Notes under the pieces: generated by a model | Databases searched by the model: none | Seen by the model: only the letters and a program-made list of their open reading frames with translations | Told to the model about the DNA's origin: nothing | Shown here: positions 1 to 64,000 of the stretch, piece after piece | Numbering within the stretch: the first letter of the stretch is position 1 | Layout: the number at the start of each line of letters is the position of its first letter | NCBI GenBank assembly: GCA_036936605.1 | Contig: JAUPFV010000002.1 | Location: 246,967,305 to 247,031,304, forward strand | Direction of reading: 5' to 3' | Length of the DNA stretch: 64,000 nucleotides | Source of the DNA: Limnanthes douglasii subsp. nivea | Taxonomy: Eukaryota > Streptophyta > Magnoliopsida > Brassicales > Limnanthaceae | Position numbers and translations under genes: made by a program

Positions 1-1045
1 CTGTCAAATCATCATATGGGTTAAACAAGCACCTAAGAAATATTATAAAAAGTTTGACTATATCATAGTATATGATGGGTTATACACAATATTACAAGAC
101 ATGTTTATATACCAATATTTATGGTGACACGGTAATCATCGTGTGCGTATACGTAGATGACCTACTAATTTTAAGTAACTATACAATCATGATTTTATAA
201 AACAAAAAATCTTTTACTTATAACTTCAATATGAAAGATCTTGAAGAATTAAACATTATTCTCAGGATGAAAACTGATTTGAAATAGTGGGGGATATACT
301 TAAAGTCATCTCGTTATATTAAAAAAAACTTTGATTAGTTTAATAATATAAAAAAAATCAATAAGTCAAATACTTTATTCGTTTATATTTTACAACTTAG
401 AAATAATACTGGAAGAATGGTGGCTCAACTAAAAGAACTTTAAACCATGCATTGAGGTTGATATTGCAATAACGATTAGTAAATTGAGTCAAATTATTGG
501 TAATCCTATGAAGCATTGTAAAGATATTTTAAGATTTTTAGGTAATTTTAAAATATCAGGGTTGTATGTCTTTAGTATTCCAAATTTCGAGGAAACTTGA
601 AGAGTACATGATTGAAAATTAGACCATCAATCAAGCCGATAAGAAATCAACTATGGGATAAATATTTACATTTGTAGAAAGTGTTGTGTATTGGGTTTCA
701 AATAAATATACGTGTATATCTCACTTAACTATGAAGTACAATTTCATAGTGTTAGCCATCAAAGATTTTTTTTTAATAAGAGACCTATTGGTGGAAATAC
801 CATTTACTTCCAAATTAAAAATGATAATCCAAATACATTTGTGATAGTGAATTAATATTGGTAAAGCCTACTATGGTATCTATAATGGAAAAACTAACAT
901 TTTAAGTCTTAGATATGACTATGTTAGACAATTGATTCAAAATAAAATTATATCGGCCATGTATGAATGTTCAAATAAAAATCTAGCAAATTCGTTTACC
1001 AAACCATTATATTGTAAATTGCTAAACTCTAAATTTAGCATAATG
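1..1045 (+). pseudogene. Ty1/copia pol relic (RT end, RNase H)
   Basis: This is the 3' part of a decayed copia polyprotein, cut off by the window start. The reverse transcriptase YVDD motif is readable at about 149-160, followed by a degraded stretch with the MKDL-E-L signature of the copia RT end (231-260). RNase H signatures follow: a VYWVSNK-type block at about 690-710 and the C-terminal block with DYVRQLIQNKIISAMYE and NLANSFTKPL at about 915-1010. Many stops and frameshifts break it, so no product is expected. The order of motifs fits a copia element on +; its LTRs were not identified with certainty. Lineage is not assigned. Confidence 0.8.
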
Positions 1046-1309
1046 TAACTAAAACTATTTAAATGAAATTTTAATGGATCGGATTTTTAATTGATAACAA
1101 TATGAGCTAAAAGGTTTTAAGCATATAAATAAAACCGATTTTAATCTAAGATGAAGTATATGATGGTCGTTATGGATGTGATGATTAATTTTAGAGAAAT
1201 TTAATCTAATTGAATCTAAGTATGACATATGTTTCAAAAGTGATAGTTCCAGAAATCTTTGGATGATGTTTTAGAGTAGAACAATGCTTAGAGGACTAAA
1301 TTTGTAATT
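1046..1309. other. AT-rich sequence after the copia relic
   Basis: It follows directly on the RNase H end and would be the 3' untranslated part of that element. No coding motif, tandem repeat or clear LTR start was seen. Confidence 0.4.
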
Positions 1310-1620
1310 CAAATTACTTAGTTAATATTCTAGAAAGAGAAAGTTATATTTTTAGAGAGAGAAAGTAAAGAGTAATAATTGTGCAATCATTAATCGATCA
1401 CCATCTCCCAAAAAAAGAATGGTGCTTTTATAGTACAAATAGTAGGTCACACATGTCTAACGATTCACTAATTGTAGTCATATCCTTAAGTCCATTATTT
1501 GTTATAAATTAGTCCTTCTATATTACATAATTATCAATTTCTCCTAAGAGACTTTATTTATTGACAAAACACCCCCTAACTTTCTAAGATCTTTATCATT
1601 CCCTTATAAAAAAATGACGT
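1310..1620 (+). repeat. Possible old LTR, similar in layout to the Gypsy-2 LTR
   Basis: The stretch shows the same run of features as the LTRs at 32102 and 42208: a TTCTAGA-AGAGAAA block, a TTTTTAGAGAGAGAAA block, a CTTTTATAG TATA-like block, a block on the theme ACTAATTG, then short AT-rich words on the theme CCTTATAA. Identity is low and the ends are not defined, so this may be a very old solo LTR or chance similarity. It could also be the 3' LTR of the copia relic upstream. Confidence 0.3.
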
Positions 1621-3041
1621 GTTCTACGACAATACAACTTCACGTAATATAAATTTATAAAAAAGATAGCAAAAATACTGAAAAAATTATACTTATAAAC
1701 ATTCAAATGTGGTTTCACTTCTCATGAGGGTATGAGTTTCTCTCAAGATTTTTTTTAACTGGATAAGTACACAACCATAATAGTTCTAAGAAATATTGAG
1801 GATAAAAAAATAGTAAAAATATTTAAGTATGTGAGGTCGTAATCTTGACCACATAGATAACTTATTCAAAGTTATGACTATCAAATATTTCGACCAACAC
1901 TTGTCACTGTTATATTTTAGATAAAATTCAAAGCAAAATATATTTTACTTTATCCATAAATTGTGTCTTAGTGATAAGACAATATAATTTATTCAATCAA
2001 ATATGGGAATTTTAGAATTAGATTAAATAATATAATCAGAGAAAAAATAATCCATAATAGGGATCAGATTAAGAAATTTGATGATTGGATTAATGATACT
2101 CCAAGTTCCGTAATAGTTGTTTGATTGGTATTCAAGACAATTTTTGATATTTTAAGAGGATAAAAATGTGTATACTATATGTCACAAAACATATGGAAAC
2201 TTGGCACATGTTCCATGTGGCAACACAAGTTGTCCGACCCGACATAGCTCGTTAGAGCGTGCTAGTTCACAAGTTTTTTATCTAATCAGTGCGATCAACC
2301 GTGAATAAAATAAATAGAATATATCGGTCATTTTTGCGCTAGCGAAAGAGTTTCTTTGCGGCGATCTAATATACTGATCTTAATGCCCACAATTACTTCA
2401 CAATCATCACATTTATAAACCATGTTTGATCTTAATGCCCACAATTACTTCACAATCATCACATTTATAAACCATGTTTGTGGCGACGCTGAGACACCTT
2501 ATTGCACCGAAGAGGTTAGTTTGTGAATGATTGCAAGCATATAATTTGTCGTCAAGTAATAATATTGCTAGAACTTCATTATCAAACCTATGGATTAATT
2601 TTATTTTTTCAATTACTAAATTGGTTTTCTTTATTATTATCTAATCTATTAATGGTTTGATTTAAAACATCAAAATGATTGGTGATTTCAAATAATATAT
2701 ATACATATATATAGTTGAACTACATATAGGTACCTAAACCCAAACTTATTCTCTACTACCCACTAGATGATCTATTACGACCTAATCAATTACCTCATAA
2801 TATTCAACTTTTTTAATACTAAAAATGTCATTACTAACTATATAAGGATAATTATTTAATACCAAAATGGTTATTTTAACTATATGATATCTTCTCTCTC
2901 TTTCTTTTTAAATTTATAACCTTTGAAAATTCGGATATTAATTTTCTATTCTCTTCATCTAATTTCTCTTGCTCAATTCCTATATTTGTTCTTCCTCTTC
3001 TTTATATATTTCTCTACTATTGTATTTTTTGTACTTCTTTA
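1621..3041. other. AT-rich non-coding sequence
   Basis: No gene was recognised. It contains the exact 52-bp tandem duplication listed separately and a short TA-rich microsatellite near 2697-2712. The last six bases (3036-3041, TCTTTA) are the left target-site duplication of the gypsy element that follows. Confidence 0.5.
2376..2479. repeat. Exact 52-bp tandem duplication
   Basis: 2376-2427 and 2428-2479 are identical, beginning GATCTTAATGCCC and ending ACCATGTTT. Two copies only, with no mismatch, so the event is recent compared with the surrounding decay. Confidence 0.95.
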
Positions 3042-3417
3042 GATGCAGGAGACGGTTACAATGCCTAATCTATTCTAGATATTTCTAGATATTTCTTTTT
3101 TTAGTGTTTTCCTTTTCTAGTTAAGATTCTAGTAATTTTCCTTATTTCGATTCTAGTAATTTTCCTTATTTCTAGGAACTTCCTATTTTATGCTTTAGGG
3201 TTTCTCTATATGCTTTAGGGTTTCTCTATATAAAGAACCTTAGGTGCTATGTTTTAAAAGACACTTTTATCATCACTATTAATCAAAGTCTTCGAGTTTT
3301 CGAGATTTGTTCTTTTCTGGTGGATTCCAGAGTTTTTTCTTCAAGTTTGACACCCGCAAAATTGAACCTTCAATTCTAAGACCAACGTTTGTTGTCTTAG
3401 TGCATCCGACTGCGTCA
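3042..3417 (+). repeat. Gypsy-0 5' LTR
   Basis: It matches 7914-8308 almost perfectly from GATGCAGGAGACGG to GCATCCGA(C/T)TGCGTCA. It includes duplicated words GATTCTAGTAATTTTCC and ATGCTTTAGGGTTTCTCTAT and a TATATAAA box near 3225-3233. The exact outer ends are ambiguous by 2-3 bases: TG...CA ends would give 3045-3417, while the flanking TCTTTA repeat favours a start at 3042. Confidence 0.92.
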
Positions 3418-3419
3418 GG

Positions 3420-3431
3420 TGGTATCAGAGC
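3420..3431 (+). other. Primer binding site (tRNA-iMet)
   Basis: TGGTATCAGAGC lies two bases after the 5' LTR. It is the standard plant retrotransposon match to the 3' end of initiator methionine tRNA. Confidence 0.93.
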
Positions 3432-3467
3432 AGGCAATCTCCTACTCTTTTCAAAGCTTGAACAGTT

Positions 3468-4600
3468 ATGGGTGATCAACCAGTAACCAGGGCCGACATG
3501 GAGGGTTTCACAGCGAGTTTGAACGAATCAACCACGAACCTGGCAAATCTGGTGGCAGCGTTAACTAATCAGATTGCAGCATTAACCAATCAGATTTCTA
3601 ACGCAGGACAAGGAGGAGGAGAAGGAATGGGACGAAATCAGAATCGACAAGGTAGACACATACCAGTTGTTGAGGAGCCACCCCGAGTCCGACATGGTGG
3701 AAACAACTGACTTCCTGTTAGAAACAATCAACAACAAGGCAAGCATAACCGTGTCGCTGTTAATGATTCTAGCTCAGAGGAGGAATTGGAAGAGGAAGAG
3801 GCAGAACAAGGGAATCAAAATAATCAGGATTACAGAGTGAAAGCTGATATTCCATTGTTCTATGGTACTATGGGTGTCGAGGACTTTCTCGATTGGCAAA
3901 TTGATGTCGATCGGTTCTTTGATGGTATGGAAGTCCCGAAGAGTAAACAGGTTAAGATGGTGGCTATCTGGTTAAAGAATACTGCAGCTGTTTGGTGGGA
4001 CAAATTGGCTATTCAAAGGCAAAGATATAGGAAGGGTCCAGTTAGAAGATAGCGCCGAATGAAGCAGCTAATGACTGAGCGGTTCTTACCGGAGGACTAC
4101 GAGCAGATTCTTTACAAGATGTGCATTGATTGTGTACAAGGAAGCAGGACCGTGACTAATTATATAGCGGAGTTCTTACGTTTCTCTGAACGTAGTGACT
4201 TAAACGAAACAGAGAATCAGAAGGTGGCTAGATACATCAGTGGTTTAAAGGGCTCTCTTCAAGGGAAAATAGGGTTACAAACTGTGTGGACAGTTCAAGA
4301 AGCATCCAGTCTAGCCTTGAAAGCGGAATTGATGGAGAAATTATCTCGAGGTTTCACAAATTTCAGGAGACCCTCGATCCAGAACAACATTGAACCAGCT
4401 GAAGAAACGGACAAAGGCATGATTAACAGAGATTCCAACTCTCACAACAAAGGAGCAAGTAGTTCCATTAGTGGAATTCAAAAGGACAAAGCACCCACTC
4501 CGAAACAAAACATTCCTTATGCTAGGCCAACCATCGACAAGTGTTTCCGTTGTCAAGGAAGGTCACAAATCGAATGTTTGTCCCAGTAGGAAGACGGTTG
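3468..4600 (+). pseudogene. Gypsy-0 gag, disrupted
   Basis: The frame starts at ATG 3468 about 40 bases after the primer site and encodes a Ty3/gypsy gag. A short N-terminal segment with two repeats of the type LTNQI is followed by an acidic linker. The retrotransposon gag domain lies at about 3830-4330 (DFLDWQIDVDRFF, AAVWWDKL, MKQLMTERFLPEDYEQILY). A basic linker leads to a CCHC zinc knuckle at about 4540-4590. Breaks: TGA at 3708 (likely from CGA), TAG at 4050 (likely from TGG), and a frameshift inside the zinc knuckle near 4555-4565. No functional gag can be made from this copy. Confidence 0.9.
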
Positions 4601-7248
4601 CATTGCTAGAAGAAGAAGAAGACGAATTTATAGAGAATGAGTATGAGGGAGTTGAATTTGCAGAAGAGGAATCTGATGATAGAATCAGCATTATTTTACA
4701 GCGACTGTTGCTATCATCCAAAGAAGAGGGACAACGCAAGAATCTGTTTCGAACGCATTGTTCTATTCAGAACAAGGTGTGCAATGTGATTTTTGACAAT
4801 GAGAGCTCTGAGAATTTAGTTTCTCAAAAATTGGTGGCATATTTGAAACTACCCACGACTCGTCATGAGAAACCGTATGGTCTTGGATGGGTGAAGAAAG
4901 GATCTACAGTAGGGGTTAGTGAAACTTGCAAAATTCCTCTATCAATCGGTAAGCATTACAAAGAGGAGATAATTTGTGACGTTTTGGATACGGATGTTTG
5001 CCATATTCTCCTTGGGCTACCATGGCAGTACGATAATGACATTACGTACCGAGGACGAGACAATGTGGTCATGTTTACATGGGGGAATTATAAGATTGCA
5101 ATGGCTCCTGTCAAGGATTTTGGTAGCATTGCAAAAGAGAAGAAGTCAAGCTTCCTAGTCATGTCGCATGATGATAAAGAGCTTGACAAGGCTGTTAAGG
5201 AATCACAGTGTTTTTATCCGGTTGTGGTCAAGGGGTTGATGAGTGCCGTGACGGAGGAAACAACAACTCCACGTGAGGTGTTAGAAATTTTGGAAGATTA
5301 CAAGGAGTTAGTTGATGAGGAACTACCTGACAACCTGCCTCCTATACGTGATATACAACATCACATTGACTTGATCCCGGGTTCTAGTCTACCTAATCTT
5401 CCCCACTATCGAATGAGCCCTAAAGAGAATGAAATTGTACGGGAACAGATTGAAGATTTGCTGAAGAAAGGGTTAATCCGCGAAAGCATGAGCCCTTGTG
5501 CTGTACCAGTTCTTCTCGTTCCAAAGAAAGGTAATCAGTGGCGAATGTGTGTTGATTCTAGAGCCATCAACAAGATCACAATCAAATACCGGTTTCCTAT
5601 CCCTCGGTTGGAATACATGCTTGATGAGTTGAATGGATCAAAGGTTTTTTCCAAAATAGATCTTCGAAGTGGGTACCATCAGATTCGAATCAGGCCTGGA
5701 GATTAATGGAAGACTGCTTTTAAGAGTAAAGACGGATTGTACGAGTGGTTAGTGATGCATTTCGGCTTGTCAAACACACATAGTACTTTCATGAGATTGA
5801 TGAATCAGGTTCTCCGTCCTTTCATTGGGTCCTTTGTAGTAGTTTACTTCGATGATATTTTGATCTATAGCAAAGCCAAGGACGACCATTTAGAGCATGT
5901 ACGGCAGGTGTTACAAGTCCTCCAAGAAAATCAGCTGTACATGAATTTAAAGAAATGCACAAGCCAGCTGCTGTTTTTGGGGTTTGTCGTTGGTGAAGAT
6001 GGGATTCAAGTAGATGAAGCCAAAGTGCGTGCAATAAAAGACTGGCCCGTTCCCAAAACCGTAACTGAGGTACGCAGTTTTCATGGTTTGGCTACTTTAT
6101 ACCGGAGATTTGTAAGAGACTTCAGTACTCTTACTGCACCTATTACCGAATTCTTGAAGAAAGGGAAGTTTCATTGGGGACCAGAACAAGACGAGAGTTT
6201 TGCATTGATTAAGGAGAAGCTTTGTACTGCTCCTGTGTTAGCATTTCTGAATTTTGATAAGATATTTCAAGTGGAATGCGATGCTAGTGGTGTAGGAATT
6301 GGTGCTGTGTTATCTCAGAAGAAAAGACCAATAGCTTTCTTTAGTGAAAAGCTAAGCGAAGCACGACAGAAATGGAGTACTTATGATCAAGAGTTCTATG
6401 CGGTATTTCGAGCTCTTCGACAATGGGAGCATTATCTGATTCAGCGAGAGTTTATTCTGTTCACTGACCACCAAGCTCCGAAGTTTCTTTACAGCCAAAA
6501 AGTGATAAATAAGATGCATGCTCGTTGGGTAAGTTTTCTGCAAAAATTTCCTTTCATTATTCAGCATAAGTCAGGATCTCTTAACAAGGTAGCTGATGCT
6601 TTGAGTAGAAGGGCTTCCTTGCTAACTACCTTAGCACATGAGATTGTGGGTTTCGAATTTTTGAAAGAGTTATATGAAAGTGATGCTGAATTCAAGGAAT
6701 TATGGGACAAGTGCAACGGTAAGCATCCTTCTGCAGACTTCCATATTCGCGATGGCTATCTTTTTAAAGGAGACAGACTGTGCATTCCTTGCTCGTCGTT
6801 ACGAGAGAAGCTGATCCGAGAATTGCACAGTGGTGGTCTTAGTGGTCATTTGGGACGGTATAAGACAATTGCAAGCTTGGAGGAAAGGTACTATTGGTCG
6901 CACCTTAGGAAAAACGCTGGAGCTATTGTTCGGAGGTGTTTTGTTTGTCAGGTTTCTAAGGGACAATCTCAGAACACAGGTCTTTACATGCCGTTACCTG
7001 TTCCTGAAGATATCTGGCAGGACATATCTATGGATTTTGTGTTGGGGTTGTCGAGGACACAACGAGGTGTGGATTCTGTGTTTGTTGTTCTCGACAGGTT
7101 TTCCAAAATGACACACTTCATTGCTTGCAGAAAGACCGCAGATGCAACTAATATAGTGAAATTGTTTTTTCGGGAAGTTGTGCGTCTCCATAGGGTTCCA
7201 AAGTCAATAGTTTCCGACATGGATACTAAGTTTCTCAGTCACTTCTAG
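4560..7248 (+). pseudogene. Gypsy-0 protease, RT, RNase H and integrase core, disrupted
   Basis: It continues gag in one polyprotein after the frameshift. A retropepsin-like region lies at about 4740-5060; the active-site triplet is degraded (DNESSENL in place of a D-T/S-G motif). Reverse transcriptase spans about 5440-6100, with VPVLLVPKKG, the palm motif YFDDI at 5848-5862 and [11 protein letters not shown]. RNase H follows at about 6240-6600 ([21 protein letters not shown]). The integrase zinc region (H-H-C-C, with CFVCQ near 6940) and the catalytic core (SMDFVLG, then [10 protein letters not shown]) run to the end. A GAA to TAA change at 5704 and a TGG to TAG change at 7246 interrupt it. 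Confidence 0.92.
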
Positions 7249-7940
7249 ATTACATTATGGAGAATGTTTGGAACAATTTTAAAACAAAGCTCTACAGCTC
7301 ATCCCCAGAGTGATGGGCAAACCGAAGTCACAAACAGGACGCTGGGTAACATGATCAGAAGTATTTGTGGTGATAAACCGAAACAGTGGGATTTAGCTCT
7401 ACCGCAGGTTGAGTTCGCTTACAATAGTGCCGTACATTCCGCAACAGGGAAATCACCATTTACGTTGGTATATACCTTTGTCCCGAAGCATGTGGTTGAT
7501 TTAGTTCCACTACCGAAAGCTCTTGGAGTTAGTGCATCAGCTGAAGCTATGGCTAAAGACATTTTGGACACTAAAGGAGCAGTCCGAGCTAGATTGGAAG
7601 CAACTGGCCAAAACAAAAAAGGGCAGCAGATAAAAAACGGAGGCTCAAGGTTTTCAACGAAGGTGATGAAGTAATGGTGTTTCTCAAGAAAGAAAGGTTT
7701 CCGGTCGGTACTTATCGTAAGCTTCAGCCTCGCAAGTATGGTCCATTTAAGATTTTACAAAAGCTTAATGACAATGCTTATGTGGTAGATCTACCAGACG
7801 ACATGAGCATCTCTCATACGTTCAATGTAGCGGACATCTATGAGTATCATGCCGATGGTGTTCTTTATCCAGATGAGAACTCGCGGACGAGTTCTTTGGA
7901 GGTGGAGGAGACTGATGCAGGAGACGGTTACAATGCCTAA
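7249..7940 (+). pseudogene. Gypsy-0 integrase C-terminal part
   Basis: It carries the third acidic residue region of the DDE core ([19 protein letters not shown] at about 7297-7355), then the integrase C-terminal region with a GPY/F-type motif ([19 protein letters not shown], about 7731-7787). A frameshift lies in the A-rich stretch near 7615-7640. The reading frame runs through the polypurine tract and ends inside the 3' LTR at 7940, a common layout in plant gypsy elements. No chromodomain was recognised. Confidence 0.88.
7898..7910 (+). other. Gypsy-0 polypurine tract
   Basis: GGAGGTGGAGGAG lies just upstream of the 3' LTR, in the expected place for plus-strand priming. It overlaps the end of the integrase reading frame. 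Confidence 0.75.
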
Positions 7941-8310
7941 TCTATTCTAGATATTTCTAGATATCTCTTTTTTTGTAGATATTTCTTTTTTTTAGTGTTT
8001 TCCTTTTCTAGTTAAGATTCTAGTAATTTTCCTTATTTCGATTCTAGTAATTTTCCTTATTTCTAGGAACTTCCTATTTTATGCTTTAGGGTTTCTCTAT
8101 ATGCTTTAGGGTTTCTCTATATAAATAACCTTAGGTGCTATGTTTTAAAAGACATTTTTATCATCACTATTAATCAAAGTCTTCGAGTTTTCGAGATTTG
8201 TTCTTTTCTGGTGGATTCCAGAGTTTTTTCTTCAAGTTTGACACCCGCAAACTTGAACCTTCAATTCTAAGACCAACGTTTGTTGTCTTAGTGCATCCGA
8301 TTGCGTCATC
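7914..8310 (+). repeat. Gypsy-0 3' LTR
   Basis: It repeats 3042-3417 with a 19-bp extra piece (GTAGATATTTC-type duplication near 7976-7994) and about five substitutions. GATG at the start and CATC at the end form a short terminal inverted repeat. The right target duplication TCTTTA follows at 8311-8316. Confidence 0.92.
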
Positions 8311-8316
8311 TCTTTA

Positions 8317-8517
8317 ATCGATCTTTGTTTATTGTGTTCGAGATAGTCCGAATGATTACTATTTTTTACTTTTGAATTAAATATAAAGAAGAAGTTAAAA
8401 AGTTTTATGGTGGTTTATTGTGTTCAAGATAGTATGATATGTGGAAAAGACTTTGTTTGGTATTTTTGAAAGCTTGGATAGAATAAATGTAAAAAAATAA
8501 GATGTCAATGCAAAATC
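8317..8517. other. Non-coding flank
   Basis: AT-rich, with two copies of a phrase on the theme TTTATTGTGTTC(G/A)AGATAGT (8329 and 8413). Nothing else was recognised. Confidence 0.4.
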
Positions 8518-8960
8518 CAAATCGTAAGTATAGCAAGTGTGAAACACGGGTTAAATTTGAGATTTTGTTTTCTTACGTGTGAAATGAGAAACATGGGTAA
8601 ATTCAATATAATGGTTAAATTTGGAAAAAAAATGATAGTTTGTTGTCCAGGTGTGAAATGCGAAGTGCAAACCATATGTAAATGTGAAATGTGACAATGG
8701 TTAAAAAGTGTAAAATGAAAAATAAAGATTAAGTTTTGATTTATTTTTTTTACATAATGCAAAAGACGAAGTGAGAAACATGGGTAAATGCAAAATGTGA
8801 AACAATGGTTAAAAGAAGTGTAAAGTGCAAAATAAGAGTTAAATTTGAAATTATTATTATTGCCTAAGTGAAAAATACAAAATCTGAATGGTTAAGTGCG
8901 AAGTGCGAACAATGGTTAAACAACAATGTGAAATGCAAAATACGGGTTAACCGGTGTCGT
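8518..8960. repeat. Degenerate tandem/dispersed word repeat
   Basis: The stretch is built from recurring words such as GTGAAATGC, ATGGGTAAA, CAATGGTTAAA and GTGTAAA, repeated many times with irregular spacing. It looks like a decayed minisatellite with a unit of about 40-60 bases. No coding potential is evident. Confidence 0.6.
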
Positions 8961-9212
8961 GAAAATAAAAACAAAAAATCATTAATGAATCTAGTTTTGT
9001 TCATCTTAAAAAAAATAAAACCAATGGTGTTTTCATATGTTTTTAAAGCTTAACGTAATATTTTTTTGTAATATGGTCGATATATGTTTTACTAGATTTT
9101 GTTTGAAAGTTTATCGGTCGTTGTATATATCTCACTATATCTTTAGGCTCATATACTAAGATTGAAAAACACTTAAACTAATCTAAGTAAGATACAAACC
9201 CGTTAGGTTAAG
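8961..9212. other. Non-coding sequence left of Copia-A
   Basis: No features seen apart from the five bases TTAAG at 9208-9212, the proposed left target duplication of Copia-A. Confidence 0.4.
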
Positions 9213-9858
9213 TGTTAGAATTTTTCTACTGAGTTGGACCGTCACATTTTTTGTCGATGTATCGGACTATCGTCAAAGAAAGTAACAAACTAGTAGATAA
9301 AATATGTATTATTAAGGTAATTGTGTAGATCCTAAGTTTGATTCTGAATATTGTGAAAAAATGAATTTAGAAATAAACAACTTAAGCAAAACGTAAAGTT
9401 TTGAGATTTTTTTGTATGCCAAAATAATATCGGGTTATAGTTCATAAGAGTGATAATTTAATAAGATGTTGTCTTCATTTAGTCTATAGATTTGAATATG
9501 TATTTGAAACCAAATTCAAATCTTTTAATATCAAGGTAAGTTACTTACAGTTTTCATGAAGATTTTTTAAAGTTTTGATATAAGAATATAGTTGTCACGA
9601 TTGTGAAAACTACGATCTAAAAAACACAAGGAAAAAATAGACCTTAACAAAATTATTGGTTCCTCCTTTTGAAGGAATTACAAAAGAAATTTGGTTGTCG
9701 TTTCTTAAAAAATTAGTAACAAATGATCAAAGATCACGAAGCAATAATAGCTGAAAAACAAAAAATGATATCATCATGTTAAATTTATTTTCCGTATCTA
9801 TAGGGTGATTTAAACTTGTTGGTACATATATAAAAACTTGTTGGTACATATATAAACT
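9213..9858 (+). repeat. Copia-A 5' LTR, left part
   Basis: It aligns with 30081-30720 through shared blocks such as TGTTAGAATTT, GTATC(G/A)GACTATCGTCAA, AAACAACTTAAGCA(A/T)AACGT, AATAATATCGG, TCACGATTGTGAAAACTA and GGTGATTTA-ACTTGT. It ends in the 10-base target duplication of the Pack-MULE. A local 22-bp tandem duplication (ACTTGTTGGTACATATATAA twice) lies at about 9812-9855. Confidence 0.8.
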
Positions 9859-10245
9859 GGCTTAAATCGTTGATTCGTCCCTCGACTATCACGTTTTGTC
9901 ACGTTTTGTGTCATTTAGTCCCTCGACAAAAAAATTACGGGTGAGGGTCCTTCGACTATAAAAAATCTATAATTTCAGTCCCTGCGCGTGGTTTTTGCTG
10001 TAATGCTGCCACGTGTCGCTATAGTTAAATGGTTTGCGTTCCACATATAGTCTCTTGACTTTTAATTCCATTTTTACCCTCTAAATTTAATATTTTTTTA
10101 AATATTTTTTTTTCTCAAAACAAAATATATCAAAATTTTCTATACTCTGTTTTCATTTTCTTTCCTCTTCTACATGAATTCCACGTTCTTTTCCTTTCGA
10201 TTTACCTCTAAAATCTACGAAACTAGGAACAATAGTAATTTCAGA
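9859..10245 (+). repeat. Pack-MULE left TIR
   Basis: Inverted copy of 11316-11685, from GGC(T/C)(T/G)AAAT-GTTG at the outer end to GTAATTTCAGA at the inner end. Shared landmarks are TAATTTCAGTCCC, CTGCCACGTGTCGCTATAG and TTTTACCCTCT-AATTTAAT. It contains a CACGTG G-box core at about 10010-10015. Confidence 0.9.
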
Positions 10246-10862
10246 GATGATAGAGGCCGTTGGCCTTTAATGAGAATTTTGTTCATATTGGAGCTCTTAT
10301 TTTCGTCGACAAATCCGTTTTCCGGCTTTGTTGATTTTGGATTAGTATGATCTTTACAAGGCTGCGGCTGCCAAATTGACGAAGACCCGAATAAAGAATC
10401 GAATAGTTTTCTTCGTTCCAGACAGTTAAATGTTTTGTTGTCGTTCATATTTGCGGATTCGAGATCGTTCAACATTTGTTGTGCTCTTTCATATGCTTTT
10501 AAATGCGAATCTACTCCTTTGGGACCGTCTGAAACAGCTGGTTTAACTCGACGCAATGTGTCTTTAGCTTCTGTCACTCTTCCTTGCTTCATCAAACAAA
10601 TGCATAAGTTACAAATTTCCCTGAGAGATATATACCAATATTGAGTACCTTAAAAACAATAAAACCTAACAAACCATAACACAAATGTTAAGGAGACAGA
10701 ACATACAAGTAATCGAGTAGCTTCTTGTCCGACTGAGATTTGAAACTTTTTGCCTTGAGATCTAGCAGTTTTTGTCCTCTTCCCATTAAAGGCCAGACCT
10801 TGTTGAATCAAATAAAGCTTTCTCTTCAAAAGAGAAATTTGATCATCCAATCTTCCACATCT
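10246..10862 (-). pseudogene. Captured TPR-gene fragment (POLLENLESS3/MS5-SDI1 type) in the Pack-MULE
   Basis: On the minus strand, two exon pieces of a plant tetratricopeptide-repeat protein family (POLLENLESS3/MS5, SULPHUR DEFICIENCY-INDUCED type) can be read. The first (about 10862 down to 10711) begins after an AG acceptor with RCGRLDDQISLLKRKL and continues with AFNGKRTKTARSQGKKFQ to RLL at a GT donor. After an intron of about 90 bases comes a short GNL start of the next exon. This is fused, by loss of most of that exon, to a second piece (about 10610 to 10260) with CICLMKQGR, LRRVKPAV, GVDSHLKAYERAQQML and FGSSSIWQPQPCKDH. Introns are retained, so capture was from DNA. The product is not functional. 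Family recognition is from memory of the conserved motifs. Confidence 0.8.
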
Positions 10863-11315
10863 CTGTTACAAATACTAATTAAAAAATCGAGAAACGTCTC
10901 TAATGAAAAAAACCCAGTATATTTGGAACTTTTGGTTATTTATAAACTTCGGCATTTTTACAAGTCTAAATCTTTATTTTATATCAAAAAAGCACAATTG
11001 CATTTTATCTAAAGTTGAGTTTATACAAAAATGAGAGAAAGAAAAACGAAAAAGAAATAAAAATAGAGTATCACAATTTTTATGATACTATGTTTTTTTT
11101 AGAGAAATAAAAAAATAAAAAAGATGTTTTTTAACTACAAAATCGTTGTATCGGATGTTGTTTTTAAAATTCGGTGGAGTAAGGTGAGTTCTTTGGATTT
11201 GTTGTTTTTGAACTCTGAAATGATAAACTCTGTTTCTAGCTAGAGATTTTCTCAGGCATCTTTGGTTTTGCTGCTTTCTTCGTCGGATTTGAATCAAGCT
11301 ACTAGAAGATTGGTT

Positions 11316-11685
11316 TCTGAAATTACTGTTCATAGATTTGTAGATTTTAGAGCTAAATCGAAATGAAAAGAACGTGAAGAAATGAAAACAGAGTATAGAA
11401 AATTTTGATATACCCTCTTTTGAGAAAAACATAAAAATAAAAATAAAAAACATATTAAAAATATTAAATTCAGAGGGTAAAAATGGAATTAAAAGTCAAT
11501 AGATTATATTTGGACATCAAACCATTTAACTATAGCGACACGTGGCAGCATTTCAGCAAAAACAACACGCGGGGACTGAAATTATAGATTTTTTATAGTC
11601 GAGGGACCCTCATTTGTGATTTTTTTGTCGAGAGACTAAATGACACAAAAGATGATAGTTGAAGGACGAAGCAACTATTTCGGCC
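11316..11685 (-). repeat. Pack-MULE right TIR
   Basis: Inverted copy of 9859-10245, about 370 bases. Between the captured exons and this TIR (10863-11315) lies AT-rich sequence that may be captured promoter, intron or earlier exon of the same gene; no exon was recognised there. Confidence 0.88.
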
Positions 11686-11695
11686 TATATAAACT

Positions 11696-11734
11696 AACTA
11701 GAAATTTGAAATTTGTAACAAATGGTACAAAAAC
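11696..11734 (+). repeat. Copia-A 5' LTR end and decayed primer site
   Basis: The LTR resumes after the second target copy and ends with ACA at 11720. Two bases later TGGTACAAAAAC (11723-11734) matches eight of twelve positions of the usual initiator-Met primer site; the mismatches are mostly G to A. Confidence 0.55.
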
Positions 11735-12382
11735 TACCCATAAAGTTAAATTCTTAACTTTCTAAAAGTTTGAAATTTATGATGCATGATATAATTATTT
11801 TATAAAAAAGCATCGTGAGATCCTTAGGTTGGTACCTTAAAATAAAGAATCGCTTTTGTATTATGATTACACTCTACCTCTAATATAAAACATTCTATCG
11901 CGACAAACACTTAAATTAGGATTACAAATCCCTTTTGGAACCTATACTGTGACAGAAAAAAAATACTAATCGCGATAAACTTTAAAACATGCTAGTTGTA
12001 GGGATCAACATCTACTAATCGGGGTAACTAAAAACATATGCAACTTGACGACCAACACCATTACGATAGCGACAAGAGAATTACATATGCCAATTCATTA
12101 CAGTATTTACATTTTGCATGTAAATACATTTTAGTTGGACATTGGTCTGCAAATGCATTTGTTATAATACTTTAATACATATAATAACATTTTGTTTTTA
12201 AACGTAGAAGAAACCATCATTTATTCCATAGTCATAGAAACTAATGCAGACAGATCAATTGAATAACTGATTTGCAGCCGTTGCAAATAATTTTGCATGC
12301 AAAAATAATTAACGGACGATAATTTTTTTGATTAATTACCAATTGCATGCCTAATTATAATGGTTTTCACGTTGTTTCCAAC
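11735..12382. other. Copia-A leader, part 1
   Basis: Decayed AT-rich sequence between the LTR and the SINE. No reading frame or repeat was recognised. Confidence 0.4.
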
Positions 12383-12602
12383 GGGGAAGCCGAGTTGGTT
12401 GAATAAAGTGCATTTTTTACCAAAGGTTATGAGTTCGAATCCCTATACATACGTTTTCTCGGCTGAGCCTGTTACTTTGTGTGGTTTATCTTTTGGCGTT
12501 GGTTTGCAAGTTATTCTGTCAGACTGAGGGTTTATCATGTGCGCACTCATTGCACTATGAGTAGCGGCTGCGAGTTCCTTCCAAAAATAAAATAAAATAA
12601 AT
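12383..12602 (+). mobile_element. tRNA-derived SINE, copy 1
   Basis: About 220 bases. A tRNA-like head carries a box A-like AAGCCGAGTTGGTTG and a box B GAGTTCGAATCCC near 12431-12443. A body with GGTTTATC-TTTTGGCGTTGG and GGGTTTATC-TGTGCGCACTCATTG follows, then the 3' phrase TAGCGGCTGCG-GTTCCTTCC and an A-rich tail of AAAATA units. The same body and 3' end recur at 48905-49250, so this is a family of short interspersed elements transcribed by RNA polymerase III. It resembles Au/p-SINE types in layout. Confidence 0.8.
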
Positions 12603-13266
12603 AGTTTGCATATTTTGCATATAATTTAATCACCTGTATAATTGGATGATAGGTAACATATTTGTAGTTTATTTATAATATAATATTATTATAATATTAT
12701 AAATTTATAAATTTAATTCGAATAAAGTAATAAATGATTATGAAATTGTTTGGACTTGAAATGAATACGTAGTTGTATGGTATTCTTTAACATAATTAAT
12801 ATATTTCATGTGGTACAGATTTGGATAAATAATTAAAGATCTAATCTCTCACCAAAGTGAATCTTATAGGTGAATTGGATTATTTTAGAGTTTTGGCAAG
12901 TTTTTGATTGACAAGTATGTGAATTTGATCGGTACAAAGAAAGCTTAATATTTGACATAGTTGATCTTAGATACAAGGTAATTATTTGTGAATTGGTTAT
13001 TAAAAAATTTGAACTAGGAAAATTGGTCCAAATAAATAATTTATCAATAAAGTCAATTATGAAGATCAACATTAGTTATGCTCAAAGTCATACATATACA
13101 AATATCATTGCCCAAAGGTATCTTATTGATGTTATAAGAGTATGTTTTATTATGTTATGGTTATATATTAAATATTATGTAGATTATAAGTTAAGTTATG
13201 TTTTGAGTGTTGTTTGTTATGTTAGCAAAAATTGTATATATACAACTCGGAAGACAAAAAGACACA
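12603..13266. other. Copia-A leader, part 2
   Basis: AT-rich sequence with several long T/A runs and no coding motif, up to the first recognisable gag residues. Confidence 0.45.
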
Positions 13267-13380
13267 TATACATTATGTGAGAACATTTGAGTTATGGAAG
13301 GAAGATATGTTGTTACACTTGATGTGTAATGATTATGAATTTCCATTAAGAGCCAATGAACCTAAAACTTTGAAAAGTTA
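13267..13380 (+). pseudogene. Copia-A gag, N-terminal piece
   Basis: The frame with FELWKEDMLLHLMCNDY and ANEP is the start of a copia gag (the W-K-E-D-M-LHL signature). The frame enters Copia-B at 13381 and is lost. The next gag block (RLSLTIMKKTIP) is found on the far side of Copia-B from about 27030. Confidence 0.75.
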
Positions 13381-13532
13381 TGTAAATAAAAAAAAAGAAA
13401 AAAAAGAAGTAGCCACCAAGAAGCGGCTAGAGTTTATGTTTATTTAGAAAGCGTAAGAATTACATAAAATATATGCTTATATGTATAGATAAAATAAAGA
13501 GCTAATGGGGTTGAGACCTTATATCTCTAACA
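13381..13532 (-). repeat. Copia-B 3' LTR
   Basis: On + it begins TGTAAATAAA and ends ATCTCTAACA, so on minus it runs TGTTAGAG...TTTACA. It matches 26872-27024 closely (GAAGCGGCTAG-GTTTATGTTT, AGAAAGCGTAAGAATTACATA). The adjacent + bases CCATCTCTC (13533-13541) give a purine-rich tract on minus, where the polypurine tract should lie. Confidence 0.88.
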
Positions 13533-13545
13533 CCATCTCTCAAAC

Positions 13546-13801
13546 TCACAATGAAATAGTAATAAACATTGACAGTTTGTCACAAAGAAAACGAAACTGC
13601 ATTGTTGACTGAGCTTTTGTGAAAATATCAGCAACCTGCAAAGCTGATGGAACATATGGAAGCGAGATAGTGCCAATCTGAAGATGATGCCGAGTGAAGT
13701 GACAATCTATTTCAATGTGCTTCCTCCTCTCATGAAAAACATAATTCTTTGCTATATGCATGGCGTTTTTGTTATCATAATGTAAGGAATCAGGTATAGT
13801 A
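13546..13801 (-). pseudogene. Copia-B RNase H, C-terminal half
   Basis: Minus-strand frame with SLHYDNKNAMHIAKN, FHERRKHIEIDCHF and PSALQVADIFTKAQ, the canonical end of the copia RNase H domain. Its upstream part is found on the other side of Gypsy-1 at 23594-23830. Across the target duplication the domain order and reading frame continue without loss. Confidence 0.9.
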
Positions 13802-13806
13802 ACGTT

Positions 13807-14162
13807 CAATGTTGATTATTTCAGATCAAAGTGTATTTTTGGAAAGAGTTTTGGGAATTTAATGTTTAGTGTAAAATGTAGAGAGATAAGTAAGGTGTGT
13901 GCTAGCAGTAAATTCTGATCACCCTCATTAATGAAAGTAGTTTGGGTATTTATACTAATTTGGTGATCCATGGGCATTCCAGGTCGGACCATGGGCTCTT
14001 GTCAAGTTTAAAAACCCATTAGCCCAAGAGGTGAAATGACTAGCAACTAGCTGAGTCATGATCCACTAAGTTTTACTCTTCGGTGGGGCATGGTACTGGA
14101 TATGTCCAAACTTCCTTCAGAATATATATACTAGTCGGTGTCAATGAAATCTGACATCATCA
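13807..14162 (-). repeat. Gypsy-1 3' LTR
   Basis: It matches 23233-23588 along its length (TTGGAAAGAGTTTTGGGAAT, CATTAATGAAAGTAGTTTGG, AACCCATTAGCCCAAGAGG). On minus it starts TGATGATG and ends in three bases degraded from the family's CACCA end, judged from the solo LTR at 42760. Confidence 0.92.
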
Positions 14163-14501
14163 GTAGCCCCTTTAGTTCTTGCAAATAATCTTTGGAAGAG
14201 CTAATTCGAAAAAATAAAACCCAGTATGTATTCAAGGTGATCGTCTGATTTGTCGTTCGTATCCAAACTGAGTCTTTATCGGATTTGAAGAGATTAACTT
14301 TACAATTAAGAATTCCAAAACTCAGTTTTTGAAGTGGGACACGTGTCGAGTTTTGGTTTGACCTATCAGCCATTTTCTCCTAGATTCATGTACCTACTTG
14401 GCTAAAAAGTAACTTAGGGTTTAACCCCCCTACTTCATAGCCCCTAATAATTATTTTGATCGATTTATCTTCCCATAGGTAAAATCCTACATTTTCATCT
14501 T

Positions 14502-14509
14502 TATATAAA
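14502..14509 (+). promoter_or_regulatory. TATA box for the Gypsy-1 antisense unit
   Basis: TATATAAA lies 92 bases before the ATG at 14601, on the strand opposite pol. A purine-rich AGAGAGAAAA tract follows at about 14554-14563, as also seen after the TATA box of the Gypsy-2 antisense unit. Confidence 0.5.
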
Positions 14510-14600
14510 TTGGTTTTACTGTTTTATTGTATTTGAGAACACAAAAATTTATATAGAGAGAAAACTTGATAATTTTCTTAAATTATGCCAGGGTAGATTT

Positions 14601-17235
14601 ATGTTCACAGCCATAAATGCATCGGTGAAAGGAGGTTGGCTAAATTTATCTGATTTGGAAAGATCAAGAAGAGACGCAAGAGTTGTAGCTGGACTCCTTG
14701 CCTCTCCTGGTGGAGAAATCAATCAATCAAAAGCAAGCACAGACCAGAGCTCATCATCATCAAAGACATCAAAATTTAGAAAATCACATTTTGTCCCAAC
14801 CCTATCCCCCTTACAATCAAGGTCTTCAGTTCAAGAGTCCCAAAACCCTCTACCTAAAGATAAGGTAGTTTCCAATGTTAGGAAACCTTCACATTTCCTG
14901 GCCATGGTTTCAGATGCTGAGAAATCCACTCCTCGCAGGGTAATTCGTCTGTCTAAAGCCAAAAGTACTCTTTCTTCTTCGAAACCTGCCAGTTAAGAGA
15001 CAATAAAGCTCCCAACAGATACCATACCGTCCAAACAGTAATCAAACGTGATGGAGGAGACCATGGAGGACAATACGGGAGGTACTCATTTCGGGACGTC
15101 CAGATAGACAGATAATAATAAAGGGGATCAGACAACCGGATTAAAAGTGGCCTTATCCAATCCTGATGCACTTTCGGAGTATCTGGAAGGGAAAGTTAGG
15201 CCAAAATTCCAAAAGGTTAGTGTGAAATATTTGATATCCCTTCAAAACATTACTTATATATATACCCATACTGCTGAGTTGGGTCAGATCCGAACAAAGT
15301 GGAGTTTCCCTGAATCTGTTAAAGTGAGTATTGCAGTCACTTCAGAGACCCTCATGGATTGTAAATCCCACCGAGTTGGTGGTATATACGAAGGTGCTCA
15401 ATTGGGGCCTTCGTTTCCTCTAGACCCAGAAATTGTCAGGTATTTGCACCTGGTTAAGTTATGTCCAAGTCAACTGAGCCCAAATGCATGGTATACGTTG
15501 ATGGCTTGTATAATGGCATCTAGATTGTCAAAAATTCCTCTACCCATGGAGAAATTTGCTTATGTGGCTGGTCTATGCAGAAACCACCATATTACTTTTT
15601 ACCACTACAACATAGACAGTGATTTCAAGGTGGTAAGCGATATGTTGGAGTCCGAGAAACCATGGAGGACACAATTCTTTTTTATCAGTGGGGCGTGGGA
15701 GAATGGAAAAAAGATAAACTCCACCACAAACCCAAGCCAGCTAACTAGCCGCTGGAAAAGTTCAAGTAATACTTGATCTTATTTTTATTGATTTCTTAAA
15801 TGTTATGTTAATATTCCGAACTGATTATTGTTTTTTTGTTGTAGTATTGGCAAAAAGGTTTTTGGAGCACCTAGAAGCAGGCCAGCCTACATGTACCAAG
15901 TTAAACGAATTGGTATTAGAAAGATGGGGGAAACGGTTTCCACAATTTCTTTACTTCTGGAAACTTTGTAAGGTCTCACCTCTGGAATACTATAGGGAGT
16001 AGAGATCTTACTTGGGAGCAGCTGGCCACTTCTCCTCCTGCAGATGTCATTCTGAATAGTACTGAGGCTAAGGATAACAAACTTTACTTTCATTCCCGTA
16101 ACAAATCCCTTAGCCACATGGACAAGATTAAGAATAAGAAGAATAAAAAAACCAAAATTGACCCATCTCAACAAATCACCGAAGGGGTCAGTTAGGTAAA
16201 CCAAGGAGGAATCAATACCGATTTGCTAGAGGAAATTGAAGTTATAGTCAAGGAAGCTGGTGGATCTGATCATCCATCCCAAATTACAAGAAAGGATCAT
16301 AAGAGGCGCAAGGTGAGCAATGACGAAAGAACTGCAAAGAAAAAGAAAAGTTGCTTAGGGTCAGAGATAATTCTACGACCTTCTGAACTTCCTCCTCCCA
16401 TTCATACTGATCCTCCTCCACAAGAATAAATTACACATAACCTTATTTAACAAACATTCCTTCCGGTCGAATGGGCAACTGCCGAAAGAGATGTTAATCT
16501 GGATTAATTTCAAAACATGTATTTTCGTGATCTGGACAAGGACGACTTCGTGAAGCCTTATCCTCATACCAATGTGGGGAAATGTTGTGACCCATAACGG
16601 TGAGACATATGTGATATCAAGCAAACAAGATACTCTGAGTCATGCCCTCTTAGGTTATATCCGTTCGATAGTTGACCTAGAAAGGCAAGTGAGGGAACAA
16701 ACAATAACCATAACCTCCCTAACCACATAAAATCAGGGCTTAAAGAGTAGTCTCTCCACTGCTCAATAAAGTATAGAATCCTTAAATAAGGAAAAAGAGG
16801 ACTTAGCTGCCGAACTGCGCCAGTCAAAAGATGCTCAACAAGATCTCCAAACCAAGTATTTCGCACTGGAAACTTCTTCATCTACCGAGATAAATTTTTT
16901 GAAAGAGCAACTAGATGCCAACGCCAGTATTGTCAAAGATTTATTAGAAGAAAAAGTTAATTTGGGGAAGCTTCTCAAAGAGAAAACAAATGAGAATGCT
17001 TCTTTAGTAAGCAAGTAAGCCTAAGAAATAGTTGCATGAATAGATAGGTATGCTACTGAAGTGGTGGATTCTTTGGAGAAGAGAGACGATGGGGTTAAAT
17101 CGGACATGGTTTTGCTATTCCACGAAACATTTAGTGCAAATGAATCTTGATCCTTTGTGGAAATATGTACCGTATGAGGGAATCCCCTTCCATACCATGT
17201 CAGTTGGTGACAAACATGGTTATTCTAGCGGATAA
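14601..17235 (+). pseudogene. Gypsy-1 antisense additional ORF (aORF), spliced layout
   Basis: A gene-like unit opposite to pol. From ATG 14601 an N-terminal part of 131 residues rich in S/K ends at a stop (14994). After a degraded linker, 15147-15765 carries the conserved domain of plant retroelement additional ORFs (LCPSQLSPNAWYTLM, IMASRLSKIPLPMEKF, FFFISGAWENGKK). A 79-base GT-AG intron (15766-15844) precedes exon 2 (LAKRFLEHLEAGQ..., to a stop near 16000). Next come a basic NLS-like cluster (HKRRKVSNDERTAKKKK, about 16300-16350), a proline-rich piece and a coiled-coil-like region (about 16740-17020). Stops and frameshifts break it. I assign it to the gypsy-type transposon/Transposase_28-like family tentatively. 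Function unknown. Confidence 0.75.
15766..15844 (+). other. Intron in the Gypsy-1 aORF
   Basis: GTAATACTTG at the donor, a T-rich stretch, and TTTTTTGTTGTAG at the acceptor; 79 bases; phase 1. Splicing joins the WKSS end of the conserved domain to the LAKRFLEH start. The Gypsy-2 copy has an intron at the same place and phase. Confidence 0.75.
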
Positions 17236-17338
17236 GATTTTGAGGAAGGAACCGGTGAGAGCTCAAGAGTCCCAAGAAAGATGATGGTGATAAAAAAAAC
17301 CGAAAAGAACACACCCTAAGGTTGTAATGTTATGCTGT

Positions 17339-17445
17339 GTGTTTTTTTAAAACTAAAGTCCTTGGACGGCCAAGGCATTTTGTTGTGTTTTTTTTAATCT
17401 TGTCTTAAGAACCAAAGTCCTTGAATGGTCAAGGCATTTTGCTGT
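17339..17445 (+). repeat. Two-copy direct repeat in the Gypsy-1 3' region
   Basis: A phrase on the theme TTTTTTTAA-CT-AAGTCCTTG followed by GGTCAAGGCATTTTG-TGTG occurs twice (about 17343-17384 and 17390-17445). It lies after the aORF and may be part of its 3' untranslated region. Confidence 0.6.
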
Positions 17446-17768
17446 GTTGTGGATCGGATTTGTTCCGATCAAATATTAATATTGCATTTTTTTATGAACT
17501 CAACAGTCTTCTTTCGGTCAATGTTTGAAGTAATTTTTCAATATATCTAATTTGTTAAATAAGTGTTTAATAAGTGTTGAACGAATCCAATCACAAGTGT
17601 TTAATAAACGTGATCAAGTATTTAAGAAATCCGATCAACTCAAATATACTTCATTTGAGAGCGGGGTGTTTAATGAATATTAAATCTATCTGATCACCTC
17701 ATACTATAATCACAAATTTTGCACCAGAATTTTGAAGAAGACAAAAAATATTATTGAAAAACCCGGAC
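17446..17768. other. AT-rich stretch of the Gypsy-1 3' region
   Basis: Degenerate repeats of GTGTTTAATAA and CGATCAA-type words; no coding motif. Confidence 0.4.
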
Positions 17769-17816
17769 ACCTCGTTAAAACCTCATCGTGCCACCAGGGT
17801 AGGAAAAAGTATGCCC
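17769..17816 (-). other. Conserved non-coding block after Gypsy-1 pol
   Basis: The block ACCTCGTTAAAACCTC-TCGTGCC-CCAGGGTAGGAAAAAGT is matched by Gypsy-2 at 36445-36492. On the pol strand it reads CTACCCTG...GGTTTTAACGAGG, a type of conserved block met after pol in many plant LTR elements. Confidence 0.65.
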
Positions 17817-17867
17817 CCTTAATATTTACATTAAAGTATGAGAAAGGTAAATATTTGCAAGAGAGTT

Positions 17868-18900
17868 TTATTCTAAATATAACCTGAGATGTTCAATGTT
17901 CCATGGGTGCTTTAATGTTTTGCTCTCTTTGTCTTGAAGTCTATATGTCTCTGGCTTGACTTTTGCACATACCACATGAGGACCTTCCGAGTTTAGATCC
18001 AGCTTTCCAAACTGTTTTTCTTTAGTGTGCAAAAAGACTTTCCTCGAGACTTTTGTTTCCCAATTGAAAATATCTTCTTTTAACTTTGGAGGCAAATCTG
18101 CGCCTCATTAAACCCTGATAGTATGTTGTTCTCAAATGTGCTTTGACTCTTCTCTCTTCAATCAAGTCCAACTGGTTCCTAACTTCCATATCATTGGTCT
18201 GTTCGGAATAGCTTTGGATGATGAAATATGGTAAAGTATCTTCTATGGGTGTGATTGCATACATGCCATAAAGAAGAGCAAAAAGAGGATTCTTATGTAG
18301 CAATCCGAGGAGTAGTTCGGTAAGCCCACAGTAATTCTTGCAGATAACTTGGCCATTTCCCTACAGCTCCTTCCAGATTATTTTTTAGCCCAGATATAAT
18401 TGTTTGATTAACAACTTCAACTTTTCCATTAGCTTGAGGGTGGAATGGAGAAGAAAAACAGTGTTGAATTCCTCTGGAAGTACAAAATATTTCCATGTAT
18501 TTATTATCAAATTGTGGCTCATTATCTTTAGTGATCTTCCGGGGAACTCCAAATCTGCAACATATGTTGGATAAAATAAAGTTTATAACTACCTTAGAAG
18601 TAGTTCCAGCTAAGGGAGCTGCCTCTATCCACTTGAAAAAATAGTCAATAGCAACTATTATTGTTCGATATCCACCGAATGTCATGGGAAGAGGCCCAAC
18701 CAAATCCAACCCCGTTTATCAAAAAGGTATTTGTTCAGATATGGACTCTATAAGAACTGCTGGCACATGGATTTGATTCCCGTATTTCTGGCAAGGATCA
18801 CACATTTTGACCATATCTTTTGCATCTGGCATTATTGTTGGCCAATAATACCCGGCTAATAAAACTCTTCTGGTTAAGGCCTTATAACCACAATGTGCAT
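17868..18900 (-). pseudogene. Gypsy-1 integrase
   Basis: On minus: the zinc-binding region (HYGEGYAHCGYKAL, GYYWPTIMPDAKDMV, CDPCQKYG, about 18900-18770), the catalytic core (MDLVGPLP, AIDYFFKWIEAAPL, NEPQFDNKYMEIFC, FHPQANGKVEVVNQTI, about 18709-18390) and the C-terminal region down to 17868 (GPHVVCAKVKPETYRLQD). The second catalytic Asp motif, normally TDNGPQF, reads KDNEPQF, so the Asp is kept but neighbours are changed. Stops and a frameshift near 18715 and 18300 break the frame. Confidence 0.88.
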
Positions 18901-20227
18901 AACCTTCTCCATAGTGTAGTTCGGATAAAATATTTTGGGATTCTTCAAATCCTAAACAATGCAAGAGATGTATGCTAAATAATTTTTTATGAAGAACTTC
19001 TTTCAATACCAATAAACCACGAGTTTTGTTCTTAATTTTCTTAGTCATGGCTTTATTCGGAGGAAAATTCCCATCAGAAATGAATAGAAAGATATCATAC
19101 CTCCAATATTTGGGTTGGATGACAAATATGCTCATACTCTCTTCATTCTCTTTACCCTTTGCTTGGCTTGTTTGTATTGATGGACACTCTAGCATTATAA
19201 TCCATGGGTAAGACTCAAAATAGGCTATCGTTGCTAAAGATTCTGGCACATTATTCATCGATCTAAGGATATGTTCATACTGGATACTTTTAAAATTTGC
19301 AGCAACTTCTCTTAACATGAGAAAATATGTTATCAATTGTTCCTTCTTTGCCTTAGATTTCCTTTGAGCATGGTGAATAAGTAGTTAGGAGTCACTCATT
19401 AATCAGACTATTCTCTCCCCACATATAAGGGCTAGCTTGAGACCAGCTATAGCTGCTTCGTATTCATATTCACTGTTGGAGGTCCTGAAACCAAAACATA
19501 TAGCCTGGTACATAGTATCACCATAGAGAGAAGTTAAACGAATTCTAGCCCTACCCCTCATAGTACTAGACCTACCATCAATTCGGACTACCCATTCTAT
19601 TTAGACTGGTTTTCTTGCCTTTGTCCGGGGGCCTATTAGCATGAAACTCTACATGAAAATCAGCTACTGATTGAGCATTAACTGCCGTTCGGGGGGCAAA
19701 GTCAATATCATAATCACCCAGCTCAACTGACCACTTGGTCATTCTACTTGATATATCATCATTTTGGATAACATTCTTCAGAGGAAAATACGTTCGAACA
19801 ACAATATAATGAGCTTAGAGGTATGGTCTCATTTTTCTTGCTGCGATTACCAATGCCAAAGCCAACTTTTCTAACTCCAAATATCTTTTTTCAGCATCCA
19901 ACAGACTTTTGCTAATATAATAAAGCGGACGGGGGTAATTGTCCACTTCTCTTACTCGCACAACACTTACTGCATACTCAGAAACAGCTAAGTATATATA
20001 AAGTTTATCCCCTGAACAAGTTTAAAGAGATTCTTGGGTGAAGACAAATGTTTCTTGATCTCAAGAAATACTTGATCACACTGCGAGGACCAGTTAAAGT
20101 CTTTGGCATTCCTTAATACCTGGAAAAATGGATCACACTTGTCTAATGATCTTGAAATAAACATGTTCAACGCAGTTAACCGCCCGGTTAACCTTTGGAA
20201 TTCTCTAGTGATCCGAGGAGGGTCCAT
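18901..20227 (-). pseudogene. Gypsy-1 RNase H and archaeal-type RNase H
   Basis: The minus strand shows the RT/RNase H connection (RITREFQRLTGRLTALNMFISR, about 20210-20145). The RNase H remains follow (RMLSKMMIYQVE-type wording of the family phrase, about 19800-19690), then a second RNase H of the archaeal type (WVVRIDGRSS, GFRTSNSEYEYEA, about 19615-19440) ending near 18960. Dual RNase H places the element in the Tat lineage. Numerous stops. Confidence 0.78.
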
Positions 20228-21060
20228 AGCTAATAGAGCATAACTAGGAGGGTTCCTTTTTCACTTATAACATAACCCAAGAACTTTTCAGACCGGACCT
20301 CAAAAACATATTTCTCAGGGTTTAACTTTAAATTGACAACCTTTAAGTTAGAAAACGTCTCTTGAAGATCAGATATATACACATCTTCTTCAAGGCTCTT
20401 CACCATCATGTCATATATATAAAATTCCATATTTCCTGCCAATCTGACTAACAAAAGTTTTATTCCTAACCTTTGATAGGTGGCCCTAGTATTATTTAAT
20501 CCGAATGACATCACTTTATAACAATGAAGACCTTTATCCGTAATAAAAGTGGTGTGATGTTGATCCTTCAGATTTACTTGTATCTGGTTGTACACTGAAA
20601 ATGAATCCATGAAAGACAATAGTTTGTTCCCGGAGGTAGAATCCACTAGCTGATCTATCCGAGGAACGAGATAAGGATCTTTGGGACATGCTCTATTATG
20701 ATCAGTGAAGTCAATACACATGCTCCATTTTCCATTCTTTTTCTTGACTAAAACAGGATTGGCAGTCCATAATGGGTACTAAGATTTCTTGATATGGCCC
20801 ATTTTGGTCAAGCGATCAACTTCTTGAACAATTGCATCTGCCTTTTCCTTAGAGAAAGAACTTTTCCTTTCTAAAACTGGTCCCACATCCGTTCGTACCG
20901 ACAACTTATGATAAATTAAATCAGCATACACTCTGGTGACATCATCATTACACCATGCAAATACATGTAGATTATCTGATAAAAAATATAGTATTCTTTG
21001 TTTTAGACTTGGTGCAAACTAGGTACCAATTTTAACAGTTTTTCCCTCAGCTAGGGAATG
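20228..21060 (-). pseudogene. Gypsy-1 reverse transcriptase
   Basis: Minus-strand frame with MCIDFTDHNRACPKDPYLVPRIDQLVD, FMDSFSVYNQI, CYKVMSFGLNNTRATYQRL and LNPEKYVFEVRSEKFLGYVIS. The catalytic motif, normally Y-x-D-D-M, reads YIYDM (about 20410): the first Asp is now Tyr, so this RT is dead at the active site as well as truncated. Confidence 0.88.
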
Positions 21061-21315
21061 AATTTCAACTTCCTCTATATGTATTATGACACTAGGAGCC
21101 TCCATGGGATCATCAATCTCATTCTTATAGGTGGAAGGCTCCAGTAGATGCTAATCTTTGTTAACCTTGACTGCCTCTAAATATTTCAAGGCATTAGTTG
21201 TTGCATAACATTCCCTAGCTACCTTTTGACTGCTTCGAACAACTCCCACTTGTCCCTGCACAACATATTTTAAGCATTGATGGATAATAGAATCCACATG
21301 ATGCATCCTAGAGAG
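21061..21315 (-). pseudogene. Gypsy-1 protease-RT linker
   Basis: Degraded minus-strand linker with acidic and proline-rich remains (EEVEIHSLAE-, PMEAPSVI-like words) matching the corresponding part of Gypsy-2. No intact frame. Confidence 0.5.
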
Positions 21316-21765
21316 CTAAGATCTCCCAAATGTAGTATTATAAGATGTTGGGCAATCCACCACAACAAATAATACCCTCAACATTTTCTTGAAAGGCCCT
21401 TGACCCAACAATACTTCTTCTTCGAATTCTCGAATCACTTCTGTCGAACTCCCTATGAATCCCACAATAGTTTTGTTCAAACATTGAATAACCAAAGGGT
21501 TTCTCATATGTTTGGAGGAGCTTAAGAAAAACATGTTTGCCGAGCTACTTGTGAAAATCAGGAATCGACGTATATCATTTCCTCCAATGGATGCCCCTAT
21601 CACCACGATGTCTTCATGAGGTCCTGAAATATCTACTAGGTCATCCTCATCAAAAACTATGAAAGGAGTTGGAGTTTGGTACAAATGTGTGGACATCCTT
21701 CCATCCAATTGGGTAGTCAGATTATTGACGTTCCTCTTCTTTGAAGAACTGGAAGGTGTAGTCAC
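21316..21765 (-). pseudogene. Gypsy-1 aspartic protease region
   Basis: 150 residues on minus with STHLYQTPTPFIVFDEDDL, PHEDIVVIGASIGGNDIRR, LVIQCLNKTIVGF and VVDCPTSYNTTFGRS. The active-site signature D-T-G-S-S reads FTSSS at about 21555-21569, so the catalytic Asp is lost. The equivalent site in Gypsy-2 still reads DTGSS. Confidence 0.85.
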
Positions 21766-23000
21766 ATTGTCTCCCCCAAATATTGTTAAAGACTCCGGTT
21801 TTCTCCGGGAAACTGTAATGCAACTGGCTTTCTAAATTTTGCTTTATTTTTATTTTTTCATATATCGTAGCCACACTTTCTCCAAACTCAGCAAACCATT
21901 ATGGTTGAACCCAAGGTCCTTTTTTATTTCTCACTTGCTGGTTTTGGTTCTGATTGAACTGATTCTTCCTGGGCCGATGAGACCCATGTCCAGTTTTATT
22001 CGATCTATAACTGGACTGATTAGTTGTTTGTGGTGCTGATGTTGTAATTGTGGATCTGATCTGGCGAGTTACTCTAGACTTCTTGGTTTCTTCAACATTG
22101 ATTTATTTCCCGAATTGATTCAACAACCGTCCAAAGGTCATAACTTTTTTTGGGTCATAGAATCAGCCAAGTTACCTGGATTCAAACCCTTCCTAAGAGA
22201 GGCAATTACCACTTGTTTAAAGCTTTCTGCTAACCCATTCTTAGTGTTTACTAACATGTTGATGTATTCTATTAAAGACTGCTTTGGCTCCTGGGCGCAA
22301 TGGATGGCCGTATCTCCATTCATTTTAAGCTCATTACCTCCACCAAATTGCCTCCCAAAATTAACTCATAATATGTCAAAAATATTTATAGATCCCTAAC
22401 GGAGACTATTATACCATTTGAAGGCACTCCTCTTGAAAGTTTGAGAGAAATCTTTACACAGTAATATGTCGTCATCGTCAAATCTCATTATAAAATTCTT
22501 AAATTGCTCAAGATGGTTGTCCTGATCTTTAGTCCCATCGTATTTTAACATCTGGAACTGTCAAATCTTTTAAGAAGGTGTCTGGAGAGTATTTTTGCGG
22601 ATAAAGGTGATTGCCTCCAGTTTTGGCTACGACTAAACACGGTATTTTGATTTGGAGTAGCAAAAATACCTGGTTCTGATTGGAAAGAAAATGTACCAAT
22701 AAACAAACGATCAATATGTTGATCAGCTGAACCCTTCATTTTTCCCTGATACTTCTTGAGCCTGCCATGTATATTCCTCTTTCTTGAATGATTTTTGGTA
22801 AGCCTTATTTTATTTTTTGAACATCCTTCATCACTGCTGGATGACACTGATTCTTCAAGCTCTGCATCATTAGAGGAGCTGCTGGAGGATTCTGAAGTGG
22901 AACTTTTCACACGTTTTGATCGATGCGTTTTCTTGGAACTTAGATGAGCCTTCATGGACTACTCGTTCTCACCAGGAATATCAGTATGGTGAAGCACCAA
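21766..23000 (-). pseudogene. Gypsy-1 gag
   Basis: On minus: an S/E-rich, basic N-terminal part from ATG 22955 (SSKKTHRSKRVKSSTSESSSS). The retrotransposon gag domain (MNGDTAIHCAQEPKQSLIEYINMLVNTKNG, about 22323-22240) and a basic/Q-rich C-terminal part (QNQNQQVRNKKGPW, about 21950) follow. Several frameshifts. The domain arrangement matches Gypsy-2 gag. Confidence 0.8.
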
Positions 23001-23232
23001 CGCAACAGATTTTTCTTTAACTCCTTTATCTGCATGTTTTAACACCCTCAAAGCCTTAATTTCAGCTCTTAATTGATCTCACTCCCTCAACAGTGTACTC
23101 ATTATTTTCTTTTGCTCATTCCACCTCTAAAGGTGGAGTATTATGTGCATTCGGATCCATCCGAACTGGTTGTTATTATTGGTGTTGAATTTGTGATTTA
23201 GGCACCGTCGCCTCCCACTGTGGTCGTCAATT

Positions 23233-23588
23233 TAGTGTGGATTATTTCTGATCAAAAGGTATTTTTGGAAAGAGTTTTGGGAATTTAATGTTTAGTGTAA
23301 AATGTAGAGACATAAGTAAGGTGTGTGATAGTAGTAAATTCTGATTACCCTCATTAATGAAAGTAGTTTGGGTATTTATACTAATTTGGTGATTCAAGGG
23401 CCTTCCGGGTCGGATCATAGGCTTGGGTTAAGTTCAAAAACCCATTAGCCCAAGAGGTGAAATGACTAGCAACTACTTGAGTCATGATCCACTAAGTTAT
23501 ACTGTTCGGTGGGGCATGGTACCGGATATGTCTGAACTTCCCTCCGGATATATATACTAGTCAATGTCAATGAAATCCAACCTCATCA
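23233..23588 (-). repeat. Gypsy-1 5' LTR
   Basis: 356 bases, TGATGAGGTTGG...CCACACTA on minus. Directly inside it (23232 and lower) is the primer-site region (ATTGACGACCACAGTGGGAG on minus); the tRNA was not identified. A TATA-like TATAAATACCC lies on minus near 23380-23370. Confidence 0.92.
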
Positions 23589-23593
23589 ACGTT

Positions 23594-24190
23594 AACCTCC
23601 ATATCTGCAAGAAACCATTGTAACCAAATAATCTTACATGTGGTCACAGCCATAGCAAGGTACTCAACTTCAGTCGACGATCTAGAGACAAAATCTTGTT
23701 TCTTCATTTTCCATGAGATTAATGAATCTCCAAGAAAAATACAGAAACCACTAGTAGATTTTTGGTCATGAGTATCATTATCCCAATCAGCATCACTATA
23801 AGCACACAGTTCAACAGATCCATCCGACTTTTTTAAATTTTAAAAACCCATCGAGAGCCGATTATATGCTTTCCGGACGGAGGTTTCATTATATCCCATG
23901 TATGAGTCTGATAAAGAGCGGTAAGCTCTTCGACTATTGAATTTGGCCAACGAGGATCAGAATTAGCTTCTTTAAATGACCGAGGTTCATATAAATCATG
24001 TATGTTTTCTATGAAAGAGGAGAAAGGAGATGAGTAAGAAGAATACGCAATATCTGGTAGTTTGGTAAAATTATTTGTACGAGTAGATCTTCTGAGGGGT
24101 GGAGGTGGTGGTTCACTAAAAGAAGGAGTTAAATCAGGCTTTGATGAAGCAGAAGTAGTATAAGTTGTAGTCGATGTCTCAGGAGCTGGA
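23594..24190 (-). pseudogene. Copia-B RT start fused to RNase H start
   Basis: Minus strand from 24130: proline run and RRSTR (the typical linker before copia RT), SFKEANSDPRWPNSIVEELTALYQTHTWDIM and GSRWVFKI (RT start). A deletion of most of RT joins this to CAYSDADWDNDTHDQKSTSGFC and SRSSTEVEYLAMA (RNase H, 23830-23600). The catalytic YVDD region is absent. The frame breaks at the Gypsy-1 insertion. Confidence 0.88.
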
Positions 24191-24416
24191 CATCATAATG
24201 AATAATATCAAACAGAGCAATAGAAGAAGTGATACTTTCATTAAACGTTAATGTCGAAAAAATTTCCACTTTACAACCACTACAATTTGAGACATTACAA
24301 GTGTTTAATTGACCTAAAGCACCTATAGAGACTAAATGTTTTAAACACGATGCAGATACTTATCCCATACGATAATTCCAAAGATAAAACTCAGACGATG
24401 AAAGAGTCAAACGAAA

Positions 24417-25010
24417 TTAAGACAAATCAACACCAGAGGCAGCAATATCCGACAAGTATGTTTTTCTACCATCAACACCATAGACATCCGCATATGTTAG
24501 TTCGAATTTCTCAAAAACATATAGTTCCCCAATTTTATGATATGTCCCAGTCATTCTATGAGTCTGTTGATTTTGTATAGCACAAACAGAATCAGAAAAC
24601 AAGACACAATAACAAGATTTACACAATTGGCTAACTGAAAGAAGACTCAAAGCAATGGTGGGAACATAGTAAACATCAAATATCGATATATGAGGAGTAA
24701 AAATAAAGCCAATACCTTCTACCGACATTGTTATAGCACAAGAAGATAAAATAGATATGGGTGAAACATGAGACAATGAAACAAAGTTCGACATATGAGG
24801 TGGCATATGATGAGACGCACCCGAATCCAAAATCCACAATGATGAACCAATACATGAAGTAGAAGAAGAGGACATTCCTAAATGGTATGCAGATGTTGAC
24901 ATAACAAAGTTCATCTTATTCAGTTTGTTACTAATAGACTGTAGAAAATAATCTCTTACTATCATATTCACGGTAAGATCCACAATCTCTAATCGAACAA
25001 AATCAAACAA
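24417..25010 (-). pseudogene. Copia-B protease and GAG-pre-integrase region
   Basis: One open minus-strand stretch of 197 residues. WILDSGASHHM (about residues 57-67) is the copia protease active site, with the D-S-G triplet intact. LLSVSQL and the Q-T-(H)RMTGTYHKIGELYVFE block belong to the GAG-pre-integrase domain. The integrase catalytic core that should follow is missing. The frame lacks a natural start and its N-terminal part is atypical. Confidence 0.88.
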
Positions 25011-25245
25011 TCAAGAGATACCAAATCCAAATCGGAAGAATCAAACCAAAAATCAAATCAAAATATTAATCAAACCTCAAATCCAAAATCAAAAGAAGTC
25101 AAAATCAAAATATCAATGGTCCAGCAAAATCAAATCGAATACTCAATCAAGACCAAATCTAAAACCAAGTGCAAATACCAAACTAAATCTAAATACCAAA
25201 TCTGAAACTAAACTTAGTACCAAATCTAAATTCAAATCCAATGTC
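25011..25245. repeat. Low-complexity ATCAAA/ACCAAAT-rich flank
   Basis: Short words ATCAAA, ACCAAATC and CTAAAT are repeated irregularly. It grades into the heptamer array. Confidence 0.7.
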
Positions 25246-26067
25246 CAGTTTCCAATGTCCAGTTTCCAGTTTCCAGTCTCCAGTCTCCAGTCTCCAATCT
25301 CCAATCTCCAATCTCCAATCTCCAATCTCCAATCTCCAATCTCCAATCTCCAATCTCCAATCTCCAATCTCCAATCTCCAATCTCCAATCTCCAATCTCC
25401 AATCCCCAATCTCCAATCCCCAATCTCCAATCTCCAATCCCCAATCCCCAATCTCCAATCCCCAATCCCCAACCCCCAATCCCCAATCTCCAATCTCCAA
25501 TCTCCAATCTCCAATCTCTAATCTCCAATCTCCAATATCCAATCTCCAATCTCCAATCTCCAATCTCCAATCTTTAATCTCCAATCTCCAATCTCCAATC
25601 TCTAATATCCAATATCCAATATCCAATATCCAATCTCCAATATCCAATCTCCAATCTCCAATCTCCAATCTCCAATCTCCAATCTACAATCTCCAATCTC
25701 CAATCTCCAATCTCCAATCTCCAATCTCCAATCTCCAATCTCCAATCTCCAATCTCCAATATCCAATATCCAATATCCAATCTCCAATCTCCAATCTACA
25801 ATCTCCAATCTCCAATCTCCAATCTCCAATCTCCAATCTCCAATCTCCAATCTCCAATCTCCAATCTCCAATCTCCAATCTCCAATCTCCAATCTCCAAT
25901 CTCCAATCTCCAATCTCCAATCTCCAATCTCCAATCTCCAATCTCCAATCTCCAATCTCCAATCTCCAATCTCCAATCTCCAATCTCCAATCTCCAATCT
26001 CCAATATCCAATATCCAATATCCAATATCCAATCTCCAATATTCAATCTCTAATCTCCAATCTCCAA
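25246..26067. repeat. (CCAATCT)n heptamer minisatellite
   Basis: About 117 head-to-tail copies of the 7-base unit CCAATCT over 820 bases. Variants CCAATAT, CCAATCC, CTAATCT, CTACAAT-type and, at the left edge, CCAGTTT/CCAGTCT occur in patches, which suggests expansion by unequal crossover or slippage of blocks. All six frames are open over long distances because 7 is not a multiple of 3 and the unit has no stop, so apparent proteins here are artefacts. It lies in the leader/gag region of Copia-B. Confidence 0.97.
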
Positions 26068-26262
26068 TCAAAATCAAAATCAAAATCAAAATCAAAACCA
26101 AAACCAAAACCAAAACCAAAACCAAAACCAAAACCAAAACCAAAACCAAAACCAAAACCAAAACCAAAACCAAAACCAAAACCAAAACCAAAACCAAAAC
26201 CAAAACCAAAACCAAAACCAAAACCAAAACCAAAACCAAAACCAAAATCAAAATCAAAATCA
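26068..26262. repeat. (TCAAAA)n / (CCAAAA)n hexamer array
   Basis: A few TCAAAA units at 26068-26096, then about 25 uninterrupted CCAAAA units to 26244, then TCAAAA units again to about 26262. The symmetrical edge-centre-edge arrangement suggests the CCAAAA variant arose inside an older TCAAAA array. Confidence 0.97.
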
Positions 26263-26534
26263 AATTGAATTCACGATTTTACCAACAAAACTACTACACT
26301 GTTCCAGTAGCGATTAATCCTGAATCGTAGCACCGAATTATAATTTAACCAATCCGATTGAAGGATTGGATGTCCCAAAGACTCTCTCCTAAATTCAGAA
26401 AAAACAGACACCGTTTGCCTTTTGATCGGACCTTTTGATTGGGATTGCACACAACAGATCCAAAAATTGTATATCTTCTAATGATTTCGTGATCCGATTA
26501 TTTTACAAACAATTATCAAATTAAAGCACAACAG

Positions 26535-26820
26535 TAACATCAAAAAAATCAGATCGAAGCACAGTAGTAATAGATCTGAATCAAAACAACTCCAAACAAC
26601 TCTTAATCTTAAAACAAAATCTAAATTTCTAAGCAATAGTTATACGAAATAACATCAAACAAATCAAATTGAAGCACAGTACTAATATATATGAAACAAA
26701 ACAACTCCAAACAACTCCAAACAACTCCAAACAACTCTTAAGCCCAAATTGAAGTCCAAATTATTAAGCAAAAGTAAATCTGAAATAACATCAAACAAAT
26801 TAAATTGAAGCACACCACCA
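26535..26820 (-). repeat. Leader direct repeats of Copia-B
   Basis: A unit beginning AACATCAAACAAATCAAATTGAAGCAC and containing CAACTCCAAACAACTC recurs at about 26539, 26652 and 26787 (two full copies of about 113 and 135 bases and one partial). The second copy has an extra local expansion of the ten-base word ACTCCAAACA. Confidence 0.8.
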
Positions 26821-26860
26821 GACAAATAAATCAATTATATTACTCCAAGGATCGAACATG

Positions 26861-26871
26861 CTCTGCTACCA
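26861..26871 (-). other. Copia-B primer binding site
   Basis: On minus TGGTAGCAGAG(C) directly follows the 5' LTR. It matches the initiator-Met primer site at all but one position. Confidence 0.8.
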
Positions 26872-27024
26872 TGTAAATAAACAAAGAAAGAAAAGAGAGA
26901 AGTAGTCGTCAAGAAGCGGCTAGGGTTTATGTTTGTTTAGAAAGCGTAAGAATTACATAGAACATATGCTTATATTTATAGATAAAATAAAGGCTAATGG
27001 GCTTGAGCCCTTATATCTCTAATA
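26872..27024 (-). repeat. Copia-B 5' LTR
   Basis: 153 bases, matching 13381-13532. On minus it starts TATTAGAG (family TGTTAGAG) and ends TTTACA next to the primer site. Confidence 0.88.
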
Positions 27025-27600
27025 ATTTTAATAGGCTAAGTCTGACAATCATGAAGAAAACAATTCCATTAGTATTCCATGGTGTAGTTCTAACCGAGAT
27101 CACCAATGTGAAAATATTTCTTGATGACGTTGAGAAATGCTTTTACAAGAATGATAAAGTGAAAATTAAGATGTTGCTTATCAATCTAGCCTCTATAAAG
27201 TATTGTGTCAAAAGGAATGTTTGTGAGCGTATCTTCGAAATGTCAAACATTGCTTATAAGTTGAAATCACTTAAGATTGAACTTCCAGAAAATGTTGTAG
27301 TATGCTTCGATTTTCACTATTTCCCTCCTTAATATAAGAACTTCAAAACTCTTTATAACTGTCAGTGCGATAAATGAAATCTTAACGAACTCATTTTCAG
27401 GTAGTGCAAGAGGAGGAAAAGATGAAGCAAGAGTATCATGAGGTGCAAATGGTGAAAGCTCAGATGGATAAGGTAATTATAAAGAATGAAGATTCAGATG
27501 AACATGCATCCGGTTTGGGACAAAAGAAGCATAAGGGTCCGTCCGGTAAAGTATGTTTCTTCCATTATAAGAAACAATGGAACTTTAAGAAACAACGGTA
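27025..27600 (+). pseudogene. Copia-A gag, remaining part
   Basis: It picks up after Copia-B with RLSLTIMKKTIP and the gag core (ITNVKIFLDDVEKCF, KIKMLLINLASIKYC, NVCERIFEMSNIAYKLKSLKIEL, 27036-27290), then, out of frame, the VQEEEKMKQE block (27402-27430). A K-rich linker leads toward a position where a zinc knuckle would be expected; none is readable. Confidence 0.85.
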
Positions 27601-28600
27601 TTGGACTTGATGCATACAAACGTTTGTGGATCATTCTATATAACATCACGAAACGGCCAACGATATTTTGTATCATTCATTGACGACTTTTTGCTTTACA
27701 TGTACTTATATCTTATTCAAAAAAAATCAAAATCCATTGACAAGTTCAATGTATTTAAGAGCAAGGTTGAAAAACACTTGGTAAAGACATTAAGTGCATT
27801 GAATCTGACCATGGTTGCGAATACTACGAGAGATACGATGGTTCATGTGAATAACATCATAGACCGTTTGTAAAGTATCTAGAGAAGTGCATGATAGTCC
27901 CTCAATATATGATGTTGGGTTTGTCCATCATAAATGGATTATCTAGGAGATGAAAAACATTTAGAGATATACTAAAAGTATGATTAGTCATTCAATATCA
28001 GAAATATCACTATAGAGAGAAATAATAAACTGTGCAACCTACCTTTTTAATAAATTTCTGACAAAAGCAACTACTAAGACATTGTATGAACTTTAGATTG
28101 TATGAAAAATCTATTTTTAAGCATTTACATGGTTGGGGATGCACAACTGAAGTGAAGCCTTATAGACCAAATTTAAAAAAATGGACTCTAAAACGGCTAG
28201 TAGTTATTTCATTGGATATCCCAAACACGATAAGGGTGTTAAACTTTATGATTATCCCAATATAAGTATGGTTTAAGATGAGAAAATCATGATTCTTTGA
28301 GGATGTTGAGTTTGAGGGTATATGAGAATTTAAATAGAAATTTTCATTTTTAAGAAGAAAGGATCTAAAAAAGTATGTAATTCATCAAACCAACATATTG
28401 GCCTAAACGAAGCTTGATGGTAGATTGATGATAAAATATACAATGGTCATAAAGCCAATATATCCCCAAAAGAAGATTGTTTGTGGATTGATGCTCATGT
28501 ATCAAATGATTTGATTCATTACCAGTCATTGAAGTCGTGCTAGAACATTAAGTCACTCAAGACAAATATTATCTTGCACATACGGAAAAAAAAATTATTC
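27601..28600 (+). pseudogene. Copia-A integrase
   Basis: HTNVCGSFYITSRNGQRYFVSFIDDF (27612-27690) is the copia integrase core start with its first catalytic Asp region. YLYLIQKKSKSIDKF follows, and after many stops remains such as MISHSI (about 27977-27995) and YFVGYP-like words at about 28205-28230. Heavy decay. Confidence 0.78.
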
Positions 28601-28644
28601 AAATAAGTTCAAACTCTACCTCTTAAGAAAGTGTAAAGTAAAGA

Positions 28645-29321
28645 AATTATGCATTTGTGAAGATTTAATACATAAATAAAGAGTTCTATACCTTCAAACT
28701 ATATAGTGTATCTTTAAAAACATGAAAACTCTTTGGTACAATGGAAAAAAATCCTTAAGTGCCCGTTAAGCCGTGCAAATTTGTGGTTCCCAACTGTGGA
28801 TTAAAACAATGAATAATTGTTTTAAATCGATGCAAGATAACATGGTATAAAACCTCGTTCCATTACCTAAAGGAAAGAATTCGATTGGTTGTAAATAAAT
28901 TTTGAAATCAAAAGATATTCTAAAGGTAATATGAAGCGTGACTTTTAGCTAAGGGTTTTACTTAACGTGAATGAATTGACTTTAAAAAAAACTATCTCTC
29001 TAGTTTCATCATAACGAAGAAACTATACTTTTGTGAATATTTAATAGAAAAAGAGAGTAATATACCTTCAGTCTATATAGTGTATCTTCAAGAATATGAG
29101 GATTTTTTTGGTATAACGGAAAAAAATTATTAAGAGCCCGCTAAGTCGTGAGAAGTTCTGATTCTAAATTATGGATTAAAGAAATGAGCAAATAATTTAA
29201 AATCGATGTAAGCTAATGCGATATAGAAGACCATTTTATTACCTAAAGGAAAGATGTTGATTGTTTGTAAATGGATTTGTAAACGAAACGATGTTCTAAG
29301 AGTAATGTGGAAAGACATCGA
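28645..29321 (+). pseudogene. Copia-A RT start, duplicated in tandem
   Basis: Two successive copies (about 28645-28945 and 29018-29321) of the region that begins with VYLQEYEDF-type residues and includes the LPKGK---CKWI block of copia RT. They differ at many positions. The second is followed directly by a deletion into the RNase H end, so the RT catalytic core is missing. Confidence 0.72.
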
Positions 29322-29439
29322 GCACCAATCGTGGAGGTCATAAGGTATTTTGACTAGCTTCGGTTGTAAAGTTTTGTCATAGGACTGTGAATCGTGGAGA
29401 GGATAGAAAGACATTTTAGATTATATTGTGACAATAATT

Positions 29440-30080
29440 CGGCAGTTCAATATTCAAATAGTAACATAAACTTGATTTAGTCCAAACATGTAGATATCGA
29501 TTTCCTGTATTTTAAAGAGAGTTCAAAGTGGTAAAATAAGTATATAGTACATAATAACAAACCCAAATGTTAACGGCTCCTCTTACGAATGTATTAGTGC
29601 CTAAGTATTTTATTTAGCATATCATTAATATGAGTGTTGTGTATTTGGAGGATTGTTAGTTTCAGTCGGAGTTTGTACTAATTTATTGGATGTGTTTGTA
29701 TTATGATAATCGCACACTTAAGTCTATTAATCCAAACATATTTTTATATAAGTATTCATTGTGCTCTCATCTTTGATTACTTGGATTTTGTTATAAGTAG
29801 ACCTCCAATTAAGTAGGATTAATTAAGAATATATATGTAAGAATATAAATCATGTTATTATTATGTTATGCACCATGATAGATCTGTCTCATTGATTGTT
29901 GCGATATCGTGATTACTTATGCATCTATTTGCGGCTTTTAATGTATTGAGAATGACTTTAGTCCTATGTCATTAATAGTCATTTACGGATTGTTAAATCT
30001 ATCTATGTGACGATAGAAATTAAGAACGTTCATTAAGTGGATACATTCTATAGTAGCATATGGTTATCCAAGTGAGAGAT
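29440..30080 (+). pseudogene. Copia-A RNase H end and 3' untranslated region
   Basis: KHVDIDFLYFKE (about 29485-29520) is the conserved end of copia RNase H. The rest to 30080 is AT-rich 3' sequence. CAAGTGAGAGAT (30069-30080) directly before the LTR is the polypurine tract. Confidence 0.72.
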
Positions 30081-30744
30081 TGTTAGAATTTCTCAATTGA
30101 GTTGGGCTATCACATGTTTTATCGATGTATCAGACTATCGTCAATATTAGTCTGATAAAAGTAATCATAAAAATAAGTAACAGACTAGTAAATAAAATAT
30201 AAATCATGGAGGTAACTGTATAGTTACCAGGTTAGCTTATGAATACTGTAAACGATTGGATTCAGATATAAACAACTTAAGCATAACGTAAAGTTTTAGG
30301 ATTATTTTGTAAGATAAAATAATATCGGAATATGGTCCAAAATGTGGCAATTTAATAAGATATTGTATTCATTTAGTTTATAGGTTTGAATTTGAATTTG
30401 AATTCGAATCATATACTATTGAAGTAATTACTTACAATTTTAATAAAAAAATATATTTTTATAGTTTTGATATAATACATTGATTCTCACGATTGTGAAA
30501 ACTAGTCTTTTAGAAATTTATTCGTTCTTAAATCAAGAGATCTGGTTGGCATCTATCTTTTAGATAATTCAGTAATCAGTGTTAAAACAACGAAATGAAT
30601 AACAAAAGATCAAAAATCATTATCAAGTTTATCGAACAAAATCTGAAAAACAGACATCATCATATAAGTCCACTTTTCGCATCATTATATGGTGATTTAT
30701 ACTTGTAGATATATAAACTAATTAAAAATATGAAATTTTGAACG
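30081..30744 (+). repeat. Copia-A 3' LTR
   Basis: 664 bases, starts TGTTAGAATTTCTC and aligns with the split 5' LTR. It keeps the uninterrupted sequence ATATAAACTAATTA (30711-30724) where the 5' LTR has the Pack-MULE. The end is placed at AACG 30744 by comparison with AACA at 11720. Confidence 0.8.
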
Positions 30745-30912
30745 CTAAGTTCGATATCGTCTATGTTAAATTAGGGTACTTTTCACACAACATTTGTAAT
30801 CTTATATTAGAATGAAACTACTAATATGTACAAATGACAATTCTTTGAAGAAACCAATCTCTGATCCTTCCCATTTTTTCACTCTTAACTCCTCTCTGTT
30901 TCAGCTCCTCTG

Positions 30913-32101
30913 ATGGATAAATATGGCTGCTCCTCTTCTTACCAAAGATCTACTGATCTTGATCTACATTTCCCACCACTACAACAACAACAAAACAATC
31001 TAAGTATCAGAAACAATCTAAAATTCGAAAGTGCTACAAGTAAAGATTCAACTATGCATGATAAGCCTACTAAATCTTTTGCATAATTGTTCTCTTCTAA
31101 ATCATAAAAGATCATTCATCAAAATGTTGTGCACAATCTTGATTATGAGTTCCCTAGTATAAAATTTGAAGCTATAGACAATAGAAGACTGGAGGCTATA
31201 TCCAAGCATACGATTGTTGGGAAATTCTCGATGGGTAAACCAAGTTTTGAAATTGTCAAGAAATTCTTGGAGAATTTCAGATTTAAGGGTGATTTCAGTA
31301 TCACTAACCTGGACTACAAACATGTATTTATCGAGTTCAACCTCCTAGATGATCTTAAAACTCTTTGGCACAGAAATGTATGGCATGTTGGGAATAAAAC
31401 TATGCGCCTTATCAAATGGGGGCCTTTTTTCAATATAAATTATGAAAAACCTATAACCCCTGTCTATATAAACTTTCCCAACCTCCCTGAGTATATGTAT
31501 AATGAGACTACTATCATGAAACTTGCAAAGAGCCTTGGCTCTCCCCTGAACATCTGGGTTTCGGGAAAGATTCAATTATTGTAGAGTCTGGGTGGATATG
31601 AACGTTTCTAAACCTATGTCTAAAATGATATGGGTTTCATTTGGTGATGAAGGCCTTTGGAAAGACCTTGTCTATGATTCCTATCCAGAATATTGCAAAG
31701 CCTACTACCACCTTGGTTATTTTGAGAAACATTGTAAAAAATTAAAACAAATTGTTACTTGTGATAAATCTTCTACTTAACCTTCTGCTCAACTTGCTGC
31801 TCATCCTCCATTACCAAATTGGATGATTTCTTATTAAACCCTACTGCAAAGAACAATAAACCAATAACTAATAATCAGAGCTCTTCAAGAATAAACTCTA
31901 TTATTGTTAACAGGTCGTACAACAGATACTAATGATATCACATATCCTAATCCTATTCTGATACCTGAAACCAATGTTAATGTGAACTTACTAGTTGGAG
32001 TTGAAGACTCGGAAGTAGTAGAGGCTCTCCACATGATTACCTTGGTACTCTGAATCACTTAAATCCTTACACAGAAACTACTCAACATGAGAACTCATCC
32101 C
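30913..32101 (+). pseudogene. LINE ORF1, first part
   Basis: From ATG 30913 (MDKYGCSSSYQRSTDLDLHF). A stop at about 31084 is followed by the DUF4283 domain (31150-31580: RLEAISKHTIVGKFSMGKPS, FKGDFSITNLDYKHVFIEF, WGPFFNINYEKPITPVYINF, ESMYNE-like ending). The zinc knuckle region reads PEYCKAYYHLGYFEKHCKK (about 31690-31745); one expected Cys of the CCHC pattern is Tyr. ORF1 proteins bind LINE RNA. The rest of ORF1 continues at 42571 after Gypsy-2. Confidence 0.88.
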
Positions 32102-32459
32102 TGATGATGTTTGATTTTGTTATAGTAAATTGCTAAGGAAAAATTCTAGAGAGAGAAAATGCTTAAGAGTTTTTAGAGAGAGAAAACACAAGTGCAAATG
32201 AGTTAAAAGTAAAAGTGTTCAACCTCTTTATTAGAGTAGTCTGGTCCTTTATATAGAGGAGCCAAGACTTAGTCTCAAACTGAATCTATTACAAAAGTGG
32301 ACTAATTGTCGTTTAATCCTTATAAATTATACAAAGTTACAAATATCCTCTAAAACTTACACTAATCACAAATTAAAGACAAAAATTACATTAGTTATAA
32401 TTAAATCCCTAAATTTACATTATTTATAAAATAATCCTTAAAAAATTATTTCCATATGA
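32102..32459 (-). repeat. Gypsy-2 3' LTR
   Basis: 358 bases, TGATGATGTTTG...CCATATGA on +; aligns end to end with 42208-42565. Inside lie AGAGAGAGAAAA repeats and CTTTATATAGAGG (about 32252-32264). Confidence 0.95.
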
Positions 32460-32937
32460 GAAGCCACCTTAGTTCTCATGTTAGTAAATGAATGAGAACT
32501 AAAAAGTCTTCAAAACCGCTTGTCTTCGAATCGTCAACCTGTCATGAATCAAAAAAACAATTTATTCGAAGCCATTGTCTTCGAATAACCAACCTGCCAT
32601 GAATCAAAAATAACTATTTGAAGCCATTAGCTTAATCTATTATTCGACGCATATATACAATATAAAAGCTATAAAAGCTTAAAAACATATTCGAACCAAT
32701 AGACAAATAATCTTCGAATAGTAACCAAAGGAATCGATGTAATCACTTTGAAAAAAAATTCCCTTAACGTATTATGTAGATAGACCATCCTCAAATGTAA
32801 CGGTTACATACGTAACGGTTATATTCATCCTTGATGTAAACCTGACAGGTGTCGAACATCTAGCCCACCCATCGATTCATATTCCAACCTATCACCAAGT
32901 GGGTCTCTCCATCTTCACACGTCTTCACCTATTTTAG

Positions 32938-32945
32938 TATAAATA
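32938..32945 (+). promoter_or_regulatory. TATA box for the Gypsy-2 antisense unit
   Basis: TATAAATA lies on the strand opposite pol, 167 bases before the ATG at 33112. AGAGAGAAG follows at 32990-32998. Upstream, GTAACGGTTA occurs twice (about 32798 and 32813), a MYB-type motif pair. Confidence 0.55.
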
Positions 32946-33111
32946 CTCTGTATCTCTCATTTCAACTCTCCTTACACAAAACCACTTTAGAGAGAAGTTG
33001 GAGCTTTTTTGGCTACCTTTATCTACTCCTCCCCTATTCCCAGAATTCTCACCGCAAAACTCGAATTTTCTGATCAATCTTCATCTTATCCGATCAACCC
33101 ATACCTGGTTT

Positions 33112-35946
33112 ATGACAAAGAAACCAATAATAAAAAAGTCGAAGGCCATTCTTCCCAAAACACCAGAATCCTCTGATACTGACATCAACCTAGTGTTTGG
33201 ATCTTACGATTATTTCTGTATAACGCAAAGAGACGAAGAATATCAAAGAGCGGGGTTAATTTGAAGTGGTCCAATTGGAACTACAACTGAGACATTTTAT
33301 TACGGTAATTTCGATCCTACCAAAGTCCCAAAGCTTTCTCCTTCTCCTAAAATCGAAGAACAAACGTCATCTAGAATCTCAAGCCCTAAAACACCTCGAA
33401 CATCCTCAACTCAAAGCAAAGTTTCTCCTCTGAAATTGAAAACAAATAACCCTTTCTCAGGAAAACCTTCTTTAACGAAACCAAGAAAGACCTTCATCTC
33501 AATGGGAGACGAATCAACAATCATCTGAACTCCTTCTCCTTCAAAAACCACTACGAATGATCCTCCTCGGAGAGAAGTGATAGAAGAGGCAGTTCGAACT
33601 ACTAGCCCTCTTATAGAAACAATTATTTCAAAGCCAACGAAGCAGACTTGGAGGCTACGAAAACCGATGCTGAAGCTGAATCTCAAGAAGAGGCTGACAT
33701 CTGCTCCATTTCCAAGGAGGAAAGAGAAAAAATTGGGAGGAATCTAAGAAACCTCGAAAGCAAGTATATTATCTCATTGAAGAAGGTTCGATATATATAC
33801 TACAGAGAAATCCAAGCCTCTTATCTTAAGAAGCAATGGGGAATGGGGGAAAACATAACCCTTTGACTGCCAAAAGAAGAAGAAACTCCCCTCGACTGCA
33901 AGGACGATGAGCTAGTAGTATACCCAGAAATCATCAACTAGGGTCTTCGATTGCCACTAGATCTGATGATCGTAGAGTACTTCGAAGTCCTCAGTGTGTG
34001 CCCTACCCAGGTGACACCGAATCAATGGTTCACCCTCATGTCGGTAATCATGGCATCCCGCCTATCAAAAATATCGATCAGCATTAAAGATTTCATTTCA
34101 CTAACTCAGCTTTCAAAAGGTCTGAAGCTTCCATTCTATTACCTCACATTAATGGATGACCTCAAGATCAGCGACGATCTTTTGGAGGCTGATAAATTCT
34201 GGAAACAAAGATTTGTTTTCATATCCGGGGCTTGGGAGAATGGAAAGGCAATTCCCAAAGACAATCCTTCGAAATTAACTATGGTTTGGAGAAGCCATCG
34301 TAAGTTCCTCAAAATTTTACATTTTAATACAATTTTTTATTTTCTTATCTTTAACATTTTATCTTGTTGGTATTATACTAGAAATTTCGAAGCGCTACTC
34401 AACACGTCGAGAAGCTGCTAAAGACATATTCCAAAAACTTGCTATCTGGGTTGAAAAAGAATGGAATAACGCATTCCATACTGCCTTTCAGCCCATCAAT
34501 TTCCTCCAATGCCACATGTTTCCGATCAAAGAAGGTGGGCTGCCTCCTAAATTTTTATTTTCAGATCCAAATCTGAACCTCGTATGCCAACGAATACCCC
34601 AGCCCGACTGCAAAGTATTTCTTCTTGTTCGCAACAAATCGGATATCCATCTGCCGAAAAAGAAGAAGGAAAATATCACCAAAGAAAAGAAAGGCAAAAA
34701 GGGAGTTAGCACGTGCTAACCCTTCCACGCCCTCGAAACCAAAGCGTCGAAAACGCAAAGTTCCAGAACAACCTCTTTCACCCATTGAAGAGGGAATTTC
34801 TTAAGAAACCTCGTCGAAGAAAAAGAAAAAATATTCTGATTCCTTCGGAAAGAAAAAGAAACAAAAGAAAATTACTTCGTATAATTTGGTTAATGAACAC
34901 GAAGACGATGCTGCTGAAAATCAACAACACCCCCTAAATACTTCAACCGAAGATCATTCCAACAAAGGCAATCTTGTGATTCTCATTGATGACAATTCGC
35001 CCACCGTTTATCATGCTCCTACAAGCTTCGACCCAAATATGTTTATCGATTTTGAGAACACAGAAGTGCTTGCTGGCGAAGAGGACCTAGTTATTCAAGT
35101 CATCCAAAAGCACATGCTTGATTTTGGGAGGCCTACTCCAGATAAAGAGCTTCCAGAAGTTACTCGTTCTTACGAACCTGTCACATCTCTAGATATGATT
35201 CAAAAGCCTAGTACATCGGAATTTCACAGCCCTCCTCCAAATCCTGCAATTGGTATCGATCTTCAACCATTTTTCGATCTTGGCGCTGCTGCAAAAAATC
35301 TTGCCTCGCAAATTGAAGCCTCTCAAGACCATCTCAAACAGTTGGCTAAAGATATGGTTTACTATAAGGAATCTTATGAGGCTGAAAAGAAATTCAGAGA
35401 GACTTTGTACAACAAAGTAACTGAGCAGTTTTATAGTTATGAGATAGCAAGATCCGAGCTGATAAAGGGCGCTCTCTGTATAAAGGATGATCTTCGAATC
35501 AAGCATATGGTCGACACAAAGATGCTAACAAAGTCTCATGAAGAAAAAATAAAGAAATTCAAAACTGAGCATGTTGCTGAATTGAATATCGAAAATCCAA
35601 CTCTACTACACTTCAAAATTATCTAACTCTTTGTGAAGTAAAAAATAAAGAGTTGACCGATGAAATAAAGAGGCTGAAGAAGAATTTCGAAGCAGAAAAA
35701 TATGTTGCTGTAAATACTACCGAAGCTGAGCTTTCAAAGAATATGCAAACAACTATTCAGGTCGGAAAAGAAGATGCATCCATCCTTCTCCTTCGAGAAC
35801 TCCATGCTGCATATCCAAAAATCAATCTTAAAATTTCTTGGAACGATATTCCTGAAGAAAAACGTCCAAGCGAGGCTTTCGACCCTGTTCCCAGCTCCTC
35901 ATCTTCAGAGGAAGAGTCATCTGAAGAAGAAGAATCTTCTGACTAA
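33112..35946 (+). pseudogene. Gypsy-2 antisense additional ORF (aORF), spliced layout
   Basis: From ATG 33112 (MTKKPIIKKSKAILPKTPES) with stops at 33262 and 33526. Exon 1 holds the conserved retroelement aORF domain (33760-34300: SKYIISLKKVRYIY, VCPTQVTPNQWFTLM, IMASRLSKISISIKDF, FVFISGAWENGKAI). An 82-base GT-AG intron follows (34300-34381). Exon 2 encodes AAKDIFQKLAIWVEKEW, and, after a frameshift near 34700, a basic cluster with PKRRKRKV (about 34738-34763) and KKKKK repeats. An acidic region and a long coiled-coil-like stretch (about 35290-35760, frameshift near 35597) lead to an acidic tail of S/E runs ending at 35946. Gypsy-1 carries the same domain order. Nuclear location is suggested by the basic cluster; function is unknown. 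Confidence 0.8.
34300..34381 (+). other. Intron in the Gypsy-2 aORF
   Basis: GTAAGTTCC donor, AT-rich body, TATTATACTAG acceptor; 82 bases; phase 1. It follows MVWRSH, the counterpart of the SRWKSS end in Gypsy-1. Confidence 0.8.
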
Positions 35947-35982
35947 TTGGCTAGCTACCTTTTTAGTTTTTTGTCTTTGTCT

Positions 35983-35988
35983 AATAAA
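35983..35988 (+). terminator. Poly(A) signal of the Gypsy-2 aORF
   Basis: AATAAA lies 37 bases after the aORF stop codon, with T-rich sequence on both sides. The aORF and pol (end at about 36527 on minus) converge here. Confidence 0.55.
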
Positions 35989-36526
35989 AAATATTCCTTT
36001 TTGTATTGTAACAACTTAATATGAATGACAAAGAGTTCTTCTTTTTTATGTTACCGTTCTCTTGCATATTATTCGATGCTAAATACAAAATAATTGCAAA
36101 ATCTTAATAATATAAACTTACCACTTCAAATACCTTAATAAAAATGAACAAGTATCATAATTCTTCGAAAAGATATGAATGTGTTGTTAAGCTTGATTAG
36201 CTCATCAAAATTCTCAGTGAGTTTTTAAACATTCACTTCGAAATACCAAATGTAAAGTGGTTATAAAACATGTTTATCTTTTCAAAAAAAAAAATTAAAC
36301 ACTTCAGAATATTCTACCCTTAACTAATCTTAAAGGTGATCAATCTTTAATGATTTGTTAAAATAGTATTCAAATAAATGTAAAACAACCATTGGCCAAA
36401 AAACAAACTTAATTGATAAAGTTGAATATGTACATGTACATGATGCCTCATTAAAACCTTCCTCGGCCAACAGGGTAGGAAAGAGTGCGCCATTCAAAAC
36501 AAAAATTCAAAAATACAAAAATATGT
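35989..36526. other. Convergent spacer between aORF and pol in Gypsy-2
   Basis: AT-rich and non-coding. It holds the conserved block at 36445-36492 (ATTAAAACCTTCCTCGGCC, then AACAGGGTAGGAAAGAGTG), the counterpart of 17769-17816. Confidence 0.6.
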
Positions 36527-37640
36527 CTACTCCCAATAAAGCTTCAAGTGCTGAATATTCCATGGATGTTGTAGCATCCTCCCCTCGAAATCATAAAGAC
36601 GATAAGACCCCGGCTTAATTATTTCAACAATTGTATAAGGACCTTCCCAGTTTGGAGCTATTTTTCCGAGGCTCTTTTCCTTTGTGTGTAGGAAAAAATT
36701 TCGCAACACTTTATCACCTTCTTTAAATTCTCTTATTTTGAGCTTCGAATCATATCTACTTCTCATAAGAGTTTGATAATGTATTGTATTCAAATAAGTT
36801 CGACTCCTCTTTTTCTCAATCAAATCCACATTCTCCCTTCGAATTTCATCATTAAATCTTTAAGAATATTGAGATATTCTAAAAGATGACATCGTAGATT
36901 CAATAGGGCTAACTGCATCCATGCCATATGCCAAAGTAATAGGAGTCTTTTTTGTAGCCTCTCTTGGAGTTGTTCGATAAACCTAAAGCACCTCTTACAA
37001 ATAATTTGGCCATTTTCCTGCTGCCCCCGATAGATTCTTCTTCAATCCATCTAAAAAATCGTTCTATTTGTCACTTCCACTTCTACATTAGCTTGAGGAT
37101 GAAAGGGCGTCGAAAAACATTGTTGAATCCCTTTAGAAATACAAAATGCAGCCATTTCCCTATTATTAAATTGAGGGCCATTATCTGTTGTAATTCTCTG
37201 AGGAACCCCAAAACAACAACATATATTATTCACAATAAATTTGAGGACATCCTTTGATTTTGTGCTTGATAGCGGTTCTGTTTATGCCCACTTCGTAAAA
37301 TAATCCACCGCCAGAATTATCATTTGCCTTCCCCCAGAGGCCATCGAAAAAGGTCCTACCAAATCAATTCCATATCTATCAAATGGTATCGCCTCAGATA
37401 TAGACATAAGTGGTACTGTTGGTCTATGAATAACATTAGCAAATCTCTGACAAGTATCACAACCTCGGACTAAATACTTAGCATCATTCATGATTGTAGG
37501 CCAGTAAAACCCTACAAGTAAAACTATATACGATAAAGCTTTAAACCCATAATGAGCTGACCCTTCACCATCATACAATTCTGACAATACTTCTTGTGGC
37601 TTGCCTAAACATCGTAGTAATGGTCTGCTTAATGCCATTT
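36527..37640 (-). pseudogene. Gypsy-2 integrase
   Basis: On minus: zinc region (YDGEGSAHYGFKAL, GFYWPTIMNDAKYLV, CDTCQRFAN, 37590-37430), core (GIDLVGPF, VDYFTKWA then stop, TDNGPQFNNREMAAFC, FHPQANVEVEVTNRTIF, 37380-37050) and the C-terminal region (36829-36527: FLHTKEKSLGKIAPNWEGPYTIVEIIKPGSYRL). Catalytic Asp and Glu positions are still visible. Stops and frameshifts separate the pieces. Confidence 0.9.
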
Positions 37641-38660
37641 ATATAAAATTCCATCCAGAACTATACATCTGAAGGCTTTACCCCTTAAATTTTTAGCCAA
37701 TTGAGAATCACGTGGCAATAATCCTTGGGTAAAAAAATTAAGGATATCTTATTGCCAATCACGTCGGCTTTCATCAGTGACCAAATTTTTTTCTATAATT
37801 TCACATTGGCCAGATTGAGTAACAATTGAAGGACTCTTGTAGCAAAATCCAAAGATATTCTTCCTTATAAGCAACATTTGCCAAAGAATCAGCCACTATG
37901 TTACTTCCTCGCCCGATATATTCCACAACCATATTGTCAAACAAAAGCATTAAATTCCGAAGCTCCCAAAGTTATAAAATCAAACGATCCTTCCTTGCTT
38001 CGGAAAATGCAGATACTTGATTTGCCAATAATTAAAAATCCGTTTCCAGACGTACTGAAGTCGCCCCACATATTTTTCCCAATCTGAAACCTGTCAAAGC
38101 AGATTCGTACTCAGCTTCATTGTTTGATGCATGAAAACCGAATTTAATTGATTGGACCATTGTTTCCCCCGTCGGAGCTATCAATTGAACCCCAACACTG
38201 CACCCTGAAATACTAGACCCTCCATCTGTTCGAACAATCCACCTCGAATCTATAGGCAAAACTTTTGTGCTTTCTTCCTCATCCGATCTACTTGAGTGGA
38301 ATTCAACAAAAAAATCAGCCAATGCTTGTGCCTTGATCGATGTTCGAGGTGTAAATAAAATATCGTAGTCCCCTAACTCCACTGACCATTTGGTCATCCT
38401 CCCCGAAATATCAGGTCGTTGCAATACATTTTTTAAGGGGAATGAAGTTCGGAGTTCTATAGTATGAGCTTGAAAATATGGACGCATCTTCCTAGCAGCA
38501 ATCACAAATGCTAAAGCCAGCTTCTTCAACTTCATATACCTCTTTTTTGCTGCCACCAGACTTTTACTAACGTAATACACCGGCTTCGGAATTCCTGAAT
38601 CTTCACTAATTAACACTGTGCTGAGTGCAAAATCTGATACGGCGATGTACAAGAATAATT
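37641..38660 (-). pseudogene. Gypsy-2 RNase H and archaeal-type RNase H
   Basis: The RNase H end (YVSKSLVAAKKRYMKLKKLALAFVIAARKMRPYFQAHTIEL, GRMTKWSVELGDYDILF, 38600-38300) is followed by the second RNase H (WIVRTDGGSSISGCSVGVQLI, HASNNEAEYESALTGFRLG, 38250-38060). The D-G-G and N-N-E-A-E-Y-E motifs are typical of the Tat archaeal-type RNase H. It decays further toward 37641. Confidence 0.9.
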
Positions 38661-39800
38661 CTCCCCATTTCGAGGCTTTGTTAATATTTCTGGTGATGAC
38701 AACAAATTTTTAATATTTGTGAACGCTGCTTCCCATGCCGACGTTCATTTGAACATGTTAGGTCCTCGTAACACTTGAAAGGAAGGAAAGCATTTGTCAG
38801 AAAATCGTGATATAAATCGATTAAGTACTCTTAAAATTCATGTCAAAATCTGCACTTCTTTGACTGATCGAGGTGAATATATTATTATCAAAGCTTTAAA
38901 TTGTTCTGGGTCGGCTTCTATTCCTTTTTCACTAATAATAAAACCCAAAAACTTCCCTGATCGAACTCGGAAGGTACACTTTTCAGGATTTAACTTCAAC
39001 CTGATCGCTCTTAGATTTAAAAAAGCCTCTTCTAGATCATCAAGATGCACTTCGTCCCTTTAACTTTTCACTACCATATCGTCTATATATACCTCCATAT
39101 TTCTTCTGATCTGCGTAGTAAAATATTTATTCATTAATCTCTGATAAGTGGCTCCAGCATTCTTCAATCCAAAGGGCATCACTCTATAACAATGGAGGTC
39201 TTTATCAGTTATAAAAGTCGTGCACTATTGATCCTTCAGATCCATCTGGATCTGATTATACCTTGCGAAAATATCCATAAAAGTCAAAATTTTATTGCCT
39301 GAAATGGAATCAATCAGCTGATCTATTCGAGGAGCGGGAAATGGATCTTTGGGGCAAGCTCTATTCACATCTGTAAAATCTACACACATCCTCCATTTCC
39401 CATTCTTCTTTTTAACCACCACCGGATTCGTCGTCCAAAAAAGATACTGTGATTCCCTTATGTGTCCAACCTTAGACAACCGATCCATTTCTGCAACAAT
39501 TGGTTCCGCTTTTTCCGAGGAAAGCGCTCTTCTTTTTTGAATCACCGGTTTGACCTTCAGATTTATGGCTAAATTGTGCCGAATTACTTCGATAGGTACT
39601 CCTGTTACATCTTCTGTCTTCCAAGCGAAGACATCCAAATTCAGAGATAAAAAATCAAGCAGTTGTTGACGTAGATAAAGGGTCAATAAAGTTCCAATCT
39701 GAAGCACTTTTCCTTCCAAAAACATGAACTCCTTTATTTCTTCATTCATTGTTAAAGACCCCGGGGGTTCCCTCGGATCGTCAACCCTTTCTTCCAAATC
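38661..39800 (-). pseudogene. Gypsy-2 reverse transcriptase
   Basis: Minus-strand blocks: NLDVFAWKTEDVTGVP, VKKKNGKWRMCVDFTDVNRACPKDPFPAPRIDQLID, FMDIFARYNQIQM (39797-39225), then VYIDDMVVKS with an intact D-D pair followed by a stop (about 39095-39063), then LRAIRLKLNPEKCTFRVRSGKFLGFIIS (39050-38900). Frameshift near 39225. Confidence 0.9.
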
Positions 39801-40463
39801 CGAGGGGACCCTTTCTAACTGCTATTCTCGCATCAAATCTCCACTGCTGGATCCTCGGACCCAAACCGCAGTGACATAGCATTCTCTGGCAACCTTTTGA
39901 TCGCTTCAAACCACTCCAACTCTGTCTCCAACCACGTACTTAAAGCATTGATGAACTGTTGAAACTACCCCATACATTCTTGGAAGCCATGATCTTCCAA
40001 AAATAGCATTATAACTTTTGGGATAGTCCACCACCACAAAAAGTACTTGGACTTTCTTCTTGAATGGACTTTTCCCCAAACTAACTGCTCCTTCGAATTG
40101 TCCAACAACACGAGCTGTTACACTTGTGAATCCGATAATTGTTCGATCTGATTGAGTAATTCGAGGTGGGTTTATCATCCTATCATGCGTGGACTTAAAA
40201 AGGACATTAGCAGAACTGCCAGTGTCAATCAACACACGTCAAATTTCGACGGCAGCCATCTCAGCTCCAATTACCACAGCATCCTCATGTTGTCCTACAG
40301 TACATCTCAAATCATCTTTATCAAACAAAATGAAAGGAATATCTTTCTTTCCATACAAATGTGTTGACATCCTCCCTTCAATTTGAGTTGTCAAATTGAC
40401 AACATGTCTTTTCCTCGAATTGTCTGAATTTTCAGTCATCGAATCGCCCCCAAAAATTGCCAA
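39801..40463 (-). pseudogene. Gypsy-2 aspartic protease region
   Basis: STHLYGKKDIPFILFDKDDL, HEDAVVIGAEMAAVEI (40380-40240), then LIDTGSSANVLF with the active-site D-T-G-S-S (40235-40195) and VVVDYPKSYNAIFGRSWLP. A stop at about 40237 separates the two frames. Confidence 0.9.
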
Positions 40464-42160
40464 CTATTCAAAAAACTTGCACAATTCCCGAACATGCCCC
40501 TTTTCCACAGAAACAACCTCAACATGATACTCGACTGCCATCGGAAGCAACATGTTCGTATCATTTTCAACATATTCATTAGAAGCATCGAATGACTCAA
40601 TCTGTGAATCCATAATCATCAAATTTTCAGCTGGCGGTGCAGCCTTTGAAGTTGATGCACCATTATTCTTCGATGCACTCCCATGTGACTTCACATAAGT
40701 CAGGAGCTTTCCATTCGTAATCAAATATTGGATTTCTTTTTTCAAATATTGTAGGTATTATAATGATATTTGTATCATGCCCAATATTATCATAATACCT
40801 ACAAAATTTATTATTCCTTTCTTCCCTCGATCTGCTGATAGGAGTTGGTTTCCTAAAGTTCACAGAATTCTTAGTTTTATCTCAAATGACAGAAACACTC
40901 TCTGTCAAATCAGCATAGTACTTTGTCCTGACCCATGTATTTGGCCTAGGTCTGTTGTAATTGTTAGATGGAGTGTGGTTCGAATAGCCACCACTTCGAG
41001 GAGGAAAATTGTTGTTCTTCTGCTTCGACTGCTGGCGAAAAGCTGCCATCGCCACATTTTCTTCACAGTTGTCAAAACTAGCCTTGGTCAACACAAATCT
41101 CTTGGTATAATCTTTCAGTTTTTCTCTTGGTGCATGCTTGCACTGAATAATTGTATCACCATTGGCTCTCATCTCTTTGCTTCCCACGATCTGCCTTCGA
41201 AAAGCAGTATAAAAATCCCAGAAATTTGATATAGACCCCATCGGAATCCTGTTGTACTATTTGAGAGCGGTTCCTTTAAAAGTTTGAGAAAAAACACGAC
41301 ACACAAGCACGTTTCAAAAAATCATCCTTTAAAAGCACGTCGTCATCCTCGAAATTCATCATGCACTTTTCGAATTGTTCGATGTGATCATCGGGATCTT
41401 GCATCCCATCGAAATTTTCAACCTTCAAAATATCAAAACGCTTCAGAAGCGTCATGGAACGAATTTCATCTTTTAATGGATAATTTCTCCAATCAACGCC
41501 TTGAACGAATTGGTCATCGGTCCCCATTGTGACATATAAATTCCTATTAGTTTCAGTGTACTGATTTGAAGGATTTTCTACATGCCAAGTTGATCGAGGA
41601 GCATTCTTAGACTTGCTCTCCTTTTTATACCTCCTCGAATAATCTCTTTCTGATTCCCCTTTCGAAGAACCCTTATGCCTTTTAAATCCCGATGCTGAAC
41701 TTTCTACTTCCTCATCACTAGAAGTTGTCAACTTTTGTTTATCTTTTTTCTCCTTTTGAGACAAATATCTCTCTTTAGAAGACATAAAGTGTGTTTTTTT
41801 ATGTACGGACTTAGCATTTCTATCATCAAAAGATTGGTCTGACTGACCTTCCACATCAGTTTTTTCCATTTCTTGTCTAACTTCAGATCTGATTCTAGCA
41901 GATAGCATCTTTTGCTCCCTTCGTTCATATATTTCATTCAAAGCATTGATTTTATCTAGAAGTTGATTCATTCTTGTCTCAATATCAGATTGAACTTGGA
42001 CAGGAGACGATCCATCAGTTTTATTCCCATTAGTCCCATTCTTTTGCAAATCATCTCTCACAGTTTCCATCGCCGATTGAAGCGTAGGATTATTATTTTC
42101 AGGATTCATCTTATGAATTTTAGTCAAAGAATACCATTGAATAGTATCACTTTCTAACAT
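40464..42160 (-). pseudogene. Gypsy-2 gag
   Basis: From ATG 42160 (or the better-placed Met at 42070): an N-terminal coiled-coil-like part (MNQLLDKINALNEIYERREQ), an S/E/K-rich linker, the gag core (ILKVENFDGMQDPDDHIEQFEKCM, 41430-41350; then FYTAFRRQIVGSKEMRANGDTIIQC, 41210-41140) and a basic N/R-rich part. A degraded zinc-knuckle-like sequence with KFCRYYDNIGHDTN lies at about 40800. Frameshift near 41275. Confidence 0.88.
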
Positions 42161-42207
42161 AATAAGCTACTGATTTTTCTTATTTAGTCCCAGTGGAGTC
42201 TCAAATT

Positions 42208-42565
42208 TGATGAGGTTTGATTTTGTTATAGTAAATTGCTAAGGAAAAATTCTAGAGAGAGAAAATGCGTAAGAGTTTTTAGAGAGAGAAAACACAAGTG
42301 CAAATGAGTTAAAAGTAAAAGTGTTCAACCTCTTTATTAGAGTAGTATGGTCCTTTATATAGAGGAGCCACGACTTAGTCTCAAACTGAATCTGTTACAA
42401 AAGTGGACTAATTATCGTTTAGTCCTTATAAATTATATAAATTTACAAATATCCTCTAAAACTTACACCAGTCACAAATTAAGGACAAAACTTACATTAA
42501 TTATAATTAAATCCCTAAATTTACATTATTTACAAATTCATCCTTAAAAACCTATTTCCATATCA
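42208..42565 (-). repeat. Gypsy-2 5' LTR
   Basis: TGATGAGGTTTG...CCATATCA on +, so TG...CA in both directions. The primer-site region on minus reads ATTTGAGACTCCACTGGGAC directly inside; the tRNA was not identified. Confidence 0.95.
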
Positions 42566-42570
42566 ATCCC

Positions 42571-42755
42571 CTTCCAAAGAGACTAATGGTAGCCTTCCTG
42601 GATCACCTACACACAGGAAGAAAATAAACGGTAAAGACGCTAGAAAATTTGAGAATAATAAGATCAAGAAGGTGAAAATTCTGAACACAAAGGGTATAAT
42701 ATCAACCAAAAGTGTGCAGCTCAAAGAAGCTGCAAAATCATCTAATTCTAAATGA
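42571..42755 (+). pseudogene. LINE ORF1, C-terminal part
   Basis: A K-rich end of ORF1 on + (RKKINGKDARKFENNKIKKVK-like words), ending at a TGA/TAA near 42750 just before ORF2. It joins 32101 across the target duplication ATCCC. Confidence 0.65.
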
Positions 42756-42759
42756 CAAT

Positions 42760-43115
42760 TGATGAGGTCTGATAATTTTGAAATTGTTACTTAACCTTAT
42801 CCGAAGGGCAGTTCGGACCAAACCAGTATCATGAGATACCAAACAGTGTAATATCAGTGGAACGCGACTAAGCAAGGTGCTGGTCATTTCATATCTTGGG
42901 CTAATGGGTTCTTAAACTTAACACAAGCCCATAACCCGACCTGAAAGGCCCATGAGTCACTAATTAAGTATAAATAACCCAACCACTTTCATTAATGAGG
43001 GTGATTAGAATTTAATACAAGCACACACCTTAATTGTCTCACTACATTTTATCATAAACCTTAAATTCTCAAAAAACTTTATTAAATTACCCTCAATAAG
43101 AATTAATCCACACCA
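42760..43115 (+). repeat. Solo LTR of the Gypsy-1 family
   Basis: 356 bases, TGATGAGGTCTG...CCACACCA, the same length as the Gypsy-1 LTRs and similar throughout on the opposite strand (TTGGGCTAATGGGTT, CTTTCATTAATGAGGGT, CACACACCTTA). An exact five-base duplication ACAAT flanks it (42755-42759 and 43116-43120). No internal sequence is present. Confidence 0.93.
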
Positions 43116-43120
43116 ACAAT

Positions 43121-43900
43121 AACAATCTTGAATTGGAATGTTCGTGGGCTTGGGAACAAAGAAACAATGGCTAGACTAAAGGCTCTAATTTTTTAAAAAA
43201 AAAACCTAATTTCATGGCTTTTCAAGAGCCTATCATCAATCATACCAATCTTGATCAGATATCTAAAAATCTAGGTTTCAATGGTTATACTCACAATATC
43301 AATAATAAAATCTGGGTATTATAAAGAAGAGATTTCCTAGTTGATGTAATATTCAATGATGGACAAGTTATCCATATGAATGTTAAGCACATTAATGACA
43401 ACAAGAACTTCAAAGTTTCGTGGGACAATCTAAGATCTTTGGAAGATGTCAGTATTAAATGGATAATATTGGAGGACTTCAACATTATTACTAACACTAA
43501 TGAGCAACTACATTGCACTTCTAATTGTGTAAATAGTGTGGATGATTTCAATAATTTTATTCTGGATTGTAACCTAACAGATGCATGTTATTTTGGCAAT
43601 AGATATACTTGGACTAATGAAAGACAATAGAGGAGACTGGATATGGTGCTCGACAATAATAGTTGGCTCAACTTCTTTGACACTACTAAGTTCATTCATC
43701 TAGCCAAGATTTGTTCTTACCACTCACCATTAAGTGTGTCTATTGCATCTACTTATCTAAAAACCAGATCATCCTTCAAGTTTTTAAACATGTGGGCACT
43801 CCTTAAGGACTTTTACAAGATGGTTGAAAATAACTGGCATCCTACTGCAATTGGGAATTCTATCTCGAAATTATGCTTCAAATTAAAAAGACTCAAGTCT
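43121..43900 (+). pseudogene. LINE ORF2 endonuclease domain
   Basis: The AP-endonuclease-type domain begins ILNWNVRGLGNKETMARLKAL (about 43127-43190) and continues with IIHTNLDQI-like words, KWIILEDFNII (43458-43490; the family G-D-F-N has become E-D-F-N), YFGNRYTWTNE (43589-43620) and CSYHSPL (about 43713-43733), where the catalytic Asp of S-D-H-S-P-L is Tyr. A stop at 43628 and frameshifts break it. Confidence 0.9.
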
Positions 43901-45330
43901 GAGCTTAAGGTGTGGAATGAGGAGGTATTTGGGAACACCTTTAACTCAATCAAAGCTATTGAGGAGGAAATTAGTTATAAAGAGGCTAACTATCTATCAA
44001 CTAACTCTATTGAAGAAAATGATCTCTTGAATTCAGCTAAAAACGCTTATCTTATTCTTCTCGCTAGAGAGAGGCCTATTGGGAGCAGAAAACACATTCT
44101 ATTTGGCTCAAAGACAGTGATAAGAACAATGCCTTCTTTCATAATTTTGCGAAAACAAGAAACCAGAAGAATAAGATACACAGGATTTGGATTGGCTCTA
44201 CATGGTTTGAAGACCCTTCAATGGCTGGTGACTTTGTTGTTGATTACTACAAGGATTTGATGGCAAATCTCCCTAATCCCTGGAACTCCAATATGATTCT
44301 AGACTATATACCTAAGCTTGTCAAGGATGAAGACAATGAAAGTTTTATGGTTTATCCTTCTAAAGATGAAATTTACTCCGTTGTCAAGGGTTTGAATCCT
44401 AATTCAGCAGCTGGTCTTGATGGCTTTAACGGGAAATTCTACCAAGTGTGTTGGCCTATTATTGCTAATGACCTATTTGATGCTATTTGTGAGATTTTCA
44501 AGGGCTCTATTACTTCTATTGGGATCTATGCTACGATTTTATGTATGATTCCTAAAAATATAAATCCTAAGTCTTGGAAAGAATTCAGACCGATCAACTT
44601 AACTACCTTATTTAACAGAATTGTGTCTAAATTGATAAACAACCTGCTATCTACGATTCTGCCTAATCTTATCTCTGAGGTTCAAGGTTCTTTTGTTCAG
44701 GGGAGAGATATTCATGAGAATATTATGACTGCTAAAGAGCTAGCCTTTGACCAAAATCTAAAAACAAGAGGTGGAAACATTTTTTTGAAACTTGATATGG
44801 CCAAAGGCTTTGATAGGCTTGACCACACCTTCCTCCTACGTATTCTTACTTCATTTTGGTTCAGTCAGGACTTTTTAATGCTAATAGAGAAAGGTATTGA
44901 AAATTTTCATTTTTCTGTGGTTGTCAACGGGAAAGCTAAAGGTTTCCTCAAATATAATAAAAGGCTAAGACAAGGTGACCTTGGTCATCTAGCCTCTTTA
45001 TTTTGGCAGAAGAATATTTTCTTAGGGGGCTGGAGAGATTAGTTAGTGAATATCCTATTATAAAATATAAAAGTAGAAGCAATATAAGCATACCTGTTTT
45101 GGCATTTGTATATGACTTGTTGATTTTTTGCAATGAAGCCTCCTCTTCCATCTCTAAAATCATGATTTTGTTGTCTCATTGTGAAGAAACTTCAGGTCAA
45201 TTGATTAATAAAGAGAAATCAAAGTTGATTGTTTCTAAGAATCTCCTCCTCAAAGAATTACTGACTTGGAATCTAAGATGGGTTGGAAGCACAACCACCT
45301 GTCATTCAAATATCTGGGAGCACCTGTAAG
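43901..45330 (+). pseudogene. LINE ORF2 reverse transcriptase
   Basis: One long frame from 44221: KGLNPNSAAGLDGFNGKFYQ, FRPINLTTLFNRIVSKLI, ISEVQGSFVQGRDIHENI and FLKLDMAKGFDRLDHTFL. After RLRQGD a frameshift (about 44978) moves to LAEEYFLRGLERLV and VYDLLIFCNEA (about 45109-45140). The palm motif F-A-D-D reads VYDL, so the first catalytic Asp is lost. Confidence 0.92.
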
Positions 45331-47146
45331 TAACATTAATTCAATCGTTAAGTATGATGAATTAATTTTTAAAGTAAGAGCTAAAATAGCTGACTGAGAT
45401 CAAACTGTATTAATTTTTGGTGGTAGAATGATCCTGATTCAGTATATTCTTTATACTTTTCCTACTTATACTATTCAAAGTTCTGTGTTTCCTAAGACTG
45501 TAATTCAAAGATTCATACTATCTTCAACAAATTTATATGGGTATCTAAAGAAGGGAATCATACTATCAATTGGGCTAAGTGATCTACTGTCTGCAAGCGT
45601 TTTGAAGAGTGTGACTTAAATATGAGGAAGATTTATGATCTTCAAAATGATTTCTCTCACAAATTATGGTTTAATATCATAACCCAAAAATATTTTTTGT
45701 CCAGATTTATGGTCTCCATTTACTGTAAAAGTCTTCACCCTTTAATTGCTCCTATCAGAAGCTCTAGTACCATGACTAGACTACTCAATGCCAAGGACAG
45801 TGCTGAAAGTCTTATTTGCTGGCACATTGGTGAAGCTAAAATGGACATCAGGCTGGATAAATAGTGCTTAATTCATCCTTTTAAGATATTCAATCAGGAG
45901 GAGGAAATAATTGGGTTTAATTGTAGAGAAGTTAGGGAGTTTTGGGACAATGGCACTTGAAATTTGGCCAAGCTGGAGGATATTTCTGTTATTTTAAATG
46001 AAAGGATCCATGATTCTATCTATTAGTTTGTATCTAATGATGGCCACTTTAACATTAAATCTACTTGAAATGTTATCAGACTGAAAAGAAATATCTCTAA
46101 CTTTTGGAAGAAAACCTGAAACCAAATTACTCCTCGAAAATGCTCCATTCTTCTTTAAAGAGCTGTTCACAACTCGATCTCAGTGGATATTGTCCTGCAA
46201 AAAAAAGAACATCCATTTAGCATCTAAATGTCAACAATGTGACAGCATTGAAAGTATCAATCACGTTCTTCTTAGCTGTGAGAAAGCATGGGATGTCTGG
46301 TGCCATTTTGCTGCTATTTTCAACATATTCATTACTAGAAATTTGACTCTCTCCCACATGGTGAGGACCTGGTATTGGTTAACTGATAGAATGGTACACA
46401 TTCGTACCATTCTACCTTCTATCATCTTATAGGTTTTATGGTCTTCCAGAAACAGTATGAGACATAAAGGGAAGACATTTAGTTCTACCTCCATGATTTT
46501 CTACATTAAGAATATTTTGGCCTCTTTAGACAGAGCCCATCTCTTCAAGAGTACGTACTAGGGTTTAGACAAAAATGCTGGTCATAGTCTTGGTTGCATT
46601 AACTTTCTAGACAAACCTAGGGTCACTTTATCTCTTGCTTGGAACAACCCTAAACTAAACAGATTTAAACTAAATTGCAATGGAGCATGTAGTCGCTCTA
46701 GGGAGTCCAGTGGAGGGGGTCTAGTGAGAGACAATGAATGTACAATTTTATTTGGCTATGGCCGTTTCTATGGCAAAAGCTCCCCGGTGGTGGCTAAGTG
46801 TAGGGCATTGTTGGGCGGGCTAATTCTCTGTTATGAAAGAGGTCTCAACCATTTGGACATTGAAACGGACTCCTTTATTCTTACTGAAATGATTCTTTAT
46901 GGAAAAAATCATTGGTTTATAAAGCCAATTCTTTCTTGTTGTTGGAATCTAATATCATCAAACATGAGGCTTATTCATATCTTCCGGGAACCGAATGAAT
47001 CGGCAGATTGGATTGCAAAAGAAACGTTATCTTCCAATCATACCATGGAATTTACCCAGAATGATGTCCCAAGCTATCTTAGAGAAATTACATTCTTAGA
47101 AGGGTTGGGAACGAGGTATTTGAGAAGGGATCCCTACCCTTATTAA
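45331..47146 (+). pseudogene. LINE ORF2 C-terminal region (zinc finger, RNase H)
   Basis: It contains the connecting region, a zf-RVT-type Cys/His cluster (KCQQCDSIESINHVLLSCEKAWDVW, about 46220-46300) and a plant RVT_3-type RNase H (KLNCNGACSRSRESSGGGLVRDNE, YERGLNHLDIETDS, HIFREPNESADWIAKE, 46665-47040). The stop is at 47144. Stops at 45840, 45960 and other places. Confidence 0.88.
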
Positions 47147-47782
47147 TTCGATTCTTCTTCAGAAGGTTTTAAGAAAGGTTTTAAGAAATCAAACATGTTT
47201 CTTTGTTGATTCGTTCTGGATCTCATTTCTCGTTCTCGAATCTTCTGGGTCTTGTTTTCATCTTTAATTTCATCTCGAACCTCGTTATCGAATCTGAAGC
47301 TTTGTTCTGGCTCTTCGTTTGTTGTGAATCTCGTTCTCGAATCTCCTTGATCTGGAATTCAAGTTGTGTGCATCGTTGAATATGTGGGAAGAAAAACTAG
47401 CTTCTGAAATTAGTCTCATGCTGTTGAGAGAGATTGAGGGCTCGATGGTTTTGAATTCGGGACTGGCTTTAGGGTTTAAAATCTCCCAATGATCTAGAGG
47501 TCAATCTGAACTGTTTATTGGCAATCTCCTTCGATCTGGTGGTTTTGTAGTGAGGATGTAGTGGTTCGATGGTTTTGAATTTGGAGACTGGCTTTAGGGT
47601 TTGAAGTCTCGCAGTAAAATGCCTAAGAAAATAACTTGTATTAACTGTTATTTTATTTAGTTTTGTTATTTTATCTCTAGACTAGATCTTACCTCTTGGA
47701 CTTTATTTGTCTGGTTCTTGGTGACCCAACTTTTACTTGCAATAAAACAAATCAATTCTATAAATAAATTCAAAAAAACAAA
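47147..47782 (+). other. LINE 3' UTR
   Basis: It has repeats of the phrase CTCGTTCTCGAATCT and two copies of ATGGTTTTGAATT(C/T)GG...GACTGGCTTTAGGGTTT (47447-47480 and 47571-47606), then an A-rich end with AAAACAAA words before the target duplication. Confidence 0.75.
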
Positions 47783-47802
47783 AAACTACTAATATGTACA
47801 AA

Positions 47803-48904
47803 CATCAGGGTGCTTATTTGAAATTTTGTATAGTAACCAGATGAGACGCTCTGAATTTTAACTACGGAATTAGGTTTTAGTGCAACTCTGGATTATCAGA
47901 TTAGCTTTGGTTAGGGCAGTAAACAAACCTTGCCCACTTTCTGCAATATTTTAACCCAAGAACAATGACCTTATAAGAAAAAACAAAAATAATGGATGAG
48001 ATATCTTTGTCTCTAACTGTTAAAATATATGCCTCAATCTTTGATGATAAGAAAAGTAAAGAATAATTTTGTGTAATAATTTGGCATTTCGTTTTAAATT
48101 TAAATGACACCTTACAAGTTCTAATCCTTAGAACTGGCTTATCCTCACTTTCATCTCCATTAACATTTCAACTAAAATTAAAAGTGCCTCTTACCTTAAA
48201 ACTTTTATTAAGTAGGATCAATAACATCTAAAAAGCACTAGAACATATAGAGAAATTTTACATTCTTTTGTCAAATTGTTCATCAAATTACTCGACAAAT
48301 TTAATTTTTGTCATCACTTCGTAACGATATGTTGAAGTAGTCGAACTATAAATGCATAGGTTGCAACCATGTTCATCTAAAAAAAACCCAATCATTTGAA
48401 GATTTCTTAACATTTACTTTTTATACACCTCAAGTTTCTTAACCTAATTAGGTTCGATCTCTAATTAATCTTCGGACTGTTTATTTTTCCTAATATTTAA
48501 TTTATTAAATTTGAATGATATTCTATCACTTTTTAGATTAGACTACATAATGCTTTCGATAATTGGTTTTCCAATTTTAAAACGGGCCACGTTATTTTTT
48601 TAATTGATAATCCATAAATATTTAGTTTTTTACGGTAAAAAATAAACTAACTGTAAGAAAGTTTCACAAGTTAAATGATTAATACAACTATATGGTATAT
48701 CGTTTTGGACTATCAACCTCTTATACATATAGTTTACTGACTAATTAAAATCGTTTGGTAAAATCCTCTAATATATGATTTTACAAATCCGTAAATTCAA
48801 CTTATAATTACATTCAAATGCGAAAAGATTAAAAAAAAATAGTGACGCATATAAATTAAAATAAAATTCATGTCACACCAAACATCAAAATTTCTAACGA
48901 TTAA
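47803..48904. other. AT-rich non-coding sequence
   Basis: It continues the sequence interrupted by the LINE at 30834. No coding motif or strong repeat was recognised. Confidence 0.4.
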
Positions 48905-49075
48905 CTTTTTGATTTTAGTACTAGCCCAGTTAGCGGAGTAAGGTAAGTTCGTGATCAATAAATATGTGTTCGAGTTCCTCTACAAACACTTACTATTGTA
49001 TCATAACAGGGTTTATCCAGTGCGCACTAGTTGAATAGCGGCTGCGGAGTCCCTCCAAAAGAAAAAAAAAACAAT
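48905..49075 (+). mobile_element. tRNA-derived SINE, copy 2 (internally deleted)
   Basis: It begins with a good tRNA-like head TAGCCCAGTTAGCGG and a box B-like GTGTTCGAGTTCC. It lacks the central GGTTTATCTTTTGG part and ends GGGTTTATCCAGTGCGCAC...TAGCGGCTGCGGAGTCCCTCC plus an A-rich tail. Confidence 0.75.
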
Positions 49076-49084
49076 GAATTATAT

Positions 49085-49250
49085 GTCAATATTTCCTCTA
49101 CAAACGTTTTGTTTTGAGACAGTCATCTTGTGGGGTTTACCTTTTGGTGCTCGGTTGCAGGCTATTACGTCATACTATGGGTTTACCCTGTGCACACTCA
49201 TTGAATAGCGGCCGCGGGTTCCTTCCGAAAAAATAAAATCAATAAATTAT
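49085..49250 (+). mobile_element. tRNA-derived SINE, copy 3 (5'-truncated, tandem to copy 2)
   Basis: It begins at CCTCTACAAACG, has the central part GGGGTTTACCTTTTGGTGCTCGG and ends TAGCGGCCGCGGGTTCCTTCC plus an A-rich tail. The tails of copies 2 and 3 are both followed by AAT(A/G)AATTATAT(A/G)TCA, so the pair looks like a tandem duplication including the target site. Confidence 0.75.
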
Positions 49251-49844
49251 ATATCACCATTTTTGTACCTATTTTGAGGCTAATTGTCCAACCATTGATA
49301 ATTCAATTTTTATTGTTTTTGTAAAGTATGTTTTAAAAATAGACAACTAATTATTTAGGAAATTGATATTGGAGACGGATCAGAAATCAAAACCCGCCTA
49401 TTCTAACAAATGTTAATCGTATACAACAATTCCGAAAATAATTTGATGGAGACTATCTTGACTCCCTACCAAAACAAATGTTAATCGTATACAACAATTC
49501 CGAAAATAACCCGCCTATTCTAACACATGCTATAGAGTCGTATCATTTATATTTTAGTCGTTGATAATTTAACAAGCAAAAGCTATGACTCCCTACCAGA
49601 TCAAAAGAATACAAGCCACAATCAACAATCAGTTCATTTCATAGCGCATATCTGATGCATGCATTCTAATTACCTTATAATACAGCTTAGCTTTCATGTC
49701 AAATTCATTACACTATAACAACGCATACTTTCTTTGAAAAAAACATACTTTCTACTTATTTTAATATCATTTTCCTTTTGCTTCATAAGTACAATACCAA
49801 TACATGTTTAGTATTAATGATGTTACATTCCACCAAATTAGAGA
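49251..49844. other. Upstream region of the glycosylase gene
   Basis: It contains the shuffled direct repeat listed separately (49392-49525) and otherwise AT-rich sequence with no recognised motif. Confidence 0.45.
49392..49525. repeat. Shuffled direct duplication
   Basis: A 37-base block (AACAAATGTTAATCG...AAAATAA) is identical at 49405-49441 and 49473-49509. A second block AACCCGCCTATTCTAACA precedes the first copy but follows the second copy, so the order of the two blocks is swapped. Confidence 0.9.
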
Positions 49845-49874
49845 GACCTAATATATATATATATATATTAGGTC
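49845..49874. promoter_or_regulatory. 30-bp perfect palindrome in the gene promoter
   Basis: GACCTA, then AT repeats, then TAGGTC form a perfect inverted repeat with no spacer. It lies 43 bases before the ATG at 49917 and is the only TATA-like sequence close to the gene; the TA run could serve as the TATA region, or the palindrome as a cruciform. Confidence 0.7.
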
Positions 49875-49916
49875 ATTTAAGACAAGAGAGCTAGTTCCTA
49901 ATTATCTTTCTCTAAA

Positions 49917-52900
49917 ATGTCTAAAACCAATATGAAGAAACAAAAGAACAAAAGCAAGTTAAAAGAACAAGAGAAATCCTTGAGCCATAATCTATTGTGT
50001 AACCATCTAAAGAATATTTACCCGATCTCGCTTCGAAAGAGCACTTCATCCCTATCATTGTCATCGTCGATATCATTAACTTTGTCGCAGAACTCGAACG
50101 ATTCTTCTCTTGCAGATTCTACTTCTTCATTGGAGCGAAGAATTTCTACGGCTCTTGATCGGTTGATGGCTCAGCCAGAAAGAAGAAATTTATTGGTTAG
50201 TAACCACGATCTTCTGCAACAACGAATGCAAGATTCGAGTGAAGAGTTAAGGAGGTGTAATTGGATCACAAAGAATAGTGGTATGCTACTGATATATATT
50301 TGAATGATGAAATACTTTTCGTCATGTATAAAGTTTAACACAATATATAACTTCGACCTAACTTGTTACAGATAAAGCTTATGTGTCCTTCCATGATGAG
50401 CAATGGGGTGTTCCAGTTTATGATGATAAGTAGGTTCATTATAATTATTTAATTATGATTAGTGAACTTTGGATTATTATTGATTCTATTCTTGTTGAAC
50501 AGACAGTTGTTTGAGCTGCTTGCTTTGTGTGGGATGCTCATGGATTATAATTGGACTGAAATTCTCAAAAGAAAACAGCTTTTCAGGTAATTCCTTATTA
50601 TAAATATTCCATATATAACTTTAGCAATTTTTTCTGTGCATGGAAAATAATATGAATTTAAAGAGTTATATACTATACGAGGGCGTAAACTTCACATTCC
50701 TGCATTCAAATTTGGCCTTCCCCCTAATACATTACATGTGGCCAGGTTTTAGATTTATGAGCTACGGTGAGGACACTTTCTCTCTTTTAAAAAGTGAGTT
50801 TGATTCAAATCTAGACATAAGTTTGTTAACAGTTTACCCGAATGCTAAATTTATCGGTTCGGTTACTATAAAAGAACTTTTTATTTTTTTTGAACTAAAC
50901 CAAAATTGTTTAGGATCGGTTTGGTTTGGTTCGATCCTATTCAATTTCGATTTAATCTGGTTTTAGTTCGCTCCGGTCTCAGTCTATTCTAGTTTAGTTT
51001 TAGTTTTGACGGAATCAGATAGGACTACTAAGCTTATCGGTTCGGATCCGACCAAACAAATAAGATTACGGTTTTGATTTTTGAAACAGGTAAGAATCGA
51101 TTCGGTCCGATTTTGGTTCATTTTGATCCGACTCGATTCGAATAGGTTTGATCTATTAAAATTTTAAAAATAAATAAATTCAATTTTAATTTATTTTTTT
51201 ATTTAAAATAAATATAAAAATTAAAATTTAGAAGTTAAATTTGAATGAGTTGGTCGTTAAGTAATAATTTTACCAATAATACATTGTAGAAAATAAACTA
51301 AATAAAATAATAGCTGGTTTTCAGGTTTTATCGATTCGATTCCTCATCGGTTTTAATGATTTGATAATTTATCGATTTAGTCGATTTTATCAGTTTTATT
51401 GATTCGATTTAGTCGATTTTATCACTTTTATTGATTCGATTTCAAAATAATTTTACCAATTTAGTTTATTATCTGTTTTTGATTTTAAAATGGATCCGCA
51501 AAACAAACCTTTAAAATTTGATGTGATTCTTACCGGTTCACTTTCGGTGCGGTAACCATTTCTCATGAATCATTAACAACCCTAACTAAAGTACATGGCT
51601 TTGATGTACATATATTGATATTACTGATCATCACCATATATTAGGACAACAAACCCGTAACACGGTTCGTAAAGATGAACAAATCTGATACTAAATTTTA
51701 TGTCGGAACGAAAAGCTTGATTTTTTTCAATGAATAATCATATGAATATAATAGACTATGACTATTAGAATTTACGAATGATGGCTAAATATTTGTCACT
51801 AATAACGGATAGATACAAGTAAGTGACGACAAATAAATATTGATAATAATGATAAACAAACATTTCTATTTTATTATCTTTATTATGCCTCTTTAAGTTG
51901 GAGTTCGGAGAGAGAATTAGGATAGTTTTAAAGCTAAAAAAGAGTTGGCATTGGAGTGGAAATGGTTTATGCAATAGCATCTACAAGGTGATATTGAAAA
52001 GTGACACGAGTAAGATCAATAAGAGATAGCAAATGAAATTATATTAAGCAGTTGTATTTGCAACAGAGTGATATTCTCATTATTCCATTTTCTACTCGCG
52101 GTATACTTTTTTTTTATCTCGGCTCATTATTCAATTGTCATGTATTTAGTTATTGAACCTCAAAGTTTTGTTTTTATGTGCTAAGTTTATCGATTCGGTT
52201 ACCATAAAAAACATTTTATTTTTTTAACCAAACCAAAATTGTTTAGAATCGTTTTGGTTTGGTTCCATCCTATTCGATTTCAATTTAATTTCAATTTAAT
52301 CTGGTTTTAGTTCGCTCCAGTCTCAGTCTATTTTAGTTTAGTTTTAGTTTTGACGGAATCAGATAGGAACGCTAGGCTTATCGGTTCGAACCCGACCGAA
52401 CAAGTAAAATTTCGGTTTTGATTTTTGAAACAGGTAAGAATCGATTCGGTCCGATTTTGGTTCGTTTTGATCCGACTCGATTCGAATCGGTTTGATCTAT
52501 TAAAATTTTAAAAATAAATAAATTAATTTTTTTTTACTTTTTTATTTAAAATAAATATAAAAATTAAAATTTAGAAGTTAAATTTGAATTAGTTGGTCGT
52601 TAAGTAATAATTTTACCAATTATCGTAGAAGATAAACTAAATAAAATAATAACTGGTTTTCATGGTTTTATCGATTCGATTCCTCATCGGTTTTAATGAT
52701 TTAACGATTTATCGATTTAGTTGATTTTATCAGCTTTATTGATTCGATTTAGTCGATTTTATCATTTTTATTGATTCGGTTTCGAAATAATTTTACCAAT
52801 TCAGTTTATTATCTGTTTCTGTTTTTAAAATGGATCTGCAAAACAAATCTTTAAAATTTGATGTGATTCTTACCGGTTCACTTTCGGTGCGGTAACCAAT

Positions 52901-55900
52901 TCTCATGAATCATTAACAATCCTAAATAAAGTATGTGCCTTTGATGAACATATATTGATATTATGGATCATCACCATATATTAGGACAACTAGCACGGTT
53001 CGTAAAGATGAACAAATCTGATACTAAATTTTATGTCGGAACGAAATGCGTGATTTTCACGATTAGAATTTACGAATGATGGCTAAATATTTGTCACTAA
53101 TAACGGATAGATACAAGTAAGTGAACGACAAATAAATATTGATAATAATGATAAACAAACATTCCTAATTTATTATCTTTATTACGCCTCTTTGAGTTGG
53201 AGTTCGGAGAGAGAATTAGGATAGTTTTAAAGCTAAAAAAAAAGTTTGGCATTGGAGTTGAAGTGGTTTAGTAATAGCATATACGAGGTGATATTGAAAA
53301 GTGACATGAGTAAGATCAATAAGAGATAGAAAAAGAAATTATATTAAGCAGTTGTATTTGCAACAGAGTGATATTCTGACTTAGTGGAGGATCTAACAAT
53401 TGTTCGTTGCATTTTACCAACTGAAACTAAGAATGACAAGATCAATGGTTTTGCTTTGATGGATTGCAGAGATATTGGACATTGTCACAACTTTTAGTGA
53501 TTATTTTTAGGTGAATTTTAATCTATTTGATTCGTCCACGAGAAGGTGTGTCATAGGTGGTGGCTAGCATAGTCCATGTTTCACGTGATGTTTTTACTTA
53601 GACAAGAGATGGTATGAGGGTGTGTGAGATTGAACAAATGATTGTATTCAAGATCAATTGGTCATGTTGTATCCATAGGATGTGAGGACTGTTGGATTTA
53701 GTTATATCATTTAGTGTGAGAATGGCCGAGAGATATGACTTGATTTCATAATCTCTTAAAAGGTTATATATGATTAATCTCATCGAAAGAAAGTAAATAG
53801 AGTTGGATTTGGTTGTATTATTTAGTCTCATAGTGGTTGGGGGTATGACTTAGAGCTATATTATCTCAAAAGGTCATATTTGATGAAGAGAGTCTCAAAT
53901 TATAGTTTTTATGAGAAGTAATTTATGGAGTTTAATTTTAAAGAGATTTGGATATCAACATTTGTGCTGATAAGGGTGTTGTGAGAATCATTTGTGTTGA
54001 GAATTGAGGTGGAAGGGTTAGATATGGTTTATGATTAATGAGGATAAAATTGAGAAGAATAATGAAATTAAACTAAAAAAATATTTTCTTATATAAACTT
54101 AAAAAAAAAATTAAAAACATACTGCGAGACAGTTAAATAATTATCCGCTTACACAACAAAAGACATGAAAAAAGAAAAATATAAATATATTCGCATATCA
54201 TAATAGAATGAGTGTTTTATTTCTTTTCATTGAACAACCGTATACATACAATATAGACTAGGAAGATTACAAGTTGCTTATGACAAATATATAACAAATT
54301 ATTATCTATATTAAATGTATATTAGAGCTTAAATATTTACAACTATGTGGAATTTTTTGGATTAATGTGGACAAAACATGAAAAATGAAGAGTTCGGGTT
54401 AGGGTAATGTACTTTTCTAATTTTAAAACGCCAAAAAAGTCGATCGTGTTACAAAATTGAAAATAATAATCACCAATATATGACATGGCTTGATATAATA
54501 TTAAAGAATATAAGATCAATATATTTTGATCCAATAGAATATTAGTTTGACACAAGCCGCAACAAGATAAGGTGAATTATATATGTACTGTTAGAAAACG
54601 AGAAATATATAAAAAAAATATAGATTTCAGGTAGTCATAATTTGTCGAGATTTTTTTTTCAGATGATAGACTTGAGACACGTATTAGATAATTTTTTTCA
54701 AAAAAATTCACCTTACAATTACTAGACTTCTCATTAAAAGATAAAAATATGAAAAATATTTAATTTTATATGAAAATAAAAAGATATCAAAAGTATGATC
54801 GATAAATATTTAGTAATGTCGAAGATTCTAGCAGTATATAATTAAAAAAAATTATTAGATGGTGCGATTTGTCTCTCATTATTCTAGGTTACATGGTTTA
54901 AGAAAACCTTACAAATTTATGTATCTTCTTTGAAAATCACATATCTTTTCCGAAAGATTTAAGTTTAAAAATTTTAAAACATAGCGACATAAATATTGGT
55001 GCTCGCTGCAGTGAGCTACGATTGACAAGCATTCATAACTATTGGGTGTAACCAAAGTCTCACATCGGTTAGACATAGGAATTATCACGTGTATATAAGT
55101 AAGAACATATTTTCACTATATGAAATCTTTTGGAAGTTGGCGATAAATACGTGCATACAAATATGCATATCTGCAACAATGGCTATATGAGCTTCCAAGT
55201 CCTGCTCCTATAGTCATGTTCGAGGTGAAAGATCTGTTGTAAAAATTTATGACTCGGGTGTGGTGAACAAAACACAACCTGGCGACAGTGCACTAATAGA
55301 AATCCTTAATTTTGTTTGAGAAAATACTTTATTTGGTGCAATCAAAATCTCACATCGGCTAAAATTTTGAATGATCAATGGTATATAAAATAAAACATAT
55401 TCTTACTAGTATGTATCTTTTGAAACTGGACCAAAACAAAAGTATGCGGATTATCGGCTCCAAAAGAAACAATATTATACTTGTTATAATTCCAACAATT
55501 AGAATCTATCTCAGTGCCTAAACCGATGTCACTGCTTGCTTCAATCCTATTTTATTTTCTCGATCCAACTGGATCTCATTACCGATCACTTCATTTAATA
55601 CCAATTTAAAGATATTTGACTCAACCTGAATCAACACGAACCCAACAAAATTTGAAGTAATTCTGCTTACGTTGTTATTCATTTTGACAATGCTTAACAC
55701 TCTTAACATATTTCATAGCAACAAAAAATAGAAACATGAATCATTGTACATAGGGATGGCAAACCTCTTCCTCTCATAATACTTGTTTTCGGAGTAGGTT
55801 AAAGTTATATGATCTAACAGTTTATCATGGTGCATGTCTTTTTAACTCTGGTTTGATATGACCAAAACTTAAAAACATAAATAACTATGATTTTGAATGT

Positions 55901-56418
55901 AAAAACAGAGAAGCATTTGGCGGATTCGACCCAACCTTTGTAGCAAAACTGGGAGAGAAAGAGATAATAGAAATAGCATCCAATAAACCACTCATGTTAC
56001 AAGAAAGCAGAGTAAGGTGCATAGTAGACAATGCCAAATGCATAATGAAGGTAAGTTTCCGTTTTTATTCTCAAATTAATCTCGTTTGGTTAAAAAATAA
56101 AACTATTATCATTTTTTTGTTGTAACACAAATAAAACAGATAGTGAAAGAGAAAGGATCTCTGAGTAATTACATATGGGGGCAAGTGAATCACAAACCAA
56201 ATATAAACAAGTACAAAGAGCCGAGAAACGTTCCACTTAGATCACCGAAAGCAGAGATGATTAGCAAAGATTTAATAAAACGCGGATTTCGGTTTGTTGG
56301 GCCGGTGATTGTATATTCATTCATACAAGCTGCTGGCCTCACCATTGATCATCTGGTTGATTGTTTCAGACACGATGAGTGTGTTAATCTTGCAGAGCGG
56401 CCGTGGAGACATATTTAA
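49917..56418 (+). CDS. DNA-3-methyladenine glycosylase I (plant Tag family), five exons
   Basis: It predicts a nuclear or plastid base-excision repair enzyme that removes alkylated adenine from DNA. Exons: 49917-50280, 50372-50429, 50503-50586, 55909-56050 and 56140-56418. All introns are GT-AG, and the frame stays open for 308 residues, a normal length for plant members. The N-terminal 110 residues are a low-complexity K- and S-rich extension typical of plant copies. The Tag domain follows. Zinc ligands expected for the family are all present: Cys114 (RCNW), His129 (FHDEQWG), His287 and Cys291 (DHLVDC). The probable catalytic-site Glu is Glu145 (QLFELL). No disruption was seen, so it is likely functional. 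Intron 3 is 5.3 kb because of repeats. Confidence 0.92.
50842..52077. repeat. 1.2-kb direct repeat, copy A
   Basis: It starts TGCTAAATTTATCGGTTCGG and ends CAACAGAGTGATATTCT. It is rich in TCGGTT/TTCGGTTTGGTT words in its first 700 bases, then has blocks such as TTACCGGTTCACTTTCGGTG, GATGGCTAAATATTTGTCAC and GTTGGAGTTCGGAGAGAGAA. No coding motif. Confidence 0.92.
52179..53378. repeat. 1.2-kb direct repeat, copy B
   Basis: Same order of blocks as copy A, roughly 93-95% identical by eye with small deletions (for example near 52610 and 53055). A spacer of about 100 bases separates the copies. Confidence 0.92.
53689..53890. repeat. Imperfect two-copy repeat in intron 3
   Basis: A phrase on the theme GTTGGATTT(A/G)GTT(A/G)TAT(C/T)ATTTAGT...GTATGACTT...ATCTC(T/A)(T/A)AAAAGGT(T/C)ATAT occurs at about 53689 and again at about 53801. 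Confidence 0.65.
55030..55470 (+). mobile_element. TRIM-like element (miniature LTR retrotransposon)
   Basis: Two related terminal blocks with the plant TRIM/LTR signature (A)GTCTCACATCGG / ATCTCACATCGG, each followed after 30-40 bases by TATATAA and then TATGAAATCTTTTGGAA / TATGTATCTTTTGAAACTGG. They start at about 55040 and 55335. The middle has the phrase CCTGCTCCTATAGTCATGTTCGAGG, where a primer site would lie, and GTTGTAAAAATTTATGACTCGGG. No coding capacity. Boundaries are not exact. Confidence 0.5.
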
Positions 56419-56640
56419 CTTATCAAACAAACCTATGTCTTTAAATTAGAGAGTGTTGTTATAACTTGATGTGTATTTATTTGTTGTAATGTTATTGTAT
56501 TGGCTTTATAATTATATAATTTTACTTGTTTATTTTATTTGGAATTTTTGTACGAGAGATTATATGCCACCTGCCACTTTTATTGGTAACTAATATATAT
56601 ATATATATATAAACAAAATAATCAATTAAAGTAATTTATT
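56419..56640 (+). other. 3' flank of the glycosylase gene
   Basis: T-rich 3' UTR-like sequence with near-upstream elements such as TTGTAATGTTATTGTATTGG. No exact AATAAA was found near the stop. An (AT)n microsatellite lies at about 56594-56612. Confidence 0.45.
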
Positions 56641-57940
56641 TTTTAGAGTATCCAAATCAACCTTCTGTATTTTCTGATTATATTGTATAATAAATACAAT
56701 AAGAAATAACTATTATAATATGTGTAAATTTGTATCAGTATTAATATGAATTTTTTATTAAACAACAAAAATATAAATATAATTTTTTATCTAAACGATC
56801 ACAAAACTAAAATTTTATGGATTATTTATAAAATACAAAAATAAACAAATTAAATATATTTTATACTATTTATAAAATAACATTTTAAAGATATTATAAT
56901 CAATATTTAAAAATAATAATAGGTGTTTATTCATTGGTTTCTTCTAGTCAATGGTAGATGACCGGAAAGTGTAGTTGATAATCGGATTTTAAAAATTAGT
57001 AAAAAAAATGAAAAGTCAAAGTTAATATGTTGAAGTGGAGAAATGGTAGGTTATAATTAAAATATTTGAAGTAAACGGAATGTCGAAGTATATTCATAGA
57101 TTATGCTTGAGAAAATTTTCATCATTTTGAATAAAGAGGGTTGTTTATATTTATAAACGTTGCAATGGATCTCATCCTTATGGGCTGAGATCCTAATTAA
57201 AAACATTTGATTATGTTTTACTTATATCAAAAATATTTTTCATATTTCAAATTGTATAATCTAAACTTTGACAAATTATATTCTCATCAATAGCCATTTA
57301 GTCTAAATGAAATAATTGATCATATAGTCATTGCGAAAGAATCGATGTAGGACTATGATATGAAATACTCACTTTATGAATGACTAGCAAATTCTTTTCT
57401 TTTTTATCGATTATCTACGAGGGGTTCTAACATATTGTTCGAATCATGTCAAATTTGAATCATATAAAATTATTTATTGAGCTAATTTTTTAATCTTGTT
57501 TACACCGTTTAGTTGAACATTTATGTTTTCACTGATATTTATTTTGGTTTTTTGTATGAACTTGTGATGTGACTAAAAAATATCTCAACCAAACCATGTA
57601 TTATTGTGGAGCCGAGCTACTGAACTAATTATTGTTGAAATCATAAGAGTTAAGTTTTACTGTTCTCATTATTGTCTCGTTAAAACGTTCGCCGACCAAA
57701 ATGTTCATTGAGGAAAACGCTATATTTTGTTGGGAGAAAAAATTATAAGCGTGAGTAGTATCTTCTCATTTTTTATTTCATAAGCCTGATTTATATTCAG
57801 ATTTGGGTTGAAGAATATTTAAAAGTATGCTTGAAATTTGTTTTGTATATGTTCATTTTAGCTCCTCTTACTGCTTTGAACCATGATAAAATGACTAAAA
57901 CAAACAAACTAAAGGGTTGTGTTAATATTTAGAGTGACCA
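56641..57940. other. AT-rich intergenic sequence
   Basis: No gene, element or strong repeat was recognised. Confidence 0.4.
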
Positions 57941-58110
57941 AATCGATTAAGGTATGAAGTGGCACATTTGGGTCGTGATTAAGGTATGAAGTGGCACATT
58001 TGGGTCGTGTTAACATTTATAGTGATCAAACCATTTAAAATCCGAAATATCACAAATAAATTATGCTAATATACAGAGTGATCAAACCACTTAAGGTTCA
58101 AAATGTCACT
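57941..58110. repeat. Local tandem repeats with TTTGGGTCGTG
   Basis: GATTAAGGTATGAAGTGGCA...TTTGGGTCGTG, 33 bases, is repeated exactly at about 57947-57979 and 57978-58010. A looser unit of about 70-80 bases (AGTGA(T/C)CAAACCA, TTAA, AAAATGTCAC) spreads further to 58110. Confidence 0.75.
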
Positions 58111-61100
58111 GGAAACCACTTGACATGTGTCGCTTAGCGGATAAGCAATTATGAGTTTGATAGTGCATGTTATAGACATTTCTACGTACATGACTGTTAC
58201 CGATAGGCGCTTCCAACCGTTCGATTGTGAAATTTAGATCGATGTAATCATACCCTGTATAAAAGATATGTAATGTTCTTTAGGTAATTAAATTAAAGGG
58301 TGAGAAAGAATTACTCGGTGTATAAAAACGTTCATGCCATAATTGTTTGGCATTTTAGCTAATCTCTTTTATTTTGTTTATTTGCTATGTCTGAACATAT
58401 CATCTTGGCTTTTTTATTTTACACGTTTCAGTTTTAGACTTAGTTTCTTTCATTCAGCTAAAAATGGCTCACAAACGTTTGTGCATTATTCATGACTCAA
58501 ATAAAAATGGTGGAATAGTGACAATGAATGTCGGTCTTCCTCATTTGGAGAAGTCTTCCTAAGCCATTCAAGAACACTTAAGGAGGAGACTGACTCTATA
58601 CTAATATCCAACATAATGAGGTTCTGATCTTGAGTGTCAAACATATTTCGATTACACATTTAGGATCTTTGTTTTGGCATTTTAGTTTACAAGTTATAGT
58701 TTGATTACCTCTAAGTTATTCATCCTGGTTCTCGATACTCTAAATATTGTATAGGGCAACCCATAATAGGTTATTGCTGAGGTTTTATTTTTTTCCTACT
58801 GGTGTGAGGGGGTCAGAAGGTCCAAACCTCATTTTGGTATACAAAGTATGCATCCAGATGAATCTTATTATATTAGTCTTGAATATAGTGATGAACAAGA
58901 TGTATGCTCAATGGGAATCCGAAGACCTGTCAAAATTGAAGAAAAAGTGAGACCCTTATGATGATGTCATGGTTCAGCTACCAAAGGTTAGAGAGACACC
59001 AACAAACGTGTTGGTTTATCAAGCACTCTATTTTATATGTTTTTTCTATATCGGGGTTTAGCGCCCGCAACGGCTTGAGTTCTTTTAATTCACAAATATG
59101 CAACCTAAAACAATCCAAGTGGATAAATGCTATTGTCCGTCTCAATAGTTTTCTCTAGCCTAGCTCATTATCCCTTCAAAATAGATGAATTCTTCTCTTT
59201 GACTATCATCACCTCAACTAGAAAAAGCTTATATTTCTAATGTCATTGACGAACTATCACAAAATCGCCACCGAAGTTTTTAATTCTAAAATTTTTGTGA
59301 AAAAGTTCCTTTGTATTATTTTAAGGTAGTTGGGAGACATATCATATTTTCTATCAACTTGTAAGGCCTCACAAATTTTCCTTCAAAAGTATGAAATTAT
59401 TTTTCATACTCTTGATGAGAAAAATTATTGTGATATTAATTGTAATTTGTGTTTGTATGTCATTATAGAGTTCCTTCGCAACTTTCTGAGTTGTTAGAAT
59501 AGGAAAATGAGACATATATTATGCTTGAGGAAAACTATAAAACAAGTGGGAGAAAATAAAATCAACTTATGATAACTTCCTCGAGCTTTGTTTATTCTAG
59601 CTATTAGTCGCAATCAGTTATATCTAACAAAAGATAAGTAAATATAGGTTCGGTGAATACTTCTAAATCGATACGTGAGGTGTTATATACTTTGATCGTG
59701 TTATCCACACTCAGTATTGAGAGGGTAGAATCACTTATACATTTTCTTTCAATGGTCTTCCAAAAATGAATAGTTAGTCGGGAAGACGTTTTGACAGCAA
59801 CAAAGCAAATGACCTGATTATTAAAAAAAGAAAAGGATAAAATGGATGAAGATACCCTTAAGTGCAAATGAAATAAGGAGAATTGGCTCATAACAAGGTG
59901 TACATCACACGGGTGGCCCAAAACATGGAAGAATACGCTGACAAAAAAGCGCAAGACGTCTAAAATCAAAAGAAACATTTACGGGACCCAGCTAGTATGA
60001 CCGGTGTTAAAGCAGTTGAAGAAGATTAGAATCGGTGAGACTTTAAAGATGTCAAGCCTAATCGTCCAAGATGTTTTTGAAAGAATTACATTTTAGCTAA
60101 TTCCTAATTTTGAAGATAACTTGATTGAAACTGCATCCTAGTGGTGGTGACCGAATCAATGAGAACAACTGAAATAAAAAACGAGGTGACATGATTTCCT
60201 TCGAACGAATTCTATTTACGGATCGAGAAAATATGGGAGCTTATTATTAAAATTGTCGTTTTGGCTTGCGCCCAAACTAGAGTGCTAGCAATAGAACTTA
60301 CATGAATATATATGTAAAGCTTGGCTTGGACGTGATTAATCTTCATATTGTTATTTTGTTGTATAATTTTAATAAATTAACCTCTCTGTTTTTTGAAGAC
60401 CACGTATACTGATTTTGCAATACTATGCTTTTTCCTAAAACAATGTTTATATATGGTCTAACTTCACACTATTTCTTGAGATTATGGCAACTCCCTTAGA
60501 TGATTATCACTGTTCTCAAACGATGAAAGTTGAGGTTGGCCGTCGGATGTTTGTGCTGACAAATATGGGAAAGAAGCTTTAAAACATTGGGTGCAATGGA
60601 GGAAGCCTATTCCTGGGTCCAAAGATATCTTTTGTTGACTCGACGGTTGGTGATAAAGTGGAAGAAATCATATGAAGCATGTGCGGTTACATGTTTTGTG
60701 AGGAAGGTATATAATCATGACGTTCTGCAGGTTACAAATGACCAACTTGGATGCAAATATTAGAGTCATGAGGCCAAACTGTTAGATTTAAAAAGAGTAT
60801 AACAAAGGACGACATGGAAGACGGGTTGAAATATGAAGGCCAACCTAGTATTCAACGTTCATAAAATTTGGACTTGAATTTGTTTTAGGACTATGTCCCT
60901 CCATCTTGGTAATACAAATGAGATATTCATGAACTAAATTTGTCCATGATTGTTCCCCAGGGAAAAGTATGGAAGATGAGTCTGTAGTTGTACTTCCATT
61001 GAAAAAAGTGTTTGTATATGCCAAAACTCTAAGGCAAGAAAGTTCTATCTTTCTTAAGGATAAAAGTCTCGTACAACTAAGATATTTTTTTGATGCAATT

Positions 61101-62088
61101 TTCTGATTTTATTTCTGAAATCATGTTTGCATTATTTAAAGTAATTTAGAATTTGTTTAAGTTTTAACCGTAGTACACTTAACTTATCAAATTATAAATC
61201 GTCTCAACGAATCATTTATCCAAGATGATGTAGGGACATTTTGCGTTTGGTAATTAGTTATCACCACTTTGAGTTATGTCAGACAAGGTTTGTAGTCGAG
61301 GATGTAACTAATGGTCTGGTGTACAAATTTCCTTGGATGAATTATTTTGTAGTAGCTTTTTGTAAACAAATTCTTTTAGTTATGTTACCTTCAAAATTTT
61401 AAAAGAGAATTTTGGAGGAAAAGCCAAAGTATTACATGGTTCGGTCAAACCTAAACATATTACAAGTTTGTTTGAGTTTCTTGGTATATTTGTATGTCCT
61501 TGCGCACAACAATGAGTGAATCTGGCCCTATATAGATCTGGATCTCTCTTAGCGTAATAATCAATCACGAAGGTAGAAGGTCGAAATAAGAATTCTCAAA
61601 CTCAAAAGCAAAGGTTGTGTTTGAAAAATTATCCAGATTATTCAACGTGTTGCTTGTAATTATAGATATTACAAATGGGTAAAACTTGTGTGAGCTTCGA
61701 ACCTTAATTACAAAGGTCTTACAAAAAAATCATGTCTATTATTTCAGATCATATAGACTAAACATTAAACATTGACAATCTATATTATCATAAAATATAA
61801 ATTTTCACATAACTAATAATTAATGGATCAACATATTTTATTATAAATTTTAATATTTTAAATTAATATTTTTTAGATAATTAAAATAAATTAAATTATG
61901 TAATTTAATATAATTTTAATTTAATATATATTGATCATATGAATCTAGAATAAGTTTAAATTTGAAAAAATATATTTTCTCCCGAAAGTTAAAGAAATAA
62001 TAAATCAAAGAAAATTATTCTTAACCTTTAGTTTAGGAATAAAATATCCAAATCAGATTTTCTTTTCCTTTAATTCAAAGATTAGGGA
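58111..62088. other. Decayed sequence without recognised genes
   Basis: Short frames such as 58464-58559 (+, starting MAHKRLCIIHD) and 59604-59978 (-) show no family motif that I recognise. The base composition between about 58450 and 61000 is less AT-rich than the surroundings and may be the remains of a coding transposon, but this is a guess. Confidence 0.35.
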
Positions 62089-62255
62089 TCCATATAAACA
62101 CATTATATATAATATTTCCAACTTATGACTTCATAGTCGTAATTTGAATACTCTATTTATACTTTTGTTATATCTTACTTCGATTGTTTTGACTAAATAT
62201 TTTCAAGGATCAAGGATCCATATAAACACATATTATATATAATATTTCCAAAACC
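62089..62255. repeat. Direct repeat GGATCCATATAAACACA
   Basis: GATCCATATAAACACAT-TATATATAATATTTCC occurs at about 62089 and 62216, with a two-base difference in the middle. A (AT)n tract follows at about 62361-62380. Confidence 0.8.
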
Positions 62256-62899
62256 TTACTCACTAAATAGATTGTTCTGATTCTACTACTTCGATCAGAA
62301 TAATTATAAACTCATCATTAACATCATCTTTGAGAAATAAAAGTTTTCAAAAGACTCTGAATATATATATATATATATATAATAAAACCAAATAAATAAG
62401 CTCTAAGCCATCAGGCAGATGATGACCGAACTTGAAAAAGCTCTACTAGTTAGTTCCAATGTTGTGAATGTGAAAAAATAGGTTTTATGGTCTAAACTTC
62501 ATCATACCTATTAGCAGTATGACTATGATGAATGAGATGGTACCTCATCATCCTCAGAACTATGATATCAACCTCTCAATTATCACTCACTCACTGTGAC
62601 AAAAACCTTAAGATTCTCAAGCCCGAGAAGATATTTTATGGGTAAAATATAATAGGAGGAAAACCTGAACAAAGAGGAATAGACGGAGAAGAATGTCGTC
62701 ACCATAGGCAAAACCACTCCCACTTAAGGAACTAAAACTAATCAGGTTTGAAGGTTATAACTCTCATTAAACACCAGTTTGATAACACATCAATTTTTGT
62801 AGAGCCTAACAATGAAGCAAATAAGAGAACATTAAACCTCCATTAAATTTGGTAAACCTCCATTACAACCTTGGATACCCACTGAAGAACAATACTGGA

Positions 62900-63840
62900 A
62901 TGGGAACCAGGTAGACTAGCAAGCTTTAGATGTAATAAACTATGGTTATCTGATATAGAGAGTGCAGTGCTGCTTACAACATCATCGCATCCTCGCTAGC
63001 ACCAACAAAACTACTTGGAGAATTTCTTCCCAAATTTTTAACATGTTCTGAACATCACATCGAGTAGTTATGAAACATAAGGTTACAGTTTGGTGGTGAT
63101 GAAAGGATCTTATGCAAATATTTCTCTATAAATTTCTGAGGTAGTTTCCTAGCTTGGTTTAACCAACTTCCCCCATGCTTGATCCACGTATTTGATGCAC
63201 TGTAGACCTCTTTCAAAGATTATTTTATCAGAATCAAGGTCATATGTAGTGATAAAAACTATATCATCTACTATAAACAGAGCCTAACTAGTGCTTTCGA
63301 GACAAGAAAAACGTTTCTCTAAACCAAGAATAACCTAGAGCACTATCACAACCTAGTGGTTTGTGTTTTTATATGTAAGTTATCCTCTCTGGACTTCTTG
63401 CAAAGGATAATGAATCATAAAGCATTAAATTTTATGAAACTTTTAGCTCAAGTGGAGCAACAAATCAAGGTAGATGAAATTATATGCATAATTTTTCTAG
63501 GTAAGCCTAATTCATATCATTGTTATCATCCTTTTTATAGTACGTCTGAGCCGCTTCCTTAGCTTTAGTTCAAACGAATAAGCAATTACGGGACAAACAC
63601 AAAAATTAACCTCCCATCAGAGTATGGACAATAAAACACATAGTAAAAAGATCATGAATATTCCCACTAGGTTCTTGAATTATCATAACCAAACCGACAA
63701 TCACACAAGAGAATGTAATTTGAAGGATGAGATCCATAGTCTCGTTAATGCTAGAATTCTTATAAAATTAGTTAAAATTCAAGCTCTTGTAGTACTAAAA
63801 TATGTCGTACCACAACAACTACTAACACCCTAGTCCGAGC
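62900..63840 (+). pseudogene. Probable Ty3/gypsy gag relic
   Basis: The clearest block is FLNYHNQTDNHTRECNLKDEIHSLVNARIL (63687-63775). It follows the pattern Y/C-x-x-H-x(4)-H-T-x-x-C-x-x-L-K-D-E-I-x-x-L seen at the end of Athila/Tat-type gag proteins. Upstream to about 62900 only scattered gag-like words are seen, with many stops. The window ends before pol. Confidence 0.55.
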
Positions 63841-64000
63841 CTTTTTAAGTAGAATATCAATTTGTGGTACCCGTGTAGTGAAAACTCTGGTCATTTGTGA
63901 AGATGATGAGAATTAATTAGGCTTGAACCAGAATAGGAAAATAGTTTGCACCACTACTTGACACCCTTGTTAGAATGTCAAACTCATCTAAGAAACGTCA

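What the first reader, a model, noticed from the sequence alone, without database searches (positions are those of the whole stretch)
15766..34381. The antisense ORFs share an intron at the same position and phase
Seen directly: GT-AG introns of 79 bases (15766-15844) and 82 bases (34300-34381) lie after SRWKSS and MVWRSH, the homologous end of the conserved domain, both in phase 1, with T-rich tracts before the acceptor. The intron sequences themselves are unrelated, so the position is conserved but the bases have diverged. Known: retroelements lose sense-strand introns on each cycle. Inference: because the aORF lies antisense to the genomic RNA its intron cannot be spliced out of that RNA, so an intron can persist over the age of the lineage. 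That is strong evidence that the spliced antisense product is made and matters.
Basis: partly seen in the sequence, partly recalled or inferred. Interest (0 to 1): 0.85.

Follow-up and report, generated by a model that had tools for sequence, protein, structure and literature searches.

The report
Conserved intron in antisense retrotransposon gene
Several long-separated families of a plant jumping gene carry a backwards-facing extra gene that is interrupted by an intron at exactly the same place, which suggests that the backwards gene is spliced into a real protein and has been kept intact through copying.

Summary
Both elements are Ty3/gypsy LTR retrotransposons (Tat-like) with gag-pol on the minus strand and an antisense accessory ORF on the plus strand. 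GT-AG gaps of 79 nt (15766-15844) and 82 nt (34300-34381) lie at one aligned position, W + 3 codons + 1 nt, phase 1. Copies in the same genome extend this far beyond a pair. The gap is present in 40 of 40 sampled element 1 copies, 70 of 70 element 2 copies and 11 of 20 sampled loci matching Pfam Transposase_28 (TRP28). The other nine could not be judged; none read straight through. Three main lineages with 39-51% protein identity, four families in all, share position and phase, while the two window introns are unrelated. In the element 2 family exon 2 shows third-codon-position excess only in the spliced frame (p 1.5e-4), so coding continues past the gap. Best reading: an ancestral spliceosomal intron in a protein-coding antisense gene, kept because it is reversed in the genomic RNA. 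There is no RNA evidence, the search for intron-less copies did not complete, and two key papers were not held, so novelty is provisional.

The parts
13810..14162 (-). Element 1, 3' LTR (element is on the minus strand)
   Evidence: 90.4% identical over 353 nt to 23236-23588
23236..23588 (-). Element 1, 5' LTR
14502..14509 (+). TATA-like box upstream of the element 1 antisense gene
   Evidence: TATATAAA; exact at the expected place in 24 of 40 copies; not more conserved than its neighbours
15108..15765 (+). Element 1 antisense gene, exon 1 with the conserved domain (open up to the donor)
   Evidence: homologous to element 2 and to a TRP28-scoring family
15766..15844 (+). Intron of element 1 antisense gene, 79 nt, GT-AG, phase 1
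   Evidence: present in 40 of 40 sampled copies
15845..16002 (+). Element 1 exon 2, start (the frame of this copy is broken further on)
18719..21831 (-). Element 1 pol remnants (RT, weak RVT_3 end, integrase zinc-binding domain)
32102..32457 (-). Element 2, 3' LTR
   Evidence: 94.7% identical over 356 nt to 42208-42563
42208..42563 (-). Element 2, 5' LTR
32938..32945 (+). TATA-like box upstream of the element 2 antisense gene
   Evidence: TATAAATA; exact at the expected place in 14 of 20 copies; not clearly more conserved than its neighbours
33741..34299 (+). Element 2 antisense gene, exon 1 conserved domain (two in-frame stops in this copy; open from 33942)
34300..34381 (+). Intron of element 2 antisense gene, 82 nt, GTAAGT...CTAG, phase 1
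   Evidence: present in 70 of 70 sampled copies
34382..34719 (+). Element 2 exon 2, first open stretch after the junction
34805..35626 (+). Further open stretch downstream in another frame, probably the continuation of exon 2 in this decayed copy (inference)
38032..42166 (-). Element 2 gag-pol remnants (RT and RNase H matched; the gag part is by position and reading)

Best explanation
The antisense accessory gene of these Tat-like Ty3/gypsy elements is a two-exon gene, probably with its own promoter. Exon 1 carries the conserved TRP28-like domain; exon 2 carries a lysine-rich stretch and a long C-terminal region (by reading). One phase-1 spliceosomal intron, ancestral to at least four families in this genome, separates them at a fixed codon. 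Antisense RNA is spliced to give the full protein. The genomic RNA holds the reverse complement of the intron, so reverse transcription copies the intron instead of removing it, and selection for the joined protein in active source elements keeps the splice sites and both reading frames. Shown from sequence: position, phase, splice ends and coding constraint. Inferred: promoter, transcription, splicing, the protein and its use by the element.
For: Gap at the same codon and phase in four families: element 1 type 40 of 40, element 2 type 70 of 70 (20 of 20, 10 of 10, 40 of 40), families C and D 11 of 20 TRP28 loci. Donor GT: 36 of 40, 20 of 20, 10 of 10, 35 of 37 cleanly scored, 11 of 11 in C and D. 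Acceptor AG in the same order: 34 of 40, 17 of 20, 5 of 10, 35 of 37, 11 of 11. Element 2 family: third-position excess in exon 1 (p 1e-4) and in exon 2 only in the spliced frame (p 1.5e-4; other frames 0.99 and 0.93), not significant in the intron (p 0.11). The modal intron length is held by 5 of 20 copies against 16-20 of 20 for seven exon windows of equal width. In-frame stops in the intron: 40 of 40 element 1 copies, 28 of 37 element 2 copies, where 25 of 37 are also not a multiple of 3. Exon 2 is homologous between element types. In one D-family element the integrase faces the antisense gene as in the window.
Against: No RNA data. Element 1 family exon 2 shows no codon-position signal (93 sites, p 0.33). 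The acceptor AG is lost in 5 of 10 copies of one sample. 6 of 37 introns could be read through. The TATA-like boxes are exact in 24 of 40 and 14 of 20 copies and are no more conserved than neighbouring 20-base blocks, so the promoter is weakly supported. A branch-point motif was not found in one D-family intron. Eight TRP28 loci (L119-L125 decayed, L128 cut) could not be judged and L130 shows a donor but no recognisable exon 2. The window copies do not score with PF04195.
Confidence: 0.8

Rival explanations
1. The stretch is not an intron but a T-rich coding insert, or an exitron that is mostly retained, read in frame.
For: Common lengths are multiples of 3: 78 nt in 37 of 40 element 1 copies, 81 and 84 nt in 9 of 20 element 2 copies. 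6 of 37 element 2 copies are open and in frame through it. The intron has a weak third-position excess in the read-on frame (.14/.125/.18, p 0.11).
Against: In-frame stops in 40 of 40 element 1 introns and 28 of 37 element 2 introns; 25 of 37 are not 3n (the two counts overlap). Lengths run from 69 to 98 nt in the element 2 family and from 71 to 154 nt in family D. Indels are concentrated there.
Confidence: 0.07
2. The intron is real and spliced, but mainly as a switch: unspliced RNA makes a domain-only protein and spliced RNA the long one.
For: Element 1 introns stop translation soon after the domain (40 of 40), while some element 2 copies would read on (6 of 37).
Against: No isoform data; the constraint in exon 2 shows that the long form matters in element 2's family, not that the short form does.
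Confidence: 0.1
3. The antisense RNA acts as RNA (for example as a source of dsRNA), and the intron is a relic with no protein behind it.
For: A review names dsRNA regulation as a possible role of such transcripts (PMC7264820).
Against: Third-position excess in both exons in the frames joined by splicing (element 2 family) and likeness of exon 2 protein between families point to protein.
Confidence: 0.06
4. Independent intron gains at a favoured site gave the same position by chance.
For: The intron sequences of the two window elements are unrelated.
Against: Four families share exact codon and phase at the end of a homologous, mostly ungapped alignment. Fast drift of intron bases, seen also inside the element 2 family, explains the lack of likeness.
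Confidence: 0.04

Closest known systems
TRP28 antisense ORFs of Retand LTR retrotransposons (PMC11963269; passages and part 1 of 2 of section 11 read)
   Same: Antisense ORF between pol and 3' LTR; LTR and internal sizes in the reported range; a TRP28-scoring family of this genome shares the domain and the intron position
   Different: That paper counts 104 antisense ORFs, 57 with TRP28, as ORFs; the word intron has 0 occurrences in its listing. Here the TRP28-like exon and a downstream exon are read as one gene.
gene23 of maize Grande (review PMC7264820, parts 1 and 2 of 3 read; the original paper was not held)
   Same: Antisense gene in the 3' internal region; own promoter and nuclear protein reported
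   Different: The review has 0 occurrences of intron and asks for a look at antisense and spliced transcripts. Whether the original reports splicing was not seen.
[quoted passage not shown]
   Same: Spliceosomal intron in a Tat-clade element
   Different: It lies in the sense strand and is spliced from a subset of transcripts; here the intron is antisense to the genomic RNA.
Group I introns with antisense homing endonuclease genes interrupted by spliceosomal introns (PMC9548176, search listing only)
   Same: A mobile element with an antisense gene holding a spliceosomal intron
   Different: Different element type and mechanism
HBZ of HTLV-1 (named as a nuclear antisense product in a passage of PMC11963269; its splicing is recalled)
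   Same: Antisense gene of a retroelement
   Different: Animal virus; the splicing detail was not checked

Membership tests
Retand lineage (Tat clade) of Ty3/gypsy | LTRs of 315-1,194 bp around an internal region of 7.4-12.9 kb (range in PMC11963269) | tested here: met
   LTRs about 353 and 356 nt; internal regions about 9.1 and 9.75 kb
Retand lineage (Tat clade) of Ty3/gypsy | Second RNase H (aRH) between RNase H and integrase (PMC6317226) | tested here: inconclusive
   RVT_3 end before Integrase_H2C2 in element 1, E 0.009, below Pfam's cut-off
Retand lineage (Tat clade) of Ty3/gypsy | Antisense ORF between pol and 3' LTR | tested here: met
   Plus-strand ORFs between minus-strand pol and the LTR in both elements
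Retand lineage (Tat clade) of Ty3/gypsy | Place in an RT tree | not tested
   No tree was built
TRP28 (PF04195) protein family | Match to the Pfam model | tested here: not met
   Window proteins: no hit up to E 1 or E 10. Family D of the same genome passes the cut-off and is 39-51% identical to the window exon 1 domains, so they are homologous although the model misses these two.
Spliceosomal intron (U2 type) | GT-AG ends kept while the interior drifts | tested here: met
   exceptions counted under evidence
Spliceosomal intron (U2 type) | Joined exons keep one frame under selection | tested here: met
   Element 2 family; the element 1 family was not significant in exon 2
Spliceosomal intron (U2 type) | Branch point 18-40 nt before the acceptor (range recalled) | tested here: inconclusive
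   CTGAT 20 nt and TTAAC 27 nt before the end in the window introns, CTGAC 28 nt in L133, none by this motif in L126
Spliceosomal intron (U2 type) | Spliced RNA junction | not testable with these tools
   No RNA data here

The most novel reading that the evidence does not exclude
The intron is a fossil of capture: the TRP28 gene was once a host gene that entered an ancestral Tat element in reverse. Because its introns were unreadable to the spliceosome in the carrier RNA, at least one survived, was inherited by many TRP28-bearing families, and has been spliced from antisense RNA ever since. On this view many of the separate second antisense ORFs now annotated in Retand elements are exon 2 of one gene, and reversal is a general way for a retroelement to own an intron-bearing gene.
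Probability: 0.3. Interest if true: 0.82.

Novelty: new variant of a known kind. Interest (0 to 1): 0.64.

Why it matters
Antisense ORFs of plant retrotransposons are widespread, but their function and origin are stated to be open in PMC7264820 and PMC11963269. A shared intron means the gene should be read as two joined exons, gives an exact junction to look for in existing RNA-seq, offers an age marker for the gene, and suggests a clean rule: an antisense gene is the one place in a retroelement where an intron is safe.

Tried and rejected
Homologues in public proteins: two searches, 1013 candidates (none at E 0.01) and 4217 candidates (none at E 0.1). IMG/VR with the 119-residue element 2 exon 1 piece: 30 pattern matches, no relative. 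Pfam on the window aORF pieces gave no TRP28 hit. A two-sequence AlphaFold2 model of the exon 1 domain was too poor to use (mean pLDDT 39.9); no fold search was made. A first alignment of eight genome copies mixed strands (4 of 8 unreversed) and was discarded in favour. Literature searches on intron, splicing and antisense ORFs listed no paper whose title or shown abstract reports an intron in an antisense TRP28 gene; the works recalled as Steinbauerova 2011 and Gomez-Orte 2013 were not held, so absence from print is not claimed. Coding-insert, chance and RNA-only readings were weighed and rejected as main explanations for the reasons under the rivals. A genome-wide search for exactly joined exons (two 24-base tags, up to 3 mismatches), which would have found intron-less or processed copies, did not complete.

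Full report
What is there. The window holds two Ty3/gypsy elements on the minus strand: element 1 with LTRs at 13810-14162 and 23236-23588 (90.4% identical) and element 2 with LTRs at 32102-32457 and 42208-42563 (94.7%). RT, RNase H and integrase pieces lie on the minus strand. Between pol and the 3' LTR each has plus-strand, that is antisense, open frames.

The claimed introns. 15766-15844 is GTAATACTTG...TTGTTGTAG, 79 nt; 34300-34381 is GTAAGTTCC...TATACTAG, 82 nt. Both split a codon after its first base. The protein upstream aligns over 215 columns at 37% identity, E 8.6e-39. In the window copy of element 1 the downstream exon is decayed and scores no better than the best shuffle (36 against 37 in 500). 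In relatives the match is plain and starts at the junction without a gap (best 74, median 50 of 90 pairs, lowest 12, against a best of 37 in 450 shuffles; 18 of 40 and 5 of 20 copies were open enough to compare). The two intron sequences are not alike.

Family copies. The genome holding the window (1.78 Gb, 633 contigs) was searched. For element 1, 40 full matches were scored of 6089 candidates and all 40 were fetched, the window copy among them: 40 of 40 have the gap, 37 of 40 with 78 nt, donor GT 36 of 40, acceptor AG 34 of 40, an in-frame stop inside in 40 of 40. That query held 35 intron bases, so this sample leans towards copies with an intron. For element 2 the DNA query stopped at the last exon base: 40 matches of 3016 candidates were scored, the first 20 (window copy included) were read, and 20 of 20 have the gap, donor GT 20 of 20, acceptor AG 17 of 20. 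From the 150 scored protein matches of 67,916 candidates, 50 further loci were fetched. In the first ten, chosen for long open frames or low identity, 10 of 10 have the gap and donor GT 10 of 10, but acceptor AG only 5 of 10 by reading. In the next forty, 40 of 40 have it; one (L088) has lost the start of exon 2. In the 37 cleanly scored rows (L088, L090 and L092 were dropped from the count for weak flanks, though all three show the gap; L090 lacks AG) donor GT is 35 of 37, acceptor AG 35 of 37, lengths 78-98, 28 hold in-frame stops, 25 are not multiples of 3, and 6 could be read through. Copies were not checked for shared duplication after insertion.

Other families. PF04195 gave 150 scored matches of 20,529 candidates, all over the cut-off. 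Twenty of the 150 were fetched. Eleven show the gap with a recognisable exon 2: family D (L126, L129, L131, L132, L135, L137, L138; introns 71-154 nt) and family C (L127, L133, L134, L136; 77-84 nt), donor GT and acceptor AG 11 of 11. Ten of them place it exactly at W + 3 codons + 1 nt, allowing for substitutions; L131 has lost the last part of exon 1 but keeps donor and acceptor. L130 has a donor at the matching place but no recognisable exon 2. L128 is cut off and L119-L125 are too decayed to judge. Exon 1 domains differ strongly: element 1 to element 2 43%, D to element 1 39-43%, D to element 2 48-51%, D to C 44-46%, C to element 2 46-49%; C to element 1 is 63-65%, so there are three main lineages and four families. 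In one D element the integrase lies on the opposite strand downstream, so that gene too is antisense; the other ten C and D loci were not checked for this.

Is it coding beyond the gap? Among the 20 element 2 copies, variation per codon position is .076/.069/.137 in exon 1 (p 1e-4) and .098/.106/.170 in exon 2 in the spliced frame (p 1.5e-4); other frames of exon 2 give p 0.99 and 0.93, and the intron is not significant (p 0.11). Intron length varies far more than exon windows of equal width. Element 1 copies show the signal in exon 1 (p 2.5e-4) but not in 93 sites of exon 2 (p 0.33). Sites were shuffled as independent and relatedness was not modelled, so the p values are rough.

Promoter. A TATA-like box stands about 600 nt before the element 1 exon 1 frame (14502-14509) and about 800 nt before the conserved part of element 2 (32938-32945). 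It is exact at the expected place in 24 of 40 and 14 of 20 copies, but 20-base blocks around it are just as conserved. So a private promoter is possible, as reported for gene23 of Grande (PMC7264820), but not shown here.

How it works. The genomic RNA is minus-strand, so in it the intron is reversed and its sites cannot be used (inference from established splicing). Antisense RNA is spliced and translated. Selection on the protein in active elements keeps frame and sites; dead copies then drift, as lost acceptors and stops show. Whether the RNA is made in this plant is not shown.

Relation to the literature. The Retand survey (PMC11963269) counts 104 antisense ORFs and 57 with TRP28. Some clusters have the domain in an ORF under 600 nt, as an exon boundary could give. 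That second antisense ORFs are exon 2 is my inference. Neither that paper nor the review PMC7264820 has the word intron, and the review asks for work on antisense and spliced transcripts. The two original papers most likely to mention an intron were not held.

Limits. One genome, unnamed; best-scoring copies only; no RNA; no search for intron-less copies was completed; no tree; window elements not placed in a lineage by RT, and their domain is missed by the Pfam model.

Noticed in passing
25100-26330: Long minisatellite with spacing of 14 (at times 21) bases that reads as repeated SNLQSPI-like peptides on one strand, followed by a KT/KP dipeptide run
   Followed up: no
3042-8308: Another element in plus orientation: direct repeats 3042-3417 and 7914-8308, 94% identical, around gag-pol-like open frames 4053-7248 (by reading)
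   Followed up: no
42759-43116: Inverted LTR-like stretch, 76-78% identical to the element 1 LTRs, just outside the 5' LTR of element 2
   Followed up: no
43631-47146: LINE-like reverse transcriptase and RNase H open frames, plus strand (by reading, not tested)
   Followed up: no
50843-53377: Two direct copies of about 1.2 kb (50843-52077 and 52179-53377), 89% identical
   Followed up: no
24417-25010: Minus-strand frame with a DSGASHHM motif, as in Ty1/copia proteases (by reading; motif recalled)
   Followed up: no
14540-14580 and 32985-33005: Both antisense genes have a TAGAGAGA motif after the TATA-like box, perhaps 5' leader sequence
   Followed up: partly
L130:411: A further TRP28-type locus has a GTAAGG donor at the matching codon but no recognisable exon 2 within the 1 kb fetched
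   Followed up: partly
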